A stretch of 64,000 nt of DNA from Lamellibrachia columna (Eukaryota; Annelida; Polychaeta; Sabellida; Siboglinidae): the NCBI GenBank assembly GCA_963662155.1, contig OY759261.1, positions 8,130,229-8,194,228 on the forward strand, given 5' to 3'. Position 1 is the first letter of the stretch. Every line of letters starts with the position of its first letter. This document shows positions 1 through 64,000 of this stretch, piece by piece. The translations under genes and the position numbers were made by a program. The notes below the pieces were generated by a model. The model was not told the DNA's origin, ran no database searches, and was given only the letters and a program-made list of their open reading frames with translations.

Positions 1-1476
1 GCATCGTACCAACGTATATATAATACATTGACCGGTCTGCGTGTTCCGCAAAACTGTTGATGCAATTTATTTGTCAAGCAAAATTTTACATTGGCCTTAA
101 AAGCGTCAAATGAACTCCAATTCAAATAAGCTAAGCACCAGTGGATTCCTCCTTCTTTTAGAAAATACATGAAGGCATGTTTGCAGGTAATTATTGTTAT
201 TGTTGTACACTAATAAATTGTTCTGGATGTATTTTAAAGTATATGCGTTTCGTAAGGATTGTTTAAAACATAACTCTGACCAGAATATCCCAAAATATAA
301 CCCATACACGTTATTTCCACTAACGCCAACATTTTGGTAACAGCAAGAACCAACAATAACGGGAGCTACAGGCTTATTTATAATCGGGTTATTAAAAAGG
401 GAAAGGGTGTTGTATGTAGCATGTATGTTTGTATGTATGCTTGACAAGCATTTCATATGTATCGCATGGTTTGAAAACAGGATAAATGCGAAAATGCCCA
501 ATAATTGTGAAGCGCTGTGAAGACCAGAACCACGGTTTCCAATGGCTTCTTAGATTGATGACTTGATTTATGTAGGCAGACAGTGTTATTTTGGAATTAA
601 GTACGAACGTTTTATCCAGCATCTAACCAATTTTCAGAGATGGTATCGCAGAAGAACCTGGCATACACTTGCTTAAGAATTTTATTTCCGGGTGGATAGC
701 TGGTGGTAACGTGTTGTGTGAAGTACCCACATCAAACAAAAGTCATACACGCTTAAATTATGGCTCACAAGCAAACGTTTAGGGTTAAGATTTGGGTTAA
801 TGACATGGTTACGGATTAAGGATAGGGTTAGTGTTTGGTGATAAAACATGATGCTCTCTTTCAAGTCCAGGGTAAATGGCTTTATTTTGAGGCGGGCCAC
901 AGAAAGGCCCCTGTGGCGATGTTGGGGTTTGAGGCCAGCCGATAAGGCAATTACATAGGGAAATGCTGCAGGAACACAGACTGCACATGAAATCTGCGAC
1001 TGGGGTAACGCAGAAGACGCTGCACTAACCTAGCAACAAAGACAGACATGGATGAACAATCTCCCGGACTATGATCACAGGCGATAGTATGGCTGCTTCA
1101 AAACCGCAAACAACATATTCATTGGAGGTTGTCCAGGGTGGAGGAAATAAAGAGTGTCTTTAAGAAGACAAGGGCTGAGACGGAAAAAAACAGTCTCTCA
1201 GCCGGGCGCCAACAAAGCCGTGGACATGACCTGTCTAAGAAGCGTTAAACGGTTTAACGGACGAAAATGGATATGTCCGAACACCTATCAAATTACGTTA
1301 ATTGAAACGAACACTGGTCACATATTTTAATAGTATTAACTATATAGAACAAGAGTTGGGTGCCATTGAAAGAGACACTTAGCGTGAATCAATTGCAAGA
1401 AAATCCTGTCATCCAGTCACTATTGCATAACAAATACATTTATGAAGATAATGTCGACTGAATTACTACTAACTTT
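1..1476. other. AT-rich DNA without a supported gene
   Basis: I see no gene here. Three overlapping minus-strand open frames (131, 76 and 72 codons, between 106 and 900) have low-complexity composition rich in Asn, Ile, Leu and Phe, no recognisable domain and no splice context, so they look like chance frames. Small structures are a hairpin with 8-bp arms at 1173-1180 and 1196-1203, and a near-perfect palindrome at 1244-1258 (GTTAAAC, one base, GTTTAAC). A degenerate telomere-like stretch is listed separately. The segment ends where the tetranucleotide tail of the LINE begins. Confidence 0.6.
776..838. repeat. Degenerate telomere-like (GGGTTA-type) tract
   Basis: The stretch holds several short GGGTTA or TTAGGG-like words (TTTAGGGTTAAG, TTTGGGTTAATG, ATAGGGTTAGTG) about 10-25 bases apart. 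It is far too degenerate to be a telomere. It could be an old interstitial telomeric patch, part of a dispersed repeat, or chance. Confidence 0.25.
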
Positions 1477-1884
1477 CTTACTTACTTACTTACCTACCTA
1501 CCTACTTACTTACTTACTTACTTACTTCCTTACCTACCTACCTACCTACCTACCTACCTACCTACTTACTTACTTACTTACCTACCTACCTACCTACCTA
1601 CCTACTTACTTACTTACTTACCTACCTACCTACCTACCTACCTACCTACCTACCTACCTACTTACTTACTTACTTACCTACCTACCTACCTACCTACCTA
1701 CTTACTTACTTACTTACCTACCTACCTACCTACCTACCTACCTACCTACCTACCTACTTACTTACTTACTTACCTACCTACCTACTTACTTACTTACCTA
1801 CCTACCTACCTACCTACCTACTTACTTACTTACTTACTTAATTACTTACTTACTTAATTACTTACCTACTTACTTACTTACTTA

Positions 1885-1921
<37 letters not shown>

Positions 1922-2000
1922 CTACCTACTTACTTACCTATCTACCTACTTACTTACTTACTTACTTAATTACTTAATTACTTACTTACTTACTTACTTA
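1477..2000 (-). repeat. Tetranucleotide array (TTAC/CTAC), probable expanded LINE 3' tail
   Basis: There are 524 bases, exactly 131 four-base units, nearly all TTAC or CTAC on the plus strand (GTAA or GTAG on the minus strand). Rare ATTA-type variants cluster towards the 2000 side. CTAC units occur in runs separated by blocks of mostly four TTAC units, so the tract has its own higher-order pattern. It begins directly at the stop codon of the LINE reading frame (1998-2000). Several non-LTR clades end in short tandem repeats, so I infer an expanded 3' tail. A plus-strand open frame here (LTY/PTY repeats) is only a consequence of the period. Confidence 0.9.
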
Positions 2001-2153
2001 CTGCTTACTGATCCGTAACCCGCCTGGGTCGTAGGGTCGCTGCTCCAATGAACATTGCACAAGTCGGCCACAGTCTTGGCGGTTGTCTGGTAGTGCCTGG
2101 GTTTCTGAATAGGTCTTTCCTGTCCATTCCTCAATGCTGTCTGTCCATCTCTT
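1998..2153 (-). pseudogene. LINE RT C-terminal end with stop codon
   Basis: From 2153 down to 1998 one frame reads KRWTDSIEEWTG, then KTYSETQALPDNRQ, then LVQCSLEQRPYDPGGLR, and stops with TAA at 1998-2000. The KRW-x-D-x-I-x-EWTG motif and the QRPYDPGGLR ending are typical of the last part of LINE endonuclease-RT proteins. The upstream part of this stretch (2121-2153) is also the last copy of the 35-bp minisatellite, so the frame enters the repeat from intact C-terminal sequence. The usual conserved Trp in this tail is replaced by Cys (RQDCGRL), a sign of decay. Confidence 0.88.
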
Positions 2154-2820
2154 CCTGTCCATTCCTCAATGCTGTCTGTCCATCTCTTCCTGTCCATTCC
2201 TCAATGCTGTCTGTCCATCTCTTCCTGTCCATTCCTCAATGCTGTCTGTCCATCTCTTCCTGTCCATTCCTCAATGCTGTCTGTCCATCTCTTCCTGTCC
2301 ATTCCTCAATGCTGTCTGTCCATCTCTTCCTGTCCATTCCTCAATGCTGTCTGTCCATCTCTTCCTGTCCATTCCTCAATGCTGTCTGTCCATCTCTTCC
2401 TGTCCATTCCTCAATGCTGTCTGTCCATCTCTTCCTGTCCATTCCTCAATGCTGTCTGTCCATCTCTTCCTGTCCATTCCTCAATGCTGTCTGTCCATCT
2501 CTTCCTGTCCATTCCTCAATGCTGTCTGTCCATCTCTTCCTGTCCATTCCTCAATGCTGTCTGTCCATCTCTTCCTGTCCATTCCTCAATGCTGTCTGTC
2601 CATCTCTTCCTGTCCATTCCTCAATGCTGTCTGTCCATCTCTTCCTGTCCATTCCTCAATGCTGTCTGTCCATCTCTTCCTGTCCATTCCTCAATGCTGT
2701 CTGTCCATCTCTTCCTGTCCATTCCTCAATGCTGTCTGCCCATCTCTTCCTGTCCATTCCTCAATGCTGTCTGTCCATCTCTTCCTGTCCATTCCTCAAT
2801 GCTGTCTGTCCATCTCTTCC
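2121..2820. repeat. 35-bp minisatellite, exactly 20 copies, derived from LINE RT
   Basis: The 700 bases are 20 head-to-tail copies of a 35-base unit beginning TGTCCATTCCTCAATGCTGT on the plus strand. I found a single substitution, T to C at 2739, so the array is almost perfectly homogeneous. On the minus strand the unit spells the codons for KRWTDSIEEWTG, the C-terminal motif of the LINE in which it lies, with LINE sequence on both sides (QGKRRRGRQ before, KTYSETQ after). Because 35 is not a multiple of three and the unit has no plus-strand stops, all three plus frames are open for more than 230 codons. These are artefacts. Confidence 0.97.
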
Positions 2821-2939
2821 TGTCTTCCTCGTCTTCTTTTCCCCTGCACTGTTCCCTGAAGGACTATTTTAGAGAGACCGCTTGATCTCGTCACATGCCC
2901 ACACCATCTCAGCTTCCTCTTCTTCACTGTGGTCAAAAG
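2821..2939 (-). pseudogene. LINE RT fragment, KKRKLRWCGHV to RRRGRQ segment
   Basis: From 2939 down to 2821 one open frame reads LLTTVKKRKLRWCGHV, TRSSGLSKIVLQGTVQG and KRRRGRQ. This is the conserved Trp/His-containing C-terminal segment of LINE endonuclease-RT proteins (pattern KRKL-x-W-x-GHV, then LQGTV-x-G-x-RR-x-GR). The next residues should be KRW-x-D-x-I-x-EWTG, but the reading frame shifts by one base at the border of the 35-bp minisatellite. The preceding fragment lies in a different frame. Confidence 0.9.
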
Positions 2940-3059
2940 GCTTCACAATGACCCACGTGTTGAGGGATGGTTTACAGATTTCTTCAATGGTGACGTGGAG
3001 ATACCGAGGATTCTACGGAAGCATCTCCTTTCCACTGTAACCATCTTCCTTTGTAGTTC
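2940..3059 (-). pseudogene. LINE RT fragment, RRCFRRILGIS segment
   Basis: From 3059 downwards one frame reads ELQRKMVTVERRCFRRILGIS, followed after a frame change by HVTIEEI (2974-2997). In related LINE proteins the order is ACESWTLTAEL, QRR, CFRRILGIS, HVTNEEV, so the fragment is in the right place. The stretch just upstream, normally holding the LYACESWT motif, is missing at about 3060: the sequence jumps from DKNIAMKS straight to ELQRKM. That missing piece appears instead inside the 72-bp units of the neighbouring satellite. An open frame on the plus strand at 2929-3162 is antisense to this relic. Confidence 0.88.
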
Positions 3060-3414
3060 ATTTGTGACTTCATTGCGATGTTTTTGTCCCTCCAAATTGG
3101 TTTCAGTTTCAGTATTTGTGCAGACCTTGCAAGGATTTCAGTCTTGGATCCCTCGTCACTGATGATGGCCCCGACGTATATAAAACTGTTTCACTGTTTC
3201 GCGTTCTTGTCCATTGGCAGTTATGCTTGATCTATTTGTATTACTGCTGTTTGCCATTATCTTGGTTTTCCATGCCTGGCTGATGTTTCGTCCAGTCGGT
3301 TCACCAGGTTGACGAGTTCTTCTTCCTCTCCAGCCAAACCGTCGATGTCACCAGCGAACCGAAGGTTGGTGATGGTGCGTCCTCCAATGTTAACTGTGCC
3401 GGTGTGGTCTTCTA
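3060..3414 (-). pseudogene. LINE RT palm motif and linker fragment, catalytic Asp lost
   Basis: From 3414 down: LEDHTGTVNIGGRT, then ITNLRFAGDIDGLAG, EEEELVNLVNRLDETSARHG, KTKIMANSSN, IISDEGSK, LKPIWRDKNIAMKS. LRFAGDID corresponds to the LRFADDID palm box. The first catalytic Asp codon is GGT rather than GAT or GAC (3350-3352), so this copy could not polymerise. A deletion of roughly six codons lies after SARHG, where a MEISAE-like stretch is expected, and there is a frameshift before YVGAIISDEGSK. The first 40 bases (3375-3414) are at the same time RT coding sequence and the first unit of the 40-bp satellite, which proves the origin of the satellite. Confidence 0.93.
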
Positions 3415-4619
3415 GTGCGTCCTCCAATGTTAACTGAGTCGGTGTGGTCGCTTAGTGCGTCCTCCAATGTTAACTGTGTCGGTGTGGTCTTCTAGTGCGT
3501 CCTCCAATGTTAACTGTGCCGGTGTGGTCTTCTAGTGCGTCCTCCAATGTTAATTGTGCCGGTGTAGTCTTCTAGTGCGTCCCCCAATGTTAACTGTGCC
3601 GGTGTGGTCTTCTAGTGCGTCCTCCAATGTTAACTGTGTCGGTATGGTCTTCTAGTGCTTCATCCAATGTTAACTCTGTCGGTATGGTCTTCTAGTACGT
3701 CCTCCAATATTAACTTTGTCGGTGTGGTCGTCTAGTGCGTCCTCCAATGTTAACTGTGTCGGTGTGGTCTTCTAGTGCGTCCTCCAATGTTAACTGTGTC
3801 GGTGTGGTCTTCTAGTGCGTCCTCCAATGTTAACTGTGTCGGTGTGGTGTTCTAGTGCGTCCTCCAATGTTAACTGTGCCGGCGGGGTCTTCTAGTGCGT
3901 ACTCCAATGTTAACTGTGCCTGTGTGGTCTTCTAGTGCGTCCTCCAATGTTAACTGTGCCGGAGTGGTCTTCTAGTGCGTCCTCCAATGTTAACTGTGGC
4001 GGTGTGGTCTTCTAGTGCGTCCTCCAATGTTAACTGTGTCGGTTTGGTCTTCTAGTGCGTCCTCCAATGTTAACTCTGCCGGTGTGGTCTTCTAGTGCGT
4101 CCTCCTATGTTAACTGTGCCGGTGCCGTCTTCTAGTGCGTCCGCCAATGTTAACTGTGTCCATGATTCACATGCATACAGGGAGATGAAAAGGACCAGTA
4201 ATTCTAGTGCGCCCTCCAATGTTAACTGTGCCGGTGTGGTCTTCTAGTGCGTCCTCCAATGTTAACTGTGTCGGTGTGGTCTTCTAGTGCGTCCTCCAAT
4301 GTTAACTGTGTCGGTTTGGTCTTCTAGCACGTCCTCCAATGTTAATTGTGTCGGTGTGGTCTTCTAGTGCGTCCTCCAATGTTAACTGTGCCGGTGGGGT
4401 ATTCTAGTGCGTCCTCCAATGTTAACTGTGCCTGTGTGGTCTTCTAGTGCGTCCTCCAATGTTAACTGTGCCTGTGTGGTCTTCTAGTGCGTCCTCCAAT
4501 GTTAAATGTGCCGGTGTGGTCTTCTAGTGCGTCCTCCAATGTTACCTGTGCCGGTGTGGTCTTCTAGTGCGTCCTCCAATGTTAACTGTGCCGGTGTGGT
4601 CTTCTAGTGATTCCTCCAA

Positions 4620-6560
4620 TGTTAACTGTGTCGGTGTGGTCTTCTAGTGCGTCCTCCAATGTTAACTGTGTCGGTGTGGTGTTCTAGTGCGTCCTCCAAT
4701 GTTAACTGTGCCTGTGTGGTCTTCTAGTGATTCCTTCAATGTTAACTGTGTCGGTGTGGTCTTCTAGTGCGTCCTCCAATGTTAACTGTGTCGGTGTGGT
4801 GTTCTAGTGCGTCCTCCAATGTTAACTGTGCCGGTGTGGTCTTCTAGTGATTCCTCCAATGTTAACTGTGTCGGTGTGGTCTTCTAGTGCGTCCTCCAAT
4901 GTTAACTGTATCAGTTTGGTCTTCTAGTGCGTCCTCCAATGTTAACTCTGCCGGTGTGGTCTTCTAGTGCGTCCTCTAATGTTAACTGTGCCGGTGTGGT
5001 CTTCTAGTGCGTCCGCCAATGTTAACTGTGTCCATGATTCACATGCATACAGGGAGATGAAAAGGACCAGTAATTATAGTGCGTCCTCCAATGTTAACTG
5101 TGTCGGTGTGGTCTTCTAGTGCGTCCTCCAATGTTAACTGTGTCGGTGTGGTCTTCTAGTGCGTCCTCCAATGTTAACTGTGTCGGTGTGATCTTCTAGT
5201 GCGTCCTCCAATGTTAACTGTGCCGGTGTGGTCTTCTAGTGCGTCCTCCAATGTTAACTGTGTCGGTGTGGTCTTCTAGTGCGTCCTCCAATGTTAACTG
5301 TATCGGTGTGGTCTTCTAGTGCGTCCTCCAATGTTAAATGTGTCCATGATTCACATGCATAAAGGGAGATGAAAAGGACCAGTAATTCTAGTGCGTCCTC
5401 CAATGTTAACTGTGTCGGTGTGGTCTTCTAGTGCGTCCTCCAATGTTAACTGTGTCGGTGTGGTCTACTAGTACGTCCTCCAATGTTAACTGTGTCGGTG
5501 TGGTCGTCTAGTGCGTCCTCCAATGTTAACTGTGTCGGTGTGATCTTCTAGTGCATCCTCCAATGTTAACTGTGCCGGTGTGGTCTTCTAGTGCGTCCTC
5601 CAATGTTAACTGTGTCGGTGTGGTGTTCTAGTGCGTCCTCCAATGTTAACTGTGCCTGTGTGGTCTTCTAGTGATTCCTTCAATGTTAACTGTGTCGGTG
5701 TGGTCTTCTAGTGCGTCCTCCAATGTTAACTGTGTCGGTGTGGTGTTCTAGTGCGTCCTCCAATGTTAACTGTGCCGGTGTGGTCTTCTAGTGATTCCTC
5801 CAATGTTAACTGTGTCGGTGTGGTCTTCTAGTGCGTCCTCCAATGTTAACTGTATCAGTTTGGTCTTCTAGTGCGTCCTCCAATGTTAACTCTGCCGGTG
5901 TGGTCTTCTAGTGCGTCCTCTAATGTTAACTGTGCCGGTGTGGTCTTCTAGTGCGTCCGCCAATGTTAACTGTGTCCATGATTCACATGCATACAGGGAG
6001 ATGAAAAGGACCAGTAATTATAGTGCGTCCTCCAATGTTAACTGTGTCGGTGTGGTCTTCTAGTGCGTCCTCCAATGTTAACTGTGTCGGTGTGGTCTTC
6101 TAGTGCGTCCTCCAATGTTAACTGTGTCGGTGTGATCTTCTAGTGGGTCCTCCAATGTTAACTGTGCCGGTGTGGTCTTCTAGTGCGTCCTCCAATGTTA
6201 ACTGTGTCGGTGTGGTCTTCTAGTGCGTCCTCCAATGTTAACTGTGTCGGTGTGGTCTTCTAGTGCGTCCTCCAATGTTAAATGTGTCCATGATTCACAT
6301 GCATAAAGGGAGATGAAAAGGACCAGTAATTCTAGTGCGTCCTCCAATGTTAACTGTGTCGGTGTGGTCTTCTAGTGCGTCCTCCAATGTTAACTGTGTC
6401 GGTGTGGTCTACTAGTACGTCCTCCAATGTTAACTGTGTCGGTGTGGTCGTCTAGTGCGTCCTCCAATGTTAACTGTGTCGGTGTGATCTTCTAGTGCAT
6501 CCTCCAATGTTAACTGTGCCGGTGTGGTCTTCTAGTTCGTCCTCCAATGTTAACTGTGTC
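4620..6560. repeat. 944-bp block duplicated in tandem inside the 40-bp satellite
   Basis: Rare variants recur at an offset of 944 bases: GTGATTCCTTCAATG at about 4729 and 5673, TGTATCAGTTTGG, the AATTATAGTG-marked insert, and the composite units 5033/5977 and 5345/6289. The offset equals 20 ordinary plus two 72-bp units. The copies differ at a few positions, for example TGTATCGG near 5291 against TGTGTCGG near 6241. Confidence 0.85.
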
Positions 6561-9500
6561 GGTGTGGTCTTCTAGTGCGTCCTCCAATGTTAACTGTGTC
6601 GGTGTGGTCTTCTAGTGCGTCCTCCAATGTTAACTGTGTCGGTGTGGTCTTCTAGTGCGTCCTCCAATGTTAACTGTGCCGGCGGGGTCTTCTAGTGAGT
6701 CCTCCAATGTTAACTGTGCCGGTGTGGTCTTCTAGTGCGTCCTCCAATGTTAACTGTGGCGGTGTGGTCTTCTAGTGCGTCCTCCAATGTTAACTGTGAC
6801 GGTGTGGTCTTCTAGTGCGTCCTCCAATGTTAACTGTGCCGGTTTGGTCTTCTAGTGCGTCCTCCAATGTTAACTGTGCCGGTGTGGTCTTCTAGTGCGT
6901 GCTCCAATGTTAACTGTGCCGGTGTGGTCTTCTAGTGCGTCCTCCAATGTTAACTGTGCCGGTGTGGTCTTCTAGTGCGTTCTCCAATGTTAACTGTGTC
7001 GGAGTAGTCTTCTATTGCATCCTCCAGTGTTAACTGTGTCGGTGTGGTCTTCTAGTACGTCCTCCAATGTTAACTGTGTCCATGATTCACATGCATACAG
7101 GGAGATGAAAAGGACCAGTAATTCTAGTGCGTCCTCCAATGTTAACTGTGTCGGTGTGGTCTTCTAGTGCGTCCTCCAATGTTAACTGTGTCGGTGTGAT
7201 CTTCTAGTGCGTCCTCCAATGTTAACTGTGCCGGTGTGGTCTTCTAATGCGTCCTCCAATGTTAACTGTGTCGGTGTGGTCTTCTAGTGCGTCCTCCAAT
7301 GTTAACTGTGCCGGTGTGGTCTTCTAGTGCGTCCTCCAATGTTAAATGTGTCCATGATTCACATGCATACAGGGAGATGAAAAGGACCAGTAATTATAGT
7401 GCGTCCTCCAATGTTAACTGTGTCGGTGTGGTCGTCTAGTGCGTCCTCCAATGTTAACTGTGTCGGTGTGATCTTCTAGTGCGTCCTCCAATGTTAACTG
7501 TGCCGGTGTGGTCTTCTAGTGCGTCCTCCAATGTTAACTGTGTCGGTGTGGTCTTCTAGTGCGTCCTCCAATGTTAACTGTGTCGGTGTGGTCTTCTAGT
7601 GCGTCCTCCAATGTTAACTGTGTCGGTGTGGTCTTCTAGTGCGTCCTCCAATGTTAACTGTGCCGGCGGGGTTTTCTAGTGAGTCCTCCAATGTTAACTG
7701 TGCCGGTGTGGTCTTCTAGTGCGTCCTCCAATGTTAACTGTGTCGGTGTGGTCTTCTAGTGGGTCCTCCAATGTTAACTGTGTCGGTGTGGTCTTCTAGT
7801 GCGTCCTCCAATGTTAACTGTGTCGGTGTGATCTTCTAGTGCGTCCTCCAATGTTAACTGTGCCGGTGTGGTCTTCTAGTGCGTCCTCCAATGTTAACTG
7901 TGTCGGTGTGGTCTTCTAGTGCGTCCTCCAATGTTAACTGTGTCGGTGTGGTCTTCTAGTGCGTCCTCCAATGTTAAATGTGTCCATGATTCACATGCAT
8001 ACAGGGAGATGAAAAGGACCAGTAATTCTAGTGTGTCCTCCAATGTTAACTGTGTCGGTGTGGTCTTCTAGTGCGTCCTCCAATGTTAACTGTGTCGGTG
8101 TGGTCTACTAGTACGTCCTCCAATGTTAACTGTGTCGGTGTGGTCGTCTAGTGCGTCCTCCAATGTTAACTGTGTCGGTGTGATCTTCTAGTGCATCCTC
8201 CAATGTTAACTGTGCCGGTGTGGTCTTCTAGTGCGTCCTCCAATGTTAACTGTGTCGGTGTGGTCTTCTAGTGCGTCCTCCAATGTTAACTGTGTCGGTG
8301 TGGTCTTCTAGTGCGTCCTCCAATGTTAACTGTGTCGGTGTGGTCTTCTAATGCGTCCTCCAATGTTAACTGTGTCGGTGTGGTCTTCTAGTGCGTCCTC
8401 CAATGTTAACTGTATCAGTTTGGTCTTCTAGTGCGTCCTCCAATGTTAACTCTGCCGGTGTGGTCTTCTAGTGCGTCCTCCAATGTTAACTGTATCAGTT
8501 TGGTCTTCTAGTGCGTCCTCCAATGTTAACTCTGCCGGTGTGGTCTTCTAGTGCGTCCTCTAATGTTAACTGTGCCGGTGTGGTCTTCTAGTGCGTCCGC
8601 CAATGTTAACTGTGTCCATGATTCACATGCATACAGGGAGATGAAAAGGACCAGTAATTATAGTGCGTCCTCCAATGTTAACTGTGTCGGTGTGGTCTTC
8701 TAGTGCGTCCTCCAATGTTAACTGTGTCGGTGTGGTCTTCTAGTGCGTCCTCCAATGTTAACTGTGTCGGTGTGATCTTCTAGTGGGTCCTCCAATGTTA
8801 ACTGTGCCGGTGTGGTCTTCTAGTGCGTCCTCCAATGTTAACTGTGTCGGTGTGGTCTTCTAGTGCGTCCTCCAATGTTAACTGTGTCGGTGTGGTCTTC
8901 TAGTGCGTCCTCCAATGTTAAATGTGTCCATGATTCACATGCATAAAGGGAGATGAAAAGGACCAGTAATTCTAGTGCGTCCTCCAATGTTAACTGTGTC
9001 GGTGTGGTCTTCTAGTGCGTCCTCCAATGTTAACTGTGTCGGTGTGGTCTACTAGTACGTCCTCCAATGTTAACTGTGTCGGTGTGGTCGTCTAGTGCGT
9101 CCTCCAATGTTAACTGTGTCGGTGTGATCTTCTAGTGCATCCTCCAATGTTAACTGTGCCGGTGTGGTCTTCTAGTTCGTCCTCCAATGTTAACTGTGTC
9201 GGTGTGGTCTTCTAGTGCGTCCTCCAATGTTAACTCTGTCGGTGTGGTCTTCTAGTGCGTCCTCCAATGTTAACTGTGTCGGTGTGGTCTTCTAGTGCGT
9301 CCTCCAATGTTAACTGTGCCGGCGGGGTCTTCTAGTGAGTCCTCCAATGTTAACTGTGCCGGTGTGGTCTTCTAGTGCGTCCTCCAATGTTAACTGTGGC
9401 GGTGTGGTCTTCTAGTGCGTCCTCCAATGTTAACTGTGACGGTGTGGTCTTCTAGTGCGTCCTCCAATGTTAACTGTGCCGGTTTGGTCTTCTAGTGCGT

Positions 9501-9600
9501 CCTCCAATGTTAACTGTGCCGGTGTGGTCTTCTAGTGCGTGCTCCAATGTTAACTGTGCCGGTGTGGTCTTCTAGTGCGTCCTCCAATGTTAACTGTGTC
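5870..9600. repeat. 2,640-bp offset duplication inside the satellite
   Basis: The segment at about 5870-6960 recurs at 8510-9600 with the same variant order: inserts 5977/8617 and 6289/8929, the CCGGCGGGG unit, the GTGAGTCC unit, the TGTGGCGG and TGTGACGG pair and the GTGCTCC unit. 2,640 equals 57 ordinary plus five 72-bp units. The DNA between (about 6960-8280) is itself copied 2,792 bases further on (7081/9873, 7353/10145, 7985/10777). Confidence 0.85.
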
Positions 9601-9869
9601 GGTGTGGTCTTCTAGTGGGTCCTCCAATGTAAACTGTACCGGTGTGGTCTTCTAGTGCGTCCTCCAATGTTAAATGTGTCCATGATTCACATGCATACAG
9701 GGAGATGAAAAGGACCAGTAATTCTAGTGCGTCCTCCAATGTTAACTGTGCCGGTGTGGTCTTCTAGTGCGTTCTCCAATGTTAACTGTGTCGGAGTAGT
9801 CTTCTATTGCATCCTCCAGTGTTAACTGTGTCGGTGTGGTCTTCTAGTACGTCCTCCAATGTTAACTGT

Positions 9870-12800
9870 GTCCATGATTCACATGCATACAGGGAGATGA
9901 AAAGGACCAGTAATTCTAGTGCGTCCTCCAATGTTAACTGTGTCGGTGTGGTCTTCTAGTGCGTCCTCCAATGTTAACTGTGTCGGTGTGATCTTCTAGT
10001 GCGTCCTCCAATGTTAACTGTGCCGGTGTGGTCTTCTAATGCGTCCTCCAATGTTAACTGTGTCGGTGTGGTCTTCTAGTGCGTCCTCCAATGTTAACTG
10101 TGCCGGTGTGGTCTTCTAGTGCGTCCTCCAATGTTAAATGTGTCCATGATTCACATGCATACAGGGAGATGAAAAGGACCAGTAATTATAGTGCGTCCTC
10201 CAATGTTAACTGTGTCGGTGTGGTCGTCTAGTGCGTCCTCCAATGTTAACTGTGTCGGTGTGATCTTCTAGTGCGTCCTCCAATGTTAACTGTGCCGGTG
10301 TGGTCTTCTAGTGCGTCCTCCAATGTTAACTGTGTCGGTGTGGTCTTCTAGTGCGTCCTCCAATGTTAACTGTGTCGGTGTGGTCTTCTAGTGCGTCCTC
10401 CAATGTTAACTGTGTCGGTGTGGTCTTCTAGTGCGTCCTCCAATGTTAACTGTGCCGGCGGGGTTTTCTAGTGAGTCCTCCAATGTTAACTGTGCCGGTG
10501 TGGTCTTCTAGTGCGTCCTCCAATGTTAACTGTGTCGGTGTGGTCTTCTAGTGGGTCCTCCAATGTTAACTGTGTCGGTGTGGTCTTCTAGTGCGTCCTC
10601 CAATGTTAACTGTGTCGGTGTGATCTTCTAGTGCGTCCTCCAATGTTAACTGTGCCGGTGTGGTCTTCTAGTGCGTCCTCCAATGTTAACTGTGTCGGTG
10701 TGGTCTTCTAGTGCGTCCTCCAATGTTAACTGTGTCGGTGTGGTCTTCTAGTGCGTCCTCCAATGTTAAATGTGTCCATGATTCACATGCATACAGGGAG
10801 ATGAAAAGGACCAGTAATTCTAGTGTGTCCTCCAATGTTAACTGTGTCGGTGTGGTCTTCTAGTGCGTCCTCCAATGTTAACTGTGTCGGTGTGGTCTAC
10901 TAGTACGTCCTCCAATGTTAACTGTGTCGGTGTGGTCGTCTAGTGCGTCCTCCAATGTTAACTGTGTCGGTGTGATCTTCTAGTGCATCCTCCAATGTTA
11001 ACTGTGCCGGTGTGGTCTTCTAGTGCGTCCTCCAATGTTAACTGTGTCGGTGTGGTCTTCTAGTGCGTCCTCCAATGTTAACTGTGTCGGTGTGGTCTTC
11101 TAGTGCGTCCTCCAATGTTAACTGTGTCGGTGTGGTCTTCTAGTGCGTCCTCCAATGTTAACTGTGCCGGCGGGGTCTTCTAGTGAGTCCTCCAATGTTA
11201 ACTGTGCCGGTGTGGTCTTCTAGTGCGTCCTCCAATGTTAACTGTGGCGGTGTGGTCTTCTAGTGCGTCCTCCAATGTTAACTGTGACGGTGTGGTCTTC
11301 TAGTGCGTCCTCCAATGTTAACTGTGTCGGTGTGGTCTTCTAGTGCGTCCTCCAATGTTAACTGTGCCGGTGTGGTCTTCTAGTGCGTCCTCCAATGTTA
11401 ACTTTGCCGGTGTGGTCTTCTAGTGCGTGCTCCAATGTTAACTGTGCCGGTGTGGTCTTCTAGTGCGTCCTCCAATGTTAACTGTGTCGGTGTGGTCTTC
11501 TAGTGCGTCCTCCAATGTAAACTGTACCGGTGTGGTCTTCTAGTGCGTCCTCCAATGTTAAATGTGTCCATGATTCACATGCATACAGGGAGATGAAAAG
11601 GACCAGTAATTCTAGTGCGTCCTCCAATGTTAACTGTGCCGGTGTGGTCTTCTAGTGCGTTCTCCAATGTTAACTGTGTCGGTGTAGTTTTCTAATGCAT
11701 CCTCCAGTGTTAACTGTGTCGGTGTGGTCTTCTAGTACGTCCTCCAATGTTAACTGTGTCCATGATTCACATGCATACAGGGAGATGAAAAGGACCAGTA
11801 ATTCTAGTGCGTCCTCCAATGTTAACTGTGTCGGTGGGGTCTTCTAGTGCGTCCTCCAATGTTAACTGTATCGGTGTGGTCTTCTAGTGCGTCCTCCAAT
11901 GTTAACTGTGTCGGTGTGATCTTCTAGTGCGTCCTCCAATGTTAACTGTGCCGGTGTGGTCTTCTAGTGCGTCCTCCAATGTTAACTGTGTCGGTGTGGT
12001 CTTCTAGTGCGTCCTCCAATGTTAACTGTGTCGGTGTGGTCTTCTAGTGCGTCCTCCAATGTTAAATGTGTCATGATTCACATGCATACAGGGAGATGAA
12101 AAGGACCAGTAATTCTAGTGCGTCCTCCAATGTTAACTGTGTAGGTGTGGTCGTCTAGTGCGTCCTCCAATGTTAACTGTGTCGGTGTGATCTTCTAGTG
12201 CGTCCTCCAATTTTAACTGTGCAGGTGTGGTCTTCTAGTGCGTCCTCCAATGTTAACTGTGTCGGTGTGGTCTTCTAGTGCGTCCTCCAATGTTAACTGT
12301 GTCGGTGTGGTCTTCTAGTGCGTCCTCCAATGTTAACTATGTCGGTTTGGTCTTCTAGTGCGTCCTCCAATGTTAATTGTGCCGGCGGGGTTTTCTAGTG
12401 AGTCCTCCAATGTTAACTGTGACGGTGTGGTCTTCTAGTGCGTCCTCCAATGTTATCTGTGTCCATGATTCACATGCATACAGGGAGATGAAAAGGACCA
12501 GTAATTCTAGTGCGTCCTCCAATGTTAACTGTGTCGGTGTGGTCTTCTAGTGCGTCCTCCAATGTTAACTGTGTCGGTGTGATCTTCTAGTGCGTCCTCC
12601 AATGTTAACTGTGCCGGTGTGGTCTTCTAATGCGTCCTCCAATGTTAACTGTGTCGGTGTGGTCTTCTAGTGCGTCCTCCAATGTTAACTGTGCCGGTGT
12701 GGTCTTCTAGTGCGTCCTCCAATGTTAAATGTGTCCATGATTCACATGCATACAGGGAGATGAAAAGGACCAGTAATTATAGTGCGTCCTCCAATGTTAA

Positions 12801-15051
12801 CTGTGTCGGTGTGGTCGTCTAGTGCGTCCTCCAATGTTAACTGTGTCGGTGTGATCTTCTAGTGCGTCCTCCAATGTTAACTGTGCCGGTGTGGTCTTCT
12901 AGTGCGTCCTCCAATGTTAACTGTGTCGGTGTGGTCTTCTAGTGCGTCCTCCAATGTTAACTGTGTCGGTGTGGTCTTCTAGTGCGTCCTCCAATGTTAA
13001 CTGTGTCGGTGTGGTCTTCTAGTGCGTCCTCCAATGTTAACTGTGCCGGCGGGGTTTTCTAGTGAGTCCTCCAATGTTAACTGTGCCGGTGTGGTCTTCT
13101 AGTGCGTCCTCCAATGTTAACTGTGTCGGTGTGGTCTTCTAGTGGGTCCTCCAATGTTAACTGTGTCGGTGTGGTCTTCTAGTGCGTCCTCCAATGTTAA
13201 CTGTGTCGGTGTGATCTTCTAGTGCGTCCTCCAATGTTAACTGTGCCGGTGTGGTCTTCTAGTGCGTCCTCCAATGTTAACTGTGTCGGTGTGGTCTTCT
13301 AGTGCGTCCTCCAATGTTAACTGTGTCGGTGTGGTCTTCTAGTGCGTCCTCCAATGTTAAATGTGTCCATGATTCACATGCATACAGGGAGATGAAAAGG
13401 ACCAGTAATTCTAGTGTGTCCTCCAATGTTAACTGTGTCGGTGTGGTCTTCTAGTGCGTCCTCCAATGTTAACTGTGTCGGTGTGGTCTACTAGTACGTC
13501 CTCCAATGTTAACTGTGTCGGTGTGGTCGTCTAGTGCGTCCTCCAATGTTAACTGTGTCGGTGTGATCTTCTAGTGCATCCTCCAATGTTAACTGTGCCG
13601 GTGTGGTCTTCTAGTGCGTCCTCCAATGTTAACTGTGTCGGTGTGGTCTTCTAGTGCGTCCTCCAATGTTAACTGTGTCGGTGTGGTCTTCTAGTGCGTC
13701 CTCCAATGTTAACTGTGTCGGTGTGGTCTTCTAGTGCGTCCTCCAATGTTAACTGTGCCGGCGGGGTCTTCTAGTGAGTCCTCCAATGTTAACTGTGCCG
13801 GTGTGGTCTTCTAGTGCGTCCTCCAATGTTAACTGTGGCGGTGTGGTCTTCTAGTGCGTCCTCCAATGTTAACTGTGACGGTGTGGTCTTCTAGTGCGTC
13901 CTCCAATGTTAACTGTGTCGGTGTGGTCTTCTAGTGCGTCCTCCAATGTTAACTGTGCCGGTGTGGTCTTCTAGTGCGTCCTCCAATGTTAACTTTGCCG
14001 GTGTGGTCTTCTAGTGCGTGCTCCAATGTTAACTGTGCCGGTGTGGTCTTCTAGTGCGTCCTCCAATGTTAACTGTGTCGGTGTGGTCTTCTAGTGCGTC
14101 CTCCAATGTAAACTGTACCGGTGTGGTCTTCTAGTGCGTCCTCCAATGTTAAATGTGTCCATGATTCACATGCATACAGGGAGATGAAAAGGACCAGTAA
14201 TTCTAGTGCGTCCTCCAATGTTAACTGTGCCGGTGTGGTCTTCTAGTGCGTTCTCCAATGTTAACTGTGTCGGTGTAGTTTTCTAATGCATCCTCCAGTG
14301 TTAACTGTGTCGGTGTGGTCTTCTAGTACGTCCTCCAATGTTAACTGTGTCCATGATTCACATGCATACAGGGAGATGAAAAGGACCAGTAATTCTAGTG
14401 CGTCCTCCAATGTTAACTGTGTCGGTGGGGTCTTCTAGTGCGTCCTCCAATGTTAACTGTATCGGTGTGGTCTTCTAGTGCGTCCTCCAATGTTAACTGT
14501 GTCGGTGTGATCTTCTAGTGCGTCCTCCAATGTTAACTGTGCCGGTGTGGTCTTCTAGTGCGTCCTCCAATGTTAACTGTGTCGGTGTGGTCTTCTAGTG
14601 CGTCCTCCAATGTTAACTGTGTCGGTGTGGTCTTCTAGTGCGTCCTCCAATGTTAAATGTGTCATGATTCACATGCATACAGGGAGATGAAAAGGACCAG
14701 TAATTCTAGTGCGTCCTCCAATGTTAACTGTGTAGGTGTGGTCGTCTAGTGCGTCCTCCAATGTTAACTGTGTCGGTGTGATCTTCTAGTGCGTCCTCCA
14801 ATTTTAACTGTGCAGGTGTGGTCTTCTAGTGCGTCCTCCAATGTTAACTGTGTCGGTGTGGTCTTCTAGTGCGTCCTCCAATGTTAACTGTGTCGGTGTG
14901 GTCTTCTAGTGCGTCCTCCAATGTTAACTATGTCGGTTTGGTCTTCTAGTGCGTCCTCCAATGTTAATTGTGCCGGCGGGGTTTTCTAGTGAGTCCTCCA
15001 ATGTTAACTGTGACGGTGTGGTCTTCTAGTGCGTCCTCCAATGTTATCTGT
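9870..15051. repeat. 2,591-bp tandem duplication with a mapped junction
   Basis: Copies 9870-12460 and 12461-15051 share every marker I compared, including a one-base deletion in the composite units at 12072 and 14663 and the variants AATTTTAACTGTGCAGG and CTTTGCCGG. The junction near 12455-12463 joins an ordinary unit (GTTATCTGTGTC) to the second half of a composite unit (CATGATTCAC). At 15051 the same GTTATCTGTGTC continues as an ordinary unit. Crossing-over therefore occurred in the shared TGTGTC. Confidence 0.9.
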
Positions 15052-17143
15052 GTCGGTGTGGTCTTCTAGTGCGTCCTCCAATGTTAACTGTGCCGGTGTG
15101 GTCTTCTAGTGCGTCCTCCAATGTTAACTGTGCCGGTGTGGTCTTCTAGTGCGTGCTCCAATGTTAACTGTGCCGGTGTGGTCTTGTAGTGCGTCCTCCA
15201 ATGTTAACTGTGCCGGTGTGGTCTTCTAGTGCGTCCTCCAATGTTAACTGTGCCGGTGTGGTCTTCTAGTGCGTCCTCCAATGTTAACTGTTCCGGTGTG
15301 GTCTTCTACTGCGTCCTCCAATGTTATCTGTGTCGGTGTGGTCTTCTAGTGCGTCCTCCAATGTTAACTGTGTCGGTGTGGTCTTCTAGTGCGTCCTCCA
15401 ATGTTAACTGCGTCGGTGTGATCTTCTAGTGCGTCCTCCAATGTTAATTGTGCCGGTGTGGTCTTCTAGTGCGTCCTCCAATGTTAACTGTGTCGGTGTG
15501 GTCTTCTAGTGTGTTCCAATGTTAAATGTGTCCATGATTCACATGCATACAGGGAGATGAAAAGGACCAGTAATTCTAGTGCGTCCTCCAATGTTAACTG
15601 TGTCGGTGTGGTCTTCTAGTGCGTCCTCCAATGTTAACTGTGTCGGTGTGGTCTTCTAGTGCGTCCTCCAATGTTAACTGTGCCGGCGGGGTCTTCTAGT
15701 GGGTCCTCCAATGTTAACTGTGCCGGTGTGGTCTTCTAGTGCGTCCTCCAATGTTAACTGTGGCGGTGTGGTCTTCTAGTGCGTCCTCCAATGTTAACTG
15801 TGACGGTGTGGTATTCTAGTGCGTCCTCCAATGTTAACTGTGTCGGTGTGGTCTTCTAGTGCGTCCTCCAATGTTAACTGTGCCGGTGTGGTCTTCTAGT
15901 GCGTCCTCCAATGTTAACTGTGCCGGTGTAGTCTTCTAGTGCGTGCTCCAATGTTAACTGTGCCGGTGTGGTCTTCTAGTGCGTCCTCCAATGTTAACTG
16001 TGTCGGTGTGGTCTTCTAGTGCGTCCTCCAATGTTAACTATGTCGGTGTGGTCTTCTAGTGCGTCCTCCAATGTTAATTGTGCCGGCGGGGTTTTCTAGT
16101 GAGTCCTCCAATGTTAACTGTGACGGTGTGGTCTTCTAGTGCGTCCTCCAATGTTATCTGTGTCGGTGTGGTCTTCTAGTGCGTCCTCCAATGTTAACTG
16201 TGCCGGTGTGGTCTTCTAGTGCGTCCTCCAATGTTAACTGTGCCGGTGTGGTCTTCTAGTGCGTGCTCCAATGTTAACTGTGCCGGTGTGGTCTTGTAGT
16301 GCGTCCTCCAATGTTAACTGTGCCGGTGTGGTCTTCTAGTGCGTCCTCCAATGTTAACTGTGCCGGTGTGGTCTTCTAGTGCGTCCTCCAATGTTAACTG
16401 TTCCGGTGTGGTCTTCTACTGCGTCCTCCAATATTATCTGTGTCGGTGTGGTCTTCTAGTGCGTCCTCCAATGTTAACTGTGTCGGTGTGGTCTTCTAGT
16501 GCGTCCTCCAATGTTAACTGCGTCGGTGTGATCTTCTAGTGCGTCCTCCAATGTTAATTGTGCCGGTGTGGTCTTCTAGTGCGTCCTCCAATGTTAACTG
16601 TGTCGGTGTGGTCTTCTAGTGTGTTCCAATGTTAAATGTGTCCATGATTCACATGCATACAGGGAGATGAAAAGGACCAGTAATTCTAGTGCGTCCTCCA
16701 ATGTTAACTGTGTCGGTGTGGTCTTCTAGTGCGTCCTCCAATGTTAACTGTGTCGGTGTGGTCTTCTAGTGCGTCCTCCAATGTTAACTGTGCCGGCGGG
16801 GTCTTCTAGTGGGTCCTCCAATGTTAACTGTGCCGGTGTGGTCTTCTAGTGCGTCCTCCAATGTTAACTGTGGCGGTGTGGTCTTCTAGTGCGTCCTCCA
16901 ATGTTAACTGTGACGGTGTGGTATTCTAGTGCGTCCTCCAATGTTAACTGTGTCGGTGTGGTCTTCTAGTGCGTCCTCCAATGTTAACTGTGCCGGTGTG
17001 ATCTTCTAGTGCGTCCTCCAATGTTAACTGTGCCGGTGTAGTCTTCTAGTGCGTGCTCCAATGTTAACTGTGCCGGTGTGTTCTTCTAGTGCGTCCTCCA
17101 ATGTTAACTGTGTCGGTGTGGTCTTCTAGTGCGTCCTCCAATG
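14920..17143. repeat. 1,110-bp tandem duplication inside the satellite
   Basis: Two copies lie at about 14920-16033 and 16034-17143. Both hold the GTTCCGG and TCTACTGCG variants and a composite unit shortened by two bases (GTGTGTTCCAATG at 15510 and 16620). 1,110 equals 26 ordinary units plus one 70-bp unit. Differences include ATATTATCTG at 16431 against ATGTTATCTG at 15321. The copies share a 66-codon open frame (15229 and 16339) caused by loss of TAG at one unit border. Confidence 0.85.
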
Positions 17144-17194
17144 CAAACTGTACCGGTGTGGTCTTCTAGTGCGTCCTCCAATGTTAAATGTGTC

Positions 17195-20100
17195 CATGAT
17201 TCACATGCATACAGGGAGATGAACAGGACCAGTAATTCTAGTGCGTCCTCCAATGTTAACTGTGCCGGTGTGGTCTTCTAGTGCGTTCTCCAATGTTAAC
17301 TGTGTCGGTGTAGACTTCTATTGCATCCTCCAGTGTTAACTGTGTCGGTGTGGTCTTCTAGTACGTCCTCCAATGTTAACTGTGTCCATGATTCACATGC
17401 ATACAGGGAGATGAAAAGGACAAGTAATTCTAGTGCGTCCTCCAATGTTAACTGTGTCGGTGTGGTCTTCTAGTGCGTCCTCCAATGTTAACTGTATCGG
17501 TGTGGTCTTCTAGTGCGTCCTCCAATGTTAACTGTGTCGGTGTGATCTTCTAGTGCGTCCTCCAATGTTAACTGTGCCGGTGTGGTCTTCTAGTGCGTCC
17601 TCCAATGTTAACGGTGTCGGTGTGGTCTTCTAGTGCGTCCTCCAATGTTAACTGTGTCGGTGTGGTCTTCTACTGCGTCCTCCAATGTTAAATGTGTCAT
17701 GATTCACATGCATACAGGGAGATGAAAAGGACCAGTAATTCTAGTGCGTCCTCCAATGTTAACTGTGTCGGTGTGGTCGTCTAGTGCGTCCTCCAATGTT
17801 AACTGTGTCGGTGTGATCTTCTAGTGCGTCCTCCAATGTTAACTGTGCCGGTGTGGTCTTCTAGTGCGTCCTCCAATGTTAACTGTGTCGGTGTGGTCTT
17901 CTAGTGCGTCCTCCAATGTTAACTGTGTCGGTGTGGTCTTCTAGTGCGTCCTCCAATGTTAACTATGTCGGTGTGGTCTTCTAGTGCGTCCTCCAATGTT
18001 AATTGTGCCGGCGGGGTTTTCTAGTGAGTCCTCCAATGTTAACTGTGACGGTGTGGTCTTCTAGTGCGTCCTCCAATGTTATCTGTGTCGGTGTGGTCTT
18101 CTAGTGCGTCCTCCAATGTTAACTGTGCCGGTGTGGTCTTCTAGTGCGTCCTCCAATGTTAACTGTGTCGGTGTGGTCTTCTAGTGCGTCCTCCAATGTT
18201 AACTGTGTCGGTGAGGTCTTCTAGTGCGTCCTCCAATGTTAACTATGTCGGTGTGGTCTTCTAGTGCGTCCTCCAATGTTAATTGTGCCGGCGGGGTTTT
18301 CTAATGAGTCCTCCAATGTTAACTGTGACGGTGTGGTCTTCTAGTGCGTCCTCCAATGTTATCTGTGTCGGTGTGGTATTCTAGTGCGTCCTCCAATGTT
18401 AACTGTGCCGGTGTGGTCTTCTAGTGCGTCCTCCAATGTTAACTGTGCCGGTGTGGTCTTCTAGTGCGTGCTCCAATGTTAACTGTGCCGGTGTGGTCTT
18501 GTAGTGCGTCCTCCAATGTTAACTGTGCCGGTGTGGTCTTCTAGTGCGTCCTCCAATGTTAACTGTGCCGGTGTGGTCTTCTAGTGCGTCCTCCAATGTT
18601 AACTGTGCCGGTGTGGTCTTCTAGTGCGTCCTCCAATGTTAACTGTGTCGGTGTGGTCTTCTAGTTCGTCCTCCAATGTTTACTGTGTCGGTGTGGTCTT
18701 CTAGTGCGTCCTCCAATGTTATCTGTGTCGGTGTGATCTTCTAGTGCGTCCTCCAATGTTAACTGTGCCGGTGTGGTCTTCTAGTGCGTCCTCCAATGTT
18801 AACTGTGTCGGTGTGGTCTTCTAGTGCGTCCTCCAATGTTAACTGTGCCGGTGTGGTCTTCTAGTGCGTCCTCCAATGTTAACTGTGCCGGTGTGGTCTT
18901 CTAGTGCGTGCTCCAATGTTAACTGTGCCGGTGTGGTCTTGTAGTGCGTCCTCCAATGTTAACTGTGCCGGTGTGGTCTTCTAGTGCGTCCTCCAATGTT
19001 AACTGTGCCGGTGTGGTCTTCTAGTGCGTCCTCCAATGTTAACTGTGCCGGTGTGGTCTTCTAGTGCGTCCTCCAATGTTAACTGTGTCGGTGTGGTCTT
19101 CTAGTTCGTCCTCCAATGTTTACTGTGTCGGTGTGGTCTTCTAGTGCGTCCTCCAATGTTATCTGTGTCGGTGTGATCTTCTAGTGCGTCCTCCAATGTT
19201 AACTGTGTCGGTGTGGTCTTCTAGTGCGTCCTCCAATGTTAAATGTGTCCATGATTCACATGCATACAGGGAGATGAAAAGGACCAGTAATTCTAGTGCG
19301 TCCTCCAATGTTAACTGTGTCGGTGTGGTCTTCTAGTGCGTCCTCCAATGTTAACTGTGTCGGTGTGGTCTACTAGTACGTCATCCAATGTTAACTGTGT
19401 CGGTGTGGTCGTCTATTGCGTCCTCCAATGTTAACTGTGTCGGTGTGATCTTCTAGTGCATCCTCCAATGTTAACTGTGCCGGTGTGGTCTTCTAGTGCG
19501 TCCTCCAATGTTAACTGTGTCTGTGTGGTCTTCTAGTGCGTCCTCCAAAGTTAACTGTGTCGGTGTGGTCTTCTAGTGCGTCCTCCAATGTTAACTGTGT
19601 CGGTGTGGTCTTCTAGTGCGTCCTCCAATGTTAACTGTGCCGGCGGGGTCTTCCAGTGAGACCTCAAATGTTAACTGTGCCGGTGTGGTCTTCTAGTGCG
19701 TCCTCCAATGTTAACTGTGGCGGTGTGGTCTTCTAGTGCGTCCTCCAATGTTAACTGTGACGGTGTGGTCTTCTAGTGCGTCCTCCAATGTTATCTCTGT
19801 CGGTGTGGTCTTCTAGTGCGTCCTCCAATGTTAACTGTGCCGGTGTGGTCTTCTAGTGCGTCCTCCAATGTTAACTGTGCCGGTGTGGTCTTCTAGTGCG
19901 TCCTCCAATGTTAACTGTGTCGGTGTGGTCTTCTAGTTCGTCCTCCAATGTTAACTGTGTCGGTGTGGTCTTCTAGTGCGTCCTCCAATGTTAACTGTGT
20001 CGGTGTGATCTTCTAGTGCGTCCTCCAATGTTAACTGTGCCGGTGTGGTCTTCTAGTGCGTCCTCCAATGTTAAATGTGTCCATGATTCACATGCATACA

Positions 20101-23100
20101 GGGAGATGAAAAGGACCAGTAATTCTAGTGCGTCCTCCAATGTTAACTGTGTCGGTGTGGTCTTCTAGTGCGTCCTCCAATGTTAACTGTGTCGGTGTGG
20201 TCTACTAGTACGTCCTCCAATGTTAACTGTGTCGGTGTGGTCGTCTATTGCGTCCTCCAATGTTATCTGTGTCGGTGTGATCTTCTAGTGCATCCTCCAA
20301 TGTTAACTGTGCCGGTGTGGTCTTCTAGTGCGTCCTCCAATGTTAACTGTGTCTGTGTGGTCTTCTAGTGCGTCCTCCAAAGTTAACTGTGTCGGTGTGG
20401 TCTTCTAGTGCGTCCTCCAATGTTAACTGTGTCGGTGTGGTCTTCTAGTGCGTCCTCCAATGTTAACTGTGCCGGCGGGGTCTTCTAGTGAGTCCTCCAA
20501 TATTAACTGTGCCGGTGTGGTCTTCTAGTGCGTCCTCCAATGTTAACTGTGGCGGTGTTGTCTTCTAGTGCGTCCTCCAATGTTAACTGTGACGGTGTGG
20601 TCTTCTAGTGCGTCCTCCAATGTTAACTATGTCGGTGTGTTCTTCTAGTGCGTCCTCCAATGTTAACTGTGTCGGTGTGATCTTCTAGTGCGTCCTCCAA
20701 TGTTAACTGTGCCGGTGTGGTCTTCTAGTGCGTCCTCCAATGTTAACTGTGTCGGTGTGGTCTTCTAATGCGTCCTCCAATGTTAAATGTGTCCATGATT
20801 CACATGCATACAGGGAGATGAAAAGGACCAGTAATTCTAGTGCGTCCTCCAATGTTAACTGTGTCGGTGTGGTCGTCTAGTGCGTCCTCCAATGTTAACT
20901 GTGTCGGTGTGATATTTTAGTGCGTCCTCCAATGTTAACTGTGCCGGTGTGGTCTTCTAGTGCGTCCTCCAATGTTAACTGTGTCGGTGTGGTCTTCTAG
21001 TGCGTCCTCCAATGTTAACTGTGTCGGTGTGGTCTTCTAGTGCGTCCTCCAATGTTAACTGTATCGGTGTGGTCTTCTAGTGCGTCCTCCAATGTTAACT
21101 GTTTCGGTGTGGTCTTCTATGGCATCCTCCAGTGTTAACTGTGTCGGTGTGGTCTTTTAGTGCGTCCTCCAAAGTTAACTGTGCCGGTGTGGTCTTCTAG
21201 TGCGTCCTCCAATGTTAACTGTGTCGGTGTGGTCTTCTAGTGCGTCCTCCAATGTTAACTGTGTCGGTGTAGTCTTCTAGTGCGTCCTCCAATGTTAACT
21301 GTGTCGGTGTGGTCTTCTAGTACGTCCTCCAATGTTAATTGTGTCGGTGTGGTCTTCTAGTGCGTCCTCCAATGTTAACTGTGCAGGTGTGGTCTTCTAG
21401 TGCGTCCTCCAATGTTAACTGTGCCGGTGTTGTCTTCTAGTGCGTCCTCCAATGTTAACTGTGCCGGTGTGGTCTTCTAGTGCGTCCTCCAATGTTAACT
21501 GTGCCGGTGTGGTCTTCTAGTGCGTCCTCCAATGTTAACTGTGTCGGTGTTGTCTTCTAGTGCGTCCTCCAATGTTAACTGTGTCGGTGTGGTCTTCTAG
21601 TGCGTCCTCCAATGTTAACTGTATCGGTGTGGTCTTCTAGTGCGTCCTCCAATGTTAACTGTGTCGGTGTGGTCTTCTATGGCATCCTCCAGTGTTAACT
21701 GTGTCGGTGTGGTCTTTTAGTGCGTCTTCCAAAGTTAACTGTGCCGGTGTGGTCTTCTAGTGCGTCCTCCAATGTTAACTGTGTCGGTGTGGTCTTCTAG
21801 TGCGTCCTCCAATGTTAACTGTGTCGGTGTGGTCTTCTAGTGCGTCCTCCAATGTTAACTGTGCCGGCGGGGTCTTCTAGTGAGTCCTCCAATGTTAACT
21901 GTGCCGGTGTGGTCTTCTAGTGCGTCCTCCAATGTTAACTGTGGCGGTGTGGTCTTCTAGTGCGTCCTCCAATGTTAACTGTGACGGTGTGGTCTTCTAG
22001 TGCGTCCTCCAATGTTAACTGTGTCGGTGTGGTCTTCTAGTGCGTCCTCCAATGTTAACTGTGCCGGTGTGGTCTTCTAGTGCGTCCTCCAATGTTAACT
22101 GTGCCGGTGTGGTCTTCTAGTGCGTGCTCCAATGTTAACTGTGCCGGTGTGGTCTTCTAGTGCGTCCTCCAATGTTAACTGTGTCGGTGTGGTCTTCTAG
22201 TGCGTCCTCCAATGCAAACTGTACCGGTGTGGTCTTCTAGTGCGTCCTCCAATGTTAAATGTGTCCATGATTCACATGCATACAGGGAGATGAAAAGGAC
22301 CAGTAATTCTAGTGCGTCCTCCAATGTTAACTGTGCCGGTGTGGTCTTCTAGTGCGTTCTCCAATGTTAACTGTGTCGGTGTAGTCTTCTATTGCATCCT
22401 CCAGTGTTAACTGTGTCGGTGTGGTCTTCTAGTACGTCCTCCAATGTTAACTGTGTCCATGATTCACATGCATACAGGGAGATGAAAAGGACCAGTAATT
22501 CTAGTGCGTCCTCCAATGTTAACTGTGTCGGTGTGGTCTTCTAGTGCGTCCTCCAATGTTAACTGTGCCGGTGTGGTCTTCTAGTGCGTCCTCCAATGTT
22601 AACGGTGTCGGTGTGGTCTTCTAGTGCGTCCTCCAATGTTAACTGTGTCGGTGTGGTCTTCTAGTGCGTCCTCCAATGTTCAATGTGTCATGATTCACAT
22701 GCATACAGGGAGATGAAAAGGACCAGTAATTCTAGTGCGTCCTCCAATGTTAATTGTGTCGGTGTGGTCGTCTAGTGCGTCCTCCAATGTTAACTGTGTC
22801 GGTGTTATCTTCTAGTGCGTCCTCCAATGTTAACTGTGCCGGTGTGGTCTTCTAGTGCGTCCTCCAATGTTAACTGTGTCGGTGTGGTCTTCTAGTGCGT
22901 CCTCCAATGTTAACTGTGTCGGTGTGGTCTTCTAGTGCGTCCTCCAATGTTAACTATGTCGGTGTGGTCTTCTAGTGCGTCCTCCAATGTTAATTGTGCC
23001 GGCGGGGTTTTCTAGTGAGTCCTCCAATGTTAACTGTGACGGTGTGGTCTTCTAGTGCGTCCTCCAATGTTATCTGTGTCGGTGTGGTCTTCTAGTGCGT

Positions 23101-25900
23101 CCTCCAATGTTAACTGTGCCGGTGTGGTCTTCTAGTGCGTCCTCCAATGTTAACTGTGTCGGTGTGGTCTTCTAGTGCGTCCTCCAATGTTAACTGTGTC
23201 GGTGAGGTCTTCTAGTGCGTCCTCCAATGTTAACTATGTCGGTGTGGTCTTCTAGTGCGTCCTCCAATGTTAATTGTGCCGGCGGGGTTTTCTAGTGGGT
23301 CCTCCAATGTTAACTGTGATGGTGTGGTCTTCTAGTGCGTCCTCCAATGTTATCTGTGTCGGTGTGGTCTTCTAGTGCGTACTCCAATGTTAACTGTGCC
23401 GGTGTGGTCTTCTAGTGCGTCCTCCAATGTTAACTGTGCCGGTGTGGTCTTCTAGTGCGTGCTCCAATGTTAACTGTGCCGGTGTGGTCTTGTAGTGCGT
23501 CCTCCAATGTTAACTGTGCCGGTGTGGTCTTCTAGTGCGTCCTCCAATGTTAACTGTGCCGGTGTGGTCTTCTAGTGCGTCCTCCAATGTTAACTGTGCC
23601 GGTGTGGTCTTCTAGTGCGTCCTCCAATGTTAACTGTGTCGGTGTGGTCTTCTAGTTCGTCCTCCAATGTTTACTGTGTCGGTGTGGTCTTCTAGTGCGT
23701 CCTCCAATGTTATCTGTGTCGGTGTGATCTTCTAGTGCGTCCTCCAATGTTAACTGTGCCGGTGTGGTCTTCTAGTGCGTCCTCCAATGTTAACTGTGTC
23801 GGTGTGGTCTTCTAGTGCGTCCTCCAATGTTAACTGTGTCGGTGTGGTCTTCTAGTGCGTCCTCCAATGTTAAATGTGTCCATGATTCACATGCATACAG
23901 GGAGATGAAAAGGACCAGTAATTCTAGTGCGTCCTCCAATGTTAACTGTGTCGGTGTGGTCTTCTAGTGCGTCCTCCAATGTTAACTGTGTCGGTGTGGT
24001 CTACTAGTACGTCCTCCAATGTTAACTGTGTCGGTGTGGTCGTCTATTGCGTCCTCCAATGTTAACTGTGTCGGTGTGATCTTCTAGTGCATCCTCCAAT
24101 GTTAACTGTGCCGGTGTGGTCTTCTAGTGCGTCCTCCAATGTTAACTGTGTCTGTGTGGTCTTCTAGTGCGTCCTCCAAAGTTAACTGTGTCGGTGTGGT
24201 CTTCTAGTGCGTCCTCCAATGTTAACTGTGTCGGTGTGGTCTTCTAGTGCGTCCTCCAATGTTAACTGTGCCGGCGGGGTCTTCCAGTGAGTCCTCCAAT
24301 GTTAACTGTGCCGGTGTGGTCTTCTAGTGCGTCCTCCAATGTTAACTGTGGCGGTGTGGTCTTCTAGTGCGTCCTCCAATGTTAACTGTGACGGTGTGGT
24401 CTTCTAGTGCGTCCTCCAATGTTATCTCTGTCGGTGTGGTCTTCTAGTGCGTCCTCCAATGTTAACTGTGCCGGTGTGGTCTTCTAGTGCGTCCTCCAAT
24501 GTTAACTGTGCCGGTGTGGTCTTCTAGTTCGTCCTCCAATGTTAACTGTGTCGGTGTGGTCTTCTAGTTCGTCCTCCAATGTTAACTGTGTCGGTGTGGT
24601 CTTCTAGTGCGTCCTCCAATGTTAACTGTGTCGGTGTGATCTTCTAGTGCGTCCTCCAATGTTAACTGTGCCGGTGTGGTCTTCTAGTGCGTCCTCCAAT
24701 GTTAACTCTGTCGGTGTGGTCTTCTAGTGCGTCCTCCAATGTTAACTGTGTCGGTGTGGTCTTCTAGTGCGTCCTCCAATGTTAAATGTGTCCATGATTC
24801 ACATGCATACAGGGAGATGAAAAGGACCAGTAATTCTAGTGCGTCCTCCAATGTTAACTGTGTCGGTGTGGTCTTCTAGTGCGTCCTCCAATGTTAACTG
24901 TGTCGGTGTGGTCTACTAGTACGTCCTCCAATGTTAACTGTGTCGGTGTGGTCGTCTATTGCGTCCTCCAATGTTATCTGTGTCGGTGTGATCTTCTAGT
25001 GCATCCTCCAATGTTAACTGTGCCGGTGTGGTCTTCTAGTGCGTCCTCCAATGTTAACTGTGTCTGTGTGGTCTTCTAGTGCGTCCTCCAAAGTTAACTG
25101 TGTCGGTGTGGTCTTCTAGTGCGTCCTCCAATGTTAACTGTGTCGGTGTGGTCTTCTAGTGCGTCCTCCAATGTTAACTGTGCCGGCGGGGTCTTCTAGT
25201 GAGTCCTCCAATGTTAACTGTGCCGGTGTGGTCTTCTAGTGCGTCCTCCAATGTTAACTGTGGCGGTGTGGTCTTCTAGTGCGTCCTCCAATGTTAACTG
25301 TGACGGTGTGGTCTTCTAGTGCGTCCTCCAATGTTAACTATGTCGGTGTGGTCTTCTAGTGCGTCCTCCAATGTTAATTGTGTCGGTGTGATCTTCTAGT
25401 GCGTCCTCCAATGTTAACTGTGCCGGTGTGGTCTTCTAGTGCGTCCTCCAATGTTAACTGTGTCGGTGTGGTCTTCTAATGCGTCCTCCAATGTTAAATG
25501 TGTCCATGATTCACATGCATACAGGGAGATGAAAAGGACCAGTAATTCTAGTGCGTCCTCCAATGTTAACTGTGTCGGTGTGGTCGTCTAGTGCGTCCTC
25601 CAATGTTAACTGTGTCGGTGTGATCTTCTAGTGCGTCCTCCAATGTAAACTGTGCCGGTGTGGTCTTCTAGTGCGTCCTCCAATGTTAACTGTGTCGGTG
25701 TGGTCTTCTAGTGCGTCCTCCAATGTTAACTGTGTCGGTGTGGTCTTCTAGTGCGTCCTCCAATGTTAACTGTATCGGTGTGGTCTTCTAGTGCGTCCTC
25801 CAATGTTAACTGTGTCGGTGTGGTCTTCTATGGCATCCTCCAGTGTTAACTGTGTCGGTGTGGTCTTTTAGTGCGTCCTCCAAAGTTAACTGTGCCGGTG
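17195..25900. repeat. Two copies of a roughly 4.7-kb higher-order block
   Basis: Markers in about 17.2-21.1 kb recur in about 22.3-25.9 kb at offsets of 5071 (inserts 17195/22266 and 17387/22458), 4991 (17698/22689), 4631 (19250/23881) and 4711 (20082/24793 and 20794/25505). The changing offset shows later gain or loss of units in one copy. One such event is a 440-bp (11-unit) duplication visible at about 18421/18861 in the first block. Confidence 0.8.
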
Positions 25901-28900
25901 TGGTCTTCTAGTGCGTCCTCCAATGTTAACTGTGTCGGTGTGGTCTTCTAGTGCGTCCTCCAATGTTAACTGTGTCGGTGTAGTCTTCTAGTGCGTCCTC
26001 CAATGTTAACTGTGTCGGTGTGGTCTTCTAGTACGTCCTCCAATGTTAATTGTGTCGGTGTGGTCTTCTAGTGCGTCCTCCAATGTTAACTGTGCCGGTG
26101 TGGTCTTCTAGTGCGTCCTCCAATGTTAACTGTGCAGGTGTTGTCTTCTAGTGCGTCCTCCAATGTTAACTGTGCCGGTGTGGTCTTCTAGTGCGTCCTC
26201 CAATGTTAACTGTGCCGGTGTGGTCTTCTAGTGCGTCCTCCAATGTTAACTGTGTCGGTGTTGTCTTCTAGTGCGTCCTCCAATGTTAACTGTGTCGGTG
26301 TGGTCTTCTAGTGCGTCCTCCAATGTTAACTGTATCGGTGTGGTCTTCTAGTGCGTCCTCCAATGTTAACTGTGTCGGTGTGGTCTTCTATGGCATCCTC
26401 CAGTGTTAACTGTGTCGGTGTGGTCTATTAGTGCGTCCTCCAAAGTTAACTGTGCCGGTGTGGTCTTCTAGTGCGTCCTCCAATGTTAACTGTGTCGGTG
26501 TGGTCTTCTAGTGCGTCCTCCAATGTTAACTGTGTCGGTGTGGTCTTCTAGTGCGTCCTCCAATGTTAACTGTGTCGGTGTGGTCTTCTAGTACGTCCTC
26601 CAATGTTAGTTGTGTCGGTGTGGTCTTTTAGTGCGTCCTCCAAAGTTAACTGTGCCGGTGTGGTCTTCTAGTGCGTCCTCCAATGTTAACTGTGTCGGTG
26701 TGGTCTTCTAGTGCGTCCTCCAATGTTAACTGTGCCGGTGGGGTCTTCTAGTGCGTCCTCCAATGTTAGCTGTGCCTGTGTGGTCTTCTAGTGCGTCCTC
26801 CAATGTTAAATGTGCCTGTGTGGTCTTCTAGTGCGTCCTCCAATGTTAACTGTGCCGGTGTGGTCTTCTAGTGCGTCCTCCAATGTTAACTGTGCCGGTG
26901 TGGTCTTCTAGTGCGTCCTCCAATGTTAACTGTGCCGGTGTGGTCTTCTAGTGCGTCCTCCAATGTTAACTGTGCCGGTGTGGTCTTCTAGTGCGTCCTC
27001 CAATGTTAACTGTGTCGGTGTGGTCTTCTAGTGCGTCCTCCAATGTTAACTCTGTCGGTGTGGTCTTCTAGTGCGTCCTCCAATGTTAACTGTATCGGTG
27101 TGGTCTTCTAGTGCGTCCTCCAATGTTAACTGTGTCGGTGTGGTCTTCTATGGCATCCTCCAGTGTTAACTGTGTCTGTGTGGTCTTTTAGTGCGTCCTC
27201 CAAAGTTAACTGTGCCGGTGTGGTCTTCTAGTGCGTCCTCCAATGTTAACTGTGTCGGTGTGGTCTTCTAGTGTGTCCTCCAATGTTAACTGTGACGGTG
27301 TGGTCTTCTAGTGCGTCCTCCAATGTTAACTGTGTCGGTGTGGTCTTCTAGTACGTCCTCCAAAGTTAATTGTGTCGGTGGGGTCTTCTAGTGCGTCCTC
27401 CAATGTTAACTATGCCGGTGGGGTCTTCTAGTGCGTCCTCCAATGTTAACTGTGTCGGTGTGGTCTTCTAATGCGTCCTCCAATGTTAAATGTGTCCATG
27501 ATTCACATGCATACAGGGAGATGAAAAGGACCAGTAATTCTAGTGCGTCCTCCAATGTTAACTGTGTCGGTGTGGTCGTCTAATGCGTCCTCCAATGTTA
27601 ACTGTGCCTGTGTGGTCTTATAGTGCGTCCTCCAATGTTAACTGTGCCTGTGTGGTCTTCTAGTGCGTCCTCCAATGTTAACTGTGTCCATGATTCACAT
27701 GCATACAGGGAGATGAAAAGGACCAGTAATTATAGTGCGTCCTCCAATGTTAACTGTGCCGGTGTGGTCTTCTAGTGCGTCCTCCAATGTTAACTGTGTC
27801 GGTGTGGTCTTCTATTGCGTCCTCCAGTGTTAACTGTGTCGGTGTGGTCTTTTAGTACGTCCTCCAATGTTAATTGTGTCGGTGTGGTCTTCTAGTGCGT
27901 CCTCCAATGTTAACTGTGCCGGTGGGGTCTTCTAGTGCGTCCTCCAATGTTAACTGTGTCGGTGTGGTCTTCTAGTGCGTCCTCCAATGTTAACTGTATC
28001 GGTGTGGTCTTCTAGTGCGTCCTCCAATGTTAACTGTGTCGGTGTGGTCTTCTATGGCATCCTCCAGTGTTAACTGTGTCGGTGTGGTCTTTTAGTGCGT
28101 CCTCCAAAGTTAACTGTGCCGGTGTGGTCTTCTAGTGCGTCCTCCAATGTTAACTGTGTCGGTGTGGTCTTCTAGTGCGTCCTCCAATGTTAACTGTGTC
28201 GGTGTAGTCTTCTAGTGCGTCCTCCAATGTTAACTGTGTCGGTGTGGTCTTCTAGTACGTCCTCCAATGTTAATTGTGTCGGTGTGGTCTTCTAGTGCGT
28301 CCTCCAATGTAAACTGTGCCGGTGGGGTCTTCTAGTGCGTCCTCCAATGTTAACTGTGCCTGTGTGGTCTTCTAGTGCGTCCTCCAATGTTAACTGTGCC
28401 TGTGTGGTCTTCTAGTGCGTCCTCCAATGTTAACTGTGCCTGTGTGGTCTTCTAGTGCGTCCTCCAATGTTAACTGTGCCTGTGTGGTCTTCTAGTGCGT
28501 CCTCCAATGTTAACTGTGCCGGTGTGGTCTTCTAGTGCGTCCTCCAATGTTAACTGTGCCGGTGTGGTCTTCTAGTGCGTCCTCCAATGTTAACTGTGCC
28601 GGTGTGGTCTTCTAGTGCGTCCTCCAATGTTAACTGTGCCGGTGTGGTCTTCTAGTGCGTCCTCCAATGTTATCTGTGTCGGTGTGGTCTTCTAGTGCGT
28701 CCTCCAATGTTAACTGTGTCGGTGTGATCTTCTAGTGCGTCCTCCAATGTTAACTGTGCCGGTGTGGTCTTCTAGTGCGTCCTCCAATGTTAACTGTGTC
28801 GGTGTGGTCTTCTAATTCGTCCTCCAATGTTAAATGTGTCCATGATTCACATGCATACAGGGAGATGAAAAGGACCAGTAATTCTAGTGCGTCCTCCAAT

Positions 28901-31900
28901 GTTAACTGTGTCGGTGTGGTCGTCTAATGCGTCCTCCAATGTTAACTGTGTCGGTGTGATCTTCTAGTGCGTCCTCCAATGTTAACTGTGCCGGTGTGGT
29001 CTTCTAGTGCGTCCTCCAATGTTATTTGTGTCGGTGTGGTCTTCTAGTGCGTCCTCCAATGTTAACTGTGCCGGTGTGGTCTTCTAGTGCGTCCTCCAAT
29101 GTTAACTGTGTCGGTGTTGTCTTCTAGTGCGTCCTCCAATGTTAACTATGTCGGTGTGGTCTTCTAGTGCGTACTCCAATGTTAACTGTGCCGGCGGGGT
29201 CTTCTAGTGAGTCCTCCAATGTTAACTGTGCCGGTGTGGTCTTCTTGTGCGTCCTCCAATGTTAACTGTGGCGGTGTGGTCTTCTAGTGCGTCCTCCTAT
29301 GTAAACTGTACCAGTGTGGTCTTCTAGTGCGTCCTCCAATGTTAACTGTGTCGGTGTGGTCTTCTAGTGCGTCCTCCAATGTTAAATGTGTCCATGATTC
29401 ACATGCATACAGGGAGATGAAAAGGACCAGTAATTCTAGTGCGTCCTCCAATGTTTACTGTGCCGGTGTGGTCTTCTAGTGCGTCCTCCAATGTTAACTG
29501 TGCCTGTGTGGTCTTATAGTGCGTCCTCCAATGTTAACTGTGCCTGTGTGGTCTTCTAGTGCGTCCTCCAATGTTAACTGTGTCCATGATTCACATGCAT
29601 ACAGGGAGATGAAAAGGACCAGTAATTCTAGTGCGTCCTCCAATGTTAACTGTGCCGGTGTGGTCTTCTAGTGCGTCCTCCAATGTTAACTGTGTCGGTG
29701 TGGTCTTCTATTGCGTCCTCCAGTGTTAACTGTGTCGGTGTGGTCTTCTAGTACGTCCTCCAATGTTAACTGTGTCGGTGTGGTCTTCTAGTGCGTCCTC
29801 CAATGTTAACTGTGCCGGTGGGGTCTTCTAGTGCGTCCTCCAATGTTAACTGTGCCTGTGTGGTCTTCTAGTGCGTCCTCCAATGTTAAATGTGCCTGTG
29901 TGGTCTTCTAGTGCGTCCTCCAATGTTAACTGTGCCGGTGTAGTCTTCTATTGCGTCCTCCAATGTTAACTGTGCCGGTGTGGTCTTCTAGTGCGTCCTC
30001 CAATGTTAACTGTGCCGGTGTGGTCTTCTAGTGCGTCCTCCAATGTTAACTGTGCCGGTGTGGTCTTCTAGTGCGTCCTCCAATGTTAACTGTGTCGGTG
30101 TGGTCTTCTAGTGCGTCCTCCAATGTTAACTGTGACGGTGTGGTCTTCTAGTGCGTCCTCCAATGTTATCTGTGTCGGTGTGGTCTTCTAGTGCGTCCTC
30201 CAATGTTAACTGTGCCGGTGTTGTCTTCTAGTGCGTCCTCCAATGTTAACTGTGCCGGTGTGGACTTCTAGTGCGTGCTCCAATGTTAACTGTGCCGGTG
30301 TGGTCTTGTAGTGCGTCCTCCAATGTTAACTGTGCCGGTGTGGTCTTCTAGTGAGTCCTCCAATGTTAACTGTGCCGGTGTGGTCTTCTAGTGCGTCCTC
30401 CAATGTTAACTGTGTCGGTGTGGTCTTCTAGTACGTCCTCCAATGTTAATTGTGTCGGTGTGGTCTTCAAGTGCGTCCTCCAATGTTAACTGTGCCGGTG
30501 GGGTCTTCTAGTGCGTCCTCCAATGTTAACTGTGCCTGTGTGGTCTTCTAGTTCGTCCTCCAATGTTAACTGTGCCTGTGTGGTCTTCTAGTGCGTCCTC
30601 CAATGTTAACTGTGCCGGTGTGGTCTTCTAGTGCGTCTTCCAATGTTAACTGTGCCGGTGTGGTCTTCTAGTGCGTCCTCCAATGTTAACTGTATCGGTG
30701 TGGTCTTCTAGTGCGTCTTCCAATGTTAACTGTGTCGGTGTGGTCTTCTATGGCATCCTCCAGTGTTAACTGTGTCGGTGTGGTCTTTTAGTGCGTCCTC
30801 CAAAGTTAACTGTGCTGGTGTGGTCTTCTAGTGCGTCCTCCAATGTTAACTGTGTCGGTGTGGTCTTCTAGTGCGTCCTCCAATGTTAACTGTGTCGGTG
30901 TGGTCTTCTAGTGCGTCCTCCAATGTTAACTGTGTCGGTGTGGTCTTCTAGTTCGTCCTCCAATGTTAACTGTGCCGGTGTGGTCTTCTAGTGCGTCCTC
31001 CAATGTTAACTGTGCCGGTGTGGTCTTCTAGTGCGTCCTCCAATGTTAACTGTGCCGGTGTGGTCTTCTAGTGCGTCCTCCAATGTTAACTGTGCCGGTG
31101 TGGTCTTCTAGTGCGTCCTCCAATGTTAAATGTGTCGGTGTGTTCTTCTAGTGCGTCCTCCAATGTTAACTGTGCCGGTGTGATCTTCTAGTGCGTCCTC
31201 CAATATTAACTGTACCAGTGTGGTCTTCTAATGCGTCCTCCAATGTTAACTGTGTCGGTGTGGTCTTCTAGTGCGTCCTCCAATGTTAAATGTGTCCATC
31301 ATTCACATGCATACAGGGAGATGAAAAGGACCAGTAATTCTAGTGCGTCCTCCAATGTTAACTGTGCCGGTGTGGTCTTCTAGTGCGTCCTCCAATGTTA
31401 ACTGTGCCTGTGTGGTCTTCTAGTGCGTCCTCCAATGTTAACTGTGCCTGTGTGGTCTTCTAGTGCGTCCTCCAATGTTAACTGTGTCCATGATTCACAA
31501 GCATACAGGGAGATGAAAAGGACCAATAATTCTAGTGCGTCCTCCAATGTTAACTGTGCCGGTGTGGTCTTCTAGTGCGTCCTCCAATGTTAACTGTGTC
31601 GGTGTGGTCTTCTATTGCGTCCTCCAGTGTTAACTGTGTCGGTGTGGTCTTCTAGTACGTCCTCCAATGTTAATTGTGTCGGTGTGGTCTTCTAGTGCGT
31701 CCTCCAATGTTAACTGTGCCGGTGGGGTCTTCTAGTGCGTCCTACAATGTTAACTGTGCCTGTGTGGTCTTCTAGTGCGTCCTCCAATGTTAATTTTGCC
31801 TGTGTGGTCTTCTAGTGCTTCCTCCAATGTTAACTGTGCCGGTGTGGTCTTCTAGTGCGTCCTCCAATGTTAACTGTGCCGGTGTGGTCTTCTAGTGTGT

Positions 31901-33356
31901 CCTCCAATGTTAACTGTGCCGGTGTGGTCTTCTAGTGCGTCCTCCAATGTTAACTGTGCCGGTGTGGTCTTCTAGTGCGTCCTCCAATGTTAACTGTGTC
32001 GGTGTGGTCTTCTAGTGCGTCCTCCAATGCTAACTGTGTCGGTGTGGTCTTCTAGTGCGTCCTCCAATGTTAACTGTATCGGTGTGGTCTTCTAGTGCGT
32101 CCTCCAATGTTAACTGTGTCGGTGTGGTCTTTTATGGCATCCTCCAGTGTTAACTGTGTCGGTGTGGTCTTTTAGTGCGTCCTCCAAAGTTAACTGTGCC
32201 GGTGTGGTCTTCTAGTGCGTCCTCCAATGTTAACTGTGTCGGTGTGGTCTTCTAGTGCGTCCTCCAATGTTAAATGTGTCCATGATTCACATGCATACAG
32301 GGAGATGAAAAGGACCAGTAATTCTAGTGCGTCCTCCAATGTTAACTGTGTCGGTGTGGTCGTCTAGTGCGTCCCCCCAATGTTAACTGTGTCGGTGTGA
32401 TCTTCTAGTGCGTCCTCCAATGTTAACTGTGCCGGTGTGGTCTTCTAGTGCGTCCTCCAATGTTAACTGTGTCGGTGTGGTCTTCTAGTGCGTCCTCCAA
32501 TGTTAACTATGTCGGTGTGGTCTTCTAGTGCGTCCTCCAATGTTAACTGTGCCGGCGGGGTCTTCTAGTGAGTCCTCCAATGTTAACTGTGCCGGTGTGG
32601 TCTTCTAGTGCGTCCTCCAATGTTAACTGTGGCGGTGTGGTCTTCTAGTGCGTCCTCCAATGTTAACTGTGACGGTGTGGTCTTCTAGTGCGTCCTCCAA
32701 TGTTATCTTTGTCGGTGTGGTCTTCTAGTGCGTCCTCCAATGTTAACTGTGCCGGTGTTGTCTTCTAGTGCGTCCTCCAATGTTAACTGTGCCGGTGTGG
32801 TCTTCTAGTGCGTGCTCCAATGTTAACTGTGCCGGTGTGGTCTTGTAGTGCGTCCTCCAATGTTAACTGTGCCGGTGTGGTCTTCTAGTGCGTCCTCCAA
32901 TGTTAACTGTGCCGGTGTGGTCTTCTAGTGCGACCTCCAATGTTAACTGTGTCGGTGTGGTCTTCTAGTACGTCCTCCAATGTTAATTGTGTCGGTGTGG
33001 TCTTCTAGTGCGTCCTCCAATGTTAACTGTGCCGGTGGGGTCTTCTAGTGCGTCCTCCAATGTTAACTGTGCCTGTGTGGTCTTCTAGTGCGTCCTCCAA
33101 TGTTAACTGTGCCTGTGTGGTCTTCTAGTGCGTCCTCCAATGTTAACTGTGCCGGTGTGGTCTTCTAGTGCGTCTTCCAATGTTAACTGTGCCGGTGTGG
33201 TCTTCTAGTGCGTCCTCCAATGTTAACTGTGCCGGTGTAGTCTTCTAGTGCGTCCTCCAATGTTAACTGTGCCTGTGTGGTCTTCTAGTGCGTCCTCCAA
33301 TGTTAACTGTGTCCATGATTCACATGCATACAGGGAGATGAAAAGGACCAATAATT

Positions 33357-36300
33357 ATAGTGCGTCCTCCAATGTTAACTGTGCCGGTGTGGTCTTCTAG
33401 TGCGTCCTCCAATGTTAACTGTGTCGGTGTGGTCTTCTATTGCGTCCTCCAGTGTTAACTGTGTCGGTGTGGTCTTCTAGTACGTCCTCCAATGTTAATT
33501 GTGTCGGTGTGGTCTTCTAGTGCGTCCTCCAATGTTAACTGTGCCTGTGTGGTCTTCTAGTGCGTCCTCCAATGTTAACTGTGCCTGTGTGGTCTTCTAG
33601 TGCGTCCTCCAATGTTAACTGTGCCGGTGTGGTCTTCTAGTGCGTCCTCCAATGTTAACTGTGCCGGTGTGGTCTTCTAGTGCGTCCTCCAATATTAACT
33701 GTGCCGGTGTGGTCTTCTAGTGCGTCCTCCAATGTTAACTGTGCCGGTGTTGTCTTCTAGTGCGTCCTCCAATGTTAACTGTGCCGGTGTGGTCTTCTAG
33801 TGCGTGCTCCAATGTTAACTGTGCCGGTGTGGTCTTGTAGTGCGTCCTCCAATGTTAACTGTGCCGGTGTGGTCTTCTAGTGCGTCCTCCAATGTTAACT
33901 GTGCCGGTGTGGTCTTCTAGTGCGTCCTCCAATGTTAACTGTGTCGGTGTGGTCTTTTATGGCATCCTCCAGTGTTAACTGTGTTGGTGTGGTCTTTTAG
34001 TGCGTCCTCCAAAGTTAACTGTGCCGGTGTGGTCTTCTAGTGCGTCCTCCAATGTTAACTGTGTCGGTGTGGTCTTCTAGTGCGTCCTCCAATGTTAAAT
34101 GTGTCCATGATTCACATGCATACAGGGAGATGAAAAGGACCAGTAATTCTAGTGCGTCCTCCAATGTTAACTGTGTCGGTGTGGTCGTCTAGTGCGTCCT
34201 CCAATGTTAACTGTGTCGGTGTGATCTTCTAGTGCGTCCTCCAATGTTAACTGTGCCGGTGTGGTCTTCTAGTGCGTCCTCCAATGTTAACTGTCTCGGT
34301 GTGGTCTTCTAGTGCGTCCTCCAATGTTAACTATGTCGGTGTGGTCTTCTAGTGTGTCCTCCAATGTTAACTATGTCGGTGTGGTCTTCTAGTGCGTCCT
34401 CCAATGTTAACTGTGCCGGCGGGGTCTTCTAGTGAGTCCTCCAATGTTAACTGTGCCGGTGTGGTCTTCTAGTGCGTCCTCCAATGTTAACTGTGGCGGT
34501 GTGGTCTTCTAGTGCGTCCTCCAATGTTAACTGTGACGGTGTGGTCTTCTAGTGCGTCCTCCAATGTTATCTGTGTCGGTGTGGTCTTCTAGTGCGTCCT
34601 CCAATGTTAACTGTGCCGGTGTTGTCTTCTAGTGCGTCCTCCAATGTTAACTGTGCCGGTGTGGTCTTCTAGTGCGTGCTCCAATGTTAACTGTGCCGGT
34701 GTGGTCTTGTAGTGCATCCTCCAATGTTAACTGTGCCGGTGTGGTCTTCTAGTGCGTCCTCCAATGTTAACTGTGCCGGTGTGGTCTTCTAGTGCGTCCT
34801 CCAATGTTAACTGTGTCGGTGTGGTCTTCTAGTACGTCCTCCAATGTTAATTGTGTCGGTGTGGTCTTCTAGTGCGTCCTCCAATGTTAACTGTGCCGGT
34901 GGGGTTTTCTAGTGCGTCCTCCAATGTTAACTGTGCCTGTGTGGTCTTCTAGTGCGTCCTCCAATGTTAACTGTGCCTGTGTGGTCTTCTAGTGCGTCCT
35001 CCAATGTTAACTGTGCCGGTGTGGTCTTCTAGTGCGTCTTCCAATGTTAACTGTGCCGGTGTGGTCTTCTAGTGCGTCCTCCAATGTTAACGGTGCCGGT
35101 GTGGTCTTCTAGTGCGACCTCCAATGTTAACTGTGCCGGTGTGATATTATAGTGCGTCCTCCAATGTTATCTGTGTCGGTGTGGTCTTCTAGTGCGTCCT
35201 CCAATGTTATCTGTGTCGGTGTGGTCTTCTAGTGCGTCCTCCAATGTTAACTGTGCCGGTGTGGTCTTCTAGTGCGTCATCCAATGTTAACTGTGCCGGT
35301 GTGGTCTTCTAGTGCGTGCTCCAATGTTAACTGTGCCGGTGTGGTCTTGTAGTGCGTCCTCCAATGTTAACTGTGCCGGTGTGGTCTTCTAGTGCGTCCT
35401 CCAATGTTAACTGTGCCGGTGTGGTCTTCTAGTGCGTCCTCCAATGTTAACTGTGTCGGTGTGGTCTTCTATTGCGTCCTCCAGTGTTAACTGTGTCGGT
35501 GTGGTCTTCAAGTACGTCCTCCAATATTAACTGTGCCGGTGTGGTCTTCTAGTGCGTCCTCCAATGTTAACTGTGTCGGTGTGGTCTTCTATTGCGTCCT
35601 CCAGTGTTAACTGTGTCGGTGTGGTCTTCTAGTACGTCCTCCAATGTTAATTGTGTCGGTGTGGTCTTCTAGTGCGTCCTCCAATGTTAACTGTGTCGGT
35701 GTGGTCTTCTATGGCATCCTCCAGTGTTAACTGTGTCGGTGTGGTCTTTTAGTGCGTCCTCCAAAGTTAACTGTTCCGGTGTGGTCTTCTAGTGCGTCCT
35801 CCAATGTTAATTGTGTCGGTGTGGTCTTCTAGTGCGTCCTCCAATGTTAACTGTGTCGGTGTGGTCTTCTAGTGCGTACTCCAATGTTAACTGTGTCGGT
35901 GTGGTCTTCTAGTACGTCCTCCAATGTTAATTGTGTCGGTGTGGTCTTCTAGTGCGTCCTCCAATGTTAACTGTGCCGGTGGGGTCTTCTAGTGCGTCCT
36001 CCAATGTTAACTGTGCCTGTGTGGTCTTCTAGTGCGTCCTCCAATGTTAACTATGTCGGTGTGGTCTTCTAGTGCGTCCTCCAATGTTAACTGTGTCGGT
36101 GTGATCTTCTAGTGCGTCCTCCAATGTTAACTGTGCCGGTGTGGTCTTCTAGTGCGTCCTCCAATGTTAACTGTGTCGGTGTGGTCTTCTAGTGCGTCCT
36201 CCAATGTTAACTGTGTCGGTGTGGTCTTCTAGTGCGTCCTCCAATGTTAAATGTGTCCATGATTCACATGCATACAGGGAGATGAAAAGGACCAGTAATT

Positions 36301-39300
36301 CTAGTGCGTCCTCCAAGGTTAACTGTGCCGGTGTGGTCTTCTAGTGCGTCCTCCAATGTTAACTGTGCCGGTGTGGTCTTCTAGTGCGTCCTCCAATGTT
36401 AACTGTGTCGGTGTGGTCTTCTATTGCGTCCTCCAGTGTTAACTGTGTCGGTGTGGTCTTCTAGTACGTCCTCCAATGTTAATTGTGTCGGTGTGGTCTT
36501 CTAGTGCGTCCTCCAATGTTAACTGTGCCTGTGTGGTCTTCTAGTGCGTCCTCCAATGTTAACTGTGCCTGTGTGGTCTTCTAGTGCGTCCTCCAATGTT
36601 AACTGTGCCGGTGTGGTCTTCTAGTGCGTCCTCCAATGTTAACTGTGCCGGTGTGGTCTTCTAGTGCGTCCTCCAATATTAACTGTGCCGGTGTGGTCTT
36701 CTAGTGCGTCCTCCAATGTTAACTGTGCCGGTGTTGTCTTCTAGTGCGTCCTCCAATGTTAACTGTGCCGGTGTGGTCTTCTAGTGCGTGCTCCAATGTT
36801 AACTGTGCCGGTGTGGTCTTGTAGTGCGTCCTCCAATGTTAACTGTGCCGGTGTGGTCTTCTAGTGCGTCCTCCAATGTTAACTGTGCCGGTGTGGTCTT
36901 CTAGTGCGTCCTCCAATGTTAACTGTGTCGGTGTGGTCTTTTATGGCATCCTCCAGTGTTAACTGTGTTGGTGTGGTCTTTTAGTGCGTCCTCCAAAGTT
37001 AACTGTGCCGGTGTGGTCTTCTAGTGCGTCCTCCAATGTTAACTGTGTCGGTGTGGTCTTCTAGTGCGTCCTCCAATGTTAAATGTGTCCATGATTCACA
37101 TGCATACAGGGAGATGAAAAGGACCAGTAATTCTAGTGCGTCCTCCAATGTTAACTGTGTCGGTGTGGTCGTCTAGTGCGTCCTCCAATGTTAACTGTGT
37201 CGGTGTGATCTTCTAGTGCGTCCTCCAATGTTAACTGTGCCGGTGTGGTCTTCTAGTGCGTCCTCCAATGTTAACTGTCTCGGTGTGGTCTTCTAGTGCG
37301 TCCTCCAATGTTAACTATGTCGGTGTGGTCTTCTAGTGTGTCCTCCAATGTTAACTATGTCGGTGTGGTCTTCTAGTGCGTCCTCCAATGTTAACTGTGC
37401 CGGCGGGGTCTTCTAGTGAGTCCTCCAATGTTAACTGTGCCGGTGTGGTCTTCTAGTGCGTCCTCCAATGTTAACTGTGGCGGTGTGGTCTTCTAGTGCG
37501 TCCTCCAATGTTAACTGTGACGGTGTGGTCTTCTAGTGCGTCCTCCAATGTTATCTGTGTCGGTGTGGTCTTCTAGTGCGTCCTCCAATGTTAACTGTGC
37601 CGGTGTTGTCTTCTAGTGCGTCCTCCAATGTTAACTGTGCCGGTGTGGTCTTCTAGTGCGTGCTCCAATGTTAACTGTGCCGGTGTGGTCTTGTAGTGCA
37701 TCCTCCAATGTTAACTGTGCCGGTGTGGTCTTCTAGTGCGTCCTCCAATGTTAACTGTGCCGGTGTGGTCTTCTAGTGCGTCCTCCAATGTTAACTGTGT
37801 CGGTGTGGTCTTCTAGTACGTCCTCCAATGTTAATTGTGTCGGTGTGGTCTTCTAGTGCGTCCTCCAATGTTAACTGTGCCGGTGGGGTTTTCTAGTGCG
37901 TCCTCCAATGTTAACTGTGCCTGTGTGGTCTTCTAGTGCGTCCTCCAATGTTAACTGTGCCTGTGTGGTCTTCTAGTGCGTCCTCCAATGTTAACTGTGC
38001 CGGTGTGGTCTTCTAGTGCGTCTTCCAATGTTAACTGTGCCGGTGTGGTCTTCTAGTGCGTCCTCCAATGTTAACGGTGCCGGTGTGGTCTTCTAGTGCG
38101 ACCTCCAATGTTAACTGTGCCGGTGTGATATTATAGTGCGTCCTCCAATGTTATCTGTGTCGGTGTGGTCTTCTAGTGCGTCCTCCAATGTTATCTGTGT
38201 CGGTGTGGTCTTCTAGTGCGTCCTCCAATGTTAACTGTGCCGGTGTGGTCTTCTAGTGCGTCATCCAATGTTAACTGTGCCGGTGTGGTCTTCTAGTGCG
38301 TGCTCCAATGTTAACTGTGCCGGTGTGGTCTTGTAGTGCGTCCTCCAATGTTAACTGTGCCGGTGTGGTCTTCTAGTGCGTCCTCCAATGTTAACTGTGC
38401 CGGTGTGGTCTTCTAGTGCGTCCTCCAATGTTAACTGTGTCGGTGTGGTCTTCTATTGCGTCCTCCAGTGTTAACTGTGTCGGTGTGGTCTTCAAGTACG
38501 TCCTCCAATATTAACTGTGCCGGTGTGGTCTTCTAGTGCGTCCTCCAATGTTAACTGTGTCGGTGTGGTCTTCTATTGCGTCCTCCAGTGTTAACTGTGT
38601 CGGTGTGGTCTTCTAGTACGTCCTCCAATGTTAATTGTGTCGGTGTGGTCTTCTAGTGCGTCCTCCAATGTTAACTGTGTCGGTGTGGTCTTCTATGGCA
38701 TCCTCCAGTGTTAACTGTGTCGGTGTGGTCTTTTAGTGCGTCCTCCAAAGTTAACTGTGCCGGTGTGGTCTTCTAGTGCGTCCTCCAATGTTAATTGTGT
38801 CGGTGTGGTCTTCTAGTGCGTCCTCCAATGTTAACTGTGTCGGTGTGGTCTTCTAGTGCGTACTCCAATGTTAACTGTGTCGGTGTGGTCTTCTAGTACG
38901 TCCTCCAATGTTAATTGTGTCGGTGTGGTCTTCTAGTGCGTCCTCCAATGTTAACTGTGCCGGTGGGGTCTTCTAGTGCGTCCTCCAATGTTAACTGTGC
39001 CTGTGTGGTCTTCTAGTGCGTCCTCCAATGTTAACTATGTCGGTGTGGTCTTCTAGTGCGTCCTCCAATGTTAACTGTGTCGGTGTGTTCTTCTAGTGCG
39101 TCCTCCAATGTTAACTGTGCCGGTGTGGTCTTCTAGTGCGTCCTCCAATGTTAACTGTGTCGGTGTGGTCTTCTAGTGCGTCCTCCAATGTTAACTGTGT
39201 CGGTGTGGTCTTCTAGTGCGTCCTCCAATGTTAAATGTGTCCATGATTCACATGCATACAGGGAGATGAAAAGGACCAGTAATTCTAGTGCGTCCTCCAA

Positions 39301-39324
39301 GGTTAACTGTGCCGGTGTGGTCTT
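33357..39324. repeat. 2,984-bp tandem duplication inside the satellite
   Basis: Copies 33357-36340 and 36341-39324 match in all variants I checked, including paired TCTAGTGTGTCC units, GTGATATTATAG, TTCAAGTACG and composite units 34106/37090 and 36258/39242. Differences are few: GTTCCGG near 35774 against GTGCCGG near 38757, and GTGTGATC near 36104 against GTGTGTTC near 39088. 2,984 equals 71 ordinary plus two 72-bp units. The high identity indicates a recent event. Confidence 0.88.
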
Positions 39325-41915
39325 CTAGTGCGTCCTCCAATGTTAACTGTGCCGGTGTGGTCTTCTAGTGCGTCCTCCAATGTTAACTGTGCCGGTGTGG
39401 TCTTCTAGTGCGTCCTCCAATGTTAACTTTGCCGGTGTGGTCTTCTAGTGCGTCCTCCAATGTTAACTGTGCCGGTGTGGTCTTGTAGTGCGTCCTACAA
39501 TGTTAACTGTGCCGGTGTGGTCTTCTAGTGCGTCCTCCAATGTTAACTGTGCCGGTGTGGTCTTCTAGTGCGTCCTCCAATGTTAACTGTGTCGGTGTGG
39601 TCTTTTATGGCATCCTCCAGTGTTAACTGTGTCGGTGTGGTCTTTTAGTGCGTCCTCCAAAGTTAACTGTGCCGGTGTGGTCTTCTAGTGCGTCCTCCAA
39701 TGTTAACTGTGTCGGTGTGGTCTTCTAGTGCGTCCTCCAATGTTAAATGTGTCCATGATTCACATGCATACAGGGAGATGAAAAGGACCAGTAATTCTAG
39801 TGCGTCCTCCAATGTTAACTGTGTCGGTGTGGTCGTCTAGTGCGTCCTCCAATGTTAACTGTGTCGGTGTGATCTTCTAGTGCGTACTCCAATGTTAACT
39901 GTGCCGGTGTGGTCTTCTAGTGCGTCCTCCAATGTTAACTGTCTCGGTGTGGTCTTCTAGTGCGTCCTCCAATGTTAACTATGTCGGTGTGGTCTTCTAG
40001 TGTGTCCTCCAATGTTAACTATGTCGGTGTGGTCTTCTAGTGCGTCCTCCAATGTTAACTGTGCCGGCGGGGTCTTCTAGTGAGTCCTCCAATGTTAACT
40101 GTGCCGGTGTGGTCTTCTAGTGCGTCCTCCAATGTTAACTGTGGCGGTGTGGTCTTCTAGTGCGTCCTCCAATGTTAACTGTGACGGTGTGGTCTTCTAG
40201 TGCGTCCTCCAATGTTATCTGTGTCGGTGTGGTCTTCTAGTGCGTCCTCCAATGTTAACTGTGCCGGTGTTGTCTTCTAGTGCGTCCTCCAATGTTAACT
40301 GTGTCGGTGTGGTCTTCTATGGCATCCTCCAGTGTTAACTGTGTCGGTGTGGTCTTTTAGTGCGTCCTCCAAAGTTAACTGTGCCGGTGTGGTCTTCTAG
40401 TGCGTCCTCCAATGTTAATTGTGTCGGTGTGGTCTTCTAGTGCGTCCTCCAATGTTAACTGTGTCGGTGTGGTCTTCTAGTGCGTACTCCAATGTTAACT
40501 GTGTCGGTGTGGTCTTCTAGTACGTCCTCCAATGTTAATTGTGTCGGTGTGGTCTTCTAGTGCGTCCTCCAATGTTAACTGTGCCGGTGGGGTCTTCTAG
40601 TGCGTCCTCCAATGTTAACTGTGCCTGTGTGGTCTTCTAGTGCGTCCTCCAATGTTAACTATGTCGGTGTGGTCTTCTAGTGCGTCCTCCAATGTTAACT
40701 GTGTCGGTGTGATCTTCTAGTGCGTCCTCCAATGTTAACTGTGCCGGTGTGGTCTTCTAGTGCGTCCTCCAATGTTAACTGTGTCGGTGTGGTCTTCTAG
40801 TGCGTCCTCCAATGTTAACTGTGTCGGTGTGGTCTTCTAGTGCGTCCTCCAATGTTAAATGTGTCCATGATTCACATGCATACAGGGAGATGAAAAGGAC
40901 CAGTAATTCTAGTGCGTCCTCCAAGGTTAACTGTGCCGGTGTGGTCTTCTAGTGCGTCCTCCAATGTTAACTGTGCCGGTGTGGTCTTCTAGTGCGTCCT
41001 CCAATGTTAACTGTGCCGGTGTGGTCTTCTAGTGCGTCCTCCAATGTTAACTTTGCCGGTGTGGTCTTCTAGTGCGTCCTCCAATGTTAACTGTGCCGGT
41101 GTGGTCTTGTAGTGCGTCCTACAATGTTAACTGTGCCGGTGTGGTCTTCTAGTGCGTCCTCCAATGTTAACTGTGCCGGTGTGGTCTTCTAGTGCGTCCT
41201 CCAATGTTAACTGTGTCGGTGTGGTCTTTTATGGCATCCTCCAGTGTTAACTGTGTCGGTGTGGTCTTTTAGTGCGTCCTCCAAAGTTAACTGTGCCGGT
41301 GTGGTCTTCTAGTGCGTCCTCCAATGTTAACTGTGTCGGTGTGGTCTTCTAGTGCGTCCTCCAATGTTAAATGTGTCCATGATTCACATGCATACAGGGA
41401 GATGAAAAGGACCAGTAATTCTAGTGCGTCCTCCAATGTTAACTGTGTCGGTGTGGTCGTCTAGTGCGTCCTCCAATGTTAACTGTGTCGGTGTGATCTT
41501 CTAGTGCGTACTCCAATGTTAACTGTGCCGGTGTGGTCTTCTAGTGCGTCCTCCAATGTTAACTGTCTCGGTGTGGTCTTCTAGTGCGTCCTCCAATGTT
41601 AACTATGTCGGTGTGGTCTTCTAGTGTGTCCTCCAATGTTAACTATGTCGGTGTGGTCTTCTAGTGCGTCCTCCAATGTTAACTGTGCCGGCGGGGTCTT
41701 CTAGTGAGTCCTCCAATGTTAACTGTGCCGGTGTGGTCTTCTAGTGCGTCCTCCAATGTTAACTGTGGCGGTGTGGTCTTCTAGTGCGTCCTCCAATGTT
41801 AACTGTGACGGTGTGGTCTTCTAGTGCGTCCTCCAATGTTATCTGTGTCGGTGTGGTCTTCTAGTGCGTCCTCCAATGTTAACTGTGCCGGTGTTGTCTT
41901 CTAGTGCGTCCTCCA
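38660..41915. repeat. 1,624-bp tandem duplication inside the satellite
   Basis: Composite units 39242/40866 and 39754/41378 and the variants CTTTGCCGG, CCTACAATG, GCGTACTCC and GTCTCGG recur at 1,624 bases, which equals 37 ordinary plus two 72-bp units. The first copy overlaps the end of the 2,984-bp duplication, so this event is younger. Confidence 0.85.
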
Positions 41916-44900
41916 ATGTTAACTGTGCCGGTGTGGTCTTCTAGTGCGTGCTCCAATGTTAACTGTGCCGGTGTGGTCTTGTAGTGCGTCCTCCAATGTT
42001 AACTGTGCCGGTGTGGTCTTCTAGTGCGTCCTCCAATGTTAACTGTGCCGGTGTGGTCTTCTATTTTTTCCTCCAATGTTAACTGTGTCGGTGTGGTCTT
42101 CTAGTACGTCCTCCAATGTTAATTGTGTCGGTGTGGTCTTCTAGTGCGTCCTCCAATGTTAACTGTGCCGGTGGGGTCTTCTAGTGCGTCCTCCAATGTT
42201 AACTGTGCCTGTGTGGTCTTCTAGTGCGTCCTCCAATGTTAACTGTGCCTGTGTGGTCTTCTAGTGCGTCCTCCAATGTTAACTGTGCCGGTGTGGTCTT
42301 CTAGTGCGTCTTCCAATGTTAACTGTGCCGGTGTGGTCTTCTAGTGCGTCCTCCAATGTTAACTGTGCCGGTGTGGTCTTCTAGTGCGTCCTCCAATGTT
42401 AACTGTGCCTGTGTGGTCTTCTAGTGCGTCCTCCAATGTTAACTGTGTCCATGATTCACATGCATACAGGGAGATGAAAAGGACCAATAATTCTAGTGCG
42501 TCCTCCAATGTTAACTGTGCCGGTGTGGTCTTCTAGTGCGTCCTCCAATGTTAACTGTGTCGGTGTGGTCTTCTATTGCGTCCTCCAGTGTTAACTGTGT
42601 CGGTGTGGTCTTCTAGTACGTCCTCCAATGTTAATTGTGTCGGTGTGGTCTTCTAGTGCGTCCTCCAATGTTAACTGTGCCGGTGGGGTCTTCTAGTGCG
42701 TCCTCCAATGTTAACTGTGCCTGTGTGGTCTTCTAGTGCGTCCTCCAATGTTAACTGTGCCTGTGTGGTCTTCTAGTGCGTCCTCCAATGTTAACTGTGC
42801 CGGTGTGGTCTTCTAGTGCGTCCTCCAATGTTAACTGTGCCTGTGTGGTCTTCTAGTGCGTCCTCCAATGTTAACTGTGCCGGTGTGGTCTTCTAGTGCG
42901 TCCTCCAATGTTAACTGTGCCGGTGTGGTCTTCTAGTGCGTCCTCCAATGTTAACTGTGTCGGTGTGGTCTTCTAGTGCGTCCTCCAATGCTAACTGTGT
43001 CGGTGTGGTCTTCTAGTGCGTCCTCCAATGTTAACTCTATCGGTGTGGTCTTCTAGTGCGTCCTGCAATGTTAACTGTGTCGGTGTGGTCTTTTATGGCA
43101 TCCTCCAGTGTTAACTGTGTCGGTGTGGTCTTTTAGTGCGTCCTCCAAAGTTAACTGTGCCGGTGTGGTCTTCTAGTGCGTCCTCCAATGTTAACTGTGT
43201 CGGTGTGGTCTTCTAGTGCGTCCTCCAATGTTAAATGTGTCCATGATTCACATGCATACAGGGAGATGAAAAGGACCAGTAATTCTAGTGCGTCCTCCAA
43301 TGTTAACTGTGTCGGTGTGGTCGTCTAGTGCGTCCTCCAATGTTAACTGTGTCGGTGTGATCTTCTAGTGCGTCCTCCAATGTTAACTGTGCCGGTGTGG
43401 TCTTCTATTGCGTCCTCCAATATTAACTGTGTCGGTGTGGTTTTCTAGTGCGTCCTCCAATGTTAACTATGTCGGTGTGGTCTTCTAGTGCGTCCTCCAA
43501 TGTTAACTATGTCGGTGTGGTCTTCTAGTGCGTCCTCCAATGTTAATTGTGCCGGCGGGGTCTTCTAGTGAGTCCTCCAATGTTAACTGTGCCGGTGTGG
43601 TCTTCTAGTGCGTCCTCCAATGTTAACTGTGGCGGTGTGGTCTTCTAGTGCGTCCTCCAATGTTAACTGTGACGGTGTGGTCTTCTAGTGCGTCCTCCAA
43701 TGTTATCTGTGTCGGTGTGGTCTTCTAGTGCGTCCTCCAATGTTAACTGTGCCGGTGTTGTCTTCTAGTGCGTCCTCCAATGTTAACTGTTCCGGTGTGG
43801 TCTTCTAGTGCGTGCTCCAATGTTAACTGTGCCGGTGTGGTCTTGTAGTGCGTCCTCCAAAGTTAACTGTGCCGGTGTGGTCTTCTAGTGCGTCCTCCAA
43901 TGTTAACTGTGCCGGTGTGGTCTTCTAGTGCGTCCTCCAATGTTAACTGTGTCGGTGTGGTCTTCTAGTACGTCCTCCAATGTTAATTGTGTCGGTGTGG
44001 TCTTCTAGTGCGTCCTCCAATGTTAACTGTGCCGGTGGGGTCTTCTAGTGCGTCCTCCAATGTTAACTGTGCCTGTGTGGTCTTCTAGTGCGTCCTCCAA
44101 TGTTAACTGTGCCTGTGTGGTCTTCTAGTGCGTCCTCCAATGTTAACTGTGCCGGTGTGGTCTTCTAGTGCGTCTTCCAATGTTAACTGTGCCGGTGTGG
44201 TCTTCTAGTGCGTCCTCCAATGTTAACTGTGCCGGTGTGGTCTTCTAGTGCGTCCTCCAATGTTAACTGTGCCGGTGTGATATTCTAGTGCGTCCTCCAA
44301 TGTTAACTGTGTCGGTGTGGTCTTCTAGTGCGTCCTCCAATGTTATATGTGTCGGTGTGGTCTTCTAGTGCGTCCTCCAATGTTAACTGTGCCGGTGTGG
44401 TCTTCTAGTGCGTCCTCCAATGTTAACTGTGCCGGTGTGGTCTTCTAGTGCGTGCTCCAATGTTAACTGTGCCGGTGTGGTCTTGTAGTGCGTCCTCCAA
44501 TGTTAACTGTGCCGGTGTGGTCTTCTAGTGCGTCCTCCAATGTTAACTGTGCCGGTGTGGTCTTCTAGTGCGTCCTCCAATGTTAACTGTGTCGGTGTGG
44601 TCTTCTATTGCGTCCTCCAGTGTTAACTGTGTCGGTGTGGTCTTCAAGTACGTCCTCCAATGTTAACTGTGCCGGTGTGGTCTTCTAGTGCGTCCTCCAA
44701 TGTTAACTGTGTCGGTGTGGTCTTCTATTGCGTCCTCCAGTGTTAACTGTGTCGGTGTGGTCTTCTAGTACGTCCTCCAATGTTAATTGTGTCGGTGTGG
44801 TCTTCTAGTGCGTCCTCCAATGTTAACTGTGTCGGTGTGGTCTTCTATGGCATCCTCCAGTGTTAACTGTGTCGGTGTGGTCTTTTAGTGCGTCCTCCAA

Positions 44901-47900
44901 AGTTAACTGTGCCGGTGTGGTCTTCTAGTGCGTCCTCCAATGTTAACTGTGTCGGTGTGGTCTTCTAGTGCGTCCTCCAATGTTAACTGTGTCGGTGTGG
45001 TCTTCTAGTGCGTCCTCCAATGTTAACTGTGTCGGTGTGGTCTTCTAGTACGTCCTCCAATGTTAATTGTGTCGGTGTGGTCTTCTAGTGCGTCCTCCAA
45101 TGTTAACTGTGCCGGTGGAGTCTTCTAGTGCGTCCTCCAATGTTAACTGTGCCTGTGTGGTCTTCTAGTGCGTCCTCCAATGTTAACTATGTCGGTGTGG
45201 TCTTCTAGTGCGTCCTCCAATGTTAACTGTGTCGGTGTGATCTTCTAGTGCGTCCTCCAATGTTACCTGTGCCGGTGTGGTCTTCTAGTGCGTCCTCCAA
45301 TGTTAACTGTGTCGGTGTGGTCTTCTAGTGCGTCCTCCAATGTTAACTGTGTCGGTGTGGTCTTCTAGTGCGTCCTCCAATGTTAAATGTGTCCATGATT
45401 CACAAGCATACAGGGAGATGAAAAGGACCAGTAATTCTAGTGCGTCCTCCAAGGTTAACTGTGTCGGTGTGGTCGTCTAGTGCGTCCTCCAATGTTAACT
45501 GTGTCGGTGTGATCTTCTAGTGCGTCCTCCAATGTTAACTGTGCCGGTGTGGTCTTCTAGTGCGTCCTCCAATGTTAACTATGTCGGTGTGGTCTTCTAG
45601 TGCGTCCTCCAATGTTAACTATGTCGGTTTGGTCTTCTAGTGCGTCCTCCAATGTTAACTATGTCGGTGTGGTCTTCTAATGCGTCCTCCAATGTTAACT
45701 GTGCCGGCGGGGTCTTCTAGTGAGTCCTCCAATGTTAACTGTGCCGGTGTGGTCTTCTAGTGCGTCCTCCAATGTTAACTGTGGCGGTGTGGTCTTCTGG
45801 TGCGTCCTCCAATGTTAACTGTGACGGTGTGGTCTTCTAGTGCGTCCTCCAATGTTATCTGTGTCGGTGTGGTCTTCTAGTGCGTCCTCCAATGTTAACT
45901 GTGCCGGTGTGGTCTTCTAGTGCGTCCTCCAATGTTAACTGTGCCGGTGTGGTCTTCTAGTGCGTGCTCCAATGTTAACTGTGCCGGTGTGGTCTTGTAG
46001 TGCGTCCTCCAATGTTAACTGTGTCGGTGTGGTCTTCAAGTACGTCCTCCAATGTTAACTGTGCCGGTGTGGTCTTCTAGTGCGTCCTCCAATGTTAACT
46101 GTGTCGGTGTGGTCTTCTATTGCGTCCTCCAGTGTTAACTGTGTCGGTGTGGTCTTCTAGTACGTCCTCCAATGTTAATTGTGTCGGTGTGGTCTTCTAG
46201 TGCGTCCTCCAATGTTAACTGTGTCGGTGTGGTCTTCTATGGCATCCTCCAGTGTTAACTGTGTCGGTGTGGTCTTTTAGTGCGTCCTCCAAAGTTAACT
46301 GTGCCGGTGTGGTCTTCTAGTGCGTCCTCCAATGTTAACTGTGTCGGTGTGGTGTTCTAGTGCGTCCTCCAATGTTAACTATGTCGGTGTGGTCTTCTAG
46401 TGCGTCCTCCAATGTTAACTATGTCGGTGTGGTCTTCTAGTGCGTCCTCCAATGTTAACTGTGCCGGCGGGGTCTTCTGGTGAGTCCTCCAATGTTAACT
46501 GTGTCGGTGTGGTCTTCTAGTGCGTCCTCCAATGTTAACTGTGGCGGTGTGGTCTTCTAGTGCGTCCTCCAATGTTAACTGTGACGGTGTGGTCTTCTAA
46601 TGCGTCCTCCAATGTTATCTGTGTCGGTGTGGTCTTCTAGTGCGTCCTCCAATGTTAACTGTGCCGGTGTGGTCTTCTAGTGCGTCCTCCAATGTTAACT
46701 GTGCCGGTGTGGTCTTCTAGTGCGTGCTCCAATGTTAACTGTGCCGGTGTGGTCTTGTAGTGCGTCCTCCAATGTTAACTGTGCCGGTGTGGTCTTCTAG
46801 TGCGTCCTCCAATGTTAACTGTGCCGGTGTGGTCTTCTAGTGCGTCCTCCAATGTTAACTGTGTCGGTGTGGTCTTCTATTGCGTCCTCCAGTGTTAACT
46901 GTGTCGGTGTGGTCTTCAAGTACGTCCTCCAATGTTATCTGTGCCGGTGTGGTCTTCTAGTGCGTCCTCCAATGTTAACTGTGTCGGTGTGGTCTTCTAT
47001 TGCGTCCTCCAGTGTTAACTGTGTCGGTGTGGTCTTCTAGTACGTCCTCCAATGTTAATTGTGTCGGTGTGGTCTTCTAGTGCGTCCTCCAATGTTAACT
47101 GTGTCGGTGTGGTCTTCTATGGCATCCTCCAGTGTTAACTGTGTCGGTGTGGTCTTTTAGTGCGTCCTCCAAAGTTAACTGTGCCGGTGTGGTCTTCTAG
47201 TGCGTCCTCCAATGTTAACTGTGTCGGTGTGGTCTTCTAGTGCATCCTCCAATGTTAACTGTGTCGGTGTGGTCTTCTAGTGCGTCCTCCAATGTTAACT
47301 GTGTCGGTGTGGTCTTCTAGTGCGTCCTCCAATGTTAACTGTGCCGGTGGGGTCTTCTAGTGCGTCCTCCAATGTTAACTGTGCCTGTGTGGTCTTCTAG
47401 TGAGTCCTCCAATGTTAACTGTGTCGGTGTGGTCTTCTAGTGCGTCCTCCAATGTTAACTGTGGCGGTGTGGTCTTCTAGTGCGTCCTCCAATGTTAACT
47501 GTGAAGGTGTGGTCTTCTAGTGCGTCCTCCAATGTTATCTGTGTCGGTGTGGTCTTCTAGTGCGTCCTCCAATGTTAACTCTGCCGGTGTGGTCTTCTAG
47601 TGCGTCCTCCAATGTTAACTGTGCCGGTGTGGTCTTCTAGTGCGTGCTCCAATGTTAACTGTGCCGGTGTGATCTTTTAGTGCGTCCTCCAATGTTAACT
47701 GTGCCGGTGTGGTCTTCTAGTGCGTCCTCCAATGTTAACTGTGTCGGTGTGGTCTTCTAGTGCGTCCTCCAATGTTAACTGTGTCGGTGTGGTCTTCTAG
47801 TGCGTCCTCCAATGTTAAATGTGTCCATGATTCACATGCATACAGGGAGATGAAAAGGACCAGAAATTCTAGTGCGTCCTCCAATGTTAACTGTGTCGGT

Positions 47901-48692
47901 GTGGTCGTCTAGTGCGTCCTCCAATGTTAACTGTGTCGGTGTGATCTTCTAGTGCGTCCTCCAATGTTAACTGTGCCGGTGTGGTCTTCTAGTGCGTCCT
48001 CCAATGTTAACTGTGTCGGTGTGGTGTTCTAGTGCGTCCTCCAATGTTAACTATGTCGGTGTGGTCTTCTAGTGCGTCCTCCAATGTTAACTATGTCGGT
48101 GTGGTCTTCTAGTGCGTCCTCCAATGTTAACTGTGCCGGCGGGGTCTTCTGGTGAGTCCTCCAATGTTAACTGTGTCGGTGTGGTCTTCTAGTGCGTCCT
48201 CCAATGTTAACTGTGGCGGTGTTGTCTTCTAGTGCGTCCTCCAATGATAACTGTGACGGTGTGGTCTTCTAATGCGTCCTCCAATGTTATCTGTGTCGGT
48301 GTGGTCTTCTAGTGCGTCCTCCAATGTTAACTGTTCCGGTGTGGTCTTCTAGTGCGTCCTTCAATGTTAACTGTGCCGGTGTGGTCTTCTAGTGCGTGCT
48401 CCAATGTTAACTGTGCCGGTGTGGTCTTGTAGTGCGTCCTCCAATGTTAACTGTGCCGGTGTGGTCTTCTAGTGCGTCCTCCAATGTTAACTGTGCCGGT
48501 GTGGTCTTCTAGTGCGTCCTCCAATGTTAACTGTGTCGGTGTGGTCTTCTATTGCGTCCTCCAGTGTTAACTGTGTCGGTGTGGTCTTCAAGTACGTCCT
48601 CCAATGTTAACTGTGCCGGTGTGGTCTTCTATTGCGTCCTCCAGTGTTAACTGTGTCGGTGTGGTCTTCTAGTACGTCCTCCAATGTTAATT

Positions 48693-49671
48693 AGAAACTA
48701 ATGCTTAAACAATATAAACTATTCTCTATGCTTACTTTCAACCTGCCAATGTGGAATATGTGAGCTGTGTCACGAAGAATATGCTTCGTCGATTGCCGGT
48801 TAATTCTAGCAAGAGGAAATCTACAGACAAGTTGCAACGTGAAAGTGGCAGAAATCTTGGTTAAGCCGTGAAAACACAGTAAAATTATTCCAGACTTTAT
48901 ACCGAAGGACCGTAAATTTATAAATGCGACAAATCAACATATAAACGTCTGTGATTTAATAGCAATATTCTTATCATTAATCTCATAACGTGCCTTATCT
49001 TATGGCATAGCATATAGTTAATTGACTTGAGATATATTGTGTGTGACGTCTCCCGATGCTGTTTACAGGAATCAGACCAATGTTGGTATGTTCATGGCCA
49101 CGTTAGTGTCGTACGAAACTGTAGGTGATGTGAACTAGACAATCAATTCTTACATCTACTACCACCAAACTACTGATATGCGAAGCAAGATTAGTCAAAA
49201 TAACACACTTGAACCTTATTCAATACTCCATCGCCACTTCGATTCCGCTTCATAATGCTACTACCAAAGGGTTGAAATAACAGCGAATCAAGTTTATTCC
49301 GACAATACATACAGTTAGGACAAACATACACTGTATGATGCTATACATGATTACATGTGTAAACAAAGAAAAGCTATGGATTTTATGTGCGTGCGTTTGT
49401 GCGTACATACCTGTGGTACTAAGCTAAACACAACCAACTGTTAAATGGAGTTAAAAAATATACACCTACCATCTTAACTAATACAGTAATAATTAATTAC
49501 AACTACCTAGAAATATACTTTTTATCTGCAACGTCGCTGGGATTAACCAACCGAGCACATTTACACAATATAAGGCAGCCACGACGACTATTGAAATCTA
49601 CCGCATGTCATGTTAGGTATTTTGTCACAACCACTGTGCCAACCATGAGACAATATTATGTTGGTCTACAT
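48693..49671. other. AT-rich DNA between two satellites, no gene seen
   Basis: The 40-bp satellite stops inside a unit (GTTAATT) and gives way to AT-rich, apparently single-copy DNA. I looked for the upstream part of the LINE on the minus strand and found none. No open frame of note and no RNA gene is visible. A small hairpin lies at 48772-48789 (ACGAAG, six bases, CTTCGT). The last 60 bases (from about 49610) look like a badly decayed unit of the following 59-bp repeat. Confidence 0.55.
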
Positions 49672-51169
49672 ACGTCAGGTGTCTCCCATTGTGCCCGCTG
49701 TCATGAGGATGTACTGCCCTCTTATTACAGACGTCAAGTGTCGTCCATTGTGCCCGCTGTCGTGAGGATGGATCGCCCTCTTACTACGGACGTCAGGTGT
49801 CGTCCATTGTGCCCGCTGTAGTGAGGATGTATCGCCCTCTTACTACGGACGTCAGGTGTCGTCCATTGTGCCCGCTGTCGTGAGGATGTACTGCCCTCTT
49901 ACTACAGACGTCAAGTGTCGTCCATTGTGCCTGCTGTCGTGAGGATGGACCGCCCTCTTTCTACGGACGTCAGGTGTCGTCCATTGTGCCCGCTGTCGTG
50001 AGGATGTACTGCCCTCTTACTACAGACGTCAAGTGTCGTCCATTGTGCCTGCTATCGTGAGGATGGACCGCTCTCTTACTACGGACGTCAGGTGTCGTCC
50101 ATTGTGCCCGCTGTCATGAGGATGTATCGCCCTCTTACTACGGACGTCAGGTGTCGTCCATTGTGCCCGCTGTCGTGAGGATGTATCGCCTTCTTACTAC
50201 AGACGTCGGGTGTTGTCCATTGTGCCCGCTATCGTGACGGTGTACCGCCCTCTTACTAGAGACGTCAGGTGTCGTCCATTGTGCCCGCTGTCGTGAGAGT
50301 GCACCACCCTCTTACTACAGACGTCAGGTGCCGTCCATTGTGCCCGCTGTCGTGAGGATGCACCGCCCTCTTACTACAGACGTCAGGTGTCGTCCATTGT
50401 GCCCGCTGTCGTGAGGATGTACCGCCCTCTTACTACAGACGTCAGGTGTCGTCCATTGTGCCCGCTGTCGTGAGGGTGCACCGCCCTCTTACTACAGACG
50501 TCAGGTGTCGTCCATTGTGCCCGCTCTCATGAGGATGCACCGCCCTCTTACTACAGACGTCAGGTGTCGTCCATTGTGACCGCTGTAGTGAGGATGTACC
50601 GCCCTCTTACTACAGACGTCAGGTGTCGTCCATTGTGACCGCTGTAGTGAGGATGTACCGCTCTCTTACTACAGACGTTAGGTGTCGTCCATTGTGCCCG
50701 CTTTCGTGAGGATGCACCGCCCTCTTACTACAGACGTCAAGTATCGTCCATTGTGCCCGCTGTCGTGAGGATGTACCGCCCTCTTACTACAGACGTCAGG
50801 TGTCGTCCATTGTGCCCGCTGTAGTGAGGATGTACCGCCCTCTTACTACAGACGTCAGGTGTCGTCCATTGTGCCCGCTGTCGTGAGGGTGCACCGCCCT
50901 CTTGCTACAGACGTCAGGTGTCGTCCATTGTGCCCACTGTCGTGAGTGTGCACCGCCCTCTTACTACAAACGTCAGGTGTCGTCCATTGTGCCCGCTGTC
51001 GTGAGGATGCACCACCCTCTTACTACAGACGCCAGGTGTCGTCCATTGTGCCCGTTGTCGTGAGGGTGTACCGCCCTCTTGCTACAGACGTCAGGTTTCG
51101 TCCATTATGTCCGCTGTCGTGAGGATGTAACGCCCTCTTACTACATACATAAAGTATCGTCCATTGTGC
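49672..51169. repeat. 59-bp satellite, 25.4 copies
   Basis: The unit begins ACGTCAGGTGTCGTCCATTG and contains GCCCGCTGTCGTGAGGATG and CGCCCTCTTACTACAG. Starts fall exactly every 59 bases from 49672 to 51147 (25 intervals), then a partial copy ends near 51169. In the first part two subtypes tend to alternate (GGACGTCAGG and AGACGTCAAG), giving a 118-bp higher-order pattern at about 49731-50100. Each unit has a GACGTC palindrome at its border. Short open frames across it (49591-49821 plus, 51023-51259 minus) arise because 59 is not a multiple of three. I found no link to the LINE. Confidence 0.95.
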
Positions 51170-51177
51170 AGTATTCG

Positions 51178-51571
51178 TTGTGTTTGTCAGCTTTCCACAA
51201 CACCGCACAATATTTTCCCAAGCGCGGAAGTCGCACTCACCATCCTCGAAATACAGCAAGTCTGATTAAGCGATATGTTACAGCAACTACAATAAAATAC
51301 ATTTATAAGCATCCTGCGCCTTCATCACATCCTTTGGTTCCAGTGTGTCGGACTCTTTTGTAGCGGACACGAAACAGACGTTGTCCGTCTTTGAACTCAA
51401 CGAGGCTAACGTGACGTATATTCGAGTTGTCTTTGTATTCGATGACAAACGCCCCACCTGTGTAAATCCCGTGGTGATGGAAGGTACGTAGGCTTAATCC
51501 GAACGACGGTCACGCCACTTCCAGATGATCCGGATCCATCCGTTACGACGCGTGCCAGTTGGTTTCCTTCA
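51178..51571 (-). pseudogene. Possible exon or gene relic, unidentified
   Basis: The minus strand is open from 51509 to a stop at 51303-51305 and reads TFHHHGIYTGGAFVIEYKDN, then VSLVEFKDGQRLFRVRYKRV, a composition that looks coding. About 70 bases upstream is an acceptor-like TTTATTTCAG (ending at 51572), followed in another frame by EGNQLARVVTDGSGSSGSG, so joining the two needs a frameshift. Further down, 51178-51259 reads YFEDGECDFRAWENIV, which resembles EFKDGQRLFRVRY (F-x-DG, then FR), as if a short motif were repeated. A donor-like GTGAGT lies at about 51236-51241. I do not recognise the family. It could be a decayed host exon, a transposon piece or chance. Confidence 0.3.
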
Positions 51572-51574
51572 CTG

Positions 51575-51935
51575 AAATAAATATAATATGAGTTGACATC
51601 GACGTTCATTCTTATAATTCTTTACAATTTTGAGTCATTGTAAAAATACATTAGACGCATATTGAAATTCGTATGACGTTAAACATGTAATTTAGCGTTA
51701 CAGAAGCGTTACAGAAGTTAATAACTTCGAAGAGGTTTGTTATCTAGTAAATATTTGTTTTACATACACATTATGACACTGTAAAACGTTTTAAAATACA
51801 ATTAACAATATAAATAACGTTAGTAAAGAAGTTAGTAAACCAACAACATAATAAGTAGTTTGGTCAACTCTGTCTGTCGTGTAACCAATGCTGCGCGTTT
51901 AATGAAACTGTTAGTAAACCACGGGATCATCATAC
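51575..51935. other. AT-rich spacer, nothing recognised
   Basis: This is AT-rich sequence between the possible exon relic and the 88-bp repeat. Opposite-strand open frames of about 74 codons at 51832-52081 extend into the repeat and have no recognisable content. I see no RNA gene, promoter element or further tandem repeat. Confidence 0.5.
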
Positions 51936-52375
51936 GACAATGGTCGCAGGAAGAGAGGCCCAGTGCATTCAGTCCAACTACTGTGCCCGCTGACATCTTG
52001 CTATCCCTAACGGGGTTGTTCAAGACAATGGTCGCAGGAAGACAGGCCCAATGCATTCAGTCCAAGTACTGTGCCTGCTGACAACTTGCTATCCCTAACG
52101 GAGTTGTTTAAGACAATGGTCGCATGAAGGGAGGCCCAGTGCATTCAGTCTAAGTACTGTGCCTGCTGACATCTTGCTATCCCTAACAGAGTTGTTCAAG
52201 ACAATGGTAGCAGGAAGAGGGGCCCAGTGCATTCAATCCAACTACTGTGCCTGCTGACATCTTGCTATCCCTAACGGAGTTGTTCAAGACAATGGTCGCA
52301 GGAAGAGGGACCCAGTGCATTCAGTCCAAGTACTGTGCCTGCTGACATCTTGCTATCCTTAACGGAGTTGTTCAA
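51936..52375. repeat. 88-bp tandem repeat, exactly five copies
   Basis: GACAATGGT starts at 51936, 52024, 52112, 52200 and 52288, exactly 88 bases apart, and the last copy ends at 52375. Each unit contains CAGTGCATTCAGTCCAA, TGTGCCTGCTGACATCTTGC and CTATCCCTAACGGAGTTG, with a few substitutions between copies. I found no similarity to the LINE or the other satellites. Open frames crossing it are by-products. Confidence 0.95.
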
Positions 52376-52731
52376 TATAATAAGATGTAAATATCAAAGC
52401 CAGACTCCTTGCAACACGAAACGATGCAGCTGCAACAATCGTTGTTTACTTCCCACCTGGAGTACATAGAGCAACTCTCACAGCAGGCAGTATATGACAA
52501 CACAACTTTATTTACCCTCTCTCTCCGCACAACTCACCACCTCCAACACCCGCGGTCTATTGTCCACTTCTACACAGACAACACTCCTTCATCAACGACA
52601 ATTACACAACTCACCACCTCCAACACCAGCGGTCTACTGCCCATTATGTGGTCGTGTGAGGAGGGTGGGGTGGCAGGAAGGTGGTAGTCGTAGGTTGGTC
52701 GTACAATGAATCGGAGGCCGGCCTAAGAAAT
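52376..52731. other. Unassigned segment with a short open frame
   Basis: A plus-strand open frame of 92 codons (52409-52687) and another in a second frame (52494-52709) cross this segment. Their products are rich in Thr, Ser, Gln and His with no recognised domain, and both frames owe part of their length to the short direct repeat inside them. I do not support a gene. Confidence 0.45.
52529..52643 (+). repeat. Pair of 38-bp direct repeats 77 bp apart
   Basis: Copies at 52529-52566 and 52606-52643 share ACAACTCACCACCTCCAACA, followed by GCGGTCTA and TG-CCA, with three or so substitutions. The sequence between them is different, so these are two isolated copies or the remains of a 77-bp tandem repeat. 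Confidence 0.8.
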
Positions 52732-52871
52732 AGGCGGGACTGACGCCTAAGACTTCACCATGCCATGCATGACTGATTTTTCGCTAGCGGGGGTGTTGAC
52801 TCGTTCATCAACGTATGACAGTAAAATGACTGGTGTTTTCCCTTTCCTGTTAAGTTATAACTGTTATATGA

Positions 52872-53175
<304 letters not shown>

Positions 53176-53379
53176 CTCTTATCGCTAGTTCCATAACTTA
53201 TTCCATAACTTATAGACATTGACGTCAGCTGAATTTGCCGGTCACATGTTCTCCTTATGTGTGGCTCCGAGTTTGTATACGTTATTTCAGAGAGGACATG
53301 CTTAAGTTATACGTGTGACGTAATTTAGACATTTAAGAACAGTTAACAGGACAGGGAAAACTGTCGTTCATACGTTTAA

Positions 53380-53599
53380 AGCCCGCCATGCACATAGCAA
53401 TTCTTCAGTTACCAACATGTTGGCGACTACTTTTTCAGTTAGCAGCTCAATGTAGTCGTTATGTGTATGTTCCCCACAAACAGTTGGCAACACTTTTTGT
53501 GGACATCTGGCATTTGAAAAAGCGGTCGGCCGACGGGCAGTTGTCGGCATACAAACTGTTGGCGACTAAAAGTCGGTATGTAACTGTGTATGGCGGGCT
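53380..53599. mobile_element. 220-bp MITE with 15-bp terminal inverted repeats and TTAA target duplication
   Basis: The element begins AGCCCGCCATGCACA and ends with the inverse of AGCCCGCCATACACA, one mismatch in 15. It is flanked on both sides by TTAA (53376-53379 and 53600-53603). TTAA duplication is the signature of piggyBac-type transposition, though other groups can produce it. Inside, the motif GTTGGCGACTA occurs twice in the same orientation near the two ends, with shorter related GTTGGCAAC and GTTGTCGGC words between. No transposase can be encoded. It sits inside the right arm of the larger inverted-repeat element, so it inserted later. Two minus-strand open frames and one plus-strand open frame across it are not genes. 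Confidence 0.85.
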
Positions 53600-53655
53600 T
53601 TAAGAACGAGTCGACACCCCGCTGGCGGAAAATCACTCATGCATGACATGGTGAA

Positions 53656-54205
53656 TTCAGAAAAATACACTTAGAGTGTTGTGTGGTAGGGGTCTCAACC
53701 TCAGTCCCACCTGTTTTGGGGGGCAAACCTCCCACAAATTACACCTCCCACCTATTATTTAAAGCCAACTTCTTACCTTCCACCATTTGTTAGGACCAAT
53801 CTCCCATTTTCTGCCCCCCCCCACACAGTAGCGCTTGATGGGCTTCAAACTTATAGCTAAAATTGCATTATGGCTACATATGAAATAAGTTCAACTTACA
53901 TTAAGTATTGAAATAGTTGGGAGCGAAAAACTTATAGCTGAAACTGATAATTTAGCCAGGCTAAAGAATGATATATTGGTGGAATTGAATTTGTCACGCT
54001 TGAAGACGTATACAATACATTTAAATTTATATGTTATCTTGTTGTGAAGTGCAATATCATGAAGACACACGGAAGCCGTAGTTTCCTTGCAACGAACGTG
54101 GTTATGTTTGTTGAAGCACGCCGCTTCGTACACTCGAGTTTCACACACCCGCCTCAGCCCCTTTACTCCCCCGAGTCCAAGGTATCATTGTCCAAGGTAA
54201 TATAA
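53656..54205. other. Spacer without a supported gene
   Basis: Mixed AT-rich sequence with a pyrimidine-rich, CCCACCT-containing patch at about 53701-53825 ending in a run of nine C. The word AACTTATAGCT occurs twice (about 53848 and 53929). A minus-strand open frame of 85 codons (53891-54148) has no recognised content. Nothing else is seen. Confidence 0.5.
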
Positions 54206-54234
54206 TGTAGGCCAGAACATTACACGAAGATATG

Positions 54235-57200
54235 TCTACTGTGTTTTAGTACAAGGCCAGGAGAACACAGATATACTAAGAGAGCAGTATACTGTGTTTT
54301 AATACAAGACCAGGAGAGCACATATAGACTAAGAGAGCAGTCTACTGTGTTTTAGTACAAGGCCAGGAGAACACATATAGACTAAGAGAGCAGTCTACTT
54401 TGTTTTAGTACAAGACCAGGAGAACACAGATAGACTAAGAGAGCAGTCTACTGTGTTTTAGTACAAGACCAGGAGAACATAGATAGACTAAGAGAGCAGT
54501 CTACTGTGTTTTAGTACAAGGTCAGGAGAACACAGATAGACTAAGAGAGCAGTCTACTGTTTTAGTACAAGGTCAGGAGAACACAGATAGACTAAGAGAG
54601 CAGGCTACTGTGTTTTAGTACAAGGTCAGGAGAACACATATAGACTAAGACAGCAGGCTTCTGTGCTTTAGTACAAGTTCAGGAGAACACATATAGACTA
54701 AGACAGCAGTCTACTGTTTTAGTACAAGGTCAGGAAACACAGATAGACTAAAAGAGCAGTCTACTGTGTTTTAGTACAAGGCTAGGAGAACACATATAGA
54801 CTAAGAGAGCAGTCTACTGTGTTTTAGTACAAGACCAGGAGAACACAGATAGACTAAGAGAGCAGTCTACTGTGTTTTAGTACAAGGCCAGGAGAACACA
54901 GATAGACTAAGACAGCAGGCTACTGTGCTTTACTACAAGGTCAGGAGAACACATATAGACTAAAAAAGCAGGCTACTATGTTTTAGTACAAGACCAGGAG
55001 AACACAGATAGACTAAGAGAGCAGTCTACTGTGTTTTAGTACAAGACAAGGAGAACACAGATAGACTAAGAGAGCAGTCTACTGTGTTTTAGTACAAGAC
55101 CAGGAGAACATAGATAGACTAAGAGAGCAGTCTACTGTGTTTTAGTACAAGACCAGGAGAACATAGATAGACTAAGAGAGCAGTCTACTGTATTTTAGTA
55201 CAAGGTCAGGAGAACACAGATAGACTAAGAGAGCAGTCTACTGTTTTAGTACAAAGTCAGGAGAACACAGATAGACTAAGAGAGCAGTCTACTGTGTTTT
55301 AGTACAAGTCCAGGAGAACACAGATAGACTAAGAGAGCAGTCTACTGTGTTTTAGTACAAGACCAGGAGAACATAGATAGACTAAGAGAGCAGTCTACTG
55401 TGTTTTAGTACAAGGTCAGGAGAACACAGATAGACTAAGAGAGCAGTCTACTGTTTTAGTACAAGGTCAGGAGAACACAGATAGACTAAGAGAGCAGGCT
55501 ACTGTGTTTTAGTACAAGGTCAGGAGAACACATATAGACTAAGACAGCAGGCTTCTGTGCTTTAGTACAAGGTCAGGAGAACACAGATAGACTAAAAGAG
55601 CAGTCTACTGTGTTTTAGTACAAGGCTAGGAGAACACATATAGACTAAGAGAGCAGTCTACTGTGTTTTAGTACAAGACCAGGAGAACACAGATAGACTA
55701 AGAGAGCAGTCTACTGTGTTTTAGTACAAGGCCAGGAGAACACAGATAGACTAAGACAGCAGGCTACTGTGCTTTACTACAAGGTCAGGAGAACACATAT
55801 AGACTAAAAAAGCAGGCTACTATGTTTTAGTACAAGACCAGGAGAACACAGATAGACTAAGAGAGCAGTCTACTGTGTTTTAGTACAAGACCAGGAGAAC
55901 ACAGATAGACTAAGAGAGCAGTCTACTGTGTTTTAGTACAAGACCAGGAGAACATAGATAGACTAAGAGAGCAGTCTACTGTGTTTTAGTACAAGACCAG
56001 GAGAACATAGATAGACTAAGAGAGCAGTCTACTGTGTTTTAGTACAAGGTCAGGAGAACACAGATAGACTAAGAGAGCAGTCTACTGTGTTTTAGTACAA
56101 GTCCAGGAGAACATAGATAGACTAAGAGAGCAGTCTACTGTGTTTTAGTACAAGACCAGGAGAACATAGATAGACTAAGAGAGCAGTCTACTGTGTTTTA
56201 GTACAAGGTCAGGAGAACACAGATAGACTAAGAGAGCAGTCTACTCTTTTAGTACAAGGTCAGGAGAACACAGATAGACTAAGAGAGCAGACTACTGTGT
56301 TTTAGTACAAGGTCAGGAGAACAAAGATAGACTAAGAGAGCATTCTACTGTGTTTTAATACAAGGTCAGGAGAACACAGATAGACTAAGAGAGCAGGCTA
56401 CTGTGTTTTAGTACAAGGTCAGGAGAACACATATAGACTAAGACAGCAGTCTACTGTTTTAGTACAAGGTCAGGAAAACACAGATAGACTAAAAGAGCAG
56501 TCTACTGTGGTTTAGTACAAGGCTAGGAGAACACATATAGACTAAGAGAGCAGTCTACTGTGTTTTAGTACAAGACCAGGAGAACACAGATAGACTAAGA
56601 GAGCAGTCTACGGTGTTTTAGTACAAGGCCAGGAGAACACAGATAGACTAAGACAGCAGGCTACTGTGCTTTACTACAAGGTCAGGAGAACACATATAGA
56701 CTAAACAAGCAGGCTACTATGTTTTAGTACAAGACCAGGAGAACACAGATAGACTAAGAGAGCAGTCTACTGTGTTTTAGTACAAGGCCAGGAGAATACA
56801 GATAGACTAAGAGAGCAGTCTACTGTGTTTTAGTACAAGGCCAGGAGAACACAGATAGACTAAGACAGCAGGCTACTGTGTTTTAGTACAAGACCAGGAG
56901 AACACAGATATACTAAGAGAGCAGTCTACTGTGTTTTAGTACAAGACCAGGAGAACACAGATAGACTAAGAGAGCAGTCTACTGTGTTTTAGTACAAGGT
57001 CAGGAGAACACAGATAGACTTAGAGAGCAGGCTACTGTGTTTTAGTACAAGGTCAGGAGAACACATATAGACTAAGACAGCAGGGTACTGTGCTTTAGTA
57101 CAAGGTCAGGAGAACACATATAGACTAAGACAGCAGTCTACTGTTTTAGTACAAGGTCAGGAAAACACAGATAGGCTAAAAGAGCAGTCTACTGTGTTTT

Positions 57201-60200
57201 AGTACAAGGCCAGGAGAACACATATAGACTAAGAGAGCAGTCTACTGTGTTTTAGTACAAGACCAGGAGAACACAGATATACTAAGAGAGCAGTCTACTG
57301 TGTTTTAGTACAAGGCCAGGAGAACACAGATAGACTAAGACAACCGGCTACTGTGCTTTAGTACAAGGTCAGAAGAACACATATATACTAAGACAGCAGG
57401 CTATTGTGTTTTAGTACAAGGTCAGGAGAACACGTATAGACTAAGAGAGAAGTCTACTGTGTTTTAGTACAAGTCCAGGAGAACACAGATAAACTAAGAC
57501 AGCAGGTTACTATGTTTTAGTACAAGGCTAGGAGAACACAGATAGACTAAAAGAGCACCCAACTGTGTTTTTGTACAAGGTCAGGAAAACACATATAGAC
57601 TAAGACAGCAGTCTACTGTTTTAGTACAAGGTCAGGAGAACACAGATATACTAAGACAGCAGTCTACTGTTTTAGTTCAAGGTCATGAGAACACAGATAG
57701 ATTAAGAGAGCAGTCTACTGTGTTTTAGTACAACGCCAGGAGAACACAGATATACTAAGAGAGCAGTCTATTGTGTTTTAGTACAATACTAGGAGAACAC
57801 AGATAGACTAAGAGAGCAGGCTACTGTGTTTTAGTACAAGACCAGGAGAACACAGATAAGCTAAGAGAGCAGTCTACTGTGTTTTACTACAAGGCCAGGA
57901 GAACACAGATAGACAAAGAGAGCAGTCTTCTGTGCTTTAGTACAAGACCAGGAGTATACATATATACTAAGAGAGCAGTCTACTGTGTTTTAGTACAAGG
58001 CCAGGAGAACACAGTTAGACTAAGAGAGCAGTCTACTGTGTTTTAGTACAAGGCCAGGAGAACACAGATAGACTAAGAGAGCATTCTACTGTGTTTTAAT
58101 ACAAGACCAGGAGAACACAAATATACTAAGAGAGCAGTCTTCTGTGTTTTAGTACAAGACCAGGAGAACACAGATAGACTAAGATAGCAGTCTACTGTGT
58201 TTTAGTACAAGGCCAGGAGAACACAGATATACTAAGAGAGCAGTCTACTGTGTTTTAGTACAAGACCAGGAGAACACAGATATACTAAGAGAGCAGTCTA
58301 CTGTGTTTTAGTACAAGGCCAGGAGAACACAGATAGACTAAGAGAGCAGTCTACTGTGTTTTAGTACAAGACCAGGAGAACACAGATAGACTAAGAGAGC
58401 AGTCTACTGTGTTTTAGTACAAGGCCAGGAGAACACATATACACTAAGACAGCAGGTTACTGTGTTTTAGTGCAAGGTCAGGAGAACACATATAGACTAA
58501 GAGACCAGTCTACTGTGTTTTATTACAAGGCCAGGAGAACACAGATAGACTAAGACAGCAGGCTACTGTGTTTTAGTACAAGGCCAGGTGAACACAGATA
58601 GACTAAAATAGCTGCCAACTGTGTTTTAGTACAAGGTCAGTAAAACACATATAGACTAAGACAGAAGTCTACTCTTTTAGTACAAGTTCAGGAGAACACA
58701 GATAGACTAATACAGCAGTCTACTCTTTTAGTACAAGGTCAGGAGAACACAGATAGACTAAGATATCAGTCTACTGTGTTTTAGTACAAGGCCAGGAGAA
58801 CACAGATAGACTAAGAGAGCAGGCTACTGTGTTTTAGTACAAGGCCAGGAGAACACAGATAAACTAAGAGAGCAGTCTACTGTGTTTTAGTACAAGGCCA
58901 GGAGAACACAGATAGACTAAGAGAGCAGTCTACTGTGCTTTAGTACAAGACCAGGAGAACACAGATATACTAAGAGAGCAGTCTACTGTGTTTTAGTACA
59001 AGGCCAGGAGAACACAGTTAGACTAAGAGAGCAGTCTACTGTGTTTTAGTACAAGGCCAGGAGAACACAGATAGACTAAGAGAGCAGGCTACTGTGTTTT
59101 AGTACAAGGCCAGGAGAACACAGATAGAATAAGACAGCAGTCTACTGTGTTTTAGTACAAGGCCAGGAGAACACAGATAGACTAAGAGAGCAGTCTAGTG
59201 TGTTTTAGTACAAGGTCGGGAGAACACAGATAGACCAAGAGAACAGTCTACTGTGTCTTAGTACAAGTTCAGGAGAACACAGATAGACTAAGAGAGCAGT
59301 CTGTTTTTTTGTACAAGGTCAGGAGAACACAGATAAACTAAGTGAGCAGTCTACTTTGTTTTAGGACAAGGTCAGGAGAACACAGAGTAAGAGAGCAGTA
59401 TACTATGTTTAGTACAAAGTCAGGAGAACACATATAGACTAAGAGAGCAATCTACTATGTTTTTTGTACAATGTCAGGAGAACACAGATATACTAAGAGA
59501 ACAGTCTACTGTGTCTTAGTACAAGGCCAGGATAATACAGATATACTAAGAGAGCAGTCTACTGTGTTTTAGTACAAGACAAGGAGAACACAGATAGGCT
59601 AAGAGAGCAGTCTACTGTGTTTTAGTACAAGGTCAGGAAAACACATATAGACTAAGACAGCAGTCTACTATGTCTTAGTACAAGGCCAGGAGAACACATA
59701 TAGGCTAAGAGAGCAGTCTACTGTGTTTTAGTACAAGGCCAGGAGAACACAGATAGACTAAGAGAGCAGTCTACTGTGTTTTAGTACAAGGCCAGGAGAA
59801 CACAGATGGACTAAGACAGCAGGCTACTGTGTTTTAGTACAAGGTCAGGAGAACACATATAGAACAAGAGAGCAGTCTACTGTTTTAGTATAAGGTCAGG
59901 ATAACACAAATAGACCAAGAGAGCAGTCTACTGTGTTTTAGTACAAGTTCAGGGGAACACAGATAGACTAAGAGAGCAGTCTGTTTTTTTGTACAAGGTC
60001 AGGAGAACACATATAGACTAAATGAGCAGTCTACTTTGTTTTAGGACAATGTCAGGAGAACACAGACTAAGAGAGCAGTATATTATGTTTAGTACAAAGT
60101 CAGGAGAACACAGATAGACTAAGAGAGCAATCTACTATGTTTTTTGTACAATGTCAGGAGAACACAGATAGACTAAGAGGGCAGTCTACTATGTTTTTTG

Positions 60201-63200
60201 TACAAGGTCAGGAGAATGCAGACTAAGGGCAATCTACTATGTTTTTTTGTACAAGGTCAGGAGAACAAATATAGACTAAGAGAGCAGGCTACTGTGTTTT
60301 AGTACAAGGCCAGGAGAACACAGATAGATTAAGAGAGCAGTCTACTGTGTCTTAGTTCAAGGCCAGGATAATACAGATATACTAAGAGAGCAGTCTACTG
60401 TGTTTTAGTACAAGGCCAGGAGAACACAGATAGACTAAGACAGCAGGCTACGGTGTTTTAGTACAAGGTCAGAAGAACACATATAGACTAAGACAGCAGT
60501 CTACTGTTTTAGTACAAGGTCATGATAACACAGATAGACCAAGAGAACAGTCTACTGTGTCTTAGTACAAGGCCAGGAGAACACAGATATACTAAGCGAG
60601 CAGGCTACTGTGTTTTAGTACAAGGTCAGGAGAACACATATAGACTACGACAGCAGTCTACTGTTTTAGTATAAGGTCAGGAGAACACAGATAGACTAAA
60701 AGAGCAGTCTACTGTGTTTTATTACAAGGCCAGGAGAACACAGATAGACTAAGACAGCAGTCTAATGTGTCTTAGTACAAGGCAAGGAGAACACAGATAG
60801 ATTAAGAGAGCAGTCTACTGTGTTTTAGTACAAGGCCAGGATTAAACAGATAGACTAAGACAGCAGGCTACTGTGTTTTAGTACAAGGTCAGAAGAACAC
60901 ATATAGACTAAGACTGCAGTCTACTGTTTTAGTACAAGGTCAGGAGAACACAGATAGACCAAGAGAGCAGTCTACTGTGTCTTAGTACAAGGCCAGGAGA
61001 ACATATATAGACTAAGGGCAATCTACTATGTTTTTTTGTACAAGGTCAGGAGAACACATATAGACTAAGAGAGCAGGCTACTGTGTTTTAGTACAAGGCC
61101 AGGAGAACACAGATAGAATAAGACAGCAGTCTACTGTGTTTTAGTACAAGGCCAGGAGAACACAGATAGACTAAGAAAGCAGTCTAGTGTGTTTTAGTAC
61201 AAGGTCGGGAGAACACAGATAGACCAAGAGAACAGTCTACTGTGTCTTAGTACAAGTTCAGGAGAACACAGATAGACTAAGAGTGCAGTCTGTTTTTTGT
61301 ACAATGTCAGGAGAACACAGATAAACTAAGTGAGCAGTCTACTTTGTTTTAGGACAAGGTCAGGAGAACACAGAGTAAGAGAGCAGTATACTATGTTTAG
61401 TACAAAGTCAGGAGAACACATATAGACTAAGAGAGCAATCTACTATGTTTTTTGTACAATGTCAGGAGAACACAGATATACTAAGAGAACAGTCTACTGT
61501 GTCTTAGTACAAGGCCAGGATAATACAGATAAACTAAGAGAGCAGTCTACTGTGTTTTAGTACAAGGCCAGGAGAACACAGATAGACTAAGACAGCAGGC
61601 TACGGTGTTTTAGTACAAGGTCAGAAGAACACATATAGACTAAGACAGCAGTCTACTGTTTTAGTACAAGGTCAGTAGAACACAGATAGACCAAGAGAGC
61701 AGTCTACTGTGTCTTAGTACAAGGCCAGGAGAACACATATAGACTAAGAGAGCAGTCTACTGTGTTTTAGTACAAGACCAGGAGAACACAGATAGACTAA
61801 GAGAGCAGTCTCCTGTGTTTTAGTTCAAGGTCAGGAGAACACAGTTAGACTAAAATAGCAGTCTACTGTGTTTTAGTACAAGGCCAGGAGAACACATATA
61901 GACTAAGATAGCAGTCTACTGTGTTTTAGTACAAGGCCAGGAGAACACAGATAGACTAAGACAGCAGGCTACTGTGCTTTAGTACAAGGTCAGGAGAACA
62001 CATATAGATTAAGAGAGCAGGCTACTGTGTTTTAGTACTAAGCCAGGAGAACACAGATAGACTAAGACAGCAGTCTACTGTGTTTTAGTACAAGGCCAGG
62101 AGAATACAGATAGACTAAAAGAGCAGCCTACTGTGTTTTAGTACAAGGCCAGGAGAACACATATAGGCTAAGAGAGCAATCTAGTATATTTTTTGTACAA
62201 TAACAGGAGAACACAGATATACTAAGAGAGCAGTCTACTATGTTTTTTGTACAAGGTCAGGAGATTGCAGACTAAGGGCAATCTACTATGTTTTTTGTAC
62301 AAGGTCAGGAGAACACAGATAGACTAAGAGAGCAGTCTACTATGTTTTTTGTACAAGATCAGGAGAACACAGATAGACTAAGAGAGCAGTCTACTATGTT
62401 TTTTTTACAAGGTCAGGAGAACACAGATAGACTAAGAGAGCAGTCTACTATGTTTTTGTGTACAAGGTCAGTAGAACACAGATAGACTAAGAGAGCAGTA
62501 TACTTTGCTTTAGTACAAGGTCAGGAGAACACATATAGATTAAGAGAGCAGGCTACTGTGTTTTAGTACAAGGCCAGGAGAACACAGATATACTAAGACA
62601 GCAGTCTACTGTGTTTTAGTACAAGGCCAGGAGAATACAGATAGACTAAAAGAGCAGCCTACTGTGTTTTAGTACAAGGCCAGGAGAACACATATAGACT
62701 AAGAGAGCAGTCTACTGTTTTCTTACAAGGTCAGGAGAACACAGATAGACTAAGAGAGCAGTCTACTGTGTTTTATTACAATGCCAGGAGAACACAGATA
62801 GACTAAGACAGCAGGCTACTTTGTTTTAGTACAAGGTCAGGAGAACACATATAGACTAAGAGAGCAGTCTACTGTTTTAGTATAAGGTCAGGAGAACACA
62901 GATAGACCAAGAGAGCAGTCTACTTTGTTTTAGTACAAGTTCAGGAGAACACATATAGACTAAGAGAGCAGTCTGCTTTTGTGTACAAGGTCAGTAGAAC
63001 ACAGATAGACTAAGAGAGCAGTATACTGTGCTTTAGTACAAGGTCAGGAGAACACATATAGATTAAGAGAGCAGGCTACTGTGTTTTAGTACAAGGCCAG
63101 GAGAACACAGATAGACTAAGAGAGCAGTCTACTGTGTTTTATTACAATGCCAGGAGAACACATATAGACTAAGAGAGCAGGCTACTGTGTTTTAGTACAA

Positions 63201-64000
63201 GGCCAGGAGAACACAGATAGACTAAGACAGCAGTCTACTGTGTTTTAGTACAAGGCCAGGATAACACAGATAGACTAAGAGAGCAGTCTACTGTGTTTTA
63301 GTACAAGACCAGGAGAACACATATAGACTAAGACAGCAGACTACTGTGTTTTAGAACAAGGTCAGGAGAACACATATAGACTAAGAGAGCAGTCTACTGT
63401 TTTAGTACAAGGTCGGGAGAACACAGATAGACCAAGAGAGCAGTCTACTGTGTCTTAGTACAAATTCAGGAGAACACAGATAGACTAAGAGAGCAGTCTG
63501 TTTTTTGTACAAGGTCAGGAGAACACAGATACACTAAGTGAGCAGTCTACTTTGTTTTAGGACAAGGTCAGGAGAACACAGAGTAAGAGAGCAGTATATA
63601 ATGTTTAGTACAAAGTCAGGAGAACACATATAGACTAAGAAAGCAATCTACTATGTTTTTTGTACAATGTCAGGAGAACACAGATATACTAAGAGAGCAG
63701 TCTACTATGTTTTTGTACAAGGTCAGGAGAATGCAGACTAAGGGCAATCTACTATGTTTTTTTGTACAAGGTCAGGAGAACACAGATAGACTAAGAGAGC
63801 AGTCTACTATGTTTTTTTGTACAAGGTCAGGAGAACACAGGTAGACTAATAGAGCAGTCTACTATGTTTTTTGTACAAGATCAGGAGAACACAGATAGAC
63901 TAAGAGAGCAGTCTACTATGTTTTTTTACAAGGTCAGGAGAACACAGATAGACTAAGAGAGCAGTCTACTATGTTTTTGTGTACAAGGTCAGTAGAACAC
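54235..64000. repeat. 53-bp satellite, about 185 units, continuing past the window
   Basis: The unit contains CTACTGTGTTTTAGTACAAG, CCAGGAGAACACAGATAGAC and TAAGAGAGCAGT. Starts fall every 53 bases. A decayed edge copy is visible from about 54206 (GTAGGCCAGAACA). Length subtypes recur: 49 bp with TACTGTTTTAG (lacking GTGT), 54 bp with CTATGTTTTTTGTAC, and shorter units lacking ATAGAC (ACACAGAGTAAG). Blocks are duplicated at higher order: the TTTACTACAAG marker is at 54930, 55774 and 56670, and a TCGGGAG to GAACAG block is at about 59217, 61206 and 63412. The unit is unrelated to the 40-, 59- and 88-bp repeats as far as I can see. Open frames at 62288-62485 and 63653-63844 arise where several 54-bp units follow each other. 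Confidence 0.95.

Follow-up and report, generated by a model that had tools for sequence, protein, structure and literature searches.

The window, by which we mean the whole 64,000-bp stretch of DNA that was analysed, is of eukaryotic appearance. Tandem repeats make up most of it: seven TRF arrays cover 58,577 of its 64,000 bases. Searches of the window for RNA families and for tRNAs returned none of either. The features discussed below, all on the minus strand, are listed here with the analysis by which each was delimited.

1463..2002, minus strand: (GTAA)-type microsatellite at the LINE 3' end (TRF)
2003..3058, minus strand: remaining LINE C-terminus, frameshifted, holding the 35-bp array (frames compared with protein P0160)
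2117..2824, minus strand: second minisatellite, inside the LINE, 35-bp unit, with a GACAGGAA direct repeat at its bounds (TRF, sequence reading, lag comparison)
3059..3427, minus strand: LINE reverse transcriptase (RT) palm plus the stretch that follows it, frameshifted and with FAGD in place of FADD; overlaps the array at its first units (tblastn, protein search, alignment)
3375..3414, minus strand: unit at the array edge, continuing the frame of the LINE palm and ending at GGACGCAC (minus-strand reading)
3375..48690, minus strand: 40-bp satellite array, reading LEDHTGTVNIGGRT (TRF, unit alignment, orientation count, shuffle test)
4135..4206, minus strand: first of 57 composite units, LLVLFISLYACESWT or ITGPFHLPVCM-stop (unit alignment, shuffle test)
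48672..48690, minus strand: incomplete final unit at the right edge, with no LINE past it (tblastn, unit alignment)

The large array spans 45,316 bp, with a period of 40 and 1143.5 copies according to TRF. Its units lie head to tail in a single orientation, as in satellite DNA derived from transposable elements (TEs), and a 17-base core of the unit occurs 778 times forward and never reversed inside the array. A 45-kb satellite of 40-bp units had been proposed at this place in the preliminary description; TRF and alignment bear it out, except that the array ends at 48690 and not at 48692. Cyclic alignment of the array to its own consensus gave 1145 units, 1029 of which are exactly 40 bp long without indels; the others are 114 halves of 57 composite units (about 72 bp each), one unit of 41 bp and an end piece of 19 bp. 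Among the 1029 exact units there are 183 distinct sequences, with a mean of 1.46 mismatches to the consensus, and position 25 is divided between T (528), C (448), A (30) and G (23). When divergence was followed along the array in 12 bins, it ranged from 1.11 to 1.65 mismatches and showed no clear gradient. The minus strand of the array encodes LEDHTGTVNIGGRT, in the frame of the LINE.

At the left flank, the minus strand reads LEDALEDHTGTVNIGGRTITNLRFAGDIDGLAGEEEELVNLVNRLDETSARHG unbroken from 3427 downward, so that the unit at 3375-3414 is in frame with the LINE palm, as had been claimed. The last array unit passes in frame into the decayed LINE, the array leading to ITNLRFAGDIDGLAGEEEELVNLVNRLDETSARHG on the minus strand, after which the LINE goes on in shifting frames (IYVGAIISDEGSKTEILARSAQ, LKLKPIWRDKNIAMKSQM, NELQRKMVTVERRCFRRILGIS, SLLTTVKKRKLRWCGHVTRSSGLSKIVLQGTVQGKRRRGRQ, EEWTGKTYSETQALPDNRQD) up to the (GTAA)-type microsatellite at 1463..2002, possibly the tail of the element. 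When 14 LINE proteins were compared with the window by tblastn, all 14 matched the left edge (best E 2.5e-32); these matches and the in-frame join uphold the proposal that LINE and array are physically contiguous. The palm box and the rest of the C-terminus were also said to adjoin the array. Both are present, but in frameshifted form, with a deletion and with the 35-bp array as an interruption. About 22 codons are missing between KSQM and NELQ, with P0160 as reference, and the catalytic box reads FAGD where the consensus of the relatives has FADD. Judging from these frameshifts, missing codons and FAGD, the LINE remnant is dead. FAGD was also considered as the mark of a single lineage and was dropped, being found in 7 of 208 fetched proteins. 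Past NELQ the remnant gives a partial match to P0150 at 2767-2928 (tblastn); we assume that this part otherwise resembles a LINE as well. We use palm, thumb and catalytic box as presumed names for the parts of the remnant, and the label LINE (non-LTR) is likewise presumed, from familiar motifs and from the preliminary description.

A search with the 64-aa edge sequence found 2024 related proteins at E<=1e-3, 120 of which were listed, and an alignment of 25 sequences, the window included, gave the consensus MTDALEDHEGTVSIGGRTITNLRFADDIDGL. None of five broken pieces of the window matched the Pfam family RVT_1; all five relatives tested passed its cut-off, P0123 barely. Alignment of the array consensus to the LINE protein P0160 scored 68, against at most 47 for 1000 shuffled versions of the unit, so the match is not due to chance; with 1000 of 1000 shuffles scoring lower, chance juxtaposition of LINE and satellite was ruled out. 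Acquisition of the motif by the LINE from the satellite was also ruled out, the motif being present in relatives attributed to shrimp and sea slug. Named relatives were few among the matches listed (Palaemon carinicauda, Aplysia californica and records labelled Thiolapillus sp., the last of which are likely host DNA within a symbiont assembly), and they make it likely that the source is an animal. As DNA, the relatives were absent by pattern from the viral contigs (0 of 6 and 0 of 34 stretches confirmed) and from the genome contigs (0 of 239 stretches confirmed), and none was found among phages and plasmids. On sequence comparison, then, the LINE is the source of the 40-bp unit, and the monomer is homologous to an independently found transposable element, as expected of a TE-derived satellite.

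The array is not made from this piece alone. The preliminary description derived the whole array from a 40-bp piece of LINE RT coding sequence, and while the shuffle test and the 2024 relatives sustain that origin, the 57 composite units show that the piece is not the sole contributor. Each combines part of the 40-bp unit with a second segment of the same LINE family. Translated in one frame, this segment gives LLVLFISLYACESWT, and in a different frame ITGPFHLPVCM-stop. The first reading is identical to LVTSIFLYACESWT of P0160 at 11 of 14 positions (score 56, best of 1000 shuffles 37). The second reading is the same as the end of P0122 and of P0123 (11/11) and as that of P0013 (10/10), and P0019 ends in nearly the same way. 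In these four copies, MTNSSNT leads directly into the ITGPFHLPVCM segment, a join that we read as a putative internal deletion of the LINE. The second segment is absent from the adjacent remnant, and hence the array combines two separated parts of the LINE family, one of which did not come from the remnant as now seen.

The same remnant carries a second minisatellite. This array measures 708 bp (20 x 35 + 8), and at lag 35 its bases are equal at 671 of 673 positions. LINE sequence lies on both of its flanks, and the 8-bp direct repeat GACAGGAA stands at both LINE bounds. If bases were random, a joint made at random would show eight spare matching bases about once in 10,000 cases. The 35-bp array thus has, at its own bounds, the direct repeat of 5-10 bp from which minisatellites are seeded in the published model.

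For the 40-bp array, whose unit is LINE RT coding sequence, we lean towards a comparable birth, in a LINE of the left-edge type that had approximately GGACGCAC twice, at a spacing of 40 bp. Slippage or unequal exchange between the two copies would have produced the first tandem 40-bp units, unequal crossing-over would then have enlarged them into a 45-kb satellite, and the upstream part of the LINE may have been lost through a break. It is likely that the 40-bp unit was bounded by a short direct repeat like that of the 35-bp array. On the LINE side the array stops right after GGACGCAC; the other bound is read from protein only, and a GGACGCAC seed is likely on this footing, its upstream copy being known as protein alone. 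At the unit joints the letters of GGACGCAC, translated in the LINE frame, give D-A just ahead of LEDH. Among the 208 fetched proteins there are 180 LEDH motifs, and D-A precedes 160 of them (7 from satellite frames included); 134 of the 160 are TDA and 8 are EDA, 7 of these 8 from satellite frames. This agreement between joints and relatives is what would be expected if a further copy of GGACGCAC, exact or almost exact, stands 40 bp upstream in the LINE, and chance would recreate both codons about once in 512 cases. As a control, the 41 lags between 20 and 60 were scanned in a 550-bp piece of the LINE for exact self-matches of 6-7 bp, which turned up at 9 of them. Short direct repeats are therefore common in that piece, and the seed repeat is weaker evidence than it appears.

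The later growth of the array was followed in its internal repeats. Exact duplications of 2598, 2417, 1421 and 1215 bp occur at lags of 2591, 2984, 2792 and 1624, respectively, and for the rarer unit types the best lags differ among the thirds of the array (66, 119 and 75 units). Duplication was likely block-wise, local and recent, as from unequal exchange, a pattern that mis-assembly could mimic. Half of the 20 units adjoining the LINE are unique (50%), a level reached by 5 of 1010 blocks in a comparison chosen after looking. The final 20 units are 10% unique (423 of 1010 blocks), and unique units are frequent also at 24-33 kb and 42-48 kb. We read the left edge as old and the right edge as broken, on an edge comparison that was made post hoc. 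A LINE extending past the right edge was considered and set aside: right of 48690 there was no match at E<1 to any of the 14 proteins, whose coverage of the LINE upstream of the motif is partial.

The adjacent LINE copy is likely the founder of the array. The main alternative makes the LINE a landing place: the satellite would have arisen from a different LINE copy of the family and been joined to the remnant later, through homologous recombination or conversion in the 40 bp that both share. Recombination within 40 bp would give the same seamless join. Satellite frames also occur on other contigs (P0205, P0207 and P0208 on one of 213,320 bp and P0206 on one of 6,025 bp), which need not belong to the species of the window. 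In P0001 and P0013, from a contig of 1,079,492 bp to which the same proviso applies, the satellite frame is joined to the LINE palm, in P0001 on both sides of it. Together with the second LINE segment, which is absent from the remnant and identical to the ends of the deleted copies P0122 and P0123, these frames make a birth elsewhere, followed by joining through recombination, possible. Two observations speak indirectly against it. The units fit the HTG/HTD subtype of their neighbour: the adjacent LINE has HTG, 7 relatives of LINE type have HND or HNE, and the base of the HND type at unit position 28 is found in 0 of 1029 units, with the qualification that HTG is not private to the adjacent LINE, EDHTG occurring in 5 of the 208 fetched proteins. 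In addition, the units next to the LINE are private to an unusual degree. We regard a landing place as unlikely, while giving it real weight.

It is improbable that reverse transcription made the first tandem copies, the LINE enzyme stuttering between short repeats near the point of 5' truncation before growth at the DNA level. The truncated copy does have the array at its upstream end, with no LINE past the array, but the 35-bp array sits inside the element with LINE on both flanks, and the satellite frame of P0001 lies on both sides of the palm. Nor was a target-site duplication found around the whole insertion, the comparison of 1301-1475 with 48676-48760 giving only two 6-bp matches, so that the mark of LINE insertion by target-primed reverse transcription is missing at these flanks. 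A right edge that has neither LINE nor such a duplication also counts against the account that we prefer. Least credible, and very improbable in our judgement, is that assembly produced the array or its length and that the LINE adjoins it by accident: long-read mis-assembly could also yield exact duplications as long as 2,598 bp, but 183 distinct unit sequences, an in-frame LINE identity above 1000 of 1000 shuffles and a LINE-satellite junction on another contig too all oppose it.

The preliminary description called so direct a view of satellite birth rare, and an origin inside an RT palm domain unusual, which is too strong, since both ORF2-related satellites and birth from direct repeats are already published. 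A review names PROsat, Pvc 20 and chicken HinfI as satellites related to LINE ORF2 (PMC9659126). PROsat (Phodopus, LINE-1), Pvc 20 (harbour seal, LINE-1) and HinfI/SCR1 (chicken, CR1) resemble our array in being tandem repeats with LINE ORF2 sequence; as that review summarizes them, PROsat shares a small similar region of its monomer and HinfI joins 3'UTR to partial ORF2, whereas here the entire 40-bp unit is RT coding and the LINE remnant is joined in frame (PMC9659126). In humans, 7,276 minisatellites and satellites have been reported as TE-derived; according to the same survey, flanking direct repeats are found in 300 of the 7,276, 7 bp being the commonest length, known mechanisms explain only 6% of the starts, and most of the unexplained repeats have two units only, in contrast to more than 1,000 units, 45 kb and two arrays in one LINE copy here (PMC3389668). 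Birth of minisatellites between direct repeats of 5-10 bp is the published model of Haber and Louis, and minisatellites of that type share with ours a motif with a flanking short direct repeat and its subsequent expansion (PMC6947457, PMC3389668). The CRM1TR and CRM4TR arrays of maize are also retrotransposon-derived, with illegitimate recombination as the supposed start, but their source is LTR/UTR, and short direct repeats for a single-step joint went undetected in the maize arrays (PMC3648361).

The kind of origin is thus known. Unusual against the open-licence literature are the length of the array, its attached source, the mixture of two segments and the paired arrays in one LINE copy, and in that literature we found no satellite made wholly of RT codons with its source attached. 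New are the composite units with a second LINE piece, the sister 35-bp array with its visible 8-bp repeat, the satellite frames on other contigs and the finding of no LINE at the far edge. First satellite copies are seldom visible because arrays tend to erase their own origin; here that origin is unusually easy to read and the anatomy unusually clear. The attached source, a likely seed repeat that would set the unit length and a second array with its seed on both sides make the birth model testable. We claim no function for the 40-bp array; recombination most likely produced it as neutral or selfish DNA.

More tentatively, and at somewhat less than even credence, we suggest that one LINE family acts as a serial maker of satellites, the short direct repeats of its RT and C-terminal sequence repeatedly seeding arrays (one of 40 bp and one of 35 bp in a single copy, and more elsewhere). 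Founder, first private units and mature 45-kb array would then stand side by side, and the path from coding sequence to satellite could be read at one locus.

The decayed LINE remnant at the left edge of the 40-bp array itself contains a tandem repeat, and other repeats lie beside it and to the right of the array:

1463-2002, TTAC/TACC microsatellite of 540 bp, adjoining the LINE 3' side
2117-2824, minisatellite of 20 units of 35 bp and a further 8 bp, within the part of the LINE that codes for its C-terminus
49666-51169, tandem array with roughly 25 copies of a 59-bp unit
51936-52375, 88-bp tandem array, 5 copies
54234-64000, 53-bp satellite, about 186 copies

The 35-bp units are almost identical to one another, and GACAGGAA bounds their array. 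The microsatellite is possibly a LINE tail that has grown. The 59-bp array lies near the point where the 40-bp array ends on its right side. The 53-bp satellite, which runs off the end of the window, showed no relation to LINE proteins when 14 of these were compared with the window by tblastn.

Five of the 208 fetched proteins (P0122, P0123, P0013, P0019 and P0001; P0123 represents 11 member sequences) have MTNS(S/DS)NTITGP in common, and they apparently constitute a single LINE subfamily that carries an internal deletion and has multiplied. Records under the bacterial symbiont name Thiolapillus sp. include eukaryotic-looking LINE fragments, such as the proteins P0088 and P0160; LINE fragments so labelled are probably host DNA within a symbiont assembly.
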